From Mesaphorura yosii (lineage: Eukaryota > Arthropoda > Collembola > Poduromorpha > Tullbergiidae): a stretch of 59,953 nucleotides of DNA. The notes below the pieces were generated by a model. That model saw only the letters and a program-made list of their open reading frames with translations, did not search any database and was not told the DNA's origin. The translations under genes were made by a program, and so were the position numbers. Positions 1 through 59,953 of this stretch are shown here, in pieces; position 1 is the stretch's first letter; each line of letters opens with the position of its first letter. Where the stretch lies: the NCBI GenBank assembly GCA_009869945.1, contig WIXG01000420.1, positions 1 through 59,953 on the forward strand, written 5' to 3'.

Positions 1-484
1 CCAAAACCTACCAGTACACTTTTCTCTGTTGCTATGGGAGGTATCGAAAAAATGACCGAAACAAAAAAATCGCATTTTCCGGCCTAAATTTGTATGCAAC
101 AACAATTTTTGAAAAATTTTGAATTTTAGGCCCAGTTTTGAATGTTTGAAAGTTTGTTTTTGGAATAGCTCCCAAACTAAAAACATTTATCCTGACTTTT
201 TCAAATTATGAAAGATCACATTTTTCTGCAACTTTTGACGCCCTAACTTTGAAAATCCCATAGGCCAATTTCGAGATATACCATTGACAAAAGGGGGGTT
301 CTGGGGGTCTCCCCCCGATACATTAAAAAATATAGGCGACATGGTTCAACGTGGACGACATAAATACATAAAAACCCAACCTCGCCTCTCTGTTGCCATG
401 GAGATTGTTCAGTCATTTGCTCACTCTAAAAATCAATACAATTTTACAAAAGGGGCTGGAACAGCCGCTCAAAACGTGTAAATA
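1..484. other. AT-rich stretch without a supported gene
   Basis: I see no credible coding sequence here. The text is AT-rich with long A and T runs, and near 292-325 a G-rich run faces a C-rich run that could pair into a small hairpin. A short open frame at 284-481 lacks any recognisable domain or signal peptide and is probably chance. Confidence 0.5.
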
Positions 485-627
485 AAAAACATTCCGTGGG
501 AAAACTGTTCCTTTGGTGAGGCGCCCTCAAAAGTAAGAAATATATTCCCCCACACCACCTCCCTCAATTTATTTCTTACTTTTGAGGGCGCCCCACCAAA
601 GGAACAGTTTTCCCACGGAGTGTTTTT
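485..627. repeat. Foldback repeat (57-bp inverted arms)
   Basis: The arm at 485-541 and the arm at 571-627 are reverse complements with about two mismatches, separated by a 29-bp spacer. The arms contain AAAACTGTTCCTTTGGTG and its complement. The structure looks like a foldback-type MITE or a recombination-made palindrome. I could not find a convincing target-site duplication. The right arm runs directly into the first copy of a 28-bp direct repeat (623-650). Confidence 0.8.
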
Positions 628-859
628 ACGTCATTTGCTTCAGTAGATACAACCTAGTACAATTGTAGCAGCTTGCGCTTCCTTCTCTTATCGTTGTTGC
701 TTTGTTTAGCACCAACAGCCATTGTAGGGAAACAGCGCAATTCCCCCTGATAAAATAAAGTATTCAGAGTCCCAGAAGGGCCAAAATCGCCACGTGAATT
801 TGTTCGCCGGCTGATCGAAAGAGAAGATCTATTTTTACATCATTTGCTTCAGTAGATGC
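623..859. repeat. Pair of 28-bp direct repeats
   Basis: The copies at 623-650 and 832-859 share the core CATTTGCTTCAGTAGAT and differ at two positions, with 181 bp between them. They could be the remains of a tandem duplication or sites bound by the same factor. Nothing coding is visible between them. The remaining bases to 1310 show no gene that I can support. Confidence 0.6.
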
Positions 860-1313
860 ATCTCATAACTTGGGGTATTATTCATTCAAGCTCCGAGCAG
901 AGCTACAGCAAGTTCGATTAAGCCTTCGCTCTGGCAAAGTCTTAATTCTCTGCTGCTTCCATTAGTCGTGTTCATCGGGCAATCCTGATATTGCTTGTAT
1001 CAAATCAATTGGTTCTAATTAAATTTACACGCGCTTTGAAAGTACTTCAGAGCAACGGCATAAACACTTGACTTGTTGTTTAGCTTGTTGAAAAATATAG
1101 GCACGCATATCACATGTTTGCTACTCCTACCAGTTGTTACTCCCAGTCATCCGCAATCAGTGATATTTGGTCTCGTGTGCAAAATCCATGCGAAGTTCGA
1201 TGTAATGTCAATTCATCACACGCTTGTTGAAGCCTTGTCACGATCAGCCCACGATTAACTACTGGGAGTAACATATGTCCATTTGCAATCTCCTTTGTTT
1301 TAAATCTGGAGTG

Positions 1314-1321
1314 TATAAATA
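1314..1321 (+). promoter_or_regulatory. TATA box of the cysteine-rich secreted protein gene
   Basis: TATAAATA stands about 130 bp upstream of the start codon at 1450, a distance that fits an arthropod core promoter plus a 5' UTR of about 100 bases. Confidence 0.6.
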
Positions 1322-1449
1322 CTCGGGACAATGCTTATTTTAATTCAGATCACAGAATCTCTAATCAAGGCTCTAATTAACTCTGTAATCTGATATTCCA
1401 GAACTGACCAGCAAAGCGTGCACCCCTTAGGCCAATTTTCGCCTGCGCC

Positions 1450-1794
1450 ATGAGGAACTTCATTTACCTGACGGCAATTCTCCTGCTCGTGAGCGTGTTC
1501 TGCGTCGAGCGAGCGCTTGGCATGTGTGATGAGCATTACGAATGGAATCGATGCCAATGCCAGTGCGGCGGAGAACTGAACGGACACTGTCACTGCGCCT
1601 GGGGAGACGAACTTCATGGAACGTACTGCCGCGACGGAGGAAACCACTGGATTTGCTTCCCGTGGCAAGGAGGCGGGTGCCCCTTCCCACTTTGCAATCA
1701 ACTGGAAGCCGGAGACCACCCTTCCAATACTTTAAAGGATGGCTCCTCGCCTTTGATGAGGGCTCTGACCGGCCATCAAGGTCACAACCATTGA
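1450..1794 (+). CDS. Small secreted cysteine-rich protein
   Basis: This intronless frame encodes 114 residues. Residues 1-24 form a clear signal peptide with a hydrophobic core (IYLTAILLLVSVF), so the product is secreted. The mature part, residues 25 to about 83, carries ten cysteines, including the run CQCQC and the pair HCHC, enough for five disulphides, with many Gly, Trp and His residues. The tail is His-rich (GHQGHNH). I do not recognise the family and assign no function; compact disulphide-rich secreted proteins in arthropods can be defence peptides, cuticle proteins or metal binders. A TATA box lies upstream. A decayed partial copy of its 3' half follows about 400 bp downstream, showing that the gene was tandemly duplicated. 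Confidence 0.7.
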   Translation: MRNFIYLTAILLLVSVFCVERALGMCDEHYEWNRCQCQCGGELNGHCHCAWGDELHGTYCRDGGNHWICFPWQGGGCPFPLCNQLEAGDHPSNTLKDGSSPLMRALTGHQGHNH

Positions 1795-2173
1795 ATTCGA
1801 TATTAACATTTCTCCCATTGTACGGAACCAATCACAAGTCACAAGTCCTAAATGTTATTGACATATATTCAAATCATTAAATAGAACTTGCAGTGATTAC
1901 AGTCGCAACTCGAACTCAGTGCAAATTTGTTCTGAGTGTAGAATTTTCCTGCCTTTCACGAATTAGAAACTGTCGCGGATTATGATTGCAAAAATAAGGA
2001 TGCACTTCAAATTCTGATGAAGGAAAGAGAAACGTAAAATGTGCAAACAAATCTAGAAGCTCAGGTCAAAATACAAAATTGTACCTATAAATCGGCATTT
2101 TCCCAATTCGAGCAATCCATTCCGATTGCGAAAACATTTCGCGAAACCCTGTTTCAATTAATTTTAGTCGCCA

Positions 2174-2312
2174 TGGGGAATTTCCGTGGGCGGGCGGAGG
2201 ATGCCCATTCCCCACTTGCTATCAGTAAGCTGTAGCTCCCTCCATCGAATACTTTGGATGGCTCCTCGCCTCGACAATCGCCATTGCTGAAAGTTCTGAT
2301 GAGCCGTCATAA
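2174..2312 (+). pseudogene. Decayed partial copy of the cysteine-rich protein gene
   Basis: This stretch resembles the 3' part of the gene at 1450-1794. It keeps blocks equivalent to TTCCCGTGG, to the GGCGGGTGCCC region, and to GGATGGCTCCTCGCCT, followed by a copy of the GATGAGGGCTCTGACCGGCC segment. Small deletions and substitutions destroy the frame, and the first half is missing or unrecognisable. The flanking bases 1795-2173 and 2313-2436 hold no other feature I can support. Confidence 0.6.
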
Positions 2313-2436
2313 AATGTAAAAACTGCCAGCAAATTAATAAAACTTATCATGCAATCAAATGTTTATTACACAAATATTGATTTCAACAAACGAATTAAGC
2401 AATTGGCCTTAATATAAGGTAGAAATGTAATGAGCT

Positions 2437-2888
2437 TTAAAGCAAATCCCAGTTAACACGGAATCTTCCCACTCCCAGCCCACCAGGTTGAATGGCGAGG
2501 AAGGCCGCGGGGGAAAGGTCAATGTCGCTGGCTGCACAGCCGTAGCATTTGTCTCGGATGCGAACCACCACGCTGGCGCCGTTCACTGGGTTCGTCACCC
2601 TGGCCTGTCGCTGGCACATCGGGTCGAGGTTCGGGTTTGGCGTCGTCCAGAAGTGGAAGGCCGTGGCGGCAACAAACTCGTTGTTGCCGTGGTGCGTCCC
2701 GCAGGCGCCGACGCCTGCGCTCGGATTGTACCACGTCGCGTCACCAGAAACTGGGGAACAGAAATTCAAGTTAAATGGGCAGGGCAGGAGCCGGAAGAGA
2801 ATCCGGCTGCCGGTGGGCAGTGCTTACGGGCGTCTGAGCCGTGAAGAAAGTAGGCCAAGACCAGAAGGTAAATTACGTACTTTGCCAT
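2437..2888 (-). CDS. Secreted expansin-like / RlpA-like double-psi beta-barrel protein
   Basis: Two exons, 2828-2888 and 2437-2750, join across a GT-AG intron into 124 residues. Exon 1 encodes a signal peptide (MAKYVIYLLVLAYFLHGSDA). The mature domain is a single double-psi beta-barrel of the RlpA/expansin type. It has an early GDATWYNP, the GACGTHH motif, and the strong signature RDKCYGC followed by DLSPAAF and a closing GRFRVNW. DKCxGC plus DLSPAAF is characteristic of fungal expansin-like proteins. The complete expansin catalytic HFD motif is not present (FHFW in its place), and there is no C-terminal carbohydrate-binding domain, so wall loosening is possible but unproven. Family resemblance to fungal proteins suggests horizontal transfer, with a spliceosomal intron gained after the signal peptide. 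Confidence 0.8.
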
Positions 2889-4161
2889 TGTCAGTACAAA
2901 GTCTGGGTTTTTAAGGTTTGAATTGTATGAAGGTTAATTATTCAAGCAAGATACTTTAGTCCAGGTCGAATGTGTTGGAGTCAGTCCATAGGCATTTTGT
3001 TTATACCCGGTGGTAGAGGCTCGGCGGCTTCGCTGATAGCTGTCTATCATGTCACGCTGCTTCCGTGTCGATTCGCTATAATTCTGTTCTCCCTTTCCGT
3101 GGACGCCATCCACGCAGTTCTCAGTGCTTGGCAATCCGCTCTGTGCAGAAAAAATTCTTTATAATTTCGCTCTCCATCGCAAATTGAACCTGGAATTGTA
3201 TCGTTGCCAACGAAAATAAGGAAATTCACCGAAATTGTCAAGTGTTCGCCGAAGCTGTTGCCGAAGCGCTAGAGGACTTGCGTGCTTTGACTGCGTGGTT
3301 GACTGAAGTGTACGAATGCGGCTCTGCTTTGAGATAAAAATGTCTATCATCACGTCATGCCCGGCTCTCGCCTTGATTTGATTCACTAGAATTCTGTTCC
3401 GGATTTCTAAAAACCTAATCTTTGCTTTCAATTGACATGACATGACAGTATCTTTAATTCCTAAGGAAAATTCGGCACAATATTTGCAATCCTTTTATTT
3501 GCCCTCTTCTCCGAAGCGCTACAAGCTCGACCGCTAAGTTCACGATACCGCACCCTTTCCGTGCGTATAATGAGAAATTCGCTCGATAGAGAAGTGGCGA
3601 TAAATGCCACTACCATGCCAGGAATTATTTTCTCTCTATTGTTGACTGCTATCTTTGTTGTCAAATACCAATTCTCACAAGAGACATACTTCAGTTGCGT
3701 GTTGAACCCAACGCCACCACACCAATTTTCCTAATCTATTAGTCTCCCTGAATCGTATCAGATTGATTTTGGTCTGCAAAACTCATATTTCGACGAAATA
3801 CGAGAATTTGAAAATCTGGACTTCTGTCCTTTGTTCGTTGTACGAGGCCGTGTGCATTTGTCTAACAAAAATAAATTGCGTTGATTTAAACTATATACAC
3901 AGTGGAAGCCTCCAGCTATTCACGTAGGAGTCGTGTCGACACTCTGTCTAGCATTTAGGTACCAGTTTGGCAAATCTGGACCGCGGAATCCATAACGCTG
4001 ATGCCTGTTGTTTCGTGTTTTACATCGTGTGTTTTGATTTCGCAATTGTTTATTGAATAAAATTACTACACTTGTTGATTGAAATCACAAGCAGGCTAGA
4101 AATGGATGAGATCTGGCCGTGCTGGGCCCGCTACGATATGTCTCTGTAAATTAGAAATGGA
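2889..4161. other. Intergenic region, no supported gene
   Basis: Short open frames exist on both strands (for example 3159-3443 minus) but none has a domain, signal peptide or splice structure that I can defend. Several loosely similar segments recur (CTATCATCACGTCATG-like and GATTCxCTAxAATTCTGTTC-like, near 3045-3090 and 3345-3400), perhaps an old degenerate duplication. Confidence 0.4.
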
Positions 4162-5382
4162 TTAAGACATTGCGAGAAGCGAGACAATATTTTGCAGGAC
4201 GACTGTTGAGGTGAGAACGACGAACGTGGTTTCGCTAATGCAAAAGAAATCGCCAATCATGAATTTGAAAGGACGGTGCGTTCTGAAGAGTCGCTTCTCG
4301 CTTCGGTAAAGCTGCAAATCTTTTTCCTTGCCCGCGTCAGTGCCCGGATGCCGGGGCAATTTTCCGTACCAGACCCGAAAAGAAGAGGGGAATTCCCTCG
4401 ACGCACGCGTGTAAATCATCGCAAAGTCAAGGCAGAGTTTTGTGATGCCACAAGTGAGGATCTCGACGGCCGCCAGAAGGATCTTGAATGAGACGGGGGT
4501 CAAGTCGGACGCCCGCACGAGCGAGTAGAAAGAAAGGATTTGAGTTGTGCAGCTGATGATAAGGAGCACGGCTATTATCGGAGCCACAAACTGGCTGGTC
4601 TGCTGGTGTAGCACCTGATGAGCCCGGTAAATGAAATGAGCCCTCAGCCGCTCCTCCTCGGTGCCCTCCGGGTCGAACCTCAGCTTCGTCAGAAACATGC
4701 TCATGGAGTGTGTGTAATTGAGCGCAAGGATGAAGAAGAACGCTATGCACAGGTAGGGCGCGGTTGCTTCGAACAGCCACGCGGCGGCCACCGCCAAATT
4801 CAGGAGCAGGTGCTCCGATCGCAGGTACCTGTACAGTCTGTGTCCACTGAGGGTCATGGCCATGTCCCCGACCACGGCAAAGAACGGTACCATTGTCATC
4901 GGGTAGAGGCACGCCCTCACGAGCGCCTCCGTCCCGTCCCTTCGCCGCATGTCCGCCCGGTGGTACGCCGCCTGCCTGCGCGCGAAGATGAAGATGGTCG
5001 AGATGAGCGATGCAAACTCGGCAGTGTACAGCAGGTTGAAGAACTGAATACACGTCGCAAAGCAGACGGTGAAGGCTATAAAGCTGGCTAAGAAGACGTC
5101 GTCAGGCTTGCGGCCAGGCTCGAGCAGGGCGGCGAGGATTGCTGCCACCAGGACCCAAGGCTCCAGCAGACCGGCCGCTCCGAGCACCCGCCAGCGGTTC
5201 AAGTTGGGCACCACCTCGACACTGTAGCTGTGGTCGTTCCATTTGTATGGAAATATGCGGCTCCAGCGACCGAAACGGATAATGTAAGAGAAGAGCTTGA
5301 ACGACTCTTCGGAAATCATGACGACTGATAGACGGCGGTAATCGACGCCTGGAGCAAACTGAACCGAAGGTTTTGGGCTCAA
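4162..5382 (-). CDS. Gustatory-receptor-like seven-helix chemoreceptor
   Basis: A single-exon frame of 406 residues with about seven hydrophobic segments: near 70-88, 95-120, 155-175, 190-225, 262-285, 300-318 and 375-400. The last helix ends in ETTFVVLTSTVVLQNIVSLL, which occupies the place of the insect gustatory-receptor C-terminal motif (TYxxxxxQF) and resembles the ends of the other receptors in this window. Such proteins are ligand-gated cation channels in the plasma membrane of sensory neurons. It lies beside the beta-lactam cluster but has no evident link to it. The start used is the first in-frame Met; Met22 (MISEESFKLF) is another option. The ligand cannot be inferred. Confidence 0.75.
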   Translation of the reverse strand: MSPKPSVQFAPGVDYRRLSVVMISEESFKLFSYIIRFGRWSRIFPYKWNDHSYSVEVVPNLNRWRVLGAAGLLEPWVLVAAILAALLEPGRKPDDVFLASFIAFTVCFATCIQFFNLLYTAEFASLISTIFIFARRQAAYHRADMRRRDGTEALVRACLYPMTMVPFFAVVGDMAMTLSGHRLYRYLRSEHLLLNLAVAAAWLFEATAPYLCIAFFFILALNYTHSMSMFLTKLRFDPEGTEEERLRAHFIYRAHQVLHQQTSQFVAPIIAVLLIISCTTQILSFYSLVRASDLTPVSFKILLAAVEILTCGITKLCLDFAMIYTRASREFPSSFRVWYGKLPRHPGTDAGKEKDLQLYRSEKRLFRTHRPFKFMIGDFFCISETTFVVLTSTVVLQNIVSLLAMS

Positions 5383-5762
5383 AATGTCAAGGATTCGATT
5401 AATATTTCAGTTTTAATTTACTGGCTCTAAAATATTCCACAGTTTTTGCGTGCTGAATTGTCATAACCTTTGCTTTGCGTGATGCACGCGATGTGTTGGG
5501 CTTTAAAATGTAAAATGAGGTTTATCTGATCTTCCATTCTGTGTCATTTACTCATTTGTCAGTTAACGGCCGGGTTCAACACTTTAACAGCTACAAAAGC
5601 ATCATAAATATGTGTAAAAGTATTGGTATTGGATCACATGAAATTTCGACAGTGTTTAGCGACTGGACATGGAATTTGTTGACGTTTATTCAATATAATT
5701 GATTGAAATTATTAACTAAAGTTAATTATTGAAATTAAAGTTGGAATCAAGTCGCATTGTCT
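5383..5762. other. Intergenic region between chemoreceptor and pcbC
   Basis: It should hold the chemoreceptor promoter (minus strand, right to left) and the 3' flank of pcbC. I see no gene or clear repeat. Confidence 0.4.
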
Positions 5763-6951
5763 TCAAGTTTGTCCGTTCGACTTGACGAGTGCCACACGAG
5801 CGTTCTGGAAGTACTGCCCATAAGTCAGAGTCTCTCTTTCCGCCGGCTTCTGGCCTCCTTGGCGTGGATCAAACGGTTCCACGGCACTGTCGTACCCTAG
5901 CATGACGAAGAAAGGCAAGGAGAGGCGCTCAGCGTTGACCCATTTGACACGATGAATCGGGGCCTTGAAGTAGTTGTTGGTGATGTGGGCCAAGTAGCCT
6001 CCTCCGTTGACAAGGAAGCAGTTGTCGGACGAAGGAATGTCCAGGTAACTCCCAGACTCCGTGCACACTTGCAGGTTCGCCACGACTGTCACGACAAACA
6101 AAATAGAAAACGATAATTAAGAATATGAATATATTAACAAGTTAACGTATGTTAACATGTATGTATCAAGTTAATGTTATGATCTGTTACATGGCTGGTA
6201 GAGGACTGTGATGAGTGAGGCGTCCTCGTGGCTCCCGAAGCTGAGCTTGGTTCCATCCTCAGCAGTCTGCACTGGAGGGTATGGGTCGAGGTACGGGTAC
6301 CGAATCAAGCGCACCGAAGAAAGCGTATCCTCCTTCCGAAAGTACGCGTCGAAGAAATTCTCCTCCTTGCCCAAGGCGAGCGCAAACCCTCGCAACAATG
6401 CCGCGGACACATCAAACATTTTCCAGTAAAATAGCTCGGCAAATTCTTTGAAGCCCGCATGTTTGCTTTCATCCGGCCAAATGTTGACTTCGTGCAAGGG
6501 AACGCCTGCCTTGATTTTCGGGTGCTCGGGAGTAAAGTTGGGGTTCAGGTAGCACTGTCTCGTAAAAGAGATATTCAGGAAGCCCGTATAATATACACTG
6601 ACATTGAATAAAAAAGCAATCTATTTATAATGGACAAACATTACTTACGTAAGACTCGACTGCCTTCTTGCCCTTGATGGGCAGATAGTAGCCGTTGCGC
6701 GCCTGCTTCGTGTTGGCCTCGTTGTATGCGACAATCGCCAGCTGCCACTTTTCCTCGTCGCTCATACTCTGGTGGAACTTGCGCGTGACACGCACTAATT
6801 CGTCCAGCACGTCCACTCCGTGGTTGGCTGCGAGGAAGAAGCCCGTGTCGAGACATGCAGCCTCAATCTCCTTCGCAACGCGCTGCTTCTCTTCAGCGCA
6901 ACTTCCAAAGAGTGCCGAAATGTCAATCGTGGGAATCGATTTGCTATTCAT
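5763..6951 (-). CDS. pcbC: Isopenicillin N synthase
   Basis: This non-haem iron oxidase closes the ACV tripeptide to isopenicillin N with O2, forming the beta-lactam and thiazolidine rings. Three exons (6649-6951, 6191-6554, 5763-6085) join with phases 0 and 1 to give 329 residues, the usual IPNS length. The iron ligands are present: His210 and Asp212 in [10 protein letters not shown], and His267 in [13 protein letters not shown]. The substrate-carboxylate pair Arg276/Ser278 (ERLS) is kept, as are RYPYLDPY and the C-terminal NGQT. KKAVESY joined to CYLNPNF across intron 1 reads through a hallmark IPNS block and confirms the splice. One change is visible: the Trp before the first iron His in fungal enzymes is Ser209. 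It sits at the left edge of the cluster, next to the exporter. Family identity is very strong; transfer from microbes is inferred from known springtail IPNS genes. Confidence 0.96.
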
Positions 6952-7351
6952 TGTGACCTGCTTCTACTTTTACAGATCCTTTGCTGAAGAATGAATAGTG
7001 AAAGTGGTGTGTGTTGGACTAAACTCAAACTGAAAGTGAGCAAATAGCGCAGCGACACGCTAGCTTTTCTACTTGCAATACCGTACCTATATTGACTATG
7101 TTCACCAGTGATTGGTGATGTGATTTGTATAATAATAATAATCGTCGCATTTACTTCCAGGAATTGACAGTGTGCACGATTATTTCTCTTGAATTTAGCA
7201 ATGGTCTTCATTCGTTTCTCGCTAATTGGGGCGATGGAAATTTTTCAATGCTTTGGCAAGTAAGTCCGAGAGATTTAATTTTAAACATTGACGTCAGTAT
7301 ATTCTACTTAAAGCTTGAAGGTACGCGGTGACCTTTGACTGCGGTTTACAA
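6952..7351. other. pcbC upstream region and exporter 3' flank
   Basis: This 400-bp gap holds the pcbC promoter and the 3' end of the ABCC gene, both on the minus strand. I see an AT-rich stretch with a short ATA/AAT run near 7127-7142 but no clear TATA box and no gene. Confidence 0.4.
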
Positions 7352-12922
<5,571 letters not shown>

Positions 12923-13400
12923 TCTGAATTTGTAAGAGCAGGAATTATTTGTTATTATTTGTGAGTAGTTGCGGACAGCAACACAAGTCAAATAGCGTCA
13001 AGATTGTTTCGTGAGTGCGTTTGGGGTTCGCCTTGTACCTGATATTGGTTCGCAAATGTAAATGATGCGCATGTGAATGTATGGGTTAGGTGCAGGAAAT
13101 TACTGCAAACAGATACCACTTTTCCAGCTAAATAATTGACAACGAAAGAGCATGATGCATAATGCATGGCATGGCATTTTACGTGGGTAACACAACAATT
13201 CCATGGAATTCTTGTTATGACTTAATTGTATCGTAGGAAAGGTTTAACCTTTGATGGGACACACCACCACAACAACATGAGTTCACGCGTTTCGAGAGAA
13301 ATCATGATCTGATCAGTGAGCATTTGATCATGTTAATGATGAGCCGCAGAGCAAAAGCACAATACACGCTAGGGGAAACTGAGACTGTTGCTTAACAAAC
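12923..13400. other. Exporter upstream region
   Basis: This gap would carry the ABCC promoter on the minus strand. It contains several CATG-rich words (for example around 13140-13180), but I see no gene and no confident TATA box. Confidence 0.4.
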
Positions 13401-14039
13401 AAAGCAGGGACGAGTTGCGCTTATCCGGCACACATTCAATCAGGCTCAGGCTTGGGCTCGGGCTCGGGCTCAGACTCGAACTTGGGCTCAGGCTCGGACT
13501 TGGGCTCAGGCTTGGGCTCAGACTTGGGTGTACTTCTATAATTTTCGTGTGGTAAGCCTTCTTAATTTCAGATGCTGGTGCCGTCTTCCGCAGTCCAAAC
13601 AACTTGTAAAGTGATTTGTGCCGGGGTTTTAATACAGCATGAATTTCATCGTCTGTGATATATAAATCTTTAATTAATAATTATTCTCGTCAATGCATTC
13701 CATTCAAACCCAATCTAATCAGCCCCAAAACCTACCACTACTACTGTCTTCCGCTTGGGTCATGCCTCGGTTAGAAAGTCCACGTTGCTTTAATCGATGC
13801 TCAGGCTTAAAACGACGTAGTCAACTCTCGCAAAACTTCGCAATTTTTGTTCACTGTTTTATTCATTTCGTGCTAAAAGTTTTTTTTTCATCACGTCTTT
13901 ATGATACAATTTTGGGGGTTCAATTTCACTGCCTCAAAGAGGGAGCTCAAGCATCAACTATTAAATTGAGTCCGAGCCTGAGCCTGAGCCTGAGCCTGAA
14001 TTGAATGCGTGTCGGATAAGCGCAACTCGTCCCAAAGCA
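13401..14039. mobile_element. 627-bp non-autonomous TIR transposon with captured J-domain fragment
   Basis: Element bases 13407-14033 are flanked by the 6-bp direct repeat AAAGCA (13401-13406 and 14034-14039), a target-site duplication. The ends are inverted repeats beginning GGGACGAGTTGCGCTTATCC, matching over about 34 bp with two mismatches and one indel, then passing on both sides into arrays of GGCTCA/GGCTCG hexamers. There is no transposase. On the minus strand near 13533-13615 the interior encodes a J-domain-like segment (LYKLFGLRKTAPASEIKKAY, then HTKIIEVHP) resembling the DNAJC9 type. It stops exactly at the HP of the HPD motif, where the hexamer array takes over. Confidence 0.8.
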
Positions 14040-14340
14040 GCCTATAATTTGGAATCAATCAGTCATACGATTCAGGGCATAGTCATATGATTCGAGAACG
14101 CCTTTATTGCATACATTCATGGACTAAATCAGCAGGTCTAAATGATCAAACGATAAAGTGCTGATATTACACTGATGTAACTTGCACCTCGTTGTTGTTT
14201 GTCTGGGCTCACTTCGATTAGAATCTTAGGTCAGGATAACGTCAAGTTGACTTGGAATTGTCCCTGTGCAGCGAGGAAAACGATTGTAACAGCTATAAGA
14301 TATAGTCGTCATACTACCACTACATACAACAAATGTTTGC
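14036..14340. other. Short intergenic region
   Basis: About 300 bp between the transposon and the first expandase-like gene. I see no gene; it is the 3' flank of the gene to its right. Confidence 0.4.
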
Positions 14341-15261
14341 TTACCACTTGGTATGCATGTCTGTGTAATTGCCTCCGATCCAGTCCGCGAACGTCGCTCG
14401 CTCCCCAGCCAGACTCAAGTCGAATCCAAACCCTTTGGCCGACGGAACCGAAAACTCAAACTCGGGTCTCGGGCGCAGAAAAAAGACATTGGAATTTCGA
14501 CTGCTCCCCTCGCGTTGACTTGCGTTTGGTGCCACCACCTGATGCCTTGGAGCCAAAAGTCGGCCTTCCGTCATTACGGTCCCCACGGCACCACACATCA
14601 CGACAAGAGTGTCCGGAATGCTCGGCAATTCCACGAAACGCCCACCAACCTCGCACTGCAGGCTGACGAAGCCATTGGCACAGGGTGTCTGGTAGATGAG
14701 AGTCACGATGGAGAGGTCGTAGTGCGGCGCCATTCTCAGGGCCTCCTTCTCGGCACAGCGTTCGGCGGGTACCTCAGGATACAGCCTGCACCTGAGTACC
14801 GGGTCACACGCCTCCAACTCCGCCTCCGCAGAGAAGCCGACTGCAAGCAGTGCCTGCCTTGCCGTCTCCTTGGCGACCTCGTGCATCCTCTCAAAGTACT
14901 TTTCCCAGACTTGTTGGAAGCGTGTTGAGGGAAAGAGGTTGTTGGAGATGCCCATCGAGTAGCACATTGAATAGTCGGTGTAGTTGCCGTTGTTGGTCAC
15001 CTGAGCCACGCTCTCTGCCTCCAGCTTGGAGTAGCCACGCCGCAGGACAGGGATTCCCGTCACGACAGCTGCCTTCTCCTCCTCGCTTGCGTGCAGGAAG
15101 AAATCCATGACGACGCCCCTCGCCTGCTCGTGTTCCTTCTCGGGAATGCCATGGTCCTTGAGGTAGAAGATGCCTTTGCGCACGAGACACTCCTCAAAGG
15201 CCGCTCTGCCCACACCAGCCTGCAGCTCCTTCAGACTGAAGATGGGAACATGGGATTCCAT
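14341..15261 (-). CDS. Deacetoxycephalosporin C synthase-like expandase/hydroxylase, copy 1
   Basis: An intronless 306-residue 2-oxoglutarate/Fe(II) dioxygenase that matches bacterial DAOCS/DACS (about 311 residues) along its whole length. These enzymes expand the penam ring of penicillin N to a cephem (CefE) or hydroxylate the 3-methyl group (CefF). The iron triad is intact: His180 and Asp182 in MAPHYDLSIVTLI, and His240 in APRHQVVAP. Arg255 in GSSRNS is the 2-oxoglutarate anchor, and Arg157/Arg159 (RCR) hold the substrate-side arginines. Other hallmarks are TDYSMCYSMG, QTPCANGFVSLQ, VFFLRP and DWIGGNY. It is closer to bacterial CefE/CefF than to IPNS. It stands head-to-tail with a second copy 478 bp upstream. 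Which copy expands and which hydroxylates cannot be told by eye. The absence of introns suggests recent acquisition or a retrocopy. Confidence 0.93.
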   Translation of the reverse strand: MESHVPIFSLKELQAGVGRAAFEECLVRKGIFYLKDHGIPEKEHEQARGVVMDFFLHASEEEKAAVVTGIPVLRRGYSKLEAESVAQVTNNGNYTDYSMCYSMGISNNLFPSTRFQQVWEKYFERMHEVAKETARQALLAVGFSAEAELEACDPVLRCRLYPEVPAERCAEKEALRMAPHYDLSIVTLIYQTPCANGFVSLQCEVGGRFVELPSIPDTLVVMCGAVGTVMTEGRLLAPRHQVVAPNASQREGSSRNSNVFFLRPRPEFEFSVPSAKGFGFDLSLAGERATFADWIGGNYTDMHTKW

Positions 15262-15739
15262 CGAAATTTCGTCTCTTGTTTACCTAATCAGATTATAATA
15301 GCGCATATAATACATGCGTCTTTTATGCTTATGCATATTTAGTTACAACCTCACCTTGCTTTGCAAAGTGCTTGCCAAGTTCACTCAAGTTGACTTGTTT
15401 ACAATTTTCGAGATGGGAGAAATGCGAGTGTTTGTGGCACTGAAATAGATGATAGATAATGATGAGCACACCGGGAGTTAGTTAAGTTCTGACACTTACT
15501 CTTCGCTTTCACACTGCTTTTATCTCAACCCGTCTCTCAGCGTCATCAATAATTCATGTTAATTCTCCGTTGCAAGCTCGCCAGAGTCGATCTACTGCTG
15601 CTCATCACAACAAATATTCATGGCACACACAGCACTCAGCTTTAATGAATTAATTGTCTCAACTTGTATGACGATAACTTCGATCTCTTTATTTCAAGCA
15701 ACGGTCAGCATTAATTCTTTCAGACTAACAAGATTCTGT
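15262..15739. other. Promoter and spacer between the two expandase genes
   Basis: This 478-bp spacer separates the tandem copies, so copy 1 appears to have its own promoter and is not read through in an operon. I see no other gene. Confidence 0.45.
15320..15327 (-). promoter_or_regulatory. TATA-like box of expandase copy 1
   Basis: On the minus strand the bases read CATAAAAG, about 60 bp upstream of the start codon at 15261. Confidence 0.45.
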
Positions 15740-16708
15740 TCATTTGTTGGTTTGTTTGGACAAATCGTTGTAATTTCCACCGATCCAGTCTCTGAAGGTG
15801 GCCACCTCACTGCCCCGCACGCAAATGTCAAATCCACACTTCTTGGCTGCCACCGTGGAGAATTCAAAGCCCGGACTCGGACGCAAGAAGAAAACGGCCG
15901 ATGTGCGTGCGCTGCCAACTTGCTCGCGGGCGGAAGGAGCGACGACCTGGTGCTTCGGAGCTTTGATGTCCCCGTCAGTCACAAGCGTTGCGACCGAGCC
16001 ACACATGACAAGTAGCGTGTCAGGAATGGCGGGCAAAGGCACTTGCTCGGAACCGTGCTCGTACTGCAAACTCACGAAGCCATTGGCACAAGGTGTCTGG
16101 TGAATGAGGGTCACAATCGACAGGTCGTAGTGCGAAGCCATCCGAAGTGGCTCCTTCTCGGCGCACCGCGTCTCATCTACAGCAGGGTAATTGCGGAAGC
16201 GTAGAACTGGGTCACAGTCAGCCAGCACTGCTTTCCTCTCGGCTTCCTCAACGTCCATGACGCTGAGGACGAGGTCGGCAATGTCGAGAGCCACCAGATT
16301 AATGCTCGCAAAATACGAAGTCCAAACTGCTTGGAAGTGGTTGGAGGGGAAGAGATTGTCGTGGTTGCCCATGGAGTAGCACTCGGAGTAGTCGCTAAAG
16401 TCGCCGGAGCCCGTCACCCGCGCCGTGCTCTCCGACTCGAGCTGCGTGTAGCCTCGACGCATGCCAGGCACTCTGTTACTCACCTTCAGACGTTCCTCCA
16501 CACTCGCATTGCGAAAGAAGTCCAGCGTGGCCCCTCGCACAGGCTCGTGGTCAGTCTCGGAGAGCCCCGAGTGCTGCAGATAAAAGACGCCATGCTCGGT
16601 GAGACAATGCTTCAGCTTGGCAGCACAGCGCCCCGCTCGCAGCTCTGGCAGGCTGAAAATCGGAACCTTCGGAACTCGGTTTGTATTTCCCTCAACCATG
16701 CACGTCAT
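15740..16708 (-). CDS. Deacetoxycephalosporin C synthase-like expandase/hydroxylase, copy 2
   Basis: An intronless 322-residue paralogue of the neighbouring gene, again colinear with DAOCS/DACS. The iron ligands are His193 and Asp195 (MASHYDLSIVTLI) and His253 (APKHQVVAP). Arg268 (GSART) is the co-substrate anchor and RFR at 170-172 keeps the substrate arginines. The N-terminus is about 10 residues longer than copy 1; Met4 is an alternative start. Differences from copy 1 in active-site loops (YSECYSMG versus YSMCYSMG, MASHYD versus MAPHYD) suggest that the two have specialised, as CefE and CefF have in Streptomyces. An ancestral duplication within animals or two separately acquired genes are both possible. 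A strong TATA box precedes it. Confidence 0.93.
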   Translation of the reverse strand: MTCMVEGNTNRVPKVPIFSLPELRAGRCAAKLKHCLTEHGVFYLQHSGLSETDHEPVRGATLDFFRNASVEERLKVSNRVPGMRRGYTQLESESTARVTGSGDFSDYSECYSMGNHDNLFPSNHFQAVWTSYFASINLVALDIADLVLSVMDVEEAERKAVLADCDPVLRFRNYPAVDETRCAEKEPLRMASHYDLSIVTLIHQTPCANGFVSLQYEHGSEQVPLPAIPDTLLVMCGSVATLVTDGDIKAPKHQVVAPSAREQVGSARTSAVFFLRPSPGFEFSTVAAKKCGFDICVRGSEVATFRDWIGGNYNDLSKQTNK

Positions 16709-17439
16709 TATGTTTGGAGCCAGCTGAGCTATGCTGATATGATGCTGTGATGGACGGCGAATTTATTTATAGCGAAAGAGGCTGAAAAGGTTTCAAACTA
16801 AAATCATTCAGTAAAGAAACGCTTCGCATGATATTTAGCAGGAATTCAGCAAGTCGTGTAATTCCATGGAAATCTGCGCATGCGCTTGCGTCTCGAGCAA
16901 GGTTTCGTTGGTTTAGTGTGACTTTCATGACACTTCGTTTCTTGGGAAATGAGAGCTGAACTGCACGTCAGCCGAGCTCACAAAACAAACGGCTCAGATA
17001 TAATCCATTGCCCTAAAGAACTTAATATGACACGACTACAGCGGACGCAAATTTCATGGGAACACACTGACACGATACATGAAGCTAGGTCACCGAGATT
17101 GCAGAGCCTAATTCTGATGGACTACAAAGGTCAGGTCAGATAGCCTTCATCCTGAGTTACGAGTGAGAGCAGCTGCTATATGACAGATTGTAAACAGAAG
17201 GTTAATGCATAATTCTCGTGAATCTCCATGATTCAATTCTAGTTGACTCGGACTGACAGAGGCCGAGCACACTTGTAAACAACTTGATCCAGCTGTTTAC
17301 AAACACGAGCATGCGTTTCTCGCAGTTTGCTTATTCTGATCTCTCCATGCAATATTCAATGTCATGAATTGTCATGCAATGCAGCTACGTAGTGTTTATT
17401 CAATGTCAAATGGGCATTAACATGTTCACTTATGGCGCA
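16709..17439. other. Intergenic region
   Basis: Apart from the TATA box noted, I see no gene, RNA or clear repeat in this 730-bp gap between copy 2 and the CmcJ-like gene. Confidence 0.4.
16764..16772 (-). promoter_or_regulatory. TATA box of expandase copy 2
   Basis: The minus strand reads CTATAAATA 56-64 bp upstream of the ATG, a strong core promoter match. An animal-type promoter on a microbial-type gene implies adaptation to host transcription. Confidence 0.65.
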
Positions 17440-18366
17440 CTAATGGTAATGGTAAAAGACGAGAGCCCTGACCTCGATCGACTGCCTCTGAATACCTAGG
17501 CGGGCACCTTCCTCGTCCAGAAACGCCGAGTGTGGACAACAGCCTGCCACGCCCTCCTCCTGACGGACCACGACGCCCTGCCGCGCGGGTCCGAGTCGAG
17601 CACTGAGACTGTCGTAACATTTGAAAAGTAGCACCTCGTTAGGGTCCATTCGACTGACGTAAAACCACTTATGAGTGCGGCTGTACTTCACGGAGAAGGT
17701 CTCCTTGTCCTTCAGCCAAGGCGGATATTTGATTTCTGTCGCCACCAAATCTCTGTCCACATCCAGCGATCGAAAGTCCAGCAGGGCCAATGGGTAGTCG
17801 TGCACCACGCTCTTGATTGGACGCCATATGTTTATAATCTGAAATCGACGGAACGGTGGAGAGCCAGGTGGAAGATGTCGCATCACGCGTGCTTCTGCAC
17901 TCTTCAATGTCTGATCTACATGGACACGCAAAACTGGGCTACGATGCAACGGTGTCTCAGCTTCCGACGACTCACTTCGCCGAATGGTGTGGTCAAAGAA
18001 GATGACCTGGTCCGCTCCGGTGACCCGCTTCAGAAGACGCTCCACTTCTGGGTAGTACAGTTCCTCCACGGCATTGCCCCCACACAGCAACGTGTCAGAG
18101 TGTATCAGTGTGGGTGAGTGGAGCATCTGGAAGCCACAAGTGTCGAGACTAAGCTGTAGCTGCTGCTCTCGATCCCGCATGTCCAGGATGGAGACGAGAC
18201 GAGGGTCGTCGTCGAAGTTGGTGAGTTTGCTTCCATCCGGATTAGTGATTACGTCGATGAACCAACCCTTATCGCCGGATTTGGATATACTGTAGTTCAG
18301 CCTACCCATCACGTCGCGTGAGCCCACTTCCGCAGTGCCATTACTTCCCTCTATCTCCATTACCAA
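17440..18366 (-). CDS. cmcJ: CmcJ-like cephamycin methoxylation protein
   Basis: An intronless frame of 308 residues belonging to the CmcJ / GA4-desaturase-like oxygenase family. Family signatures are visible in order: VLRVHVDQT near 145, then INIWRPIKSVVHDYPLALLDF near 175-195, KWFYVSRMDPNEVLLFKCYDS near 230-250, and the terminal SIEVRALVFYHYH. In Streptomyces, CmcJ works together with CmcI to install the 7-alpha-methoxy group on the cephem nucleus; CmcJ homologues are not expected outside such pathways in animals. The length equals the bacterial protein (about 310). Here the CmcI partner lies 1.6 kb to the right with one gene between. The start chosen gives MVMEIEG; Met3 is also possible. 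It faces the PLP-enzyme gene across a 300-bp divergent promoter region. Confidence 0.85.
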   Translation of the reverse strand: MVMEIEGSNGTAEVGSRDVMGRLNYSISKSGDKGWFIDVITNPDGSKLTNFDDDPRLVSILDMRDREQQLQLSLDTCGFQMLHSPTLIHSDTLLCGGNAVEELYYPEVERLLKRVTGADQVIFFDHTIRRSESSEAETPLHRSPVLRVHVDQTLKSAEARVMRHLPPGSPPFRRFQIINIWRPIKSVVHDYPLALLDFRSLDVDRDLVATEIKYPPWLKDKETFSVKYSRTHKWFYVSRMDPNEVLLFKCYDSLSARLGPARQGVVVRQEEGVAGCCPHSAFLDEEGARLGIQRQSIEVRALVFYHYH

Positions 18367-18666
18367 CGTTGCGATAAGTCTGCCGACTGCTTATTAGCTG
18401 GTCCTCCGCCTCTGCTTGCGAGCTTGAATCTGATTGCGGGCCCGCTTGTTTGTGTCCTCGTGATTACAGCAGTGACAGTGACTCACTGACGTCAAGCACA
18501 GTACAGCATAACTGAATCAGAGCCACATCAAACAACCTCTCAAATCACATCGAGGTATAGAAACTTTAATTTTCATTTCATTCACGGATTGATGGTTTGT
18601 TGAATACAATTGATCACATTTTAACTTACTGCAACCTATCCTCCTGCAGCACAGATACACTGTCTG
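18367..18666. promoter_or_regulatory. Divergent promoter region between cmcJ and the PLP enzyme
   Basis: Exactly 300 bp separates the two divergent start codons, so the two promoters must overlap or share elements. TAATAAG on the minus strand near 18390 is a weak TATA candidate for cmcJ. A CRE-like TGACGT occurs near 18488. Confidence 0.45.
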
Positions 18667-19873
18667 ATGATGGAGCCCTATAGTTTGCCATACAGTGGGC
18701 ACACATTGTCCAACGTCCCAACCCACAAGTTCAAGGTTTGTGAATCCAGCTATGCCTCAGACTTGCACGTCTTAATTGTAGCAATAATAGTCTGAATGAT
18801 TAATTTTGTTTGCTCAGCTGGGCAACTGGCCCACGCCGCTCGAGAAATGGACCTTTTCTATTTCGGACGGCAGCCAGCACTCGATGCTCATTAAGAGAGA
18901 CGACCTCAGCGACCTGACAGCACATGGAAACAAGATCCGCAAACTCGAGTTCATTGTGCCAGATATTTTACGAGGAGAGCACGACTGGATCTTGTCGTTG
19001 GGGCCAACACAGTCCAACAGCTGCCGCGTCGCCTCGGCCATCGCCACTCGAGTTGGACTCAAAGCAGCGCACGTGCTCATCGACCGAGAAGAAGCAGGTG
19101 CAGACTCCGTGCACAACTCAACGGCAGGCAATCTCTTCTTCCATCATGTTTACGGAGCGACGCTGTTTGTGAGATCGAGAGCAGAGTACTTGGTCAAAGG
19201 TCAGCAGGCACTGCTCGACGAGGCAAGGACCAAGCTGCTGAACGACTTTGGGGCGATCAAGCCATATATTCTGCCAATGGGCGGAAGCAACCTGCAAGGA
19301 CTCTTCGGTTATGTCCAATGCTTTCATGAGCTGGAGATGCAGCTGGCCAGCCAACAACTCGAAGGAAAAATTGATGAGCTGTTCTTCAGCTGTGGGAGTG
19401 GCGGCACGGCTGCTGGACTGGCGCTGGGCAAGCATCTGGCAATTGCCGACTCGCCGCTACACAACGTCCGCCTTACAGGTGTCACAACACATCAAAATTA
19501 GTCATTTTTCAAGTGCATGAAATTATAAAAATTTGTTCATTTCACAGGCTACATTGCTTGGGAGTCTACGCCCGAGCATTTTCACCAACACATTGACGCT
19601 ATGTTTGCCGAGTTGGGGCTACACATTCGTTCTGCAGACGTTGTGACTCTGCTGCCTGCTTGGGGACAGGGCTATGCCACACTCACGGCGGAGGAGGTGC
19701 AGCTCATCAAATCCATCGCCCGCTCCTCCGGCATCATTCTTGACGGTACCTACACGGCCAAAGCAGTACAACAGTTTCTGAAAGAGGGCAGACCGGAAGG
19801 CTGGCGTTGCATATTTCTCCACTCAGGAGGTCAGTTTTCCATGATTGGCGATCCAACATTCAAATCACATTAA
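18667..19873 (+). CDS. Fold-type-II PLP enzyme, D-cysteine desulfhydrase / ACC deaminase family
   Basis: Three exons (18667-18735, 18818-19478, 19548-19873) give 351 residues. The junction of exons 1 and 2 restores HKFKLGNWPTPLEKW, the family opening. GNKIRKLEF contains the PLP-binding Lys, LGPTQSNSCR the substrate loop, PMGGSN the mid-motif and SCGSGGTAAG the phosphate-binding loop; it ends with ILDGTYTAKA and LHSGGQ. Known relatives degrade D-cysteine to pyruvate, H2S and ammonia, or open ACC. No role for this family in beta-lactam synthesis is established. Its place between cmcJ and cmcI suggests either control of cysteine and sulphur supply for the ACV tripeptide or, more speculatively, the missing isopenicillin N epimerase step. 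Two adjacent in-frame ATGs start exon 1. The last few residues may be affected by an undetected further intron. Confidence 0.85.
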
Positions 19874-19995
19874 AATCGATTTGTAAATGAGGATACAAAA
19901 TGAGAAAAGAAAATGATGCAGCTGAGCAGTTGAATAATGATGATGCTTTATTGCAATGCGTTGAATTTTATATTATCGAATCTAGTTGTGAACTA

Positions 19996-20784
19996 TCATT
20001 CGTCCAATTGCATGACTTTGAAGACGCCGTCACGAAGTTGGCAAGGGACGTTTGAGTAGAGCAGGTCCAGGCGCATGACGTGCTTGAAGGCTGCGAGGTG
20101 CGAGGCGAGAATGTTGGGGCTGTACCTCTTCCACAACCCCATCATGTCCTCCAGCACGATGTAGTCTCCTCCAACCAGCACATTGTTCACCGCCTCCCTG
20201 AGCATATTGAAAGTGTTGCAGTGCGCATCGTCGATGAAGAGGATCGGGTGTTCCGCCCCAACAAGCGCCTCCACCAGCGACTCAGGTCGATTGCAGTCTG
20301 CCGAATGCAGCAAAATGTCTTCCATCTCAGACTCCTTGATTTGGCAGCGAGAAAGGTCGTTGTCCAGACCAATGACACGGCACGGGAAGCCGAATGCTCG
20401 TGCGAGGTCCCTGAACAATCAATCATACTTTGAATTTGCAATTGAATTTGCAAGTTACAATTGTACCGACCTGAACCAAAGGAGTGATCCGCCGCCATAG
20501 ACGCCAACCTCAACTACGGTTCTTGGCTTGAGTTCCCAGAGCAGGTTGTGGTAGACTGCCTGGGTGTCAGGGTCCTTGAGCAGACGCAGACCCTTCCACG
20601 CCACTGCGGGCATGTCGTCATAGCCGAGTTCTCTCGGCGCAGTGCTCCACTCATCCAGTGGCCAAAAGCGCTGTGTGGCCAACACGGGTGCGTGGTAGAC
20701 GACATCTTCCCCGAGACCCCGGAAACGGTTCAAGTCAACAAATTCGCCTTCTACCGCCACTCGCTTCTTCTCTTCGCTAGACAT
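19996..20784 (-). CDS. cmcI: CmcI-like cephalosporin 7-alpha-methoxylation protein
   Basis: Two exons (20471-20784 and 19996-20410) join in phase 2 to give 242 residues, against about 236 in Streptomyces CmcI. Similarity is extensive: VDLNRFRGLGED, WPLDEWSTAPRELGY, RLLKDPDTQAVYHNLLWEL, VVEVGVYGGGSLLWF (the SAM-binding motif I, interrupted by the intron just after it), GLDNDLSRCQI, LFIDDAHCNTFN and DYIVLEDM. CmcI uses S-adenosylmethionine and a metal ion and acts with CmcJ in methoxylating C7 of cephalosporins. Restoration of WFRDLARAFG across the 60-bp intron confirms the splice. It overlaps nothing, ends 122 bp from the convergent PLP-enzyme gene, and is divergent from pcbAB. Confidence 0.95.
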
Positions 20785-20888
20785 CTAATTTGAATAAGTA
20801 AGTAATTACAAATGAATTTGTATAGTGAAGTTGTGTTGTGTCTTCACAGTTCTACAATATCGCATTCTTATGCCTTGCTACATCTCTC

Positions 20889-20894
20889 TTATAT
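20889..20894 (-). promoter_or_regulatory. TATA-like box upstream of cmcI
   Basis: The minus strand reads CGATATAAGAG here, about 105 bp upstream of the start codon. Confidence 0.4.
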
Positions 20895-21626
20895 CGTCCT
20901 GCTTTCAAAGTTTTGGAATGAAGTTGCTGCTCTTTAAACGCAGTGCTTAATGCAACTCGCTGCCAATGTAAATGGAAGCGTAATTTTCCATAGCTAATGT
21001 TAATCTCACATGAGTGGTCTCTTCCTCACATGGGGAAACTGAATTCCAGCGAAACAGTTTCGAGTTTGTTGACGACCAACTTCTTGTTAAAAACGAAATG
21101 AGGACGGCAGAGTGACGCATGCAATCAACGCGGTTCAAAGGACATCAAAACAAATGTCCTTCACACAGTAATACAAATCGCACAGATCAAGTGCGAATAA
21201 GCATCAAAGTAGCATCGCAGATACTCTGATAACAACAGCTAAAAAATAAAAATGAAGACTATCGCGGGAGAGATTTCCGATTTCCAACTAAATTTTTTCA
21301 TCTTGCGAAAAATAAGTGGACTAATCAAAACGCGAGTTTGTTTCGCACGAATTGAAACGCAAGCCAAGATAACCGAACACCACTACTCCGCATGCAAAAG
21401 CTTGGGCTCTGCCTGGGTCGCAATTTCACAGGGCAGGAGGCTCAGTATGTGTTTGTACAACAGCAATTCCCAGAATTGGAGATGAGGCTCACAACATCAT
21501 CTTCACTGCCGGTAATTTACAATTAGTCAATATGATTCATCACCATGCTCAAGACTATAAGGCAAAATGTGGAGCCTCAGTTGCCCCATAATTTGTATGC
21601 AACACGCGTCAATTGCTCTCCTCTCT

Positions 21627-21633
21627 TATAAAT
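21627..21633 (+). promoter_or_regulatory. TATA box upstream of pcbAB
   Basis: TATAAAT lies about 200 bp before the pcbAB start codon, which would leave a 5' UTR of roughly 175 bases or one with an unseen intron. Confidence 0.45.
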
Positions 21634-21835
21634 GGCAAACTCTGTCGATGCAATCCTTCAACTTCCATTTGGCAAGTTTAAACTTCACAATCTGCTTTCT
21701 TGGTAATTTTTTGTACATAACATCCTCACCTGTTGCACACATTGTTGCCCCAACCACAATTTCCCTTGTGATTTCTCAGGTAACGTCGTTCAAGGGATTT
21801 GATCTGCATTTAAGCGAAACGTATTCTCGGTTAAG

Positions 21836-24800
21836 ATGGCCATGATGCTGCCAGATCCTTCACAACGGTGTGATTTCAAAGGGTTGTTCACATATGGCAA
21901 GGTCTCTGTGCCGACGTCTGGGTCGGCCAGAGCGGTGCAGGAGGCCGTGCTTCCGAGTAGCCTGATGGCTCAACTGAAGAAGCAGTCGGCAGTGTCTGCG
22001 GACGCTTTGATGCAATTTGCGATGCACAATCTCCTCAACGTTTATGGCAATGGAAATCACACACTCGTCGGCAGCGCTCGCAAGGACGGATGCACGACCA
22101 TCTTCCTCGACCATCAGGAAATCGGTGGCCAGTCAGCTCACCAAGTCTTGCACTCTATTCAACGGGATTTGCAACTCGGACATGCACACACCAACACATC
22201 ACACACTCTCGACGCCTGCATCACAATTCAGCGAGGAACATCCAACGGCCTTCGACTCCCCACAGCGCCACTTCTTCTGACTGCACACGAAAGCCTCAAT
22301 GGAGACGGCGGATGGAAACTGGAACTCAACTACGACGAAACACTGATCGACTTGCGCCTGGCTGCTGATTTCCTACACTTCCTCCAAACTCTGCTCAACC
22401 AGTTGGTCGTCAAGATAGAGCAGCGTGTTTCAGAGCTCGAGCTGCTCTCGGCTGCACAACTGGAAGAGATGCTGGCATGGAATCAGCTTACAGACGGACA
22501 ATTTCCCTCGGACCTCAGACTCAACCAGCTCTTTGAGGAGGCGACTGTTCGAGCACCCGATCGCGTGGCAGTCGTGCACAATGAAATAAAGTTGACGTAT
22601 CGGCAGCTGAACGAGCGGGCCAACCAGGTGGCCCACCATTTGCACCACACACTGGCCATGCAACCGGAACAGCTAATTGCGCTCTGCTTGGACAGGCACG
22701 TAGGCCAGATCGCCACCGTGCTCGGAGTTTGGAAGTCAGGCGCTGCGTACATACCCATTGACCCCAGCTACCCTGACGAACGAATCTTGTTCACCATGCA
22801 GGACACCGCCGCGCGTTTCATCCTCACCGACAGCTGCCATGCGAGCAGAGTCCAATCACTCGTGTCCTCGTTGGGCGTAAAGGTAACATAGTAACGTAGT
22901 ATTGCTGACCATGATGACACTAACAAAGCATGAATTATTTGTCAAGGTGCTCGTGCTCGAGTCGATCCTCAGCGCATCGCCAGAGAGCAGGGACTGGTGC
23001 AACAACCTGAGTCTGCCGCTGAACAGCACGCAACTGGCTTACGTGACTTATACGTCTGGGACTACGGGGGTTCCGAAGGGCGTGTACAAGGAGCACCGTG
23101 GAGTGATCAACAGTATCACGGACCTCTCCGCAAAATATGAGATGACCGCGAGTGAGGTGCAGGAGCGGGTAGTTCTCTTTTCTGCATACGTGTTTGAGCC
23201 TTTCGTACGCCAGACGCTGATTGCCCTCATCAACTCGCACCAGCTTATCCTCGTGGATGAACAAGATAAGCTCGACGAACGTCGATTCGTCGACTTCATC
23301 CAACGACACCGCATCACGTACGTACCAACTTCGAATCCTTTAAATTAAATCAGCATTTATCGATTTATAAATTGTCCAAACATCTTCAGATACCTGAACG
23401 GCACGGCTTCTGTGCTGCAGGAATACGACTTCTCTGCTTGCCCCACCCTCTCGAGGCTTCTCCTCGTCGGGGAAGAGTTTACGGAAGCCAGGTGTACCAA
23501 GCTGAGAGAGACGTACCGCGGTCGCATCATAAGCGAATATGGTTTCACCGAGTCTGCGCTCGTCACCGCTATGAAGGTCTTTGAAGTGGACACTCCTCGC
23601 AACGACCGCAGCATCGGCCGCCCACTGCGGAATGTCAAGTGCTATATCCTTAACAGCAACATGCAAAAGGTGCCTGTCGGAGCCATCGGTCAGCTCCACA
23701 TTGGCGGACTGGGCGTGTCCAGAGGATACATGAACCGTGCCAAGCTTACTGCCGACAAGTTCCTACCAAACCCCTTTCAGGTATCATGACCAAGTGTATT
23801 TGCTTCTTCAACGCATGAGTCTGCATAGAAAGCACTTAATGAAATTAATTATTGCATAATTGCACTGACAGACGGAGCAGGAGGCACGGGATGGAGTGAA
23901 CAGCAAGATGTATGCGACAGGGGATCTTGCTCGCTGGCTTCCTTCTGGTCAAGTGGAGTACATTGGAAGAACAGACTTCCAGATTAAATTGCGTGGCATT
24001 CGCATCGAGCCTGGCGAAATCGAGTCCATTCTCACGGCCTGCGATGGAGTTGACAAGTGCGCAGTGATCGCAGTCTGCCCAAACGGACAGGATGAAGCCA
24101 AGAAACAACTGGTCGGCTACTTTGTGGCGGAACCTCAAGCTGTGGTGCACGAGGAGGAGCTGATGGCTGTGTTAGAGGCCAAGCTGCCACGTTACATGGT
24201 CCCCGCAAGACTCATGCAAATCGACAAGATCCCGGTCACTATCAACGGCAAGCTGGATATGCGAGCCCTGCCCAAACCTGAGTGCTGGACACGCCCTCTC
24301 AAATCAGATGGACAGCGTCCACTAAACGAGATTGAGAAGGTTCTCTGCGAGCTCTGGAGCCACACGCTTGGCATCCCGCTCTGCGAGATTGGGCCACAGG
24401 ACGACTTTCTGCGCCTTGGCGGGCACAGCATCACTTGCATTCAGCTCCTGGGGCGTATCCGCCAACGGCTGGGATGCACCGTCGACGTGGACACACTCTT
24501 CACGCTGAGAACAATTGAACGCCTTGCCCAACGGCTCCAATCTGCAACAAATGGGAATTGCAACAGTCAAAACAAAGAGCAGGGATTGGCTGATGCAGAT
24601 GCTGGCTCGGAATGTTGTCAGTTTCTTGCCAACAGTTTGCAGCAAGGCCTCGTCTTCCAATACTTGCGGAGTCTGGACAGCGGTATGGAGGATGACTCGT
24701 ATGTACTGCAGAATGTATACGAGTACTCGGCAGAGCTGAACCTCGCTAACATGAAGCGTGCGTGGCGACTCGCCCCGCAACAGTTTCCAGCACTCCGACT

Positions 24801-27800
24801 TCGCTTCGCATTGCAAGACGGGGAGATTGTACAAATAGTAGACCCGGTGGAGGAGCAGCGGTTACAAAGCTGGACCTGCGTCGACCTGTCCTACATTGCC
24901 GAGGATGCCGAGCAGGAGACACAGTTACGGCGCCTTGAGAAGGCAGACAGATGCAAGGCCTATCGACTGCTGGAGAATGGTGGTCTCTTCCGTGTCTACC
25001 TCTTTCGGTTGCGAAGGAACGTGCACAGGCTGTTGTTCAGTTGCCACCACAGTATCCTCGATGGATGGAGCATGCCAGTCCTTCTTGACTTTGTGCACCA
25101 AGCCTACTACGCGCTATGCAATGGGGAGGAGGTGGCGGTGAGGCCCGACAAGGCCTACTGCAAGGCACAGGTCTACCTTGAGCGCCATCGCACAGACCAC
25201 ACCGACTTTTGGAATGGGCAATTGGCTGGAATCTCGACCCGCTGTGACATGAGTTCCCTCCTCAACGAAGCGTCCCGCTCAGACCCTGACATCCAGTTGA
25301 CCACCTACGACCACATCAAGGAGCCTCGCGAGCTGCGTCTGAGCATCAACGAAGAGTCTTGTCGGCTGGCCCGAAGCTTTTGCACCTCGCATGGAGTCAC
25401 CCTGCATACACTCCTTCAATTTGTGTGGCACAAGGTTCTGTACTCCTATGGCGGAGGATTCGGCCAAGCACAGACGGTAGTGGGCACCGTCCTCTCAGGC
25501 AGACACATGCCTGTGGACCACGTTGACTCATCAGTCGGCATGTTTGTCAACACGCTCCCGCTGATTGTCAAGCACGGCGAGAGTACGGCAGCAAGCGTGC
25601 TTGAAGCTATCCAGGCTATTCAGTCGCAGGTGAATGCCATGAACTCACGTAGCGGTGTCGTGCTAGCTGAGCTCGGAGGCGGTAGTGGGCTCAAACACGG
25701 TCTCTTCGATTGCCTCTTCGTGCTCGAGAATTACCCGCAACGCCAGAGCCGAGACTACGACCAGCTCCTTGGTTTTCGGTTTCTGTACGACGTCGAGAAG
25801 CTCGACTACCCTCTCGTGGTGGTCGTCCGACACGACACAGCTGGCGGTCTAGAATTTCGCATCAAGTATGCTGGAGAGTTGATTGAGGAACACATGGTCA
25901 ATGATATGCTCAGCCTCGTCCAACACCTTTTACATCAAGTTATCAATGTAGACAGAGCAGACATGAATTTGGCGGACTTGTGCTGCGTGACTCCTGAGCA
26001 CCGTGTCCTCCTCGACACGTGGAACCAAACACGGGACGACAGAATGCTGGACGCTGCCTATTCCCTGACTTTGCATGCTATATTTGAGGAAGAAGCAGCT
26101 CGCTCTCCCTCCAAGCTGGCCCTCGTCTTCAAAGAACGTCAACTGAGTTACAAACAGTTAAATGAGGCAGCCAATCTTCTGGCACATCATCTGCGTGGGA
26201 TGGGGGCGGGGCCAGGGCAGTTGGTTGCCCTCTTCATGGATAAAACAGACTACCTCATCGTGTCTATCCTTGCTGTCTGGAAATCGGGAGCCGCGTATGT
26301 GCCCATTGATCCTTCCTACCCCAACGAACGCATCCTTTTCATGCTGCAGGACACACAGGCCAGCATCGTGCTCATGGCACCCAAAGAAGGCAGTGAACAC
26401 GACGAGTCAAGCAAAAGCGAGGAGTGGCTGCGTAAGCAGCCACTGTCACCGCCGCCCACAGTCGTGCATGTGGACGCGTTACTCAGTCACTCGCACTTAG
26501 CCATTGCTCAGTCATTGCGCAATCCAAACCCGCTTGCAACGAGTAGAGACCTTGCCTATATCATCTACACATCGGGTACGACAGGAAACCCAAAGGGAGT
26601 CATGGTCGAGCACTGCGGGGTCGTCAATCTACAGCAGTCACTTGCGTCCATCTTCAACCTGCGTGCTCGCGAGGACGAAGTGATCATGTCCTTCTCAAAT
26701 GTAGTATTTGACCACTTTGTAGAACAGATGGTGGATGCGCTGCTCAATGGGCAGACCCTCGTCGTCCTCCCTGACTCCCTCCGAACTGACAAGGATGGTC
26801 TGGCGCAGTACATGGCCCAACATCGGGTGACGTACGTGTCGGGCACGCCCTCTGTCCTCTCACTGTACGACTTTGGCTCGCTGCCCAGTCTACGACGCAT
26901 TGATGGAGTGGGCGAAGACTTCAGTTCGGCCATTTACAGAAAAATCCGCTCCTCTTTCGATGGCCTCATTATCAACGGCTATGGCCCGACCGAGGTGTCT
27001 ATCACGACACACAAACGGCTGTACGAGTTGCATGAGGATCGCACCAACAAGAGCATCGGGAGTCCGGTGGCCAACACGACGACGTACGTACTGGACAGCA
27101 ACATGCGCCAGGTGCCAGTCGGTGCTCTAGGTGAGCTTTACATTGGTGGAGTGGGCGTAGATCGCGGCTACCTCAACAGACCTCAGCTCACTCAAGAACG
27201 CTTCCTGCCCAACCCATTCGCCAGTCCGTCAGAGTCATACAACGACCGGCTGTACAAAACTGGGGACCTGGTCCGTTTCCTTCGCAACGGAGAGATTGAG
27301 TATCTTGGAAGGACCGACCTGCAAGTCAAGATCAATGGTGTCAGGATCGAAATAGGGGAAATCGAAAACGTGCTCCTGGGCTTCGACGGAATCAGCGCTG
27401 CGGCAGTCGTACTGGCTTCCAGCAACGGAGCGGGCAAGAACCAGCTGGTTGCGTACTACGTGAGCGAATCCCCACTCAACGCTGAGCACCTGACTGAGCA
27501 TATCAACAACAAACTACCATCGTCCATGCGACCTCATCTTGTGAGAATATCGGAGATGCCACTCACAAAAAGTGGGAAAGTGGACAGTAGACGCCTGCCC
27601 CAATTTGCAGTGACCCCAGTGGAAGTATTCGCACAGCCAGGTGCAACTGCTCCGACCAACCACCTGCAAGAGCGCATTGTGCAAATATACGCACAACTCC
27701 TCACAATACCTTCACATGCCATCGGAGTTGGCGATGACTTCTTCAAGCTTGGTGGTGATTCTCTGCTCGCCATTCGTCTCTCCATCGAGCTCAACAAAGT

Positions 27801-30800
27801 GTTTGGGGTGACAATCAGCGTGGCACATGTCTTCAGGCTGAGAACTATTCTCAAGTTGTCGCAGCACATTGAAGCGGCAAGCAACGGAGCGAGCAAGAAC
27901 CAGCTGAAGATGGGAGAAGAGAAGATGGCTGAAGAGAGACTGGATGAAGAGCAAAGGCGACAGACCGACACGTGTCTCTCCTTTGGTCAGGAGCGCCTAC
28001 TCTTCATGCACGAACTCATGGGTGGCGACCTGTTCAACGTCGTCTTCTGCGTCAAGGTGTCATCCAATGTGGATAAGGCGGCTCTGAAGCGAAGTATCCT
28101 GGGTGTGATTGCTCGCCACGAGGCGTTGAGGACTCTGATAGTGACAGATGATGTGGGTAGGAAAAGGCTCCACGTCCTAAGGCCAGAGCACTCTAGCAGC
28201 AAGCTCGTCTTGAACGAGTCAGTGGTTCACTCTGCAGAACACCTCAATTCCTGCATGCTGGCAGCCTCCAAGTGGCACTTTGCCCTTGAGCGCGAACTTC
28301 CAATTCGTGTCGACATGTACGAGTGGTGCAAGAGTGACAACAACACACGTGAGTTGTTCATTGCCTTTGTGTTCCATCACATTTGTTTCGATGGCTGGTC
28401 GTGGTCCATCTTCCAACGAGACTTGCGGTACTTTTACGATCTCTTCACCGCGGCGAATGCTTCTACTAATAGCCTGCTGCAAAAAAGTATTTCTGCGCCT
28501 CCTCCACAGTACAGCGAGTTTGCAGGGTATCAACGACGGTCACTCAAGAGCGACAAGACGACGAGACTACAGCTGCAGTACTGGACTCAAAAGCTTGCTT
28601 CGGCTCAGCACACGCTCAACCTTATCACAGACTACCAGCGTCCAGCAGAATTCCCTGCCAACAGCGGCGCAGACTTGCCGTTTGAAGTGTCGCACGAAGT
28701 GGCAACTAAATTGAGAGCATTAGCCCGTGAACTGCATGTGAGCTTGTTCAGTGTCCTTCTGAGTGCATACTGCCTTACACTTGAGGCCTTCACAGGCCAA
28801 ACGGATATGTTGGTGGGCATACCAACGACCACTCGAGCCATCACGCCCGGTTGGGAAGACACGATCGGATTCTTCGTCGACCTTCTCGTGGTGCGAGTGC
28901 GCAACAATATCAACAACAATAACAGCATTGCCGAAGTGATCCAAGCAGTGGCGACTGAACTTGTGGAGGCGCAACGGCATCAAACCATGCCCTTTGACAA
29001 GATTGTCCACGCTCTGAAGCTGGAGACGGACTTGAGTCGACATTCGCTCGTGCAAACAGTCTTCAATTACAATCCAGTCGGAAACCCGGATCACCATGAA
29101 GAAAATAGTAGCCTGCAACTTGATGAGATTGAGCTGAAAGCGCCATGCACGGTGGCAAAGTACGACTTGGCGTTGACAATGAGCGACAGCGGGCCTTCTC
29201 TAAAGGGTCACCTCAACTTCCCGTCAGCCCTCTTCCGAGTCGAGACGATCGAGTCTATCTTGCACACATTCCTGCAGATATTGAAGTGCCTGTCCGCGAA
29301 GGAGACACACATCGACTGCCACGCCTTGCGTACAGCCACCTCGGCCCAACCATCAGCAATCCCTGAACCAGTCAAGTACAATGAGCTGGTGGACAGATAC
29401 AGTCCTAGCAACACTCTGTCGACGTTGTTTGAGGAGACAGTGAAGCAGAATCCGGACAGTGTGGCTCTTGTCTCGACGGAAATGAGTATGACCTACATGC
29501 ATTTAAATTGCAGTGTCAACCAGCTAGCTGCCCATCTCAGGAGTGTTTGTGCAATCGGCCCCGAGAAAAGGATTGCACTTCTGCTCGATAAGTCCCCCGA
29601 CATGGTGGTGAGCATGCTCGCTGTCTGGAAGGCGGGTGGCGTGTGCGTGCCGTTGGATGTCGGGTGGCCAGCAGATCGCATCAGACTGATACTCCAAGAC
29701 ACGTCCTCACAAGTCGTGCTCACCAACCAACGTCTCTTTCCTACTCTCCAAACAATCTCCTCACAAAACGCGCAGATCATCTCAGTCGACGATCCAGACA
29801 CAAGAAAGCTACTTCAGGAGCAGTCAACTGAGAACACTCCTTGCCATTTGGAGCCACACCATCTGGCATACATCATCTACACGTCGGGAAGCACGGGGAA
29901 ACCCAAAGGAGTTATGGTGGAACACATGAGCGTCGTGCAGCTACATTCCAGCCTCAAGGAGCTTCACTTTGGTAAGAAGAACTCAGAAAGGCAGCAGGAG
30001 CAGCAAGGCGTCCTCTTCACATCCAACTACGTCTTTGACTTTTCCATTGAGCAGTTCCTCCTCTCCATATTCTCTGGCCACAAACTCATCTTGCCTCCAG
30101 AAGGAGACGCACTCAACATTGACGACCACTTCTATCAATACGCCAACGCGCAGGGTCTTACGTACTTGTCAGGCACTCCCACGCTTCTCTCCCAGTTCGA
30201 CACAGCCAGCCTGAGCAGCTTGCATACGCTCACCGTCGCTGGCGAAGAATTTCAAGCACACCACTACCACAAATTAAGACGCCACTTTGCAGGAGTCATC
30301 AATAACGCTTACGGGACGACAGAGACGACCGTCTACAACATGATCCATCAATTCAGGTCAGGAGACTCGTACAGTAACAACCTGGGCAAGACGCTCCCGG
30401 GCACCACAGCATATGTGCTAAACGATGAGATGCAAGAGGTTGGCGTTGGCAGCGTTGGACAACTGTGCCTGGGAGGACCTTGTCTGAGCCGAGGCTACCT
30501 CAATCAACCACAACTCACCGCCAACAACTTCAGACTAAAACAGCAACCTAAAACAAACAGACACAAGGACGTACAAGAGGAGGCACACGACGGTAGTAAG
30601 GTTCAGTTGTACCTGACTGGAGACTTGGTTCGGCGCACCGCAGACGGACGCATCGAATTCCTAGGTCGACGGGATCGTCAGGTCAAGCTTCGTGGTCTTC
30701 GTGTCGAGCTCGGTGAGATTGAGTCAACACTGGCTTTGGCTCCAGGGGTGCGGCAGTGTGCGGTTCTGGTTAGAGAGCGAGAGACCAAACTACTCGTGGC

Positions 30801-33339
30801 TTACTTCGTCCCTGCTCAAGGATATGATGTAGCCATAGAGGAGCTGAGGGCATTCATACAACAACGGCTGCCGAGTTACATGGTCCCAAGTCACTTTGTG
30901 ACGGTTCAGGGAAATTTGCCGACTACTGCCACCGGCAAGTTGGACGTCCAACGCCTTGCACTGCTACCAATCCCACAGGACTCGAATAATGCATATGCGG
31001 CACCTCGTGACCAAATCGAGTCAACATTGTGTAGCGCATGGGCATGCGTTTTGAATTTGCCAGACTCCGAGCTTGTGGGGATAGACGACGACTTTTTCAA
31101 ATTGGGTGGAGACTCAATCTTGCTCCTCCAACTGGTGGCGCACATCCAGGCGACATCGTGCAGCAGTCTGCAGGCTCACAACTACCACAAACTGGTGCGA
31201 GTCAAAGACATTTTTATAAACAGAACTGTGAGGAAACTCGTGCAGCACTTGCGGACTGCACCCGCCAGCCAGCCTATCGATGCTCATCTGCATCTGCCCG
31301 AGCAAGGGCGTTTGAGTGGGACTCTTCCACTGCTGCCCATACAAAGTTGGTACTTTTCCCAAGAGCACAAGAATGGTATCTCGTGGAACCAACGCTTCAA
31401 GATCCACGTGCCTCACCAGCTGGATCCAGTGAGGTTGAGGAAGAGTGTCCATGCGCTGATTGAGCACCATGACGCCTTCAGGCTAGGATTTCTGGTAACT
31501 CAAGGCAATGCAGAAGCAGTACAATACTACGACGACTCTGCTGCTGTGCTCCAACTTCACGAGTATGTGATTCGGACAATCGACCAAAGCAATGAAGATG
31601 AGAGCAAGAGACTGAGGGAGTGGGAGTCCAACATCGACATGGGGACAGGACAGTTGGCTGTGTTTGGATACATTTCTGGATACGCCGACGGCAGTTCGCG
31701 AGTGTGGATTGCCATGCATCATCTGATCACGGACACTGTCAGTTGGCGAGTCATTGCCCAGCACCTGCAGCGGTTGTACAACGGAGACACTCTGGGGCCA
31801 AAAAAAACTAGCTACAGGCAATGGACGCAATTCATCAGCACTTACAACCCACGTGAAGAACTCGCTCATTGGCAAACATCCACCGAAGGAGTTGAGGCTT
31901 TCAATCGGTCTCTCCTCAAACTCGTCCCGCCAAATGCTATAGCTCAACGCGTTTCAATCACTCTCAACAAGAATGACACGCTCTCACTGCTTCGGCTTGG
32001 TTCGTGGAACATGAAGGATATTTTGCTCACTGCGTTTTGCCACTCCGTGCAGTCCGTCATCACGACTGTACCAACTACTCGACTTGACTCCGCTTCGCCT
32101 TTGTACCTCACTTTGGAGGGCCACGGCAGAGAAGATTTACACCCAGCACTACAACTCGCAGAAACGGTTGGCTGGTTCACTACCATGTTTCCATTCCAAG
32201 TGCAGCTGTGCCAGAGTGCTTCGGATAGTGTACAGCGTGTCAGACAGGCGTTGGATTCGGTGTCACACAACGGAGTGGGCTTCGGAGCTCTGTTCGGCTA
32301 CACTTCTCCAGAGAAGCCTTTGCCACGCATAGCCTTCAACTACCTGGGACACTTTGGTGGCCCTGATCTTGCTTCCAGTAACAATGCGAGCAATGCAATG
32401 TGGAAGCTGGAAGCCAATGGGGAGTATGACCCATCACAGTGGTCAGCAACACAGTCCAACGTCATCGACCTGACCAGCTGGTGCGCAGAAGGACAACTTC
32501 ATGCTACCATCACTGCATGGCTCCCAGACGGACTGCCACACAAACTTGCAGAAGCACTAAAGAAAGAACTGTTGCTCATAGGAAACAATCCTGCGATGGG
32601 CGTCAACAGCTCTCCGCGAAATTGGATGCCCTTCGAAGCTTACGTGGAGTTGGCGACGCAGAATGAAAGTGCACCCACGCTATTCATGCTTCCTCCGGGC
32701 GAGGGTGGTGCTGAAAGCTACTTCAACAACTTGGTTCCACTCTTAGAGGCACATTTCAATCTTGTGCTCTTCAACAACATTTACATCCACCATGAAAACA
32801 AACTCGACAGCTTTGGCAGCTTGGCTGACTATTACATCGAGCACATTGAACGGATACGACCAACGGGTCCTTACCACCTGCTTGGCTGGAGTTTTGGCGG
32901 TGTGCTTGCTCTGGAAATTGCTCATAAACTTGCCAACACCGGGAAACAGGGTTTGGTAGCCAACTTGTTCCTTATCGATTCATACTTCAATGTTGCCAAG
33001 GCGTGTGCAGAAATTGGACTGGGCCACGAAACCAATATCCTGGATCCAATCAATCACAAGTACGAGCCAAGTATGAGTGAGGTTGAAGGGAAACTTGCAA
33101 CTGGCAGCATAACACTCTTTAAAATGGGTCTTTTGAACGAGATGGGAAAGAGTGAGGAGCAGGTGCAACTCTTCAAACACTTCCAGCACACAGACTGCAA
33201 TCACCTGGACACCATCATCAGCGCTGAGTTGTTTCGCGTGGTCAGTCTGCCAACTGCTTCTCACAACTCGTGGGCTCTGGACAAACAACTACTCGCTCTA
33301 ATTTGTGACGACATTAAATTGACTATTAGTTACTACTAA
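21836..33339 (+). CDS. pcbAB: ACV synthetase (non-ribosomal peptide synthetase)
   Basis: It makes delta-(L-alpha-aminoadipyl)-L-cysteinyl-D-valine, the IPNS substrate. Exons 21836-22882, 22947-23317, 23390-23780 and 23872-33339 give 3,758 residues, as in known ACVS. Order: N-terminal ACVS-specific region (1-220), A1 (from 225), T1 with GGHS near 790, C1 with HHSILDG near 996, A2 (from 1340), T2 with GGDS near 1897, C2 with HHICFDG near 2105, A3 (from 2455), T3 near 3015, epimerase with HHLITD near 3219, and thioesterase with GWSFGG near 3608. Specificity codes read by eye are EPRNLVELVK (A1; known ACVS aminoadipate code EPRNIVEFVK), DHESDVGITK (A2, cysteine) and DFESTAAVYK (A3, valine). All three introns lie inside A1; the final 9.5 kb is uninterrupted. 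The ATG has an AAGATGG context. An AATAAA follows at 33460. Confidence 0.97.
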
Positions 33340-34196
33340 CTTTTTAGTTGCTGGTTGAACAAATGACCGACAAGTCCATCTTGGGCTAGGATTGGATAAC
33401 CTAAAATTGGTATGTTTGATAACCTGGTAGTACACAGTAGTAACATTAATTAGTAACAGAATAAACTGAAGAATATATGACGCCGACGAGTCGCCACCTG
33501 GCGAGGACGGGCGGCCAGAAATGAGGGCCGTGCCGGGTTGGCCCCGCTTTCGCATATGCCGTTCATTGACGTCGACGAGCCGCTTCCGTGTCCGGTCCCA
33601 GACCAACGGACTAAACCACAATTGCCCGAGAACGATTTCTCAAATCAATCAATCAAAAGGTCTCAGGAATGAGGACACGAACAAACGACTTAACGACAAA
33701 TTATGGGTTTGCAGTTAAGCTCCTGAAATTTTCGGAAATTATTATTAAATTATTTTTTATACTTTTCTATTTTCTGCTTTCGTAAATTCGGCTTTGAATT
33801 TTACGATAAGTGGGCTTGGGATGATTTTACTTTTATTTGTAAGTATGACTAAAGGACCTTGACAACTCCTCTGTTTACCAACTATATATAAAATGCAATG
33901 CTCCAAGAATATTTCTTGAGACTGGATTCACTGGACGCTTGATCCTACCTTTTATTCACCTATGACCTTTCTATGCAAATTACAGCGGGGTGCAAGAATT
34001 CTTTGAAAACGCCACCGCCCCGACGGAAAAAATGATCATGGAATTATGTAGTTCTCTGAAATTATGAAATTCCAGGAAAACAACGCCGCATTTTATTCAT
34101 TCCGGCTAATTTCACCTTGAATTCCATGCAATTCTATTCCATACCGGACCAACTCAATCGGAATCTGTCCATTGGGCAGGCAACTTCGGCCCACTC
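33340..34196. other. Right flank of the cluster
   Basis: Apart from the polyadenylation signal I see no gene. A GC-rich patch around 33480-33610 is open in more than one frame but has no recognisable product. The remainder is AT-rich. Confidence 0.4.
33460..33465 (+). terminator. Polyadenylation signal of pcbAB
   Basis: AATAAA occurs 121 bp after the stop codon, a normal 3' UTR length for this window. Confidence 0.55.
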
Positions 34197-35384
34197 ATGC
34201 TGTCGCACAAAGAATTCAACGTAGTTTCGGCCCGCGCCCGGATGGTTTCTGCTCTGCGAGCAATTAATGGAATTTGGAATCCGCAAACATGCAGACTGGA
34301 CGTTCCCAAGTTCAAGCATAAATACGTGGACTGTATTTCACCTGGAGCTCACTACGCCGGAAATTGTTTGACTGCCATCATGGTCCTGTACGGAATCGTG
34401 CGCCTGATTCACGTGTCATCGTCCAGGTCCGAATCCTTTCCTCTGTCGATCATTTATTTCCTGCTTCTGTGCACTTATTTCATGTTCCTCGTGTTTGGCC
34501 TCGTGTTTGGGTGGTCGGGTCAGAATCTCGTCGTACTCTACAACCATTTGCTCTGCAATGCGTACGTGCACGTGGCAGAGACCGCCGGAGTCTCATCGCG
34601 TCGTGCAAATTACCTCAACCTGTTTCACAAGGGCTTAAATGTCGTAATAGTCTGTGGCTTGTTGGTGGTGGCAGTAATCGAAGCCCATTATATGTACACG
34701 TCCACGAATAGGAGCGGCGGCGGCATTTGTGTCTCAATGGCGCTCGCGTTGGTTGCGGCCATGGTGGTGCTGAGGGGTGCCGCCCTGTTTGGATTCATTT
34801 GCATGTACATCTTCATGTTGGACGACGTCGTTCACTCCACACTCAACGGAGTCAATGTCAATGCCACGGTCAATCGGGTCACGATGCTTGAGGTTGGACA
34901 CGAATACTTCACCGAAACGTACTCGAAATACAGAAAACTGTCTGTGATTTGTAATCATTTTAATCACGGAGAGTATTGTCGAGTAATTTTACCTGTGGCG
35001 AAGTGTATTGGGGTCATTCTCTCGATGACGGCCACGCTTGCAATTTTTCGCCTGAGAACCACGTCCGAGAATCATTTCATTCGTGTGTTGGCTTATCCTC
35101 TGCTGCTGAACGCCATTTTCGCCTTCATCATTCTCACCGTGGCAGTCAATCTCATGTCCGGGATCTGGACAGCGTCAGACCGGCATATTTCTCAATGCAT
35201 GGAGAAATACATATACATTAAAGAACCCAACCAGAGGCATTACGTGCGGAAAATGTTGCAATCATTGCCGCCCCTGAAAATTGTTGTCGGCGGCGGTCTC
35301 TACAGCCTGGAGAGGTCAGCAAAACTCACATTTGTCGGGTTTCTGGTTTTTACAACGTCAAGACTTCTGGTCGCATTCCGCTGA
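34197..35384 (+). CDS. Gustatory-receptor-like seven-helix chemoreceptor
   Basis: A single-exon frame of 395 residues with seven hydrophobic stretches (about 55-75, 82-108, 148-166, 178-212, 268-290, 302-328 and 370-392). A charged loop, YSKYRKLSVICNHFN near 247-261, precedes helix 5 and recurs in the decayed receptor at 48.97-49.79 kb, so the two belong to one subfamily. There is no signal peptide, as expected for this inverted-topology channel family. The ligand is unknown. The start is the first Met of the frame; Met16 is also possible. Confidence 0.72.
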   Translation: MLSHKEFNVVSARARMVSALRAINGIWNPQTCRLDVPKFKHKYVDCISPGAHYAGNCLTAIMVLYGIVRLIHVSSSRSESFPLSIIYFLLLCTYFMFLVFGLVFGWSGQNLVVLYNHLLCNAYVHVAETAGVSSRRANYLNLFHKGLNVVIVCGLLVVAVIEAHYMYTSTNRSGGGICVSMALALVAAMVVLRGAALFGFICMYIFMLDDVVHSTLNGVNVNATVNRVTMLEVGHEYFTETYSKYRKLSVICNHFNHGEYCRVILPVAKCIGVILSMTATLAIFRLRTTSENHFIRVLAYPLLLNAIFAFIILTVAVNLMSGIWTASDRHISQCMEKYIYIKEPNQRHYVRKMLQSLPPLKIVVGGGLYSLERSAKLTFVGFLVFTTSRLLVAFR

Positions 35385-36174
35385 TTACGAGATCTACTTG
35401 GTTTCGACTCCATTTTGTGCAATTTATGAAAATCCCGGTAGCTTAGGTACAAGAGCATATGAGTATTATGATATTTAGTACATTATTTGCACATCTTTAG
35501 TGTGCTAGTGCGTAGTAAAGTAAGTTTATGTCGATTTCTGGGCGTGCCCTGTTGCCAGTTGGGGGTTTAAGGACGTCAGCACACTGAGAATGGCTACCTT
35601 CAGCATTTTTCAGCGAGCTTTCTGTACGTTCTGAGGAAGAAACAAAAGACTGATCGAAATCTCCGCTGTTGTTGTTACGAAGGCGAATTTCCATGCAATC
35701 ACCTTTAATCTTGGAATTCAACTTTGTGTTGGGCGCGGCACGACGAGAAAATACGCTAAACTTATGAAGAAATAAATATGGTCTGGCCGAACCCGATAAA
35801 AATATTCATGACAAAAACCTTCCAGGGTGGTTGGCTGGCTGGCTGGCATTCTTTCCTCCGTGATCATCGAGAGCAATAAAGTGCTTTATCAGCTTGATTC
35901 GTTAATGAATCATCGCCATGACGCGTGAAGGCCTCGCTGTCGCTGCTACGGGGCAATAATTCATCGCACTACCAACCTGCATGCTGCTACTGATGAGGAA
36001 TGGCAATCCAAAGTGTGTTGCTGATTGTCAACAGTTTAGCAAATATTTTACTATTTTTCTATTTGCAATATGTCAACATTCAATTCAATCAGGGGATAGC
36101 GACTGTCAACATTTGTGAGATCACTGATAGTGATTTGCAGCTTCAGTACAATTTCAACAGCCGAGCGCCACAAA
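35385..36174. other. Intergenic region
   Basis: There is a short GGCTGGCTGGCTGG run near 35833-35848. I see no supported gene; the short open frame at 35497-35721 minus has no features. Confidence 0.4.
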
Positions 36175-37444
36175 ATGTACGAACTCACGATTATTCACGT
36201 TGTTGCTTTAGTTTTCATTGAGTTTGGGTCCATTGGGGCTCTCGGAGCCGGAACTTCGCCAGACCACGTGCGCGGGTCTGAACTTCAGCCGTTCATTGAC
36301 TCGGCCCTGCTCCAACGCACCATATTCGACGACCACGTTGATATCCTTGTAACCATGCGTGATGGAACGGACAGAGTACTGGCCCGGATTTCTTCGGCCA
36401 CGTTCAGGATCGCCAATGCCAGGCACAAAGGCCTTTATGAGACGTTGAGGGAGAATGCACGTGCCTCGCAGCAGGCACTGCTCGATGCTTTGACCTTGGC
36501 AGGAGCCCTGTACTCTACGAGCTACTGGATAACCAATCAAGTCTACATTCAAAATGCGTCCATGTGGGTTCTCGACATGCTTTGTGACAGGCCTGATGTG
36601 CCTCGAATTGAGAAGGACGGAATCGTCCGCCTCGCGCCGGAAGAAATTGTGGCTGGTGTGGATCAAGGGCCGCTGGACATCAACATGAATACTTGGAATA
36701 TTGCCCTGATTCGAGCGCCTGACGTATGAGCCCTGGGTGTGAACGGTACAGGCATCGTGGTAGGAAACATCAGCGGTGGCGTGCGTCATACTGGCACACT
36801 GATCAGCGATCACTATGTGCTGACTGCCGCCCACTGCGTGGCCCCCGACACCCTTCCGTCCGGGTGCGCCCCGAAAAAAGTTCGATTGCGTGAGTTTGAC
36901 CAGTCCACCGAGGAAGACTGCTACGGGAGCCTGTGCGCCCCGTCCCCGCAAGACATCGCAGTCACGGAGGCAATTCAGCACAAAGGCTACGATCGCTACG
37001 CCGACGAGAACAAGCACGACATCGCGCTGCTCCGCTTTGCGAAGCCAGCAAGCCCTGGCGTGCGCTCGCAAGCGGCCGCTTACCCTCACGTGACTCCAAT
37101 TTGCTTGCTGGTTCACGACCTGCTGCTGCGGAATGGCGGCATCAGCGATGAACAGCAAACCCGCCCGGGATGCCGGTTGGGGCGCACCGTCTTTGAGAAG
37201 GCGGAGGGCTCCCAAGTCCCAAGTGGACGTGCCGGTTGTGGACAAGGCGTGTCAGGCGTACTTCCAGCCCATAAACAAGTTCGTGACTGAGGGACAATTC
37301 TGTGCTAGAGGGGAGCAGAACATAAATTCGTGCCATGGGGACTTGGGCGATACGATTCTGAGCAAAGTGGACGTCAAGCCGGTTACGGGGGCAGTCTGCT
37401 CCGCTGTCCGGCCCTCGCGTGGTGCAACTGGGCGTCGTTTCTGA
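36175..37444 (+). pseudogene. Chimeric subtilase/trypsin pseudogene
   Basis: The first 184 codons encode a signal peptide (MYELTIIHVVALVFIEFG) and a subtilase propeptide of bacillopeptidase-F type (YWITNQVYIQNAS, RPDVPRIEKDG, then NTWNIALIRAPDV). A TGA at 36727-36729 stands where relatives have a Trp, and the frame continues with ALGVNGTGIVVGNI, the start of the S8 catalytic domain. The catalytic Asp context IDTGV reads ISGGV. The S8 domain then ends abruptly and passes, in frame, into an S1 trypsin domain at GTLISDHYVLTAAHC. The S1 part keeps its His and Asp (KHDIALLRF), shifts frame near 37.1 kb, and has SCHGDLGD in place of the catalytic GDSGG. Stop, frameshift and lost nucleophiles together make it a dead fusion. 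Confidence 0.75.
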
Positions 37445-38953
37445 TTGAAGAAGCATCACAAACTGCTCCCTGGCGGAGGAAAGGCCACCTGACGCTCCAC
37501 ACCAAAGTGGCTCATAAACTGCCCTGGATCCTGAACCATATGAAATACTGACTCGGATTGCGTGCGGCATTTTATCACGCTGGCGATTGGCGATGAGTCT
37601 AAGCAATAAATTGACCCATTTGATTCAAACTCTCCGACGTCAATCTCGTTCGAGGGAATCATATTTGGGTACAGGTGCAGGAGGGCGAGCGGTGAGTCGG
37701 GCCACCGGCTCCCGAATCAAATTCGTACGATCCTGAGGGATTTAGGAAAACGTGAACTATGTGCTTTTGAAAGCACACCATGCGAGACCAAGTTTAAGTC
37801 CAAGCATGCTCACCGAAACTCCGCTTCGTTCTCTTTCCATTTTTACCCGCTTGATGGTATTCTGGTCGGTGCATACACATTTTCCTTGATTGCGGCTTCG
37901 AACGATTGCGATTGAAAAGCTGCTTCAAAGCCCTCATTTTCCTTTCCCGATTCCAGCGCGGATAGAATTCGCATTTCAACGTGGTATAGCTCTTCCAAAT
38001 AAGGTTCATGGGGTTGAAAGACGTACGGCGGGACGGGTTGCAGTTTAGGAGGTGGGGTGACGCGCTTTTTGTTGGACGCCTTTCGGAATTGGATTCGTGG
38101 CAGGATCGCCACGAAGGAGTCGGTCTCGGTGGCCGTGGCTTAGCTTCACAAGGAGCGCTTCGTCCAGACGAATGCCCGGCACGCGGGCAAGCCGAAACGC
38201 CTGCCGCCATGATGGCCAGAAGAATTCCGCCTGTGACTGTGAGCCAAATTGAGACATTTTCTCTCCCGGCTGGTCCCTCGAAGAGTGACCAGCTCCACGT
38301 ATTAATTTACTGAGTCAATTTCGTATAAAGTAGATAGCCGTCTTGAGTTTCGGTCGTTTGGCTATTGGGCTTTGAAGTCTGCTTCCGTGTTCCCATTCGA
38401 ATTGTTTAAATGTAATGCAAGAATGCAATGACTCGATTCACTGACCCACAATTTAAGTGCGACATTCTCATTAACGAGCTTACTTGATCTAATTGCCCTT
38501 TCAGCTGCAAGAAAGTGGTTCGAAGAGCTAACTCATCAAGAATCTGGAACACGTGCCAAATTTTGCATATGGCCTTTAATTCGCGGTTTCAAACTTGCTG
38601 CCATGAATTGGAACGCGTCCACTTCGCAAAAAATGTCTTGTGGCAAGAAATGGGAACTAAGAATTCCCTTGAGAGCGAACGAAGATTGCGGACCACACTT
38701 GACACATGGGTCAATCATGACGTTATCAGTGAGCTGCGACCTTGCGAGTGGTTTGGCGAGGGACGGGGATTTATGTTTACCCTGTATTACAAAGACCTTC
38801 ACCATGGTTCACGACTGGAACACCTTGAGTGAAGATCATATGATCCGGAATCGGGCCCAATTTCTTGCCTGAGATTGTCTCCAAAAAAGTGCTCAAATTG
38901 TAATCTGTAAGTGAGCTACAGTTTGCCAATTTATTCCAGTTTTAGTTTAAGTT
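37445..38953. other. Intergenic region with unassigned open frames
   Basis: Three overlapping open frames on the minus strand (between 37794 and 38257) could belong to an unrecognised spliced gene, since one encodes a hydrophobic stretch (ILLAIMAAGVSA) and another a proline-rich PPPKLQPVPPYVF. None has a recognisable domain or a firm splice pattern, so I do not call a gene. A plus-strand frame at 38515-38832 also lacks features. Confidence 0.3.
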
Positions 38954-39494
38954 TTAGTCCTCCTGCCCGGGGAAGGGGCCCGCATCCAGCGCCTTGAGGA
39001 AGTTTTGGTACGTCATGTACCCCTCTTCGTCCACCTCCCCCGCGCAATCCTTGATGATACCCTCCGCCTCGTCCTTCGTCATGACCTCGCCCATGGACTG
39101 CAGGAGGTGAGTCAGTTCGGCCACAATCATCATTCCGTTCGTCTCCTTGTCGTACAGCTTAAACAATTCCATGAAATCGTGGAAATTCCCAATGTCTTTG
39201 TCCTTCTTCACCGCCGCAAACACGGGCAGGAAGTCCGCCAGCTTGAGCTTCTTCTCGCCCTTCTTCTTCGTCCCCCCGTGGCCCTCGATCACTTTGTTGG
39301 ACGGTTTCAGGCCAAGGGCGCGCAGGCAGTCGCCCAGATTAAAAGCGTCGATTTGCCCATTCCCCTCGAAATCGTAGATTGAAAATGCGAATTGGCACTG
39401 CTCCTTGTCCTTGGCGCTGAGGTCCCCGGCCTGTAAATCGCGCAATTAATTAAATTTAAATATGGAAGGTAATTAACTAAAGTCCACTTACCAT
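38954..39494 (-). CDS. Myosin essential (alkali) light chain
   Basis: Exon 1 contributes only the start codon (39492-39494, followed by GTAAGT); exon 2 (38954-39430) encodes the rest, giving 159 residues. The four-EF-hand calmodulin fold is visible: FSIYDFEGNGQIDAFNLGDC near 17-36, GGTKKKGEKKLKLADFLPVF near 55-74, FKLYDKETNGMMIVAELTHL near 90-109, and DCAGEVDEEGYMTYQNFL near 130-147. GGTKK with LPVF is typical of arthropod Mlc1. Loops lack several calcium ligands, as is normal for this chain, which wraps the myosin lever arm in muscle. An intron right after the initiator ATG is common in this gene. Arthropod Mlc1 genes often have alternative 3' exons; I saw none here. Confidence 0.88.
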
Positions 39495-39906
39495 TTTGTT
39501 GTGATTTTGCGCTGCGTTGCTTTTCCTCTGAAAACTCCAAATGCAAACTGACTGCGACTCCGAATCGCGAAATCGGAGACGAAGACCAAAACGAGGCACG
39601 GCACGGCAGCCGTGGCTTTAATTACTTTTTACACTTTGTCATTCATCATCGCATCCATTGGCAACCATCGTACAGCCATCCCATTAGTTACACACATGTC
39701 ATGTCACAGTGATTGAGAGAAAGGAATAAGAGCAATCATTAGCGCTGCAGGTGCACGTGTATAGCCAAAATAAGCTTGGCACTCGAGCCAAGTGCATTCC
39801 TTTCCTCGGCGCAATGCCAAAATCGTAAGGCAAAAAGAAAACTCCAAGCAAGACTAAGTTTTAAAAGTCTCGCAGTTGCTCAGGGCGACAAATTACAAAT
39901 TTTGGG
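39495..39906. other. Light-chain upstream region
   Basis: It holds the light-chain 5' UTR and promoter (minus strand) and no other gene that I can support. Confidence 0.4.
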
Positions 39907-40089
39907 CTACGAAGCTTCGCAAAGCACGGGGAACTGTGCCTTAATGGCTTCCACTGCAAAGTGTGGGCTGTATCGGTAGTCCATAAACGCCAAGGCGAGC
40001 AACACGCCACTTGAAATGATGCCGACAGTCACATTATCCCGGTTCGTGTCCCACACAAAGTGGCGCGAGTTGTCGGAGCGATAGCGCGC
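39907..40089 (-). CDS. Possible 3' exon of an unrecognised membrane protein
   Basis: A 61-codon open segment ends in TAG and starts after a plausible acceptor (CTAG at 40090-40093). It encodes RYRSDNSRHFVWDTNRDNV, then a hydrophobic stretch TVGIISSGVLLALAFM and a short polar tail ending QFPVLCEAS. The amphipathic-then-hydrophobic layout looks like a small single-pass membrane protein. I could not place the upstream exon and do not recognise the family, so this call is tentative. Confidence 0.35.
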   Translation of the reverse strand, partial: ARYRSDNSRHFVWDTNRDNVTVGIISSGVLLALAFMDYRYSPHFAVEAIKAQFPVLCEAS

Positions 40090-40587
40090 CTAGCTGTCCA
40101 GTGCGCTGTGAGAGAAATTCGAATTTAGATGTGACAAAGTGTGCTCAACGTGTGGCGGGGAAGGGGCAAGACTTATGGGAACCGAAACCATTCGTTGACA
40201 CAAGGAAATCCCACTGGACGATACTGGTCACTGCGATCAAGTCATTAAAATTTGCAATCCCGCAAAAAATGTCACTGGGCGCAGAATTTCTGGATCAAAA
40301 CCCCAAATTAATTGTCCAGAACCGAGAAACTGAGCTGTGTTTGCGAATTTACCTCGAATTTTGTACGGGTAAATTGATTCCACGAACTTCACGGCAGCAT
40401 AAATTCGTTCGAATAGTTTGTTCAACGGTTTTTGTGCCAATTCGTCAACTCCGCTGGTGCGTCCACAGAATTCAAATGAAGCGAAAGAATTTTAGTTTAA
40501 AAAAAAGGAAAGCGAAAATTGCAGGTTTGCAATTCACATCGAAATCACCCCTCCAATGTAAATTTCCGCTCACATTTTTCCTACGAA
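40090..40587. other. Intergenic region
   Basis: The open frame on the plus strand at 40101-40649 has no domain, and its AT-rich composition suggests chance. It overlaps the 5' flank of the small secreted protein that follows. Confidence 0.35.
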
Positions 40588-40794
40588 ATGCGGACTTTTC
40601 TCTTTCCCGCCACTTTAACTTTAATTGCCCTCCTTTTCGTGATGCTTGACGCCGCCGACACTCGCACCGCCGCCCTCCTTTGCGACGGGCTACAGGTGCT
40701 CACTGTGACCGGAAAGGATGCGGCCACCGGGGCACTCCGACACGACCAGCGGTGCCCCTCTTGGTATGAGCTCGTCGTATCCGAACTACGATAG
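40588..40794 (+). CDS. Small putative secreted protein
   Basis: A 68-residue frame begins with a good signal peptide (MRTFLFPATLTLIALLFVML, cleavage near residue 22) and continues with a short mature part containing two cysteines (LLCDG and QRCPS). I do not recognise it. Translation may start further upstream at 40519, but only the internal Met gives a signal peptide. It may be the first exon of a longer gene. Confidence 0.4.
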   Translation: MRTFLFPATLTLIALLFVMLDAADTRTAALLCDGLQVLTVTGKDAATGALRHDQRCPSWYELVVSELR

Positions 40795-41158
40795 TATTTG
40801 GGCCGGCTACAGGAGTGGTTTTACCGAAATGATTTGACAAGTTATTTGAACGGGAGTGGCAAAGTAAAGGCGATTGAACAGAAGTGCTGACATTCATTGA
40901 TGCATCGTAGTATTCATTAGTTGGACTGATTTTCTTTCAACTTAACTCATAGTTCAGCACAATTTAGCAATCCAAGAAAAGACACCCAAAGAGAATTCGC
41001 GAACTTTTTTAAATACTTGGTTCACTTCAACCCTCAAGAACTGTACATTGAAAAATCTATACATTTATAAAGTAATTTTAGTCCTTCACAATTCCCAAAC
41101 CTTGTGAAATGTTAATGCATGAAGATATTATACTAAATATGCTTCATTAAATTAATTA
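40795..41158. other. Intergenic region
   Basis: AT-rich, with no gene that I can support. Confidence 0.4.
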
Positions 41159-42469
41159 CTAGAAACCAGTCCGATAAGCAATTACCAGCGTGGCCACATT
41201 TGTCAGAACAAGCCCAAGAATAGTCAATGGCGTGCCACGTCGGACAACGAAAAATGATCCACAACGAAAGTATACTGGATGCAATGCCCGAAGACTATCC
41301 TTCGCCAGAGTTTGCCACTCGGATAGCGTGTACAAGACCTGAATCGTGTTCTCTGTGATTCGCTGTGTCATCTTCGACGCGAATGTGACACACAATCCAG
41401 TCAAGAGGATAATGAAAACAAAAGTCACACTGACGGTTGGCGGCAACGAAACGTGGAATACGAGAAGGGAAGACGCACTGAATACCATGATAAATGAGGC
41501 GAGCCACAAAAGCACAGGTAGCAGATCACACAAGCTTGACCGGTATATGGCGAAGTAAACGCAGAGAGCTTGGTATTCGTGTAGGGCCCTCTCGCGGTGG
41601 TACAAAGACGAAGAACGCGTGCGTTTCCAGACTTGTGTTTCGCGAGCAGCTTTTGGACCACTGATTAAGTCTTTCACCATCGCATTAGTCCAGCTGCGAA
41701 GCAGTAGCGTGGCTCCAAGTACAACGTAAAGTACACAAAACACGCGTACGCTGTTGTACACGGTTGCAATTGATGTGACGAGAGAAAAAACAAGACGCCA
41801 CAATAATTGACAATGCCCTGCACACAATTTGGGCACAAAAGGTGAATTTGGGCCGGCATGTATGATAAAATTCATGATCGGAACAATGGCCAAGAGAACC
41901 AGTTGTGATTTACAAAAATGTTCAAAGAATTGTTCGGTGTTGGCGGAAAACTTGAATTTAGGCTGTAGAAATTCAAACAATTCACGCCAAGAGAGTTTTT
42001 CTATGGTTTCCGCCCGAGTCTCTGTCGCATTCTCGCCACGATGCAATAAAAACTCATTAATCTGCCATATCCGGTTCACCAAATCCACCGCCTCGTCTCG
42101 ATACGCGTAAGTGGCTGCACGAATCAAGAATCCTGCGAGCAGTATGCCGGAAGCTATAGCTTGAGTCAGGCTGACTTCCATTCGAGTAGTAGTAGCAACC
42201 ACCAAAAGTTGAAACTTGAACACGATGGTCAACATGAAGGTCAAGATGTCCAGCACCTGGCTGAGCTTTGACTGCTCGCCATGTTTCTGGAGTCCACGGA
42301 GTTTAAGAATCCGAGTTCGAGCGTCATAGCTGAACGTTGGCACAACACCAAATCTGGTAGCCAGAGTGAAGAGCAGGTCAAATGCTTTCAGTGTGTCTGG
42401 AGTCAACATTTTTCGGACTGACCTAAAAACCTTACTGTGAAGATCGATATTCAATAAGTCAACGGTCAA
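41159..42469 (-). CDS. Gustatory-receptor-like seven-helix chemoreceptor
   Basis: A single-exon frame of up to 436 residues with hydrophobic segments near 73-95, 100-122, 190-210, 225-265, 320-345, 345-372 and 410-432. Met21 (MLTPDTLKAFDLL, start at 42409) looks the more natural beginning, since it places the receptor's usual short cytosolic N-terminus before helix 1. The C-terminal part, with LYTLSEWQTLAKDSLRALHP and then a last helix (PLTILGLVLTNVATLVIAY), follows the gustatory-receptor plan. It belongs to a different subfamily from the receptor at 34.2 kb, as the sequences are hardly alike by eye. Confidence 0.72.
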   Translation of the reverse strand: MTVDLLNIDLHSKVFRSVRKMLTPDTLKAFDLLFTLATRFGVVPTFSYDARTRILKLRGLQKHGEQSKLSQVLDILTFMLTIVFKFQLLVVATTTRMEVSLTQAIASGILLAGFLIRAATYAYRDEAVDLVNRIWQINEFLLHRGENATETRAETIEKLSWRELFEFLQPKFKFSANTEQFFEHFCKSQLVLLAIVPIMNFIIHAGPNSPFVPKLCAGHCQLLWRLVFSLVTSIATVYNSVRVFCVLYVVLGATLLLRSWTNAMVKDLISGPKAARETQVWKRTRSSSLYHRERALHEYQALCVYFAIYRSSLCDLLPVLLWLASFIMVFSASSLLVFHVSLPPTVSVTFVFIILLTGLCVTFASKMTQRITENTIQVLYTLSEWQTLAKDSLRALHPVYFRCGSFFVVRRGTPLTILGLVLTNVATLVIAYRTGF

Positions 42470-44154
42470 TTGAAGAATGATTTTCCATGTTTTAAACTAA
42501 ATTGGCTAACAAAAGACATTTCCCTAAAAAGGGTAAACTCATTTATCGAAATCAACGAGCCAAACCAAGGTGCGTATCAATTTCGACAGCATATCATGAT
42601 CGCAATCTTTTCAAGTGAGTTTCAAAAGGTACAACACGAAAAACATGTCAAATTGACCAAAAAATTGATTTGTTTACCATTTCCCGACAAAGTTATTTGA
42701 AAGAAACCAAGTCAATTGAAGACTTTCTTAAAATACACACTTTTCTTCAATGTCAACAATTTAGATAGTTCTAGTAGCGCCCAATACAAAGCTTTTGTAC
42801 ATGAACGGAGAATTTGAAGCCATTATGCTTACTTACGGTGAATAATAAGAGCCCAGAAACAATAGCCACATGTTCAGGAGCCAGTCTTTATAAAATTTGT
42901 TCAAATAATTCGTACACATTCGTTGCTTGTTTATGACTGATGATGATTACTCGGAAATTGAATTCCGTCTTTTCAATTGTAAACTATGGGTGCAGGACTA
43001 CATTCCCAGGGTAGGTTTCTTAACCCCCAAATGGAGCCTTGTCCCGATTTTCGGGAAATGGGGTTCCTGGCCAAGGTAAACCATTCTGAAATGTTTCTTC
43101 GCGACCCCAAAATCTTTGAATCGGCTACACGGCATGCTGCACGGGAACAGTTTTTCTCCAGCGCCACAGTGGGGTATTCACGAGAATTTGGTGCGCTGTG
43201 CATTTTAGCATGTGAAAAAGTTCCAACTTTGGAAGCCAATAACTGGCTTCCGGAAGGACATGGAAGGGTAATTCTTGCTGCATATGAAAGCCCATGTCCT
43301 TAGCTTTCCAACGACACCCCACTTGACATGGGTCATCATAGAACCGGAAGTGGCAAAATGGCCGATGACCCGACTTTGACCTCCTGTATTTCCCAAGCCC
43401 CGCATTTCCGCACTCTGCAAAGAATATCGTAAACAGTACTAATTGAGTACTACACGATGGCACAGGTCCGAAGGTGCGGTCTTGTGGGGCGTGGGAGAAC
43501 GAAGGTTTCCAAAGTTGTCATATTATCCAGGATAAAAATCCTTGAAAATAATAATTTAATAATTATTATGATTACTAAATTATATTTTTTTTAAAAACCA
43601 TAAACTTGTTTTTCTCCTAGAGCAGCACGTTGCCAATGCTAATACCTGAAAGGACTGGGACGCGGGAGGCCTCGAAGGCACAAAGGCACGTGTCGAGGCT
43701 AAGTCACCGCCCAGAGACGCGGCCACTGCCAAACGCCAACCACCGCCTTGACTCAACCCAGCCGACATGTGCCAAGGACGGACTGGCGCCAACTCACGCC
43801 ACTGTCCCTTCTCGCATTTGACATAAATAAAAAAACAACTTAGAAGGAAATGACCATTCCAGACTAGAACTTCGAAGCTCCCAAACCTAAATAAACCAAA
43901 TCAAATCAAGCTGAAATCCTTCTTTACAAGATGCCCATTTTGTCCACAATAAAGAATTCTTTGCTTCGCAGGTTCAGAAAGAGTTCATCGCTGAACTCCG
44001 ACAGCTGTCACCGATGAAGACCAGCGCGAGCGTGCGCGTCCTGACAAAGAAGGTCCGTGCCTCAGCGCCGTAAACGCTGAAGCTGAAATGGAAAGTGAGG
44101 AAGGTGGCGAGATTCGTACACTGGAGATTGATTTGGTAAGTCACGTGGACTTAC
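42470..44154. other. Intergenic region with probable repeat remains
   Basis: The stretch near 43000-43400 has overlapping frames on both strands and the phrase CTTTCCAACGACACCCCAC, and it reads like an old repeat or retroelement relic. At 43620-43820 a GC-rich tract ends in ATAAATAAAAAAAC and may be a 3' end. A possible small exon near 43931-44130 has a GTAAGT donor. None is firm enough to call. Confidence 0.3.
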
Positions 44155-44628
44155 GTGATCGGGTTTACCACGTTGATGGCCATCTACAACGACAACGAGC
44201 ACCAAACCCTCGTCGGAAATAATTTCGAGAAATTCCTCCGCGGATTCCCGAATCTGATTCATCTTTCGATGGAGTACCCATATCCGCATTTAGTCGCTGG
44301 CCTCTGGACAACCCCGCACACAGAGGGGCTCAGGGTCCCGGAGCTGAAACTTGGTCCGGGACAGAGCGTAAATGTTGACACACTGCTCACGGGGTCTATG
44401 AAACCTTCCTCACAGCGGGAAAGTACGCGGGAAGCCACGGCCGGGGCCACTGACGGAGGCAGTGAAGATGGTCCAGGCCCTGGCTCTAGTGCGCAGGAGG
44501 ACAACAATCTTGTGCTGAGGGCAAAAAGCAAGGCGCCGGTGGACAAGTGGCGGCGCGGCCGAAGTTCAGGCAGGATACGCATGCCGCCTCCTGAGCCGGT
44601 GGCACCTTCTTGGCACAATTTACAGTGA
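44155..44628 (+). CDS. Unrecognised open frame
   Basis: A 157-residue frame. The first third (MAIYNDNEHQTLVG, FEKFLRGFPNLIHLSMEYPY) looks vaguely like a leucine-rich-repeat or F-box fragment; the rest is Ser, Gly, Glu and Pro rich and probably disordered. No start context, splice partner or domain decides the matter. It could be the last exon of a gene beginning near 43931. Confidence 0.25.
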   Translation: MIGFTTLMAIYNDNEHQTLVGNNFEKFLRGFPNLIHLSMEYPYPHLVAGLWTTPHTEGLRVPELKLGPGQSVNVDTLLTGSMKPSSQRESTREATAGATDGGSEDGPGPGSSAQEDNNLVLRAKSKAPVDKWRRGRSSGRIRMPPPEPVAPSWHNLQ

Positions 44629-45065
44629 GTCCAGCTCGAGCCCAAAACCAAGCCCGGAATTTTGTCATGAATGACCGTCAAAAGATGATTTAAAGAATAC
44701 AGAATAATAGGGCGATAGTTCGTTCAACACGGACGTGGGCCACAAATTCTCACGTGTCGTTACTCATTAGTTGCTACAGAAAGCAACGCCCTGCACGTGC
44801 CATTTGTCGGTACCAACTCCAAAACACAAAGCTAGTCAATCATCAATCGTTTTACGACCAGCCGTAAGTAGAACAATAGCCTAGATTTTGATCTTGGCCC
44901 GGAAATCACTGTTCGGTATCTAGGTATCAACTGCTGGAAGCGCCGGCGCGAATTTCGAAACAACGAATTTGACCCCCCCCCCCCTCAAAGCAAGAATTCC
45001 TTCGTTCATTTACATGTTTACTACTTGATTACTTCATTGATCTTAGCATAATATTGAAAATGAAT
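44629..45065. other. Intergenic region
   Basis: It contains a run of about 12 C residues near 44972-44984 and otherwise AT-rich sequence, with no gene. Confidence 0.4.
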
Positions 45066-45910
45066 TTACAACTCGCCCTTAAAGCTAGCCCTGTCTTCCT
45101 GTGGCTTGTCCTTCTTGACCGTCGGCGTGCCAGGAGGGGTTGGTGTGTTAACAATGTATTTGCAATGATCATAGCGAATGTGGGTGAAATGTTTGCGATT
45201 GAAGCCTAGGGACTCAGCGTAGTCCAACAACTCGTCCAAGACCTTCTTCTCCAGTGCGGGTTTTGTGTGGATGATTCCCCACCCGCCGGATCCATCTTGG
45301 TAGCACGCGACAAAGAAAACCCAGGACTTGTTGTCAGTCAACGGCATGGTTCCATTCCCCTTCAGCCCTATTAAAAACTTAAAGTCAGTGCCTTCAGACA
45401 ACGGAACGGGTTGGCTGAATTCGTTATAGGCCAATGCACGTACCAACGTGGTCCATCTCGAATGCCAAGCTCCCGTCCGCATTCGGAAAGAATTGGAATT
45501 TCTCCACCCTGCCCATGGCTTCGAATATTTCTATGTTCCAATGATAAAGGACGCACGCGTTGTAGTACAAGTCGGCCTCGTCAATGTCTTGGACCTTGAC
45601 CTTCAGTATTTGGGCAGCAGTGTTATAAAGCTCCGCCTTGCTCTGGTAGGCGTAGTACCAGGTCGTGATGGACTGAAGCTGAAATTTCAAACGCAAATGC
45701 ATGGGCCTAGATTAAAATCGAGCTAACACAAAGGCAAAGGGCCCAGTAGGATTCAAATACCCATTCAACGTTGAGATCAGCGGTCGTAGGCGGAAGTCCG
45801 CCCGTCGGACACTTCTCTGCCATGTCTTCCAGATTCCAATACGCTCTTGCGGTGTGCAGAAGACACAGAATCGCGGTCAGGGTGGTTAAAACTTTTCTCA
45901 ACAGAAGCAT
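45066..45910 (-). CDS. Secreted lipocalin (apolipoprotein-D-like)
   Basis: Three exons (45761-45910, 45444-45678, 45066-45367) give 228 residues. Residues 1-22 are a signal peptide (MLLLRKVLTTLTAILCLLH). The mature part starts with KCPTGGLPPTTADLNVEWLQ, the place of the lipocalin CP-x-x-x-DFNxxxYxGxW motif. WVFFVACYQDGSGGWGIIHTKP followed by a C-terminal helix (LDELLDYAESLGF) and a final Cys fits the last strands and helix of ApoD-type lipocalins. Members carry small hydrophobic ligands in extracellular fluid. The tail after residue 205 is Pro/Lys rich and extends past the usual barrel. An internal G at the exon 2/3 boundary restores HVGLKGNGT. The sequence is divergent, so family assignment is good but not certain. 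Confidence 0.65.
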
Positions 45911-46928
45911 TTTACAATTGGCAATACCCAAGGTCTCAATTCGAATGTTTTTGAACTGAACGGCTAAAATGATTTGAATAAAAACGAGTGCGCTTGTGCT
46001 TTATATCGACTCTGCCAATGCAAGTCATCAGCGTCACCGGATGAGGAATGAATTTCGGGCTAGGATGCTACAAAGGACCACGTGCACGTGTTTGGTGGGT
46101 TCAGTCTCTGAAATCAACGGAAGTCATGCAATGAATGAAACCACTGATGTTTTCCAAGCAATTAGCCAACGCCACCCATAGCACGTAGACCTTGTTGCAC
46201 GTGTGGCACGTGAAGCAGCTCCTGGCTCCTCTACACTACCCATTTTTATATTCAGATTCAGTGTGATTGGCAGCTGATTCTCCGGCCATTTGTCTTTAAA
46301 AAATTGAAACTATGCGCTCGGCGGGAATCCATAAAAAAGACATAATATGGACTTGGAATTTGTCGTCAGTCGTCACGGACACTCGACTTGCGAAGCTACT
46401 TTGCAACTAACAACGCCGTATGCGACGGTCGGGATTCCAGCTACGTGCTCGGAGGTTTGAACTCGTCAGATTCGATCCGTTTGACGAAGGTTGAGCTCAA
46501 ACTCATGCTATTCACAGTACTGTAGATTGATGACAGTAGTGCTGAACAAGACTGATGCACCACGAGGCCATTGTGCAAAATGTGTGTTCTCAAGTTTTGA
46601 CTGGAATTGCCAATTTCCAGAGAACTGAAGCCTTTAAATGGAAGCGAGGATATTCATTTCACACAAACGATTTCAATGACAATGGCCAGTGTGTGCGCGT
46701 TTGTGGGTTCGGAACGTGCTTCTGGGAGACTCGATGGCACAGACGTGACCTTGATTTGTGCGCTCTGATCGCCACGAAGTCTGGTCCGTTGAGAGAGTCA
46801 GTATAAATGCAGCGAGCACCGTGATTTGCACGCATTACTCAGCTTCGACAGGCGAGTTGTACGAGGTGGGGACAGATCTAGGCAGAAACAGACACAAAAC
46901 GCGTAAGTAAAAACATACATTTGTTGAA
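45911..46928. other. Intergenic region and trypsin promoter
   Basis: It separates two divergent genes, the lipocalin and the trypsin. I see a TATA box near its right end (46802) and no gene. The open frame at 46555-46806 has no features. Confidence 0.4.
46802..46808 (+). promoter_or_regulatory. TATA box of the trypsin gene
   Basis: TATAAAT stands 121-127 bp upstream of the trypsin start codon. Confidence 0.6.
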
Positions 46929-47859
46929 ATGGAATTTCGCATAATCCCATACAACGTCGTCACTTTGGGACTGGCCGCCACCATTGCGGCGTGCCTTTTT
47001 CTGGCGGCAAATGCCTCACCAATGAGAAATGGTACTACGTGGATCACACCTCGAGTGGTCGGCGGCGCCCCAGCAAACATTCTCGAGTACCCGGACCAAG
47101 TCTCACTGTGGTTCCAGGGTGATTTTGGCTGTGGTGGATCGATCATTGGGCCACGCCACGTGCTCAGCGCTGCGCATTGTTTCGTAAGTGCTAACGACAA
47201 GCTGGTCAGCTTTTTGGCTTTGTCTCCTTGTTTGAACCATTCTCGTGTGTGTGACGTGTGTCTTCTTCACCTCATCACAGTCGGACCCGGGACGCAACCG
47301 AATCCTCGTGCAGGCAGGTTCGTCCTCTCTTAGTCGGTGGGTACAATACCGTGAAGTCGAGAACATTCTGGTCCACCCGGATTTCAACCCAAAAGCGGGG
47401 CCAGAAAACGATATTGCGCTGCTCGTGCTGCGTGAGCCGTTCCAGTACACCCAGTCGGTTGCCCCCATCGCTCTGCCTGAGCAGGGGACTGCAGTCGGGG
47501 TCGGCTCGAGCCTCGTGGCCACGGGCTGGGGAAGCACGTACGCGGGGAGCGGTTCTTCCGACACACTCCTCTACATGGTCGCACCCGTGATGGCCAACGC
47601 CCCTTGCCGCGATGCTTGGGCCTCACGCCAGCCCGTGACCGACACGATGATCTGTCTGGACAGCGCGCGGGCGGACACATGCCAAGGAGACTCTGGCGGA
47701 GCTCTGGCCACCGTCAGTCGACCGCGCGTTCTGATGGGAATCACGTCGTTTGGAAACGGATGTCGGACTCCGGGTCAGCTGACGTCGGGAGGCATGCCGG
47801 GTGTCTACACCGCCGTTTCCGCACATCGCGCCTGGATTCGTACCACCGCTGGAATCTAA
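46929..47859 (+). CDS. Trypsin-like serine protease, secreted
   Basis: Two exons (46929-47183, 47281-47859) give 277 residues. A signal peptide covers residues 1-30; a short propeptide ends at ITPR|VVGG, a trypsin-type activation site. The catalytic triad is intact: His in LSAAHC, Asp in NDIALLVL and Ser in CQGDSGGAL. The residue six before the catalytic Ser is Asp (RADTCQGDSGG), which predicts cleavage after Arg or Lys. The intron falls right after the His box, as in many arthropod trypsins. It is likely a gut digestive enzyme. The closest resemblance in the window is the S1 half of the dead chimera at 36.8-37.4 kb, but that is a CLIP-like type and not a recent copy. Confidence 0.93.
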
Positions 47860-48528
47860 GGCCAAACTCATGTTGTGTTGATTGAATTGCTTGTGTTACA
47901 GAATTTGTAATTTCTTCCGATTAAAATCGTACAATCCTTCAGCAAGAACGCCATTCACGGGGAATCTGGCGGATAGTAACGTGTTTCTCACGGACAGGTT
48001 GTGCCTAAGAATTATGGGTTTTGAACTCGCACGGAGAATGTGCAACCAATAATGTACACAAAAACACACAAAACTTCAGTGGTTTGGCAGACGAGTTTAT
48101 GCTTCATTGCTTGAACCTCCGACCGTACAACAGGTCCAGGTGTGCAGAGATGAGAGAACAGGAATTAACGCGGCGGACTCGCGGAAGTAAAGCTAGACAC
48201 AAATAGATTGACGCGTTTCTCAGAAAATAACCATTACAAGCAATGGGAACAGAAGCACATCAAAACAGAAGCTGGTAAACCTTGTGATGTTGGGTTGAAG
48301 TAGTAGCTCATTGATGACTTAGTAAACGCACCGTGCGCCAGTGGCATCAATGCAACATCAAATAATTTCCACTGGTATAGAAGCGTGACCATCTATCATG
48401 AACCACTTAGGTAGAAGCGCTGGTACAGGCGATCATTGCCAAGTGGCGCAGAAACACGTGTAAAGCAGTGCCGACATGAGCCACTGAAATTGTGGCATCA
48501 ACATAACTTGCCCGATCCTAAGTAATTT
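47860..48528. other. Intergenic region
   Basis: No gene that I can support. ATTAAA near 47921 may serve as the trypsin polyadenylation signal. Confidence 0.4.
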
Positions 48529-48955
48529 GTGTCCAACCCGAACTTAAATTGGGCGGGATCCAGCCCGAGTGCTTCGTACTCAGAATTTGGACTGGTGCCC
48601 CAGCGAAACTTACCTTGGCATACGCAGGGGAGGGAACGCCCACTGCCACCATTGAAAGTGACTGTGAATGCCGAACGTGCTACGACAAGCGTGCCTTCCT
48701 TCGTCCTTCATCCGCCATCGTTGGAGAAATGGGAATGCAAGCTATGCTCGATGGCTTTGCTACAGAGTAGAATTCGGAGCCATGTGACCAGTACGCATCC
48801 AGAACACAAGCGATACACTTCACCAAAACAGCCGTAGGAATGGACAGCTGCGAAGAGCCAGAGTCAGCGCAATAGTGGGACTTCACTCCCAGCGGAGTGT
48901 GGGCTATGTAACAAAAGATACACAACGAAGAGGCCTTTGATGCAGCATGAGTGAG
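48529..48955 (+). pseudogene. Zinc-finger fragment, possible retrotransposon remnant
   Basis: The frame to 48837 ends with a C2H2-like finger (WECKLCSMALLQSRIRSHV, then TSTHPEH). After a stop the same strand offers a second finger-like piece, ECGLCNKRYTTKRPLMQHE, near 48893-48951. Paired C2H2 fingers of this kind sit at the N-terminus of R2-like non-LTR retrotransposons, but no reverse transcriptase is present, so origin is uncertain. Confidence 0.35.
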
Positions 48956-48965
48956 ATGCTCACTC

Positions 48966-49786
48966 TCACCGAGAGGAGCAGCATCTTCTTGATCTCGCGT
49001 TCGCTTCCATTCGAACAGCCACGCCGAATATCATCATTGAGACCGCTGACGACGGACTGAAGATTGGGACGACTTGTGCACACATCGTCGCGTTGAACGA
49101 GTTGCAGACGAGGCTCACGGCTCTGTAACGCTTCGTGACCGCCTGCCACGACTCCAACTCAGGGCCGCCCGACTCTGAAGTATTTTCGGTTTCGAGTCTC
49201 TCGGCGTACTGGTGAGAAAGTGGTACACAGTACACAAACGCCAAAATCAGGATGACAAAGAACAAGATGAGCGCACAAGAACAGGCTACGTGCACGACGT
49301 GTGCAGACGAACGAGGCCACGTCGCGTCGCGCAGCCCTATCACGACCTCAGAAGCGACCACCATCGCCACCATCACGGCCGAGATGAGCGCCCCCTTTTG
49401 GAAATACTCAAAGTACTTGGGTCTTTTCGTCGCCGCCGGCGAAAATAGGCTCGACATCCTGCTTGCAGACAGCAGCAGCAAAGGAACATGAGATCGTGGC
49501 TCCGCCGCCAAAAATTCACGATCCACGAGAATAAGAGACCGCCCATAGGCAGCATGAGGTTAGACATGAGTCTCAGGGTCTGGAGAAGAAAGCGCGTTGG
49601 CTGGCGACCGTTCCCGCTTGTACGTAACCCTGAACGGGGTCCGAGACAGGAAAAAAAGAAGGCTTCCACCTGAAGCGTGGTGTATGTGACTGGATTCCAG
49701 TCGACGGCAAACTTTCCCAGGCGACTTGCCCAGGTAACTCTCAATGACTCTCTCTCAGCTCCGTTTGTGCGACCATTATGTCCCAA
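48966..49786 (-). pseudogene. Decayed gustatory-receptor-like gene
   Basis: Two frames on the minus strand cover pieces of a seven-helix receptor. The upstream piece (49373-49786) encodes an N-terminal cytosolic part and two helices; the next (48966-49526) encodes helices and KRYRAVSLVCNSFN, which corresponds to YRKLSVICNHFN of the intact receptor at 34.2 kb. A frameshift between them near 49.4-49.5 kb, a late frameshift after VSMMIFGVAVRM, and the missing C-terminal helices show that it is broken. Confidence 0.6.
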
Positions 49787-50914
49787 ATGTTTTTAAATTG
49801 AACCCTTACACTTTGCACAAGGATTTACAAATAGAAGCTTGTCAGTGGCCCAAGCCGAAGAAACAAAATGATGGAACTTGGATCTGAAATTCCGTCCTTT
49901 TTTTGGCTTCATGATGGAAGATTTAAATTTTAGATTCAAATTAACATGTGGTGGGGTACAACAATTAACTTTCTGTGCTGAGAAAGAATCGTCGATTGGT
50001 TTTGTTTTGTTTGTTACTCTCGTCATTTTATTTGAACTTGCTGTTCCTCCTCGCATTGCGGCACAATAATTCTGACTTGATTTTGCTAAAATTCATTATA
50101 GTTATCAAGACCAATGATTCATGTTCAAAATATTGATTTATGATGACCAATTAGAATTATGCGGCATCGCGCATATTCGTGAAGTCGGCTATCAGGAGGA
50201 GATATTTAGCACCTGGCGAATATTTTGCACACGGCGATGAAATGGTTCATTCATTCAGTCATGATGGACTGTCACCGATAAGCGAAGGCAGAATCATGAA
50301 GCACATTCCATTGCTCACAAACATGTTGTCGCCTGTAGGACTCTGCAGACTAGTCACTGGATAAACAGTGAATGATGACTGCGTACGCAAACAGCACTTG
50401 CGAATACTCAAGCCTTATCTTTGCACCAGAAACAATATCGCGCTCACTCTGCAGCTTGTGCACGTCGACTTTCATTCGTGAACTATTTGTGAGTTTGTGA
50501 GCAAACGACCAGAATTTTATCCGTTGCATTAGCATTGTCACAAATACAACTCCGTAACGGTCAACCGCATTTTCGTTGAGCACTTGGCGTGACGTGACTT
50601 CATTTTGCCAAAATGGGTGCGGCACATGAGGAGCAGCAGCTCAAATGAGTTATGCTGTTTGTGACAAGATTCATTTGAATTTCGCAATCTCATTTCTGGG
50701 ATCCTGATACCGTACGTCGGAGTCATCTCTGCAAAAGTACGAGGATCTCCTCATGTTGCCATGACGTCACCACCGTCACTATCACTGTCACTGTGACGTC
50801 ACCGTTTTGCGCAGTGTACCTCGTCCCCAGACTCCGCTCAGTGCTGCCTCCTTTGCATTTGATGATTTATTCTTTAATCTTTATTCAATAAAACATAAAC
50901 TTTTCTCGCACTAA
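49787..50914. other. Intergenic region
   Basis: Mostly AT-rich. Minus-strand open frames at 50350-50726 lack features. There is a CACTGTCACTGTGACGTCAC patch near 50784-50805 with CRE-like TGACGTCA words. Confidence 0.35.
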
Positions 50915-53900
50915 TTAGCGTCCCACTTCCGATCCGGGTCCCGCGTTTCTGGTCTGACGTGCCGCGCCTTTGCGCTCGCACCTCGCAAAGTACCTGTCAC
51001 TCGCCGCCTGGGACTCCTTTGTGTGGCGGTGCGGGAACTTCTCCATCGGATACGGGTCGGGCTTCCCGAAACGCGTCGCCGCCTCACGCGCAATCAAGAT
51101 CGTGGTCTTCTCAAACGCTCGCGCTTCGGCCGGAGTGTTGTACCGGCGAAGAACTGTCGTGGTGCACGGTCCGTACGTTTCTCGCGTGCTGCGGGCCCTC
51201 GCTTGCGTTTCGGCCCGGATGCTTTGATCCGCCGCGTTGGTCCCGCGAGCACTTGTTCCGATCTTGAGTGCTCCGCCGCTGGCCGGAAGAATTGCGTAGA
51301 CGTGGCTTTGTTGTCCAGCGTACGAGTTGCAGTTTCGGTGGACAGGCGGCGGTCCGCTGCCACTCCCGCTTCCGGAGCTGCCGCCACCGGACCTACGCCC
51401 TCCGGAAGCTGCGCCCACCACAGTCGAAGCCGCGAAACTGCGTTCCCAGACCCCAGTCCTCACCTGCCCCTGGGCCATATTGGGGCACATTATCACCCCG
51501 CCATAAACCCGGTAATTTTTCAAGTAGTCGTCGACGGGCTCTTGGTCGGCCTCATTTCCTTCCTTGTCCTTCTTCCCCCCACGCAACTCGCTCAGAGTCT
51601 TCAAGTAGCAACTCCGCTGGTGCTCGGTGACTTTGGCCGAGGCGAACGTTGCCGGCACCCAATTGCAGCACGGGACGCCAGTCTTACCGCCCTTGGCGCA
51701 GTTGGCGCACTCCACGCCCTCCGAACCCGCCCCGTCCGATCTCAGTGGCATGCCAAGCTGAACGTGAAGTGCGTTGCAGATCCGCCTGTACTTTCGCTTG
51801 ACACCATTCTCCACGGCGACTGCCAACGCCGCCCGAGCCCGTCCGTTCCCGCTCAAAAAGGAGTACAAATGCGACCGCACTTCTGCCACCTCGCAGTGAA
51901 AGTCTTCGCAAAGGCGCTTCTCGACATTTTCAAGCACTTTTCGTTCAGCCGCCCGCAGCTCGTCCTGGATCTTGTTCCTTGCCTCGTACAGGTTTGAGAC
52001 TCGGCTTGCAGTCACGCCCTGAGCTCGCAGACAGTCGCTCAGGCACTCTTCCACCCTCGTCTCCGTGTATATCGGGAACGAAGTGACGCACGACCTGAGC
52101 TTGTCGAGCACTGCCGGCACGCCGAGGTCTGCCCCGCGCTCGAGCTCCTCGCTCTTCCTCACGTAAGACTGGAGCAGGGTGCAGCAGACTGACATCTTCA
52201 TCAGCTCCTTGATCCGGAGCAGGACCGGAAAGTGGAGACCCACCTCGCCGTAATTTTCACTCATCGCCTTCGCGAACCCCGTCTCCGCTGTCTCATCGTC
52301 GTCCTCGGAGTCGTCAACGAGGCGCCCTGTGATCGGGTCGCGAGTCAGCCGCTTGGTGAAGACGCCCACCTTCACGTCGCCCACCTCGAAGCGCTGCACG
52401 TCGCCCTTCATCGCCGGCACATCGTACGTGACGTCCGTGACATCGATCCAGAAGCGGTGCGCCACTTCCTTCGGCTCCAGCCTCTCCAGCCGCTTCCTCT
52501 CAGAGGGACTCGCCAGGGCTTGGCGGAGCCCGGCCGGAAGAGTGGCCAGGATCCCCGCACTCGCGCTCTTGTAAACGAAGGGCGGTTGGCTGCTGACTTC
52601 AGTGCCCGTGGTGAGCTCCTTGAGGAGCAGGTCGGCGTGCAAAAGCGTGGCCAAGTAGCTGGACCCGCAGAGCTGGGCCCGTGGTTCAAACCGAGCCTCC
52701 TGGAACGGATGTGAGCGCATGGGCACCTGCAGACCGTCGCTTGGCGGGTCGGGCTCCTCCAGCGTAAACCACGCACCGTGCAGACGTCTCGAGAAGACTT
52801 GGCGGACGTCGGTCCCGTCGAACAGCGGAGGGTAGGCAGGTCCCGGTAGAAATTCCAACATTCTCCAGCTGGGCTTGGCGAGGAGCAGCTTGATCTCGGC
52901 CGTCCGCTCGTTCACCTCGACGCCGTAGAAGCGGGAGTACGCCTCACCCGCAAAGTGAAGCTCCGAGGCGGCGTCGTGCCAGCCCTCTGCCGTCCTGCCC
53001 AGCACTTCCCAGCCCATGAGCCCCGCCACGTCGTCCATGCTCCAGCCTCGGGCCGCCAACAGTGAAGCCATGCTTCGCTCGCGAGCTGTGGCAAAGTCGC
53101 CAACCACGCCGTCGCCCGCGTCCTGCAGCCACCCGTTCCAAACCCCCTCAAGCGCAAAGTACTCGTAAATGTGGCTCGGCAAGTCCCGACTGTCTCCCCC
53201 GTCGCCCCTGAGTTTGGTGGCCAGGAATGCGGAGAGGTGCTGCTGCCCGATGAAGTTCAAGAAGGTGCAGTCCAACGCGGAGTACATCCGGCTCGTCTGC
53301 ACGGGTACAAGCGTGCGCAAGGCGATGCTCTCCCGCAGCAGCGAAGCGTAAAACTCTGACAAGTCGAGTTGGTGCAGCGTCTTGGACTGCCGCAGCTGCC
53401 CGCCACGGGTCGCCACAGCTCGACCGGCTCCCTCGGCGCCCCTCTGCTCCGCAATTTGCTGGGAAGCGACCCAGTTCGCCTTGAGGAGCATAGAGAAGAG
53501 CAATCGCTGGACGTAGGCGAGCATGTACGGCGTGGAATTCTTTCTCGTGGCCTGGTACACCAGGATGGCGATGTCGTGCAGCAATTTGTGGAAGGCGTAA
53601 GTGTCCGCCGCCCGCCCGCCCGCAGTCTCCATGGCCCTCAGCATATAGGACATGGCCATGAGCAACGCCCCGACCTTGCTCGTCCCGTCCACGTCCGCCA
53701 TGACCAGATCCAGGTACGAGTACGCAGTTTCCATCTCGCTCTCGTGCTCCCCAGTCGCGTACCGACTCAGTGAGACTTCCCCCAGGCGGATGATCTTCAG
53801 GGAGTCAATCCCGGCCAACTGGTGTCGAAACTCACAGACGGCTGCGGGGTGCGTGGCGGTGAGCAGCTCCTCGAATTCTTCTGCGTGGATAGGCTTCTTC

Positions 53901-55813
53901 GCTTCAGCGGCGCGCTTCAGTCGAGCCAGCTCCTTGTTGACGCCCTCCAGCACGGCGCGCCTGTGCAGGGTCGGGTTGCCGCCGAGGAGGGCAGCCGCAG
54001 CCGCCGTGCCACCCATCGGAGACTCGTGCAATGCTTGCATGCACTCGGCCAGGAGTGAAGGGGCGAGTGCCGCCTTGAGAAGGTGCAGGGCGGCGGCATA
54101 CGGTCCGGGGCAGTGTCGCAGTTCCAGCTTGCCGTTGTTAGTCTTTTCCCGCCACACTCGCGTGGCTGCTTCTTGGCCGCACTGGAAGCGAAGCACGTCG
54201 CTCAGCCCGGAAAGTTCTTCCTTGCCGTACAGAACGGCCGTGATCACTTGGGTCGCTGCGGACTCGAGCAGTATCCGGGTCTCTTCGGGCGGGCTTTGCT
54301 CCCCGCGTGCGCTCTCCAACACGTGCACAGCACCCAGGAGCTGCCGGAACTCGAGTCCCGTCTTGCATTGCGCAGCCAGACGGCCCAGCATCAGTGCGTG
54401 GGTGGCCGGGTGGTCGAGGAGCTGCTGCGGGTGCGCCAGCCACAATCTTTTGGCGGCCACGACGAACATTGGTGCGGGAAGGTGCTGCAGGAGGCAGTCG
54501 ATCGCTCGGTGTACGTCGGAGGAGAGAGAGTGGCGGAGATAAGCAGCCAAGTACAACCACCGAACTTGGTCCTCGTCCTTGAACTCGGTCGCGAGGGCCG
54601 TCAGTTTGTCAAACTTCTTCAGTTTCCAAAGCAGGGCAATTGCGACGCGGTGGAACCCATGCTGCCGGGCCAAGACGTGAGCAATTTTCTCCAGGTCGCA
54701 GCTGCCGTGGATGAAGCACGAGTACGCGCTGACCAAGTCGCCAAACTCCAACAGAAACCGCATCCCCAGCGGAAGCCAGACGTCCTCCTTGCTCAGGAGC
54801 TGCTGCACCTTTGCGAGGAACACCGCCGCGGCTGGGTAGCACAAGTCCAGCATGTCGTTCGCCAGTTGGCCCCACGACAGCGCTTGTTCCTCTTCGCCAA
54901 TCCCAGTCGCGGTCGCTTGCGCTTGTACGTAGGCCACGAGACCGAAGACCGAGTTCAGCAACGATCTTGGTTCCAAAGCCTTGGTTCGGCTCGCTTCGAC
55001 CTGATCCACAATCTGGCGCAGAATGTCACCGAGGCCACGTCCGCCCCGACCGCCGTGTGCCCACACCACCCACTTGCAGGTGGCGCCAGGCAACTGCCTA
55101 GACCTTCGAATTTTATGACCGAATCCGCCGTCGGGAGCCTGCAGGAACACAGCGCGCACTTGCTCCACCGCCCAGGCCAAGCCAGCCCATGCCTCGTCCA
55201 GCAGGAGTGGGTCAGCGTCGGATTGCAGTTCGAAGGGCGGTTCATCGAAGGCGTCCCCAAACGCTTGTGCGAGGAAGGCGAAGAGGGAGGGCTCGCTACC
55301 CTCCTCCAGCGAAAACATGTCCAGATAAGGGCCGACAGCGGTGCGCGCGTGCTCCTCGTTGTCCAGGAAGCTGGTCAGGCATATGTGGCACTCGGCCGTC
55401 ACGCTCTCCCTTGTGTGAGGAATGGGAGGGACCTGGCGCAGGACGGCCGAGTAGAGTTCAAAGAAACCGTCCTGCAGCCGGAAGTCGGCCGCCTCTGCTC
55501 GGAACTTCCCAAGCATCTTGCGAAATTCGTCCGAGAACTTGTCACCCCCAGCCAAGCTCCGTTTCGCCGCCGTCTCCGCCTCGAAGCCGTGTCCGTCCTC
55601 CGCCCGCTGCGTGTCGTAGCGCCCTCGCTCCTCGTCGTCACTGAGTGTGCGATAGGCCTCGTTGAGTTGTTGGCAGATGCGCAGGTCGCCGCCTTTGTCC
55701 GTGTGGAATTCGAGTTGCTTGCGGTAGTACGCCTTGCGCAGTTCGTCGCGGGTGCAACCGGCAGACACGCCGAGCAGGCGGTAGTGGTCGTTCAGGGCGC
55801 CCGCAGACGCCAT
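50915..55813 (-). CDS. Giant intronless protein: degenerate J-domain plus GIY-YIG-like domain
   Basis: One uninterrupted frame encodes 1,632 residues, GC-rich unlike its neighbours. Residues 7-70 form a DnaJ J-domain (HYRLLGVSAGCTRDELRKAY), but the essential HPD motif reads HTD, so Hsp70 stimulation is doubtful. A long, mostly helical and leucine-rich region follows with no repeat I can name; it holds a CHIC pair near 143-146. A cysteine cluster near residue 1420 (CANC...PCCNW...H...C) may bind zinc. The C-terminus (about 1525-1615) looks like a GIY-YIG nuclease of the T5orf172/MUG113 kind: HVYAILPASGGALKIGTS, then an Arg-rich helix and an EKTTILIAREA segment. I know no protein with this architecture. 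Alternatives are a domesticated mobile-element protein or a lineage-specific family. The start is the first Met, just before the J-domain. Confidence 0.75.
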   Translation of the reverse strand: MASAGALNDHYRLLGVSAGCTRDELRKAYYRKQLEFHTDKGGDLRICQQLNEAYRTLSDDEERGRYDTQRAEDGHGFEAETAAKRSLAGGDKFSDEFRKMLGKFRAEAADFRLQDGFFELYSAVLRQVPPIPHTRESVTAECHICLTSFLDNEEHARTAVGPYLDMFSLEEGSEPSLFAFLAQAFGDAFDEPPFELQSDADPLLLDEAWAGLAWAVEQVRAVFLQAPDGGFGHKIRRSRQLPGATCKWVVWAHGGRGGRGLGDILRQIVDQVEASRTKALEPRSLLNSVFGLVAYVQAQATATGIGEEEQALSWGQLANDMLDLCYPAAAVFLAKVQQLLSKEDVWLPLGMRFLLEFGDLVSAYSCFIHGSCDLEKIAHVLARQHGFHRVAIALLWKLKKFDKLTALATEFKDEDQVRWLYLAAYLRHSLSSDVHRAIDCLLQHLPAPMFVVAAKRLWLAHPQQLLDHPATHALMLGRLAAQCKTGLEFRQLLGAVHVLESARGEQSPPEETRILLESAATQVITAVLYGKEELSGLSDVLRFQCGQEAATRVWREKTNNGKLELRHCPGPYAAALHLLKAALAPSLLAECMQALHESPMGGTAAAAALLGGNPTLHRRAVLEGVNKELARLKRAAEAKKPIHAEEFEELLTATHPAAVCEFRHQLAGIDSLKIIRLGEVSLSRYATGEHESEMETAYSYLDLVMADVDGTSKVGALLMAMSYMLRAMETAGGRAADTYAFHKLLHDIAILVYQATRKNSTPYMLAYVQRLLFSMLLKANWVASQQIAEQRGAEGAGRAVATRGGQLRQSKTLHQLDLSEFYASLLRESIALRTLVPVQTSRMYSALDCTFLNFIGQQHLSAFLATKLRGDGGDSRDLPSHIYEYFALEGVWNGWLQDAGDGVVGDFATARERSMASLLAARGWSMDDVAGLMGWEVLGRTAEGWHDAASELHFAGEAYSRFYGVEVNERTAEIKLLLAKPSWRMLEFLPGPAYPPLFDGTDVRQVFSRRLHGAWFTLEEPDPPSDGLQVPMRSHPFQEARFEPRAQLCGSSYLATLLHADLLLKELTTGTEVSSQPPFVYKSASAGILATLPAGLRQALASPSERKRLERLEPKEVAHRFWIDVTDVTYDVPAMKGDVQRFEVGDVKVGVFTKRLTRDPITGRLVDDSEDDDETAETGFAKAMSENYGEVGLHFPVLLRIKELMKMSVCCTLLQSYVRKSEELERGADLGVPAVLDKLRSCVTSFPIYTETRVEECLSDCLRAQGVTASRVSNLYEARNKIQDELRAAERKVLENVEKRLCEDFHCEVAEVRSHLYSFLSGNGRARAALAVAVENGVKRKYRRICNALHVQLGMPLRSDGAGSEGVECANCAKGGKTGVPCCNWVPATFASAKVTEHQRSCYLKTLSELRGGKKDKEGNEADQEPVDDYLKNYRVYGGVIMCPNMAQGQVRTGVWERSFAASTVVGAASGGRRSGGGSSGSGSGSGPPPVHRNCNSYAGQQSHVYAILPASGGALKIGTSARGTNAADQSIRAETQARARSTRETYGPCTTTVLRRYNTPAEARAFEKTTILIAREAATRFGKPDPYPMEKFPHRHTKESQAASDRYFARCERKGAARQTRNAGPGSEVGR

Positions 55814-56202
55814 TCCTTCTTCGGAAGCTGTGAAATTCTAAGGAAGTCTTGGAAGACCCGAGAAGCAGGGGCGAGGAGTGGCTTTTGTAATTCCTTTTCC
55901 CTTCGTAACCGCGCGATGCGATGAGTCACTGACCTCTGCAGGCAATGACTAACTTCAACATCTCAACTCGATTTGTGGACCTGAATCCAAACAACGAACC
56001 GAGACTTTGTTGCGGTGATCCGTCAAAGTTCAGCACAATCCAGTTCCGACTCCAACACACAGATTTCTTTGCGGTGTAAAAAACTGTGTAACCGTGTAGT
56101 TGTTCCGAGTTGCCAATTGCAAATGAAATGAATGAGAGAATGAGGGTGAGTCAACTTCCTGAGCCTGAGTCCGAGCGTTATCAGCTTTCGCACTTAAAGG
56201 CT
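55814..56202. other. Upstream region of the giant gene
   Basis: No gene that I can support. A short CCTGAGCCTGAGTCCGAG run near 56159-56176 recalls the hexamers of the transposon at 13.4 kb. Confidence 0.35.
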
Positions 56203-56462
56203 GGTATTCAGTCAATGCGAAACAGTGTTTTATGTGCGAAATGAACCCATGCGAAAGCTTCGCCGTACATTTCGTTTTGGTTGTACTCACTTAAAATATT
56301 TCACACAGCGGAAAACGACTTCTTTCCGTGGCGGATGCACGAAATGCAACCATCTTCGAAATTTTCGCGCCGCCATTTTCGTTTCGCAACCATTTTCACG
56401 TTCGCTGTGCAGTTCGTTTTTCACGAGCATTTCGCAACACTTGTTTCGCAATCACTGAATAC
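56203..56462. mobile_element. 260-bp TIR element (MITE)
   Basis: The left end (56203-56224) and right end (56441-56462) are inverted repeats that match at 19 of 22 positions, beginning GTATTCAGT and containing TTGCGAAACA. The interior is full of the words GCGAAA and TTCGC in both orientations, a typical subterminal repeat pattern. No target-site duplication is clear and there is no coding capacity. Confidence 0.6.
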
Positions 56463-57077
56463 TTAGCTTAATTCCTCTTATGAGTTCTATCAGCCCGTCC
56501 TGCACAAGTGACGATTTTGCGTTGAAATGGGCAACGATTCATACTGAGAAAGCATTGAAACGATAGTACTTATTTCTGGTTACATCGTCGACGCCGAAAG
56601 GGCATCGATTTTATTGGCGTTGTAAAATTGTTGTTGATTTGGTATCCAACTCGTACCAAGTAGAAGGTACCTGACTAACGACCGATTCGGCACCACCTGA
56701 CTGGTACTGAAGTAATAGCGTACGATCGCTACCAAGATCACTGCACCTGACCAATGCTGAAGTTGTATTGAAAAGACAACGGCAAAACATCGTGCATTTC
56801 GCGTACTATTTCCATACTGATTCAATGCCTATTATATGGTGGCATGACATTTGTTTTCTCTCTGGTGTTTGTTGCAATCTGGGTACTGATTCAGCACAAA
56901 TTGGGTGCTGATTTTTCGTTACCGGCGAGAATTCGCCATCTTTCTTATGAGTGCATGCCTCGGACAAATCAGTGCTCTTCTCGCGTACATTTCAGTCATT
57001 CATTTTCTATTAGCGTGATAATAAAGACATGAACATGACTCTTAAAAAGTTCTCAGTGGTATTTTTCCAGTTGATAA
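56463..57077. repeat. Left flank of transposase remnant with GGTAC-type repeats
   Basis: Words such as GGTACCTGA, GGTACTGAAG and GGTACTGATTCAGCAC recur here, and related ones appear again at 57.98-58.15 kb on the other side of the transposase fragment. This looks like the subterminal repeat region of one transposon. Confidence 0.4.
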
Positions 57078-57900
57078 CTCAATAGAAGTGGTTCCTAGTA
57101 AATGGTTGTCGCCTGATCACAAGAAATGCCAATTTCCGGCATCGCTTCCAAAGGGATTTCGAAAATTGCAAAGTTATTTCAACTCGGCTCCAGCCCCAGA
57201 GTGGCCAATTTGGGACGTGTACGAACATTTTATCTTATTCCATACAGCAATGTATATATTTGTTTCTTCTGGGGCGAACGATCCTAGTTGGGTTATTTGT
57301 GCTGAAATGTTACTTCAACGATTTGTCGAACGATTTCCCACACTATACTACAAAGAAATATTGGTCTATAACATGCACAGTCTATTACATTTAGCAGGTG
57401 AAGTACGTATTCACGGTGCCTTGGATAATTTTAGTGCTTTCCCATTTGAGAATTTTATGCAGCACTTAAAACGAATGATCCGCGCGAATTCTCTGCATTT
57501 GAGCCAAATTGCGCGACGAGTGTCAGAACTCAACAGTTATCAAGCATTTGATACTGAGCAAAAAGTTCCAAGTGAATTTAGCTGGCAAATTAAACCTGGA
57601 AATTGTGTTTTGTCCAAGTCAGGCGAAGTGGGGGTGGTCGATTTTGCCAATGGTTCCCTTGTGGTTAAATACTTTAAAACGGTTAAGCCAGTTAAGTCAT
57701 ATCCTATTGACAGTTCAAAATTAGCAATATGTACAGTTTCCGATCTTGGTCCTTTTACCAAAAACTATGTATCCTTTTACCGAAATCGCAAGCTTATTTC
57801 TGCATTCCTCTGTGTAACTCGTAGCTATTATTGTTTGCTATACTCCATATTTAATGCCCAAAAGTATCTATCTATATTTATAGTAATTATCTGTAATTAG
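57078..57900 (+). mobile_element. Transposase-derived fragment (C-terminal part)
   Basis: The frame begins at a plausible splice acceptor (CAATAG|AA near 57081) and runs 270 residues. EVVPSKWL, the central VYEHFILFHTAMYIFVS, and VYNMHSLLHLAGEVRIHGAL followed by DNFSAFPFENFMQHLKRMIR are the hallmark blocks of the C-terminal region of a widespread family of animal transposase-domain proteins, often linked with CACTA/EnSpm-like elements. The N-terminal nuclease part is missing from the window's open frames, so it is a fragment or needs upstream exons not seen. The last 40 residues look like read-through of non-coding sequence. Confidence 0.55.
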
Positions 57901-58598
57901 TAATGAAATTAATTCTATCAATAAAAAATAGGTGCGTAATAAATGAATTGGTCCTAAGTTCAGAGCTAATCGGTAAATTGCTTGCACTGATTCGGTATTG
58001 ATTCAGTGTTTTGAAATGGTACATTTCAGGTACCGTCATTCTAGGCTTTCATCGGTACCTGCAAGATTCAGTTTTATCAGCACCGAAATGGCACCAATAA
58101 GTGAGTAACGCTGATTTCCATGTTGCGTGTCGGTACCGTACCAGCATTACACAGGCGACCAATTTAACACAGAAGTGGTAGCATTTTTTCGCTGCCATCT
58201 TGGTACTGACTGTGTCGGTCGGGAGGCTTATACTAGAACTTTGTGTGCGGCAAGGAGCTCACACTCTCGCATTCTCCTCCAGCAACAGCGTACTACTACT
58301 CAGGAACTATAATTGTTAGCGTGCTACATACGTAATATTGTAAATCAAATCTTCCAATACTTACAATTACAATCCAGTTGTCAATTTATTTCCCAAACCG
58401 GAGTTGTGCCACGGAACTCAAGAGCACGTATAAAGTTAATTAGCACATATGCCTTATGCTAATTACCTTATGTAGAAATGTCCATCAGTAGTGTTACCAC
58501 TGAAGGAGCCCAGTGAAAACAGAGATGGTGTCCTCTCCACCGATTCCTTTCAGTTACTTAGTGCGCACTTAATCGAGATGCCGCCGATCCTAGGTTCC
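57901..58598. repeat. Right flank of transposase remnant
   Basis: It contains GGTATTGATTCAGTG, CAGGTACCG and CGGTACCTG words matching those left of the transposase fragment. Beyond 58.2 kb I see nothing further. Confidence 0.4.
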
Positions 58599-59885
58599 CT
58601 AAGTGCTTATCAAAAGTGCACAAATGTTCTGGGCGACCATGCTTAGGATCACGCTCACCGTTGACTTCTCCAGGAATCCAAACACGGAGACATGCAGACG
58701 GAACGATGCACACTTTTTGCAAGAATACAACACCTTCATTGTGTACACGTCCACCCTGCGCGCTCTTCCCTTACCGTACTGTATTTGTGCAAACCTGGCA
58801 GCCGTCGCATTCAACCTTGACCCATAATCCAGGAATCCCCAAAGCAAAGCCATGAAGAACACGAAGGCAGATGAGCTTGCGATCTTCATAATGGGCTCAT
58901 CGCACCGAACCACCAGCGGAAAAGCAAAAATGCAGATTGCTGACATACTCGTCACAATTGCGGGCCACACATCCTTCGAGAAGGATTTGTCCAACTCCTG
59001 GTCTAGAATTTGGAGTCCCCGAAAAATCTTCACCTTTTCCATCACAGGTTCCTCTTCGTCCTCTAGCATATGATCGAAGAGCGCCTGCGAGAAGACAATG
59101 TTCTCAGAGATGGTAGCCACAAGAGTCTGGATGGCCGATCCTTGGAAGGCGATCCACATGGACTGGAGCAAGGCAGCGAGGAGAAACAGAAGCGGGTCCT
59201 CAAGAAGCCATGTGTACGGGGGCTTCGAACCGTGACCCCAACAGACGGGCAGCGCATCTGAGAAAACATGAAACTCGCACTTGGCGATGAAGCAGAAAAC
59301 AGTTGCGATACTACCCCCAACCACGAGCCCGAAGCACACCAATCGGTTGATCCTTGAGAACATGATTTCACCTTTCCAAATCATTGAGTTCTTCAAAGTT
59401 TGTGGCATACCCGCGACGATTCGAGTCCAGAATCTGACGAGTCCATTGATGAAAGCGACGAGTGCATGTCTCCGGTACGAAACATATGCATGGAAGAAGA
59501 TCGACCAGTAAGCTGTCGACACAATCATCAAGTGATACATGTAAAACATGTCGTGCAGGTGAAAACCGTCGCGGACCGTGATACGGATCAGAATGCCCGC
59601 CAAAATGTTTACGACCACGGTGTTGGTGCCTAGTGTCGTTAGCCAACGTCTGACGAGCCATTTGTTGGTCAGAATCTTGGCTTTGAATGATGTCTCGTCC
59701 CAGTAAATTGGGATCACGCCTAAAATGCATCCGGAGTTGAGTAGCAGTTTTAATGTGCCGCTCAGATGTGTGTGCTGCTCTCTGTCGATCGCGAGTCCTG
59801 TCTCAAGACTCCCGGTGGCGGTGGAGCGCCTTGGCACTATGGGACAGGGTGGGGTAAAAAATGGAATAAATTCAAAATGGTGCAA
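58599..59885 (-). CDS. Gustatory-receptor-like seven-helix chemoreceptor
   Basis: A single-exon frame of up to 428 residues with hydrophobic segments near 83-103, 113-133, 180-203, 230-250, 305-325, 333-352 and 408-427. The end, GFLEKSTVSVILSMVAQNICALLIS, parallels that of the receptor at 4.2 kb (TTFVVLTSTVVLQNIVSLL), so these two belong together. The real start may be near residue 42 (LSGTLKLLLNSGCILGV, a usual N-terminal pattern) or in an upstream exon; the first 30 residues look unlike the family. The cytosolic loop LEDEEEPVMEKVKIFRG near 273-290 is highly charged. The ligand is unknown. Confidence 0.7.
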   Translation of the reverse strand: MHHFEFIPFFTPPCPIVPRRSTATGSLETGLAIDREQHTHLSGTLKLLLNSGCILGVIPIYWDETSFKAKILTNKWLVRRWLTTLGTNTVVVNILAGILIRITVRDGFHLHDMFYMYHLMIVSTAYWSIFFHAYVSYRRHALVAFINGLVRFWTRIVAGMPQTLKNSMIWKGEIMFSRINRLVCFGLVVGGSIATVFCFIAKCEFHVFSDALPVCWGHGSKPPYTWLLEDPLLFLLAALLQSMWIAFQGSAIQTLVATISENIVFSQALFDHMLEDEEEPVMEKVKIFRGLQILDQELDKSFSKDVWPAIVTSMSAICIFAFPLVVRCDEPIMKIASSSAFVFFMALLWGFLDYGSRLNATAARFAQIQYGKGRARRVDVYTMKVLYSCKKCASFRLHVSVFGFLEKSTVSVILSMVAQNICALLIST

Positions 59886-59953
59886 AAAGGGGTAAAAATG
59901 ACCATTTCTAAAATTTGGTGAATATTTTTCTCCAAATTTTTGATTTTCCCGCC

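Follow-up and report, generated by a model that had tools for sequence, protein, structure and literature searches.

A putative cephamycin-type gene cluster in a springtail genome, with a PLP enzyme as a candidate replacement for CefD

Does an arthropod carry the genes for a cephamycin-type beta-lactam pathway in its own nuclear genome, and can every step of that pathway be accounted for? The question is raised by a 59,953-bp contig of the springtail Mesaphorura yosii, the whole of which was analyzed here (the window). Between positions 5763 and 33339, an earlier note had placed a complete cephamycin-type cluster: ACV synthetase (ACVS), isopenicillin N synthase (IPNS), two expandase/hydroxylase-type (DAOCS-type) enzymes, CmcI-like and CmcJ-like proteins, a PLP enzyme, and an ABCC exporter.

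RESULTS

Eight genes in the window

All eight genes were located as claimed, with the IPNS gene ending at 5763 and the ACVS gene ending at 33339 (Table 1), and their similarity to known proteins lies well above the level of chance. They had also been described as having intact motifs, and the seven pathway products have no internal stops; for the transporter, the boundaries were read by eye only. Short GT-AG introns interrupt four of the pathway genes, namely, those for ACVS (64, 72, and 91 bp), IPNS (94 and 105 bp), CmcI (60 bp), and the PLP enzyme (82 and 69 bp).

Table 1. Coordinates of the cluster genes and of a host marker in the window
Feature	Position	Strand	Structure and product
IPNS (pcbC)	5763..6951	-	3 exons (6951-6649, 6554-6191, 6085-5763); 329 aa
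ABCC-type exporter	7308..12922	-	Multi-exon, boundaries read by eye; between IPNS and DAOCS pair
DAOCS1, expandase/hydroxylase (cefE/cefF type)	14344..15261	-	Intronless; 306 aa
DAOCS2, second expandase/hydroxylase	15743..16708	-	Intronless; 322 aa; tandem with DAOCS1
CmcJ-like 7-alpha-hydroxylase component	17443..18360	-	Intronless; 306 aa
Fold-type II PLP enzyme, candidate isopenicillin N epimerase	18667..19873	+	3 exons (18667-18735, 18818-19478, 19548-19873); 351 aa
CmcI-like methyltransferase	19996..20784	-	2 exons (20784-20471, 20410-19996); 242 aa
ACVS (pcbAB)	21842..33339	+	4 exons (21842-22882, 22947-23317, 23390-23780, 23872-33339); 3756 aa
Muscle myosin essential (alkali) light chain, host marker	38957..39445	-	Open frame

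ACVS and IPNS

The ACVS consists of three A-PCP modules with epimerization-type and thioesterase domains (Pfam AMP-binding, Condensation, PP-binding, and Thioesterase). Its last exon is 9.5 kb of intact coding sequence, and the protein is 37 to 43% identical, over 2218 to 3129 positions, to nine bacterial ACVS stretches. The pocket residues (EPRNLVE in module 1, DHESDVG in module 2, and DFESTAAV in module 3) are identical to or one residue off those in the bacterial ACVS rows covering these modules (3, 8, and 6 of the 9 rows, respectively). Judged by these pockets, the modules are predicted to fit aminoadipate, Cys, and Val, as in the ACVS of a cephamycin cluster. Aminoadipate is made in animals through lysine breakdown. 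The IPNS of such a cluster is likewise present at full length, with 54 to 59% identity over 324 to 334 positions to seven bacterial IPNS proteins; it shows HxD...H and RLS motifs and a C-terminal NGQT.

No CefD ortholog or CmcH match in the assembly

DAOCS does not accept isopenicillin N, which must first be epimerized, and in fungi this step runs through an unrelated route by way of CoA, according to the relevant sections of PMC6097109. The claim that the cluster is "complete" was too strong, because this epimerization has to precede DAOCS, yet no CefD ortholog (class V aminotransferase fold) was found in the 93-Mb assembly. The search gave two matches only, at 25 to 28%; the same query is 49 to 56% identical to CefD in seven other bacterial loci. 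The CmcH O-carbamoyltransferase also had no match in the 93-Mb assembly, an empty answer that alone shows little. Gaps in the assembly could conceal CefD or CmcH.

For comparison, we used 13 bacterial cephamycin-type loci from 10 genomes, found by an alignment-based search (a contig scan with DAOCS1 alone found no loci). These loci hold the same enzymes, and adjacent DAOCS pairs occur in 3 of the 13 (L020, L021, and L022). CefD is present in 8 and CmcH in 4, whereas the springtail cluster has neither; absences from the bacterial loci mean little, because the flanks extended at most 10 kb. Introns and an animal-type exporter further distinguish the springtail cluster. The two CefD candidates from the assembly, L023 and L024, which are 61% identical to each other, were rejected, being closest among solved structures to the hercynylcysteine sulfoxide lyase Egt2 (158 and 167 bits). 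In the Pseudoalteromonas locus L022, an alanine-racemase-like gene adjoins the DAOCS pair; it had no match in G000.

A fold-type II PLP enzyme as a candidate for the missing step

The PLP enzyme belongs among the kin of D-cysteine desulfhydrase and ACC deaminase. Its gene stands head to head with that for CmcJ, is single copy in the assembly, and occurs only in the cluster. We propose, as a new suggestion based on its sequence and position, that this enzyme may substitute for CefD.

An alternative that carries considerable weight, although it falls short of an even chance, is that the arthropod cluster is real but epimerization happens elsewhere: by a racemase encoded outside the cluster, by ordinary enzymes of the animal acting in an acyl-CoA route of the CefD1/CefD2 kind, or by a CefD that is missing from the assembly. 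The PLP enzyme would then be auxiliary, acting in cysteine/sulfur balance or D-cysteine removal, or would be an unrelated neighbor. The fungal CoA route, as outlined in PMC6097109, provides a precedent, and the enzyme's own affinities point the same way. Among eight NCBIfam models, TIGR01275 matched the whole spliced protein best (209.2 bits, below the cut-off of 289.4), and the best structures were D-cysteine desulfhydrases. Epimerization is not among the known chemistries of the family (D-cysteine desulfhydrase, cysteate lyase, and ACC deaminase), which counts against our proposal. Furthermore, the lyase catalytic residues are retained: in the portions of PMC3344862 describing it, the Salmonella D-cysteine desulfhydrase StDCyD has in common with the cluster enzyme the fold family, the Schiff-base Lys, Gln-Ser-Asn, and both Tyr equivalents. 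We counted the retention of these residues in favor of the epimerase proposal as well.

Two motifs differ, however, the cluster enzyme having QSNS where the family, including StDCyD, has QSNH and LDGTY where StDCyD has LDPVY. In our trees, all made by a quick method without bootstraps, the 21-row subclade of the PLP enzyme (SH-aLRT 99) has only eukaryotes among its named members. The position of the QSNH His, near invariant elsewhere (His in 96 of 98 non-gap rows), is occupied in this subclade by Ser in 20 rows and by Cys in 1. The His-to-Ser change alone says little, because StDCyD contacts its substrate through the main chain of His80 and the H80Q variant keeps about half of the D-Cys activity, as given in the same portions of PMC3344862. 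One subclade row (P0136) has Phe at one catalytic Tyr. The presence of Arcella intermedia in the subclade was counted against the epimerase reading.

An auxiliary role accords poorly with a single-copy gene confined to the cluster and head to head with CmcJ, with the change at a near-invariant residue across the subclade, and with a probable linkage to CmcJ in another eukaryote. A PLP row (P0142) and a CmcJ row (P0246), both of fungus-gnat-like sequence, come from the same source and from contigs that are both 6956 bp long. No other PLP-CmcJ pair from one source turned up among 114 x 117 rows, against a chance expectation of 0.2 over all lgn rows and of 0.0014 at that length. The matching source and contig size suggest that PLP and CmcJ probably share one contig in a fungus-gnat-like eukaryote. 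The same matching, which took in all listed rows having a length, gave no DAOCS-PLP pair in 119 x 114 rows.

Ring expansion and methoxylation genes

DAOCS1 matched the DAOCS structure 1e5h with an E value of 1.8e-112, and its H180, D182, H240, and R255, which we take to have ligand roles, are among the invariant columns of an alignment of 15 proteins. DAOCS2 is 55% identical to DAOCS1, shares the invariant columns, scores 57 bits against PF03171, and is 45 to 54% identical to the bacterial DAOCS rows. Judged by the conserved ligand columns, these two DAOCS-family genes would supply the expandase (DAOCS) and hydroxylase (DACS) functions of a cephamycin cluster, and either may carry out either step. 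Both components predicted to act in 7-alpha-methoxylation are also present. CmcJ matched NF041278 (CmcJ/NvfI) with 245 bits (E = 7.1e-73; cut-off, 80) and is 41 to 45% identical to CmcJ in 6 of the 13 bacterial loci; exon 2 of CmcI matched the CmcI structure 2br3 (E = 3.8e-40), and the protein is 50 to 58% identical to CmcI in 7 of the 13.

It seems somewhat unlikely that the pathway ends early or yields another product, such as a penicillin or an unmethoxylated cephem, with DAOCS2 or CmcJ/CmcI repurposed. DAOCS2 is fast evolving, its end branch of 1.1 changes per column being longer than that of any other DAOCS row; CmcJ falls in a eukaryote-containing half of its tree (SH-aLRT 100) that also includes bdelloid rotifers and a Physarum transcript; and CmcH is without a match, all of which would fit such an outcome. 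Nevertheless, both DAOCS copies conserve the catalytic columns, and CmcI and CmcJ are both kept and are clustered together, as they are in bacteria.

A single donor was not identified from the trees and identities of DAOCS, CmcJ, CmcI, and IPNS. The DAOCS proteins group with Lysobacteraceae, a gnat, and other rows (SH-aLRT 99), CmcI is nearest to Streptomyces (58%), and IPNS is nearest to a Lysobacteraceae MAG (59%).

Evidence for residence in an arthropod genome

The exporter has ABC_tran in two exons and ABC_membrane in one; the structures that its first nucleotide-binding exon matches best are those of ABCC4/MRP4 (197 bits). An ABC transporter within the beta-lactam cluster of Folsomia candida was reportedly described by Suring et al. 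in 2017. The myosin light chain scored 154 bits against PDB 3jbh (tarantula) and 135 against 5w1a (Drosophila), about 100 to 109 against molluscan chains, and at most 93 against vertebrate ones; the order of the first two scores would fit a springtail or a mite. COX1 had no match in the assembly; ribosomal L3 was identified. Furthermore, an 85-bp TTAGG array lies at the exact end of contig C1051 in the assembly. The myosin gene and the terminal array point to an arthropod host. Codon usage in the seven pathway genes correlates with that of the neighboring genes (r = 0.81), compared with -0.42 to 0.68 for six bacterial loci. The introns, the host-like codon usage, the muscle myosin gene on the contig, and the terminal TTAGG array support the claim that an animal genome holds this cephamycin-type cluster.

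Contaminating or misassembled microbial DNA is a very improbable source: the CmcJ gene and both DAOCS genes are intronless and the genes are ultimately microbial in type, but four pathway genes have GT-AG introns, an intron-bearing ABCC gene lies between IPNS and the DAOCS pair, codon usage is host-like, animal-type genes occupy the same contig, and a second PLP fragment from an ENA contig (P0121) is 98% identical over 57% of the query.

DISCUSSION

We consider it probable, at roughly two chances in three, that the window carries a horizontally acquired beta-lactam pathway to 7-methoxy-cephems, resident in an arthropod nuclear genome, with the PLP enzyme in the place of CefD. In this predicted pathway, ACVS would join aminoadipate, Cys, and Val into ACV, and IPNS would close ACV to isopenicillin N. 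Penicillin N would then arise by inversion at the aminoadipyl alpha-carbon, catalyzed by the fold-type II PLP enzyme in place of CefD. Ring expansion to DAOC would fall to one DAOCS, and hydroxylation to its partner or to the same enzyme. CmcJ and CmcI would add the 7-alpha-methoxy group, and the ABCC transporter would export the product. Because CmcH has no match, this product would be a cephem resembling 7-methoxy-deacetylcephalosporin rather than the carbamoylated cephamycin C. By analogy with the proposal made for F. candida in the cluster passages of PMC5490193, its likely role would be the shaping of gut or soil bacteria.

A wider reading, which we advance tentatively and at slightly less than even odds, is that soil arthropods solve the epimerase step in a third way of their own, with a fold-type II PLP enzyme descended from a D-cysteine desulfhydrase in place of bacterial CefD and fungal CefD1/CefD2. 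This enzyme would have completed a cephem pathway, and the pathway, in linkage with CmcJ, would later have moved between eukaryotes, fungus gnats among them. Should the PLP enzyme be the epimerase, the step would have a third independent chemistry, and the enzyme would serve as a marker when other animals are searched for such clusters. The gene set together with a candidate epimerase makes the production of cephalosporin-class compounds by an animal a testable biochemical question.

The earlier note had been unsure whether the cluster was new, and with reason, since much of the set has been published in parts. What is new, as far as our searches show, is a tandem expandase pair and the methoxylation genes in one locus, together with the PLP enzyme. 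We found no report in the literature searched that combined both published gene sets or named the PLP enzyme. Searches for deacetoxycephalosporin in Bradysia found nothing, and those for isopenicillin N epimerase in an arthropod beta-lactam context gave a fungal match only. For cephamycin and mites, only a Collembola peptide paper (PMC10051947) among the matches listed touches on animal beta-lactam genes, and for cephalosporin or ACV synthetase in mites, none of the matches listed had a title pointing to a cluster in an animal. A survey from 2025 that covered springtail annotations reported the complete set in no species (PMC12693562).

The closest known systems hold complementary parts of the set. 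In F. candida, ACVS, IPNS, cmcJ, and cmcI lie in one antiSMASH cluster in an arthropod genome; the description in the cluster passages of PMC5490193 lists neither an expandase nor an epimerase, whereas the locus described here has the tandem DAOCS pair and the fold-type II PLP enzyme. In the account of Plectus sambesii and springtails, DAOCS occurs alongside ACVS and IPNS; in Plectus, IPNS and DAOCS share a scaffold and ACVS is scattered over short scaffolds, and the excerpted text mentions neither cmcI/cmcJ nor a PLP partner and does not contain the word "cephamycin" (PMC10531068). The known animal beta-lactam sets end at a gap; in M. yosii, expandases and methoxylation genes share a locus, and a candidate enzyme for the missing step lies there too.

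Layout of the cluster and its setting in the genome

The earlier note had claimed a cephamycin-type cluster in an animal genome, and this claim was borne out: the cluster is real, arthropod-encoded and cephamycin-like. Contig C420, which is used here in its entirety (59,953 bp), belongs to a 93-Mb assembly of 1127 contigs. We built gene models for ACVS, IPNS, CmcI and the PLP enzyme, and the ABCC transporter was delimited by eye from the sequence and by domain matches. All eight introns in the four modelled genes were GT...AG introns of 60-105 bp, and the seven pathway products were all free of internal stops.

Features of contig C420 and of fetched genomic loci
Feature	Position	Strand	Observation
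Barwin/DPBB (expansin-like) protein fragment	2440-2823	-	
Receptor-like open frames (four)	4165-5406, 34110-35381, 41162-42496, 58602-59951		
Cluster	5763-33339		left to right: IPNS (-), ABCC transporter (-), DAOCS1 (-), DAOCS2 (-), CmcJ (-), PLP enzyme (+), CmcI (-), ACVS (+)
Hexamer arrays	13443-13528, 13974-13999		GC-rich, GGCTCG/GAGCCT type; between transporter and DAOCS1
Single open frame, 1640 aa	50918-55837	-	DnaJ domain at N-terminus, remainder without Pfam match; in GC-rich DNA (0.53-0.64 per 2-kb step)
Open frame	57046-57897	+	weak DUF4218 match, under its cut-off
Class-V PLP genes (two)	L023:1384-2592, L024:1177-2391		mutual identity 61%
Pseudoalteromonas stretch with tandem DAOCS pair and alanine-racemase-like gene	L022:7216-10972		racemase-like gene directly adjoins DAOCS pair

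The contig also carries trypsin-like genes and, 5.6 kb past ACVS, a muscle myosin essential light chain gene, the product of which scored 154 bits against structure 3jbh and 135 bits against 5w1a (which we take to be tarantula and Drosophila myosin chains), ~100-109 bits against molluscan chains and at most 93 bits against vertebrate chains. A scan of the assembly for TTAGG, the arthropod telomere unit, found 21 overlapping matches on five contigs, with none for the reversed control; the longest array (85 bp) reaches the final base of contig C1051 (11,690 bp), and that of contig C900 is internal. Codon usage of the pathway genes correlated at 0.81 with that of neighbouring genes, a rough set of eight in which one stretch (ABC_tm2) has two in-frame stops, versus -0.42 to 0.68 with six bacterial loci. 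Taken together, the introns, myosin light chain, TTAGG repeats and codon usage identify the genome carrying the cluster as that of an animal.

Among the other open frames of the contig, four long ones look by eye like multi-pass membrane receptors of the gustatory-receptor type, and no significant Pfam matches were found for them. DUF4218, to which a further frame has its weak match, is a domain linked to transposases.

Bacterial counterparts of the pathway enzymes

ACVS contained the expected domain set, and its pocket residues, placed by motif (EPRNLVE, DHESDVG and DFESTAAV), correspond to the aminoadipate, cysteine and valine codes, respectively. The corresponding residues in bacterial ACVS rows were EPRNLVE, DHESDIG and DFESLAAV, with the pockets of modules 1, 2 (fully) and 3 covered by three, eight and six of nine rows. 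The His-Asp-His and Arg columns, which do not vary in an alignment of 15 proteins, are conserved in both tandem expandase/hydroxylase-type copies, DAOCS1 and DAOCS2. IPNS, CmcI, CmcJ and ACVS all matched partners in the bacterial set retrieved with a DAOCS alignment (13 loci from 10 genomes). By blastp (E<1e-20, ORFs of at least 100 aa), matches were found at 7/13 loci for CmcI, 6/13 for CmcJ, 7/13 for IPNS and 9/13 for an ACVS stretch of >1500 positions; the flanks were 10 kb, so absences carry little weight. A methoxylated cephem would be the likely product.

A candidate for the missing epimerase

According to PMC6097109, DAOCS does not accept isopenicillin N, and epimerisation proceeds by a PLP epimerase in prokaryotes and by a CoA route in fungi. 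A Lysobacteraceae CefD query found two genes in the 93-Mb assembly, at 25 and 28% identity; the same query matched the CefD of seven other bacterial loci at 49-56%. We rejected these two class-V PLP genes as CefD: among solved structures they came closest to Egt2, a lyase of the ergothioneine pathway (158 and 167 bits). The O-carbamoyltransferase CmcH had no match in the assembly.

The PLP enzyme of the cluster, of which no second copy was found in the assembly, matched structures of D-cysteine desulfhydrase and ACC deaminase, with an E value of 1.3e-32 at best. Its top family model, TIGR01275, scored 209 bits, below the cut-off of 289. No counterpart was found in the 13 bacterial loci, where absences again mean little given the 10-kb flanks. 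Among the best 120 of 1566 database matches, scores dropped from 307 bits (P0144, the 24th) to 209 (P0145, a shorter row yet placed by the tree near the close set). The close set, among the matches listed, includes Pseudolycoriella hygida, Bradysia odoriphaga, Arcella intermedia, a eukaryote transcript (P0132) and jgi, lgn and ena contigs; one ENA contig (P0121) showed 98% identity across 57% of the query. Rows P0124 and P0126 place the PLP-type enzyme in B. odoriphaga and P. hygida.

A tree of 81 rows (the window enzyme and 80 of the 120) contained a 21-row group with an SH-aLRT of 99. In the 121-row alignment, the His position of QSNH was Ser (20 rows) or Cys (1 row) in this group and His in 96 of 98 non-gap rows elsewhere; the Pro position of LDPVY was Gly or Ala in 20/20 non-gap subclade rows and Pro in 90 of 98 others. 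Equivalents of the Lys, the Gln-Ser-Asn and both Tyr residues are all retained in the window enzyme, whose HTGG motif carries Ser at the position that is Thr in most kin. By alignment, the His and Pro substitutions are thus the mark of a distinct PLP subclade. In the Salmonella enzyme StDCyD, as described in PMC3344862, His80 touches the substrate through its main chain, and the H80Q change costs 50% of D-Cys activity. The family can handle both hands; neither this capacity nor the subclade changes amount to proof of epimerisation. We propose, at about even odds, that the PLP enzyme may be the epimerase.

In a Pseudoalteromonas locus (L022), DAOCS genes in tandem occur together with IPNS and CmcI, with no CefD within the fetched 20.9 kb. 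Its alanine-racemase-like gene is possibly another epimerase replacement, in this case bacterial.

Origin and linkage of the genes

In a tree of 120 of 224 matches, DAOCS1 and the long-branched DAOCS2 both fell in a 40-row group (SH-aLRT 99) with the gnat, the Lysobacteraceae pairs and other rows. In the CmcJ tree (120 of 823 matches), a 57-row half holding every row named as a bacterium was split with support of 100 from a 70-row half in which the window CmcJ is joined by bdelloid rotifers, one Physarum transcript (its label, 'Phypoly', gives the species), a fungus and a record that bears the name of the moss Sphagnum. These placements therefore do not require one common donor for the cluster genes. 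The rotifer and Physarum rows of that half are P0258, P0263, P0272, P0280, P0283, P0286 and P0289.

We took equal contig size plus a shared source as a sign that two genes possibly lie on one contig, using all listed rows with a length (119 DAOCS, 114 PLP and 117 CmcJ). There were 22 equal-size DAOCS-CmcJ pairs, 21 of them from a common source, with some rows carrying the name of one and the same Streptomyces; the remaining pair was taken as chance. No DAOCS-PLP pair was found among these rows. The two PLP-CmcJ pairs were P0142-P0246 (both lgn, 6956 bp) and P0200-P0273 (1515 bp, differing sources), the latter also taken as chance. Chance alone would give 0.2 such pairs in lgn rows overall, and 0.07 when the close PLP set, with its 13 lgn rows, is taken by itself. 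P0142 shares 77-80% identity with the PLP enzymes of the two fungus gnats, and P0104 is a DAOCS-like protein of Bradysia coprophila on a 15.2-Mb contig. The presence of DAOCS-like and PLP-type enzymes in fungus gnats suggests a beta-lactam pathway in Sciaridae.

Comparison with known systems

In the open literature (main text, with few subscription papers), we came across no description of an animal cluster that combines expandases with cmcI and cmcJ, or of the cluster's PLP enzyme. IPNS is present in Enchytraeus crypticus (PMC8460440), and springtails and Plectus sambesii carry ACVS, IPNS and DAOCS (PMC10531068). The O. dallaii survey (PMC12693562) describes a complete pathway in no springtail, the fullest being that of Folsomia candida, for which PMC5490193 places ACVS, IPNS, cmcJ and cmcI in antiSMASH cluster 30.
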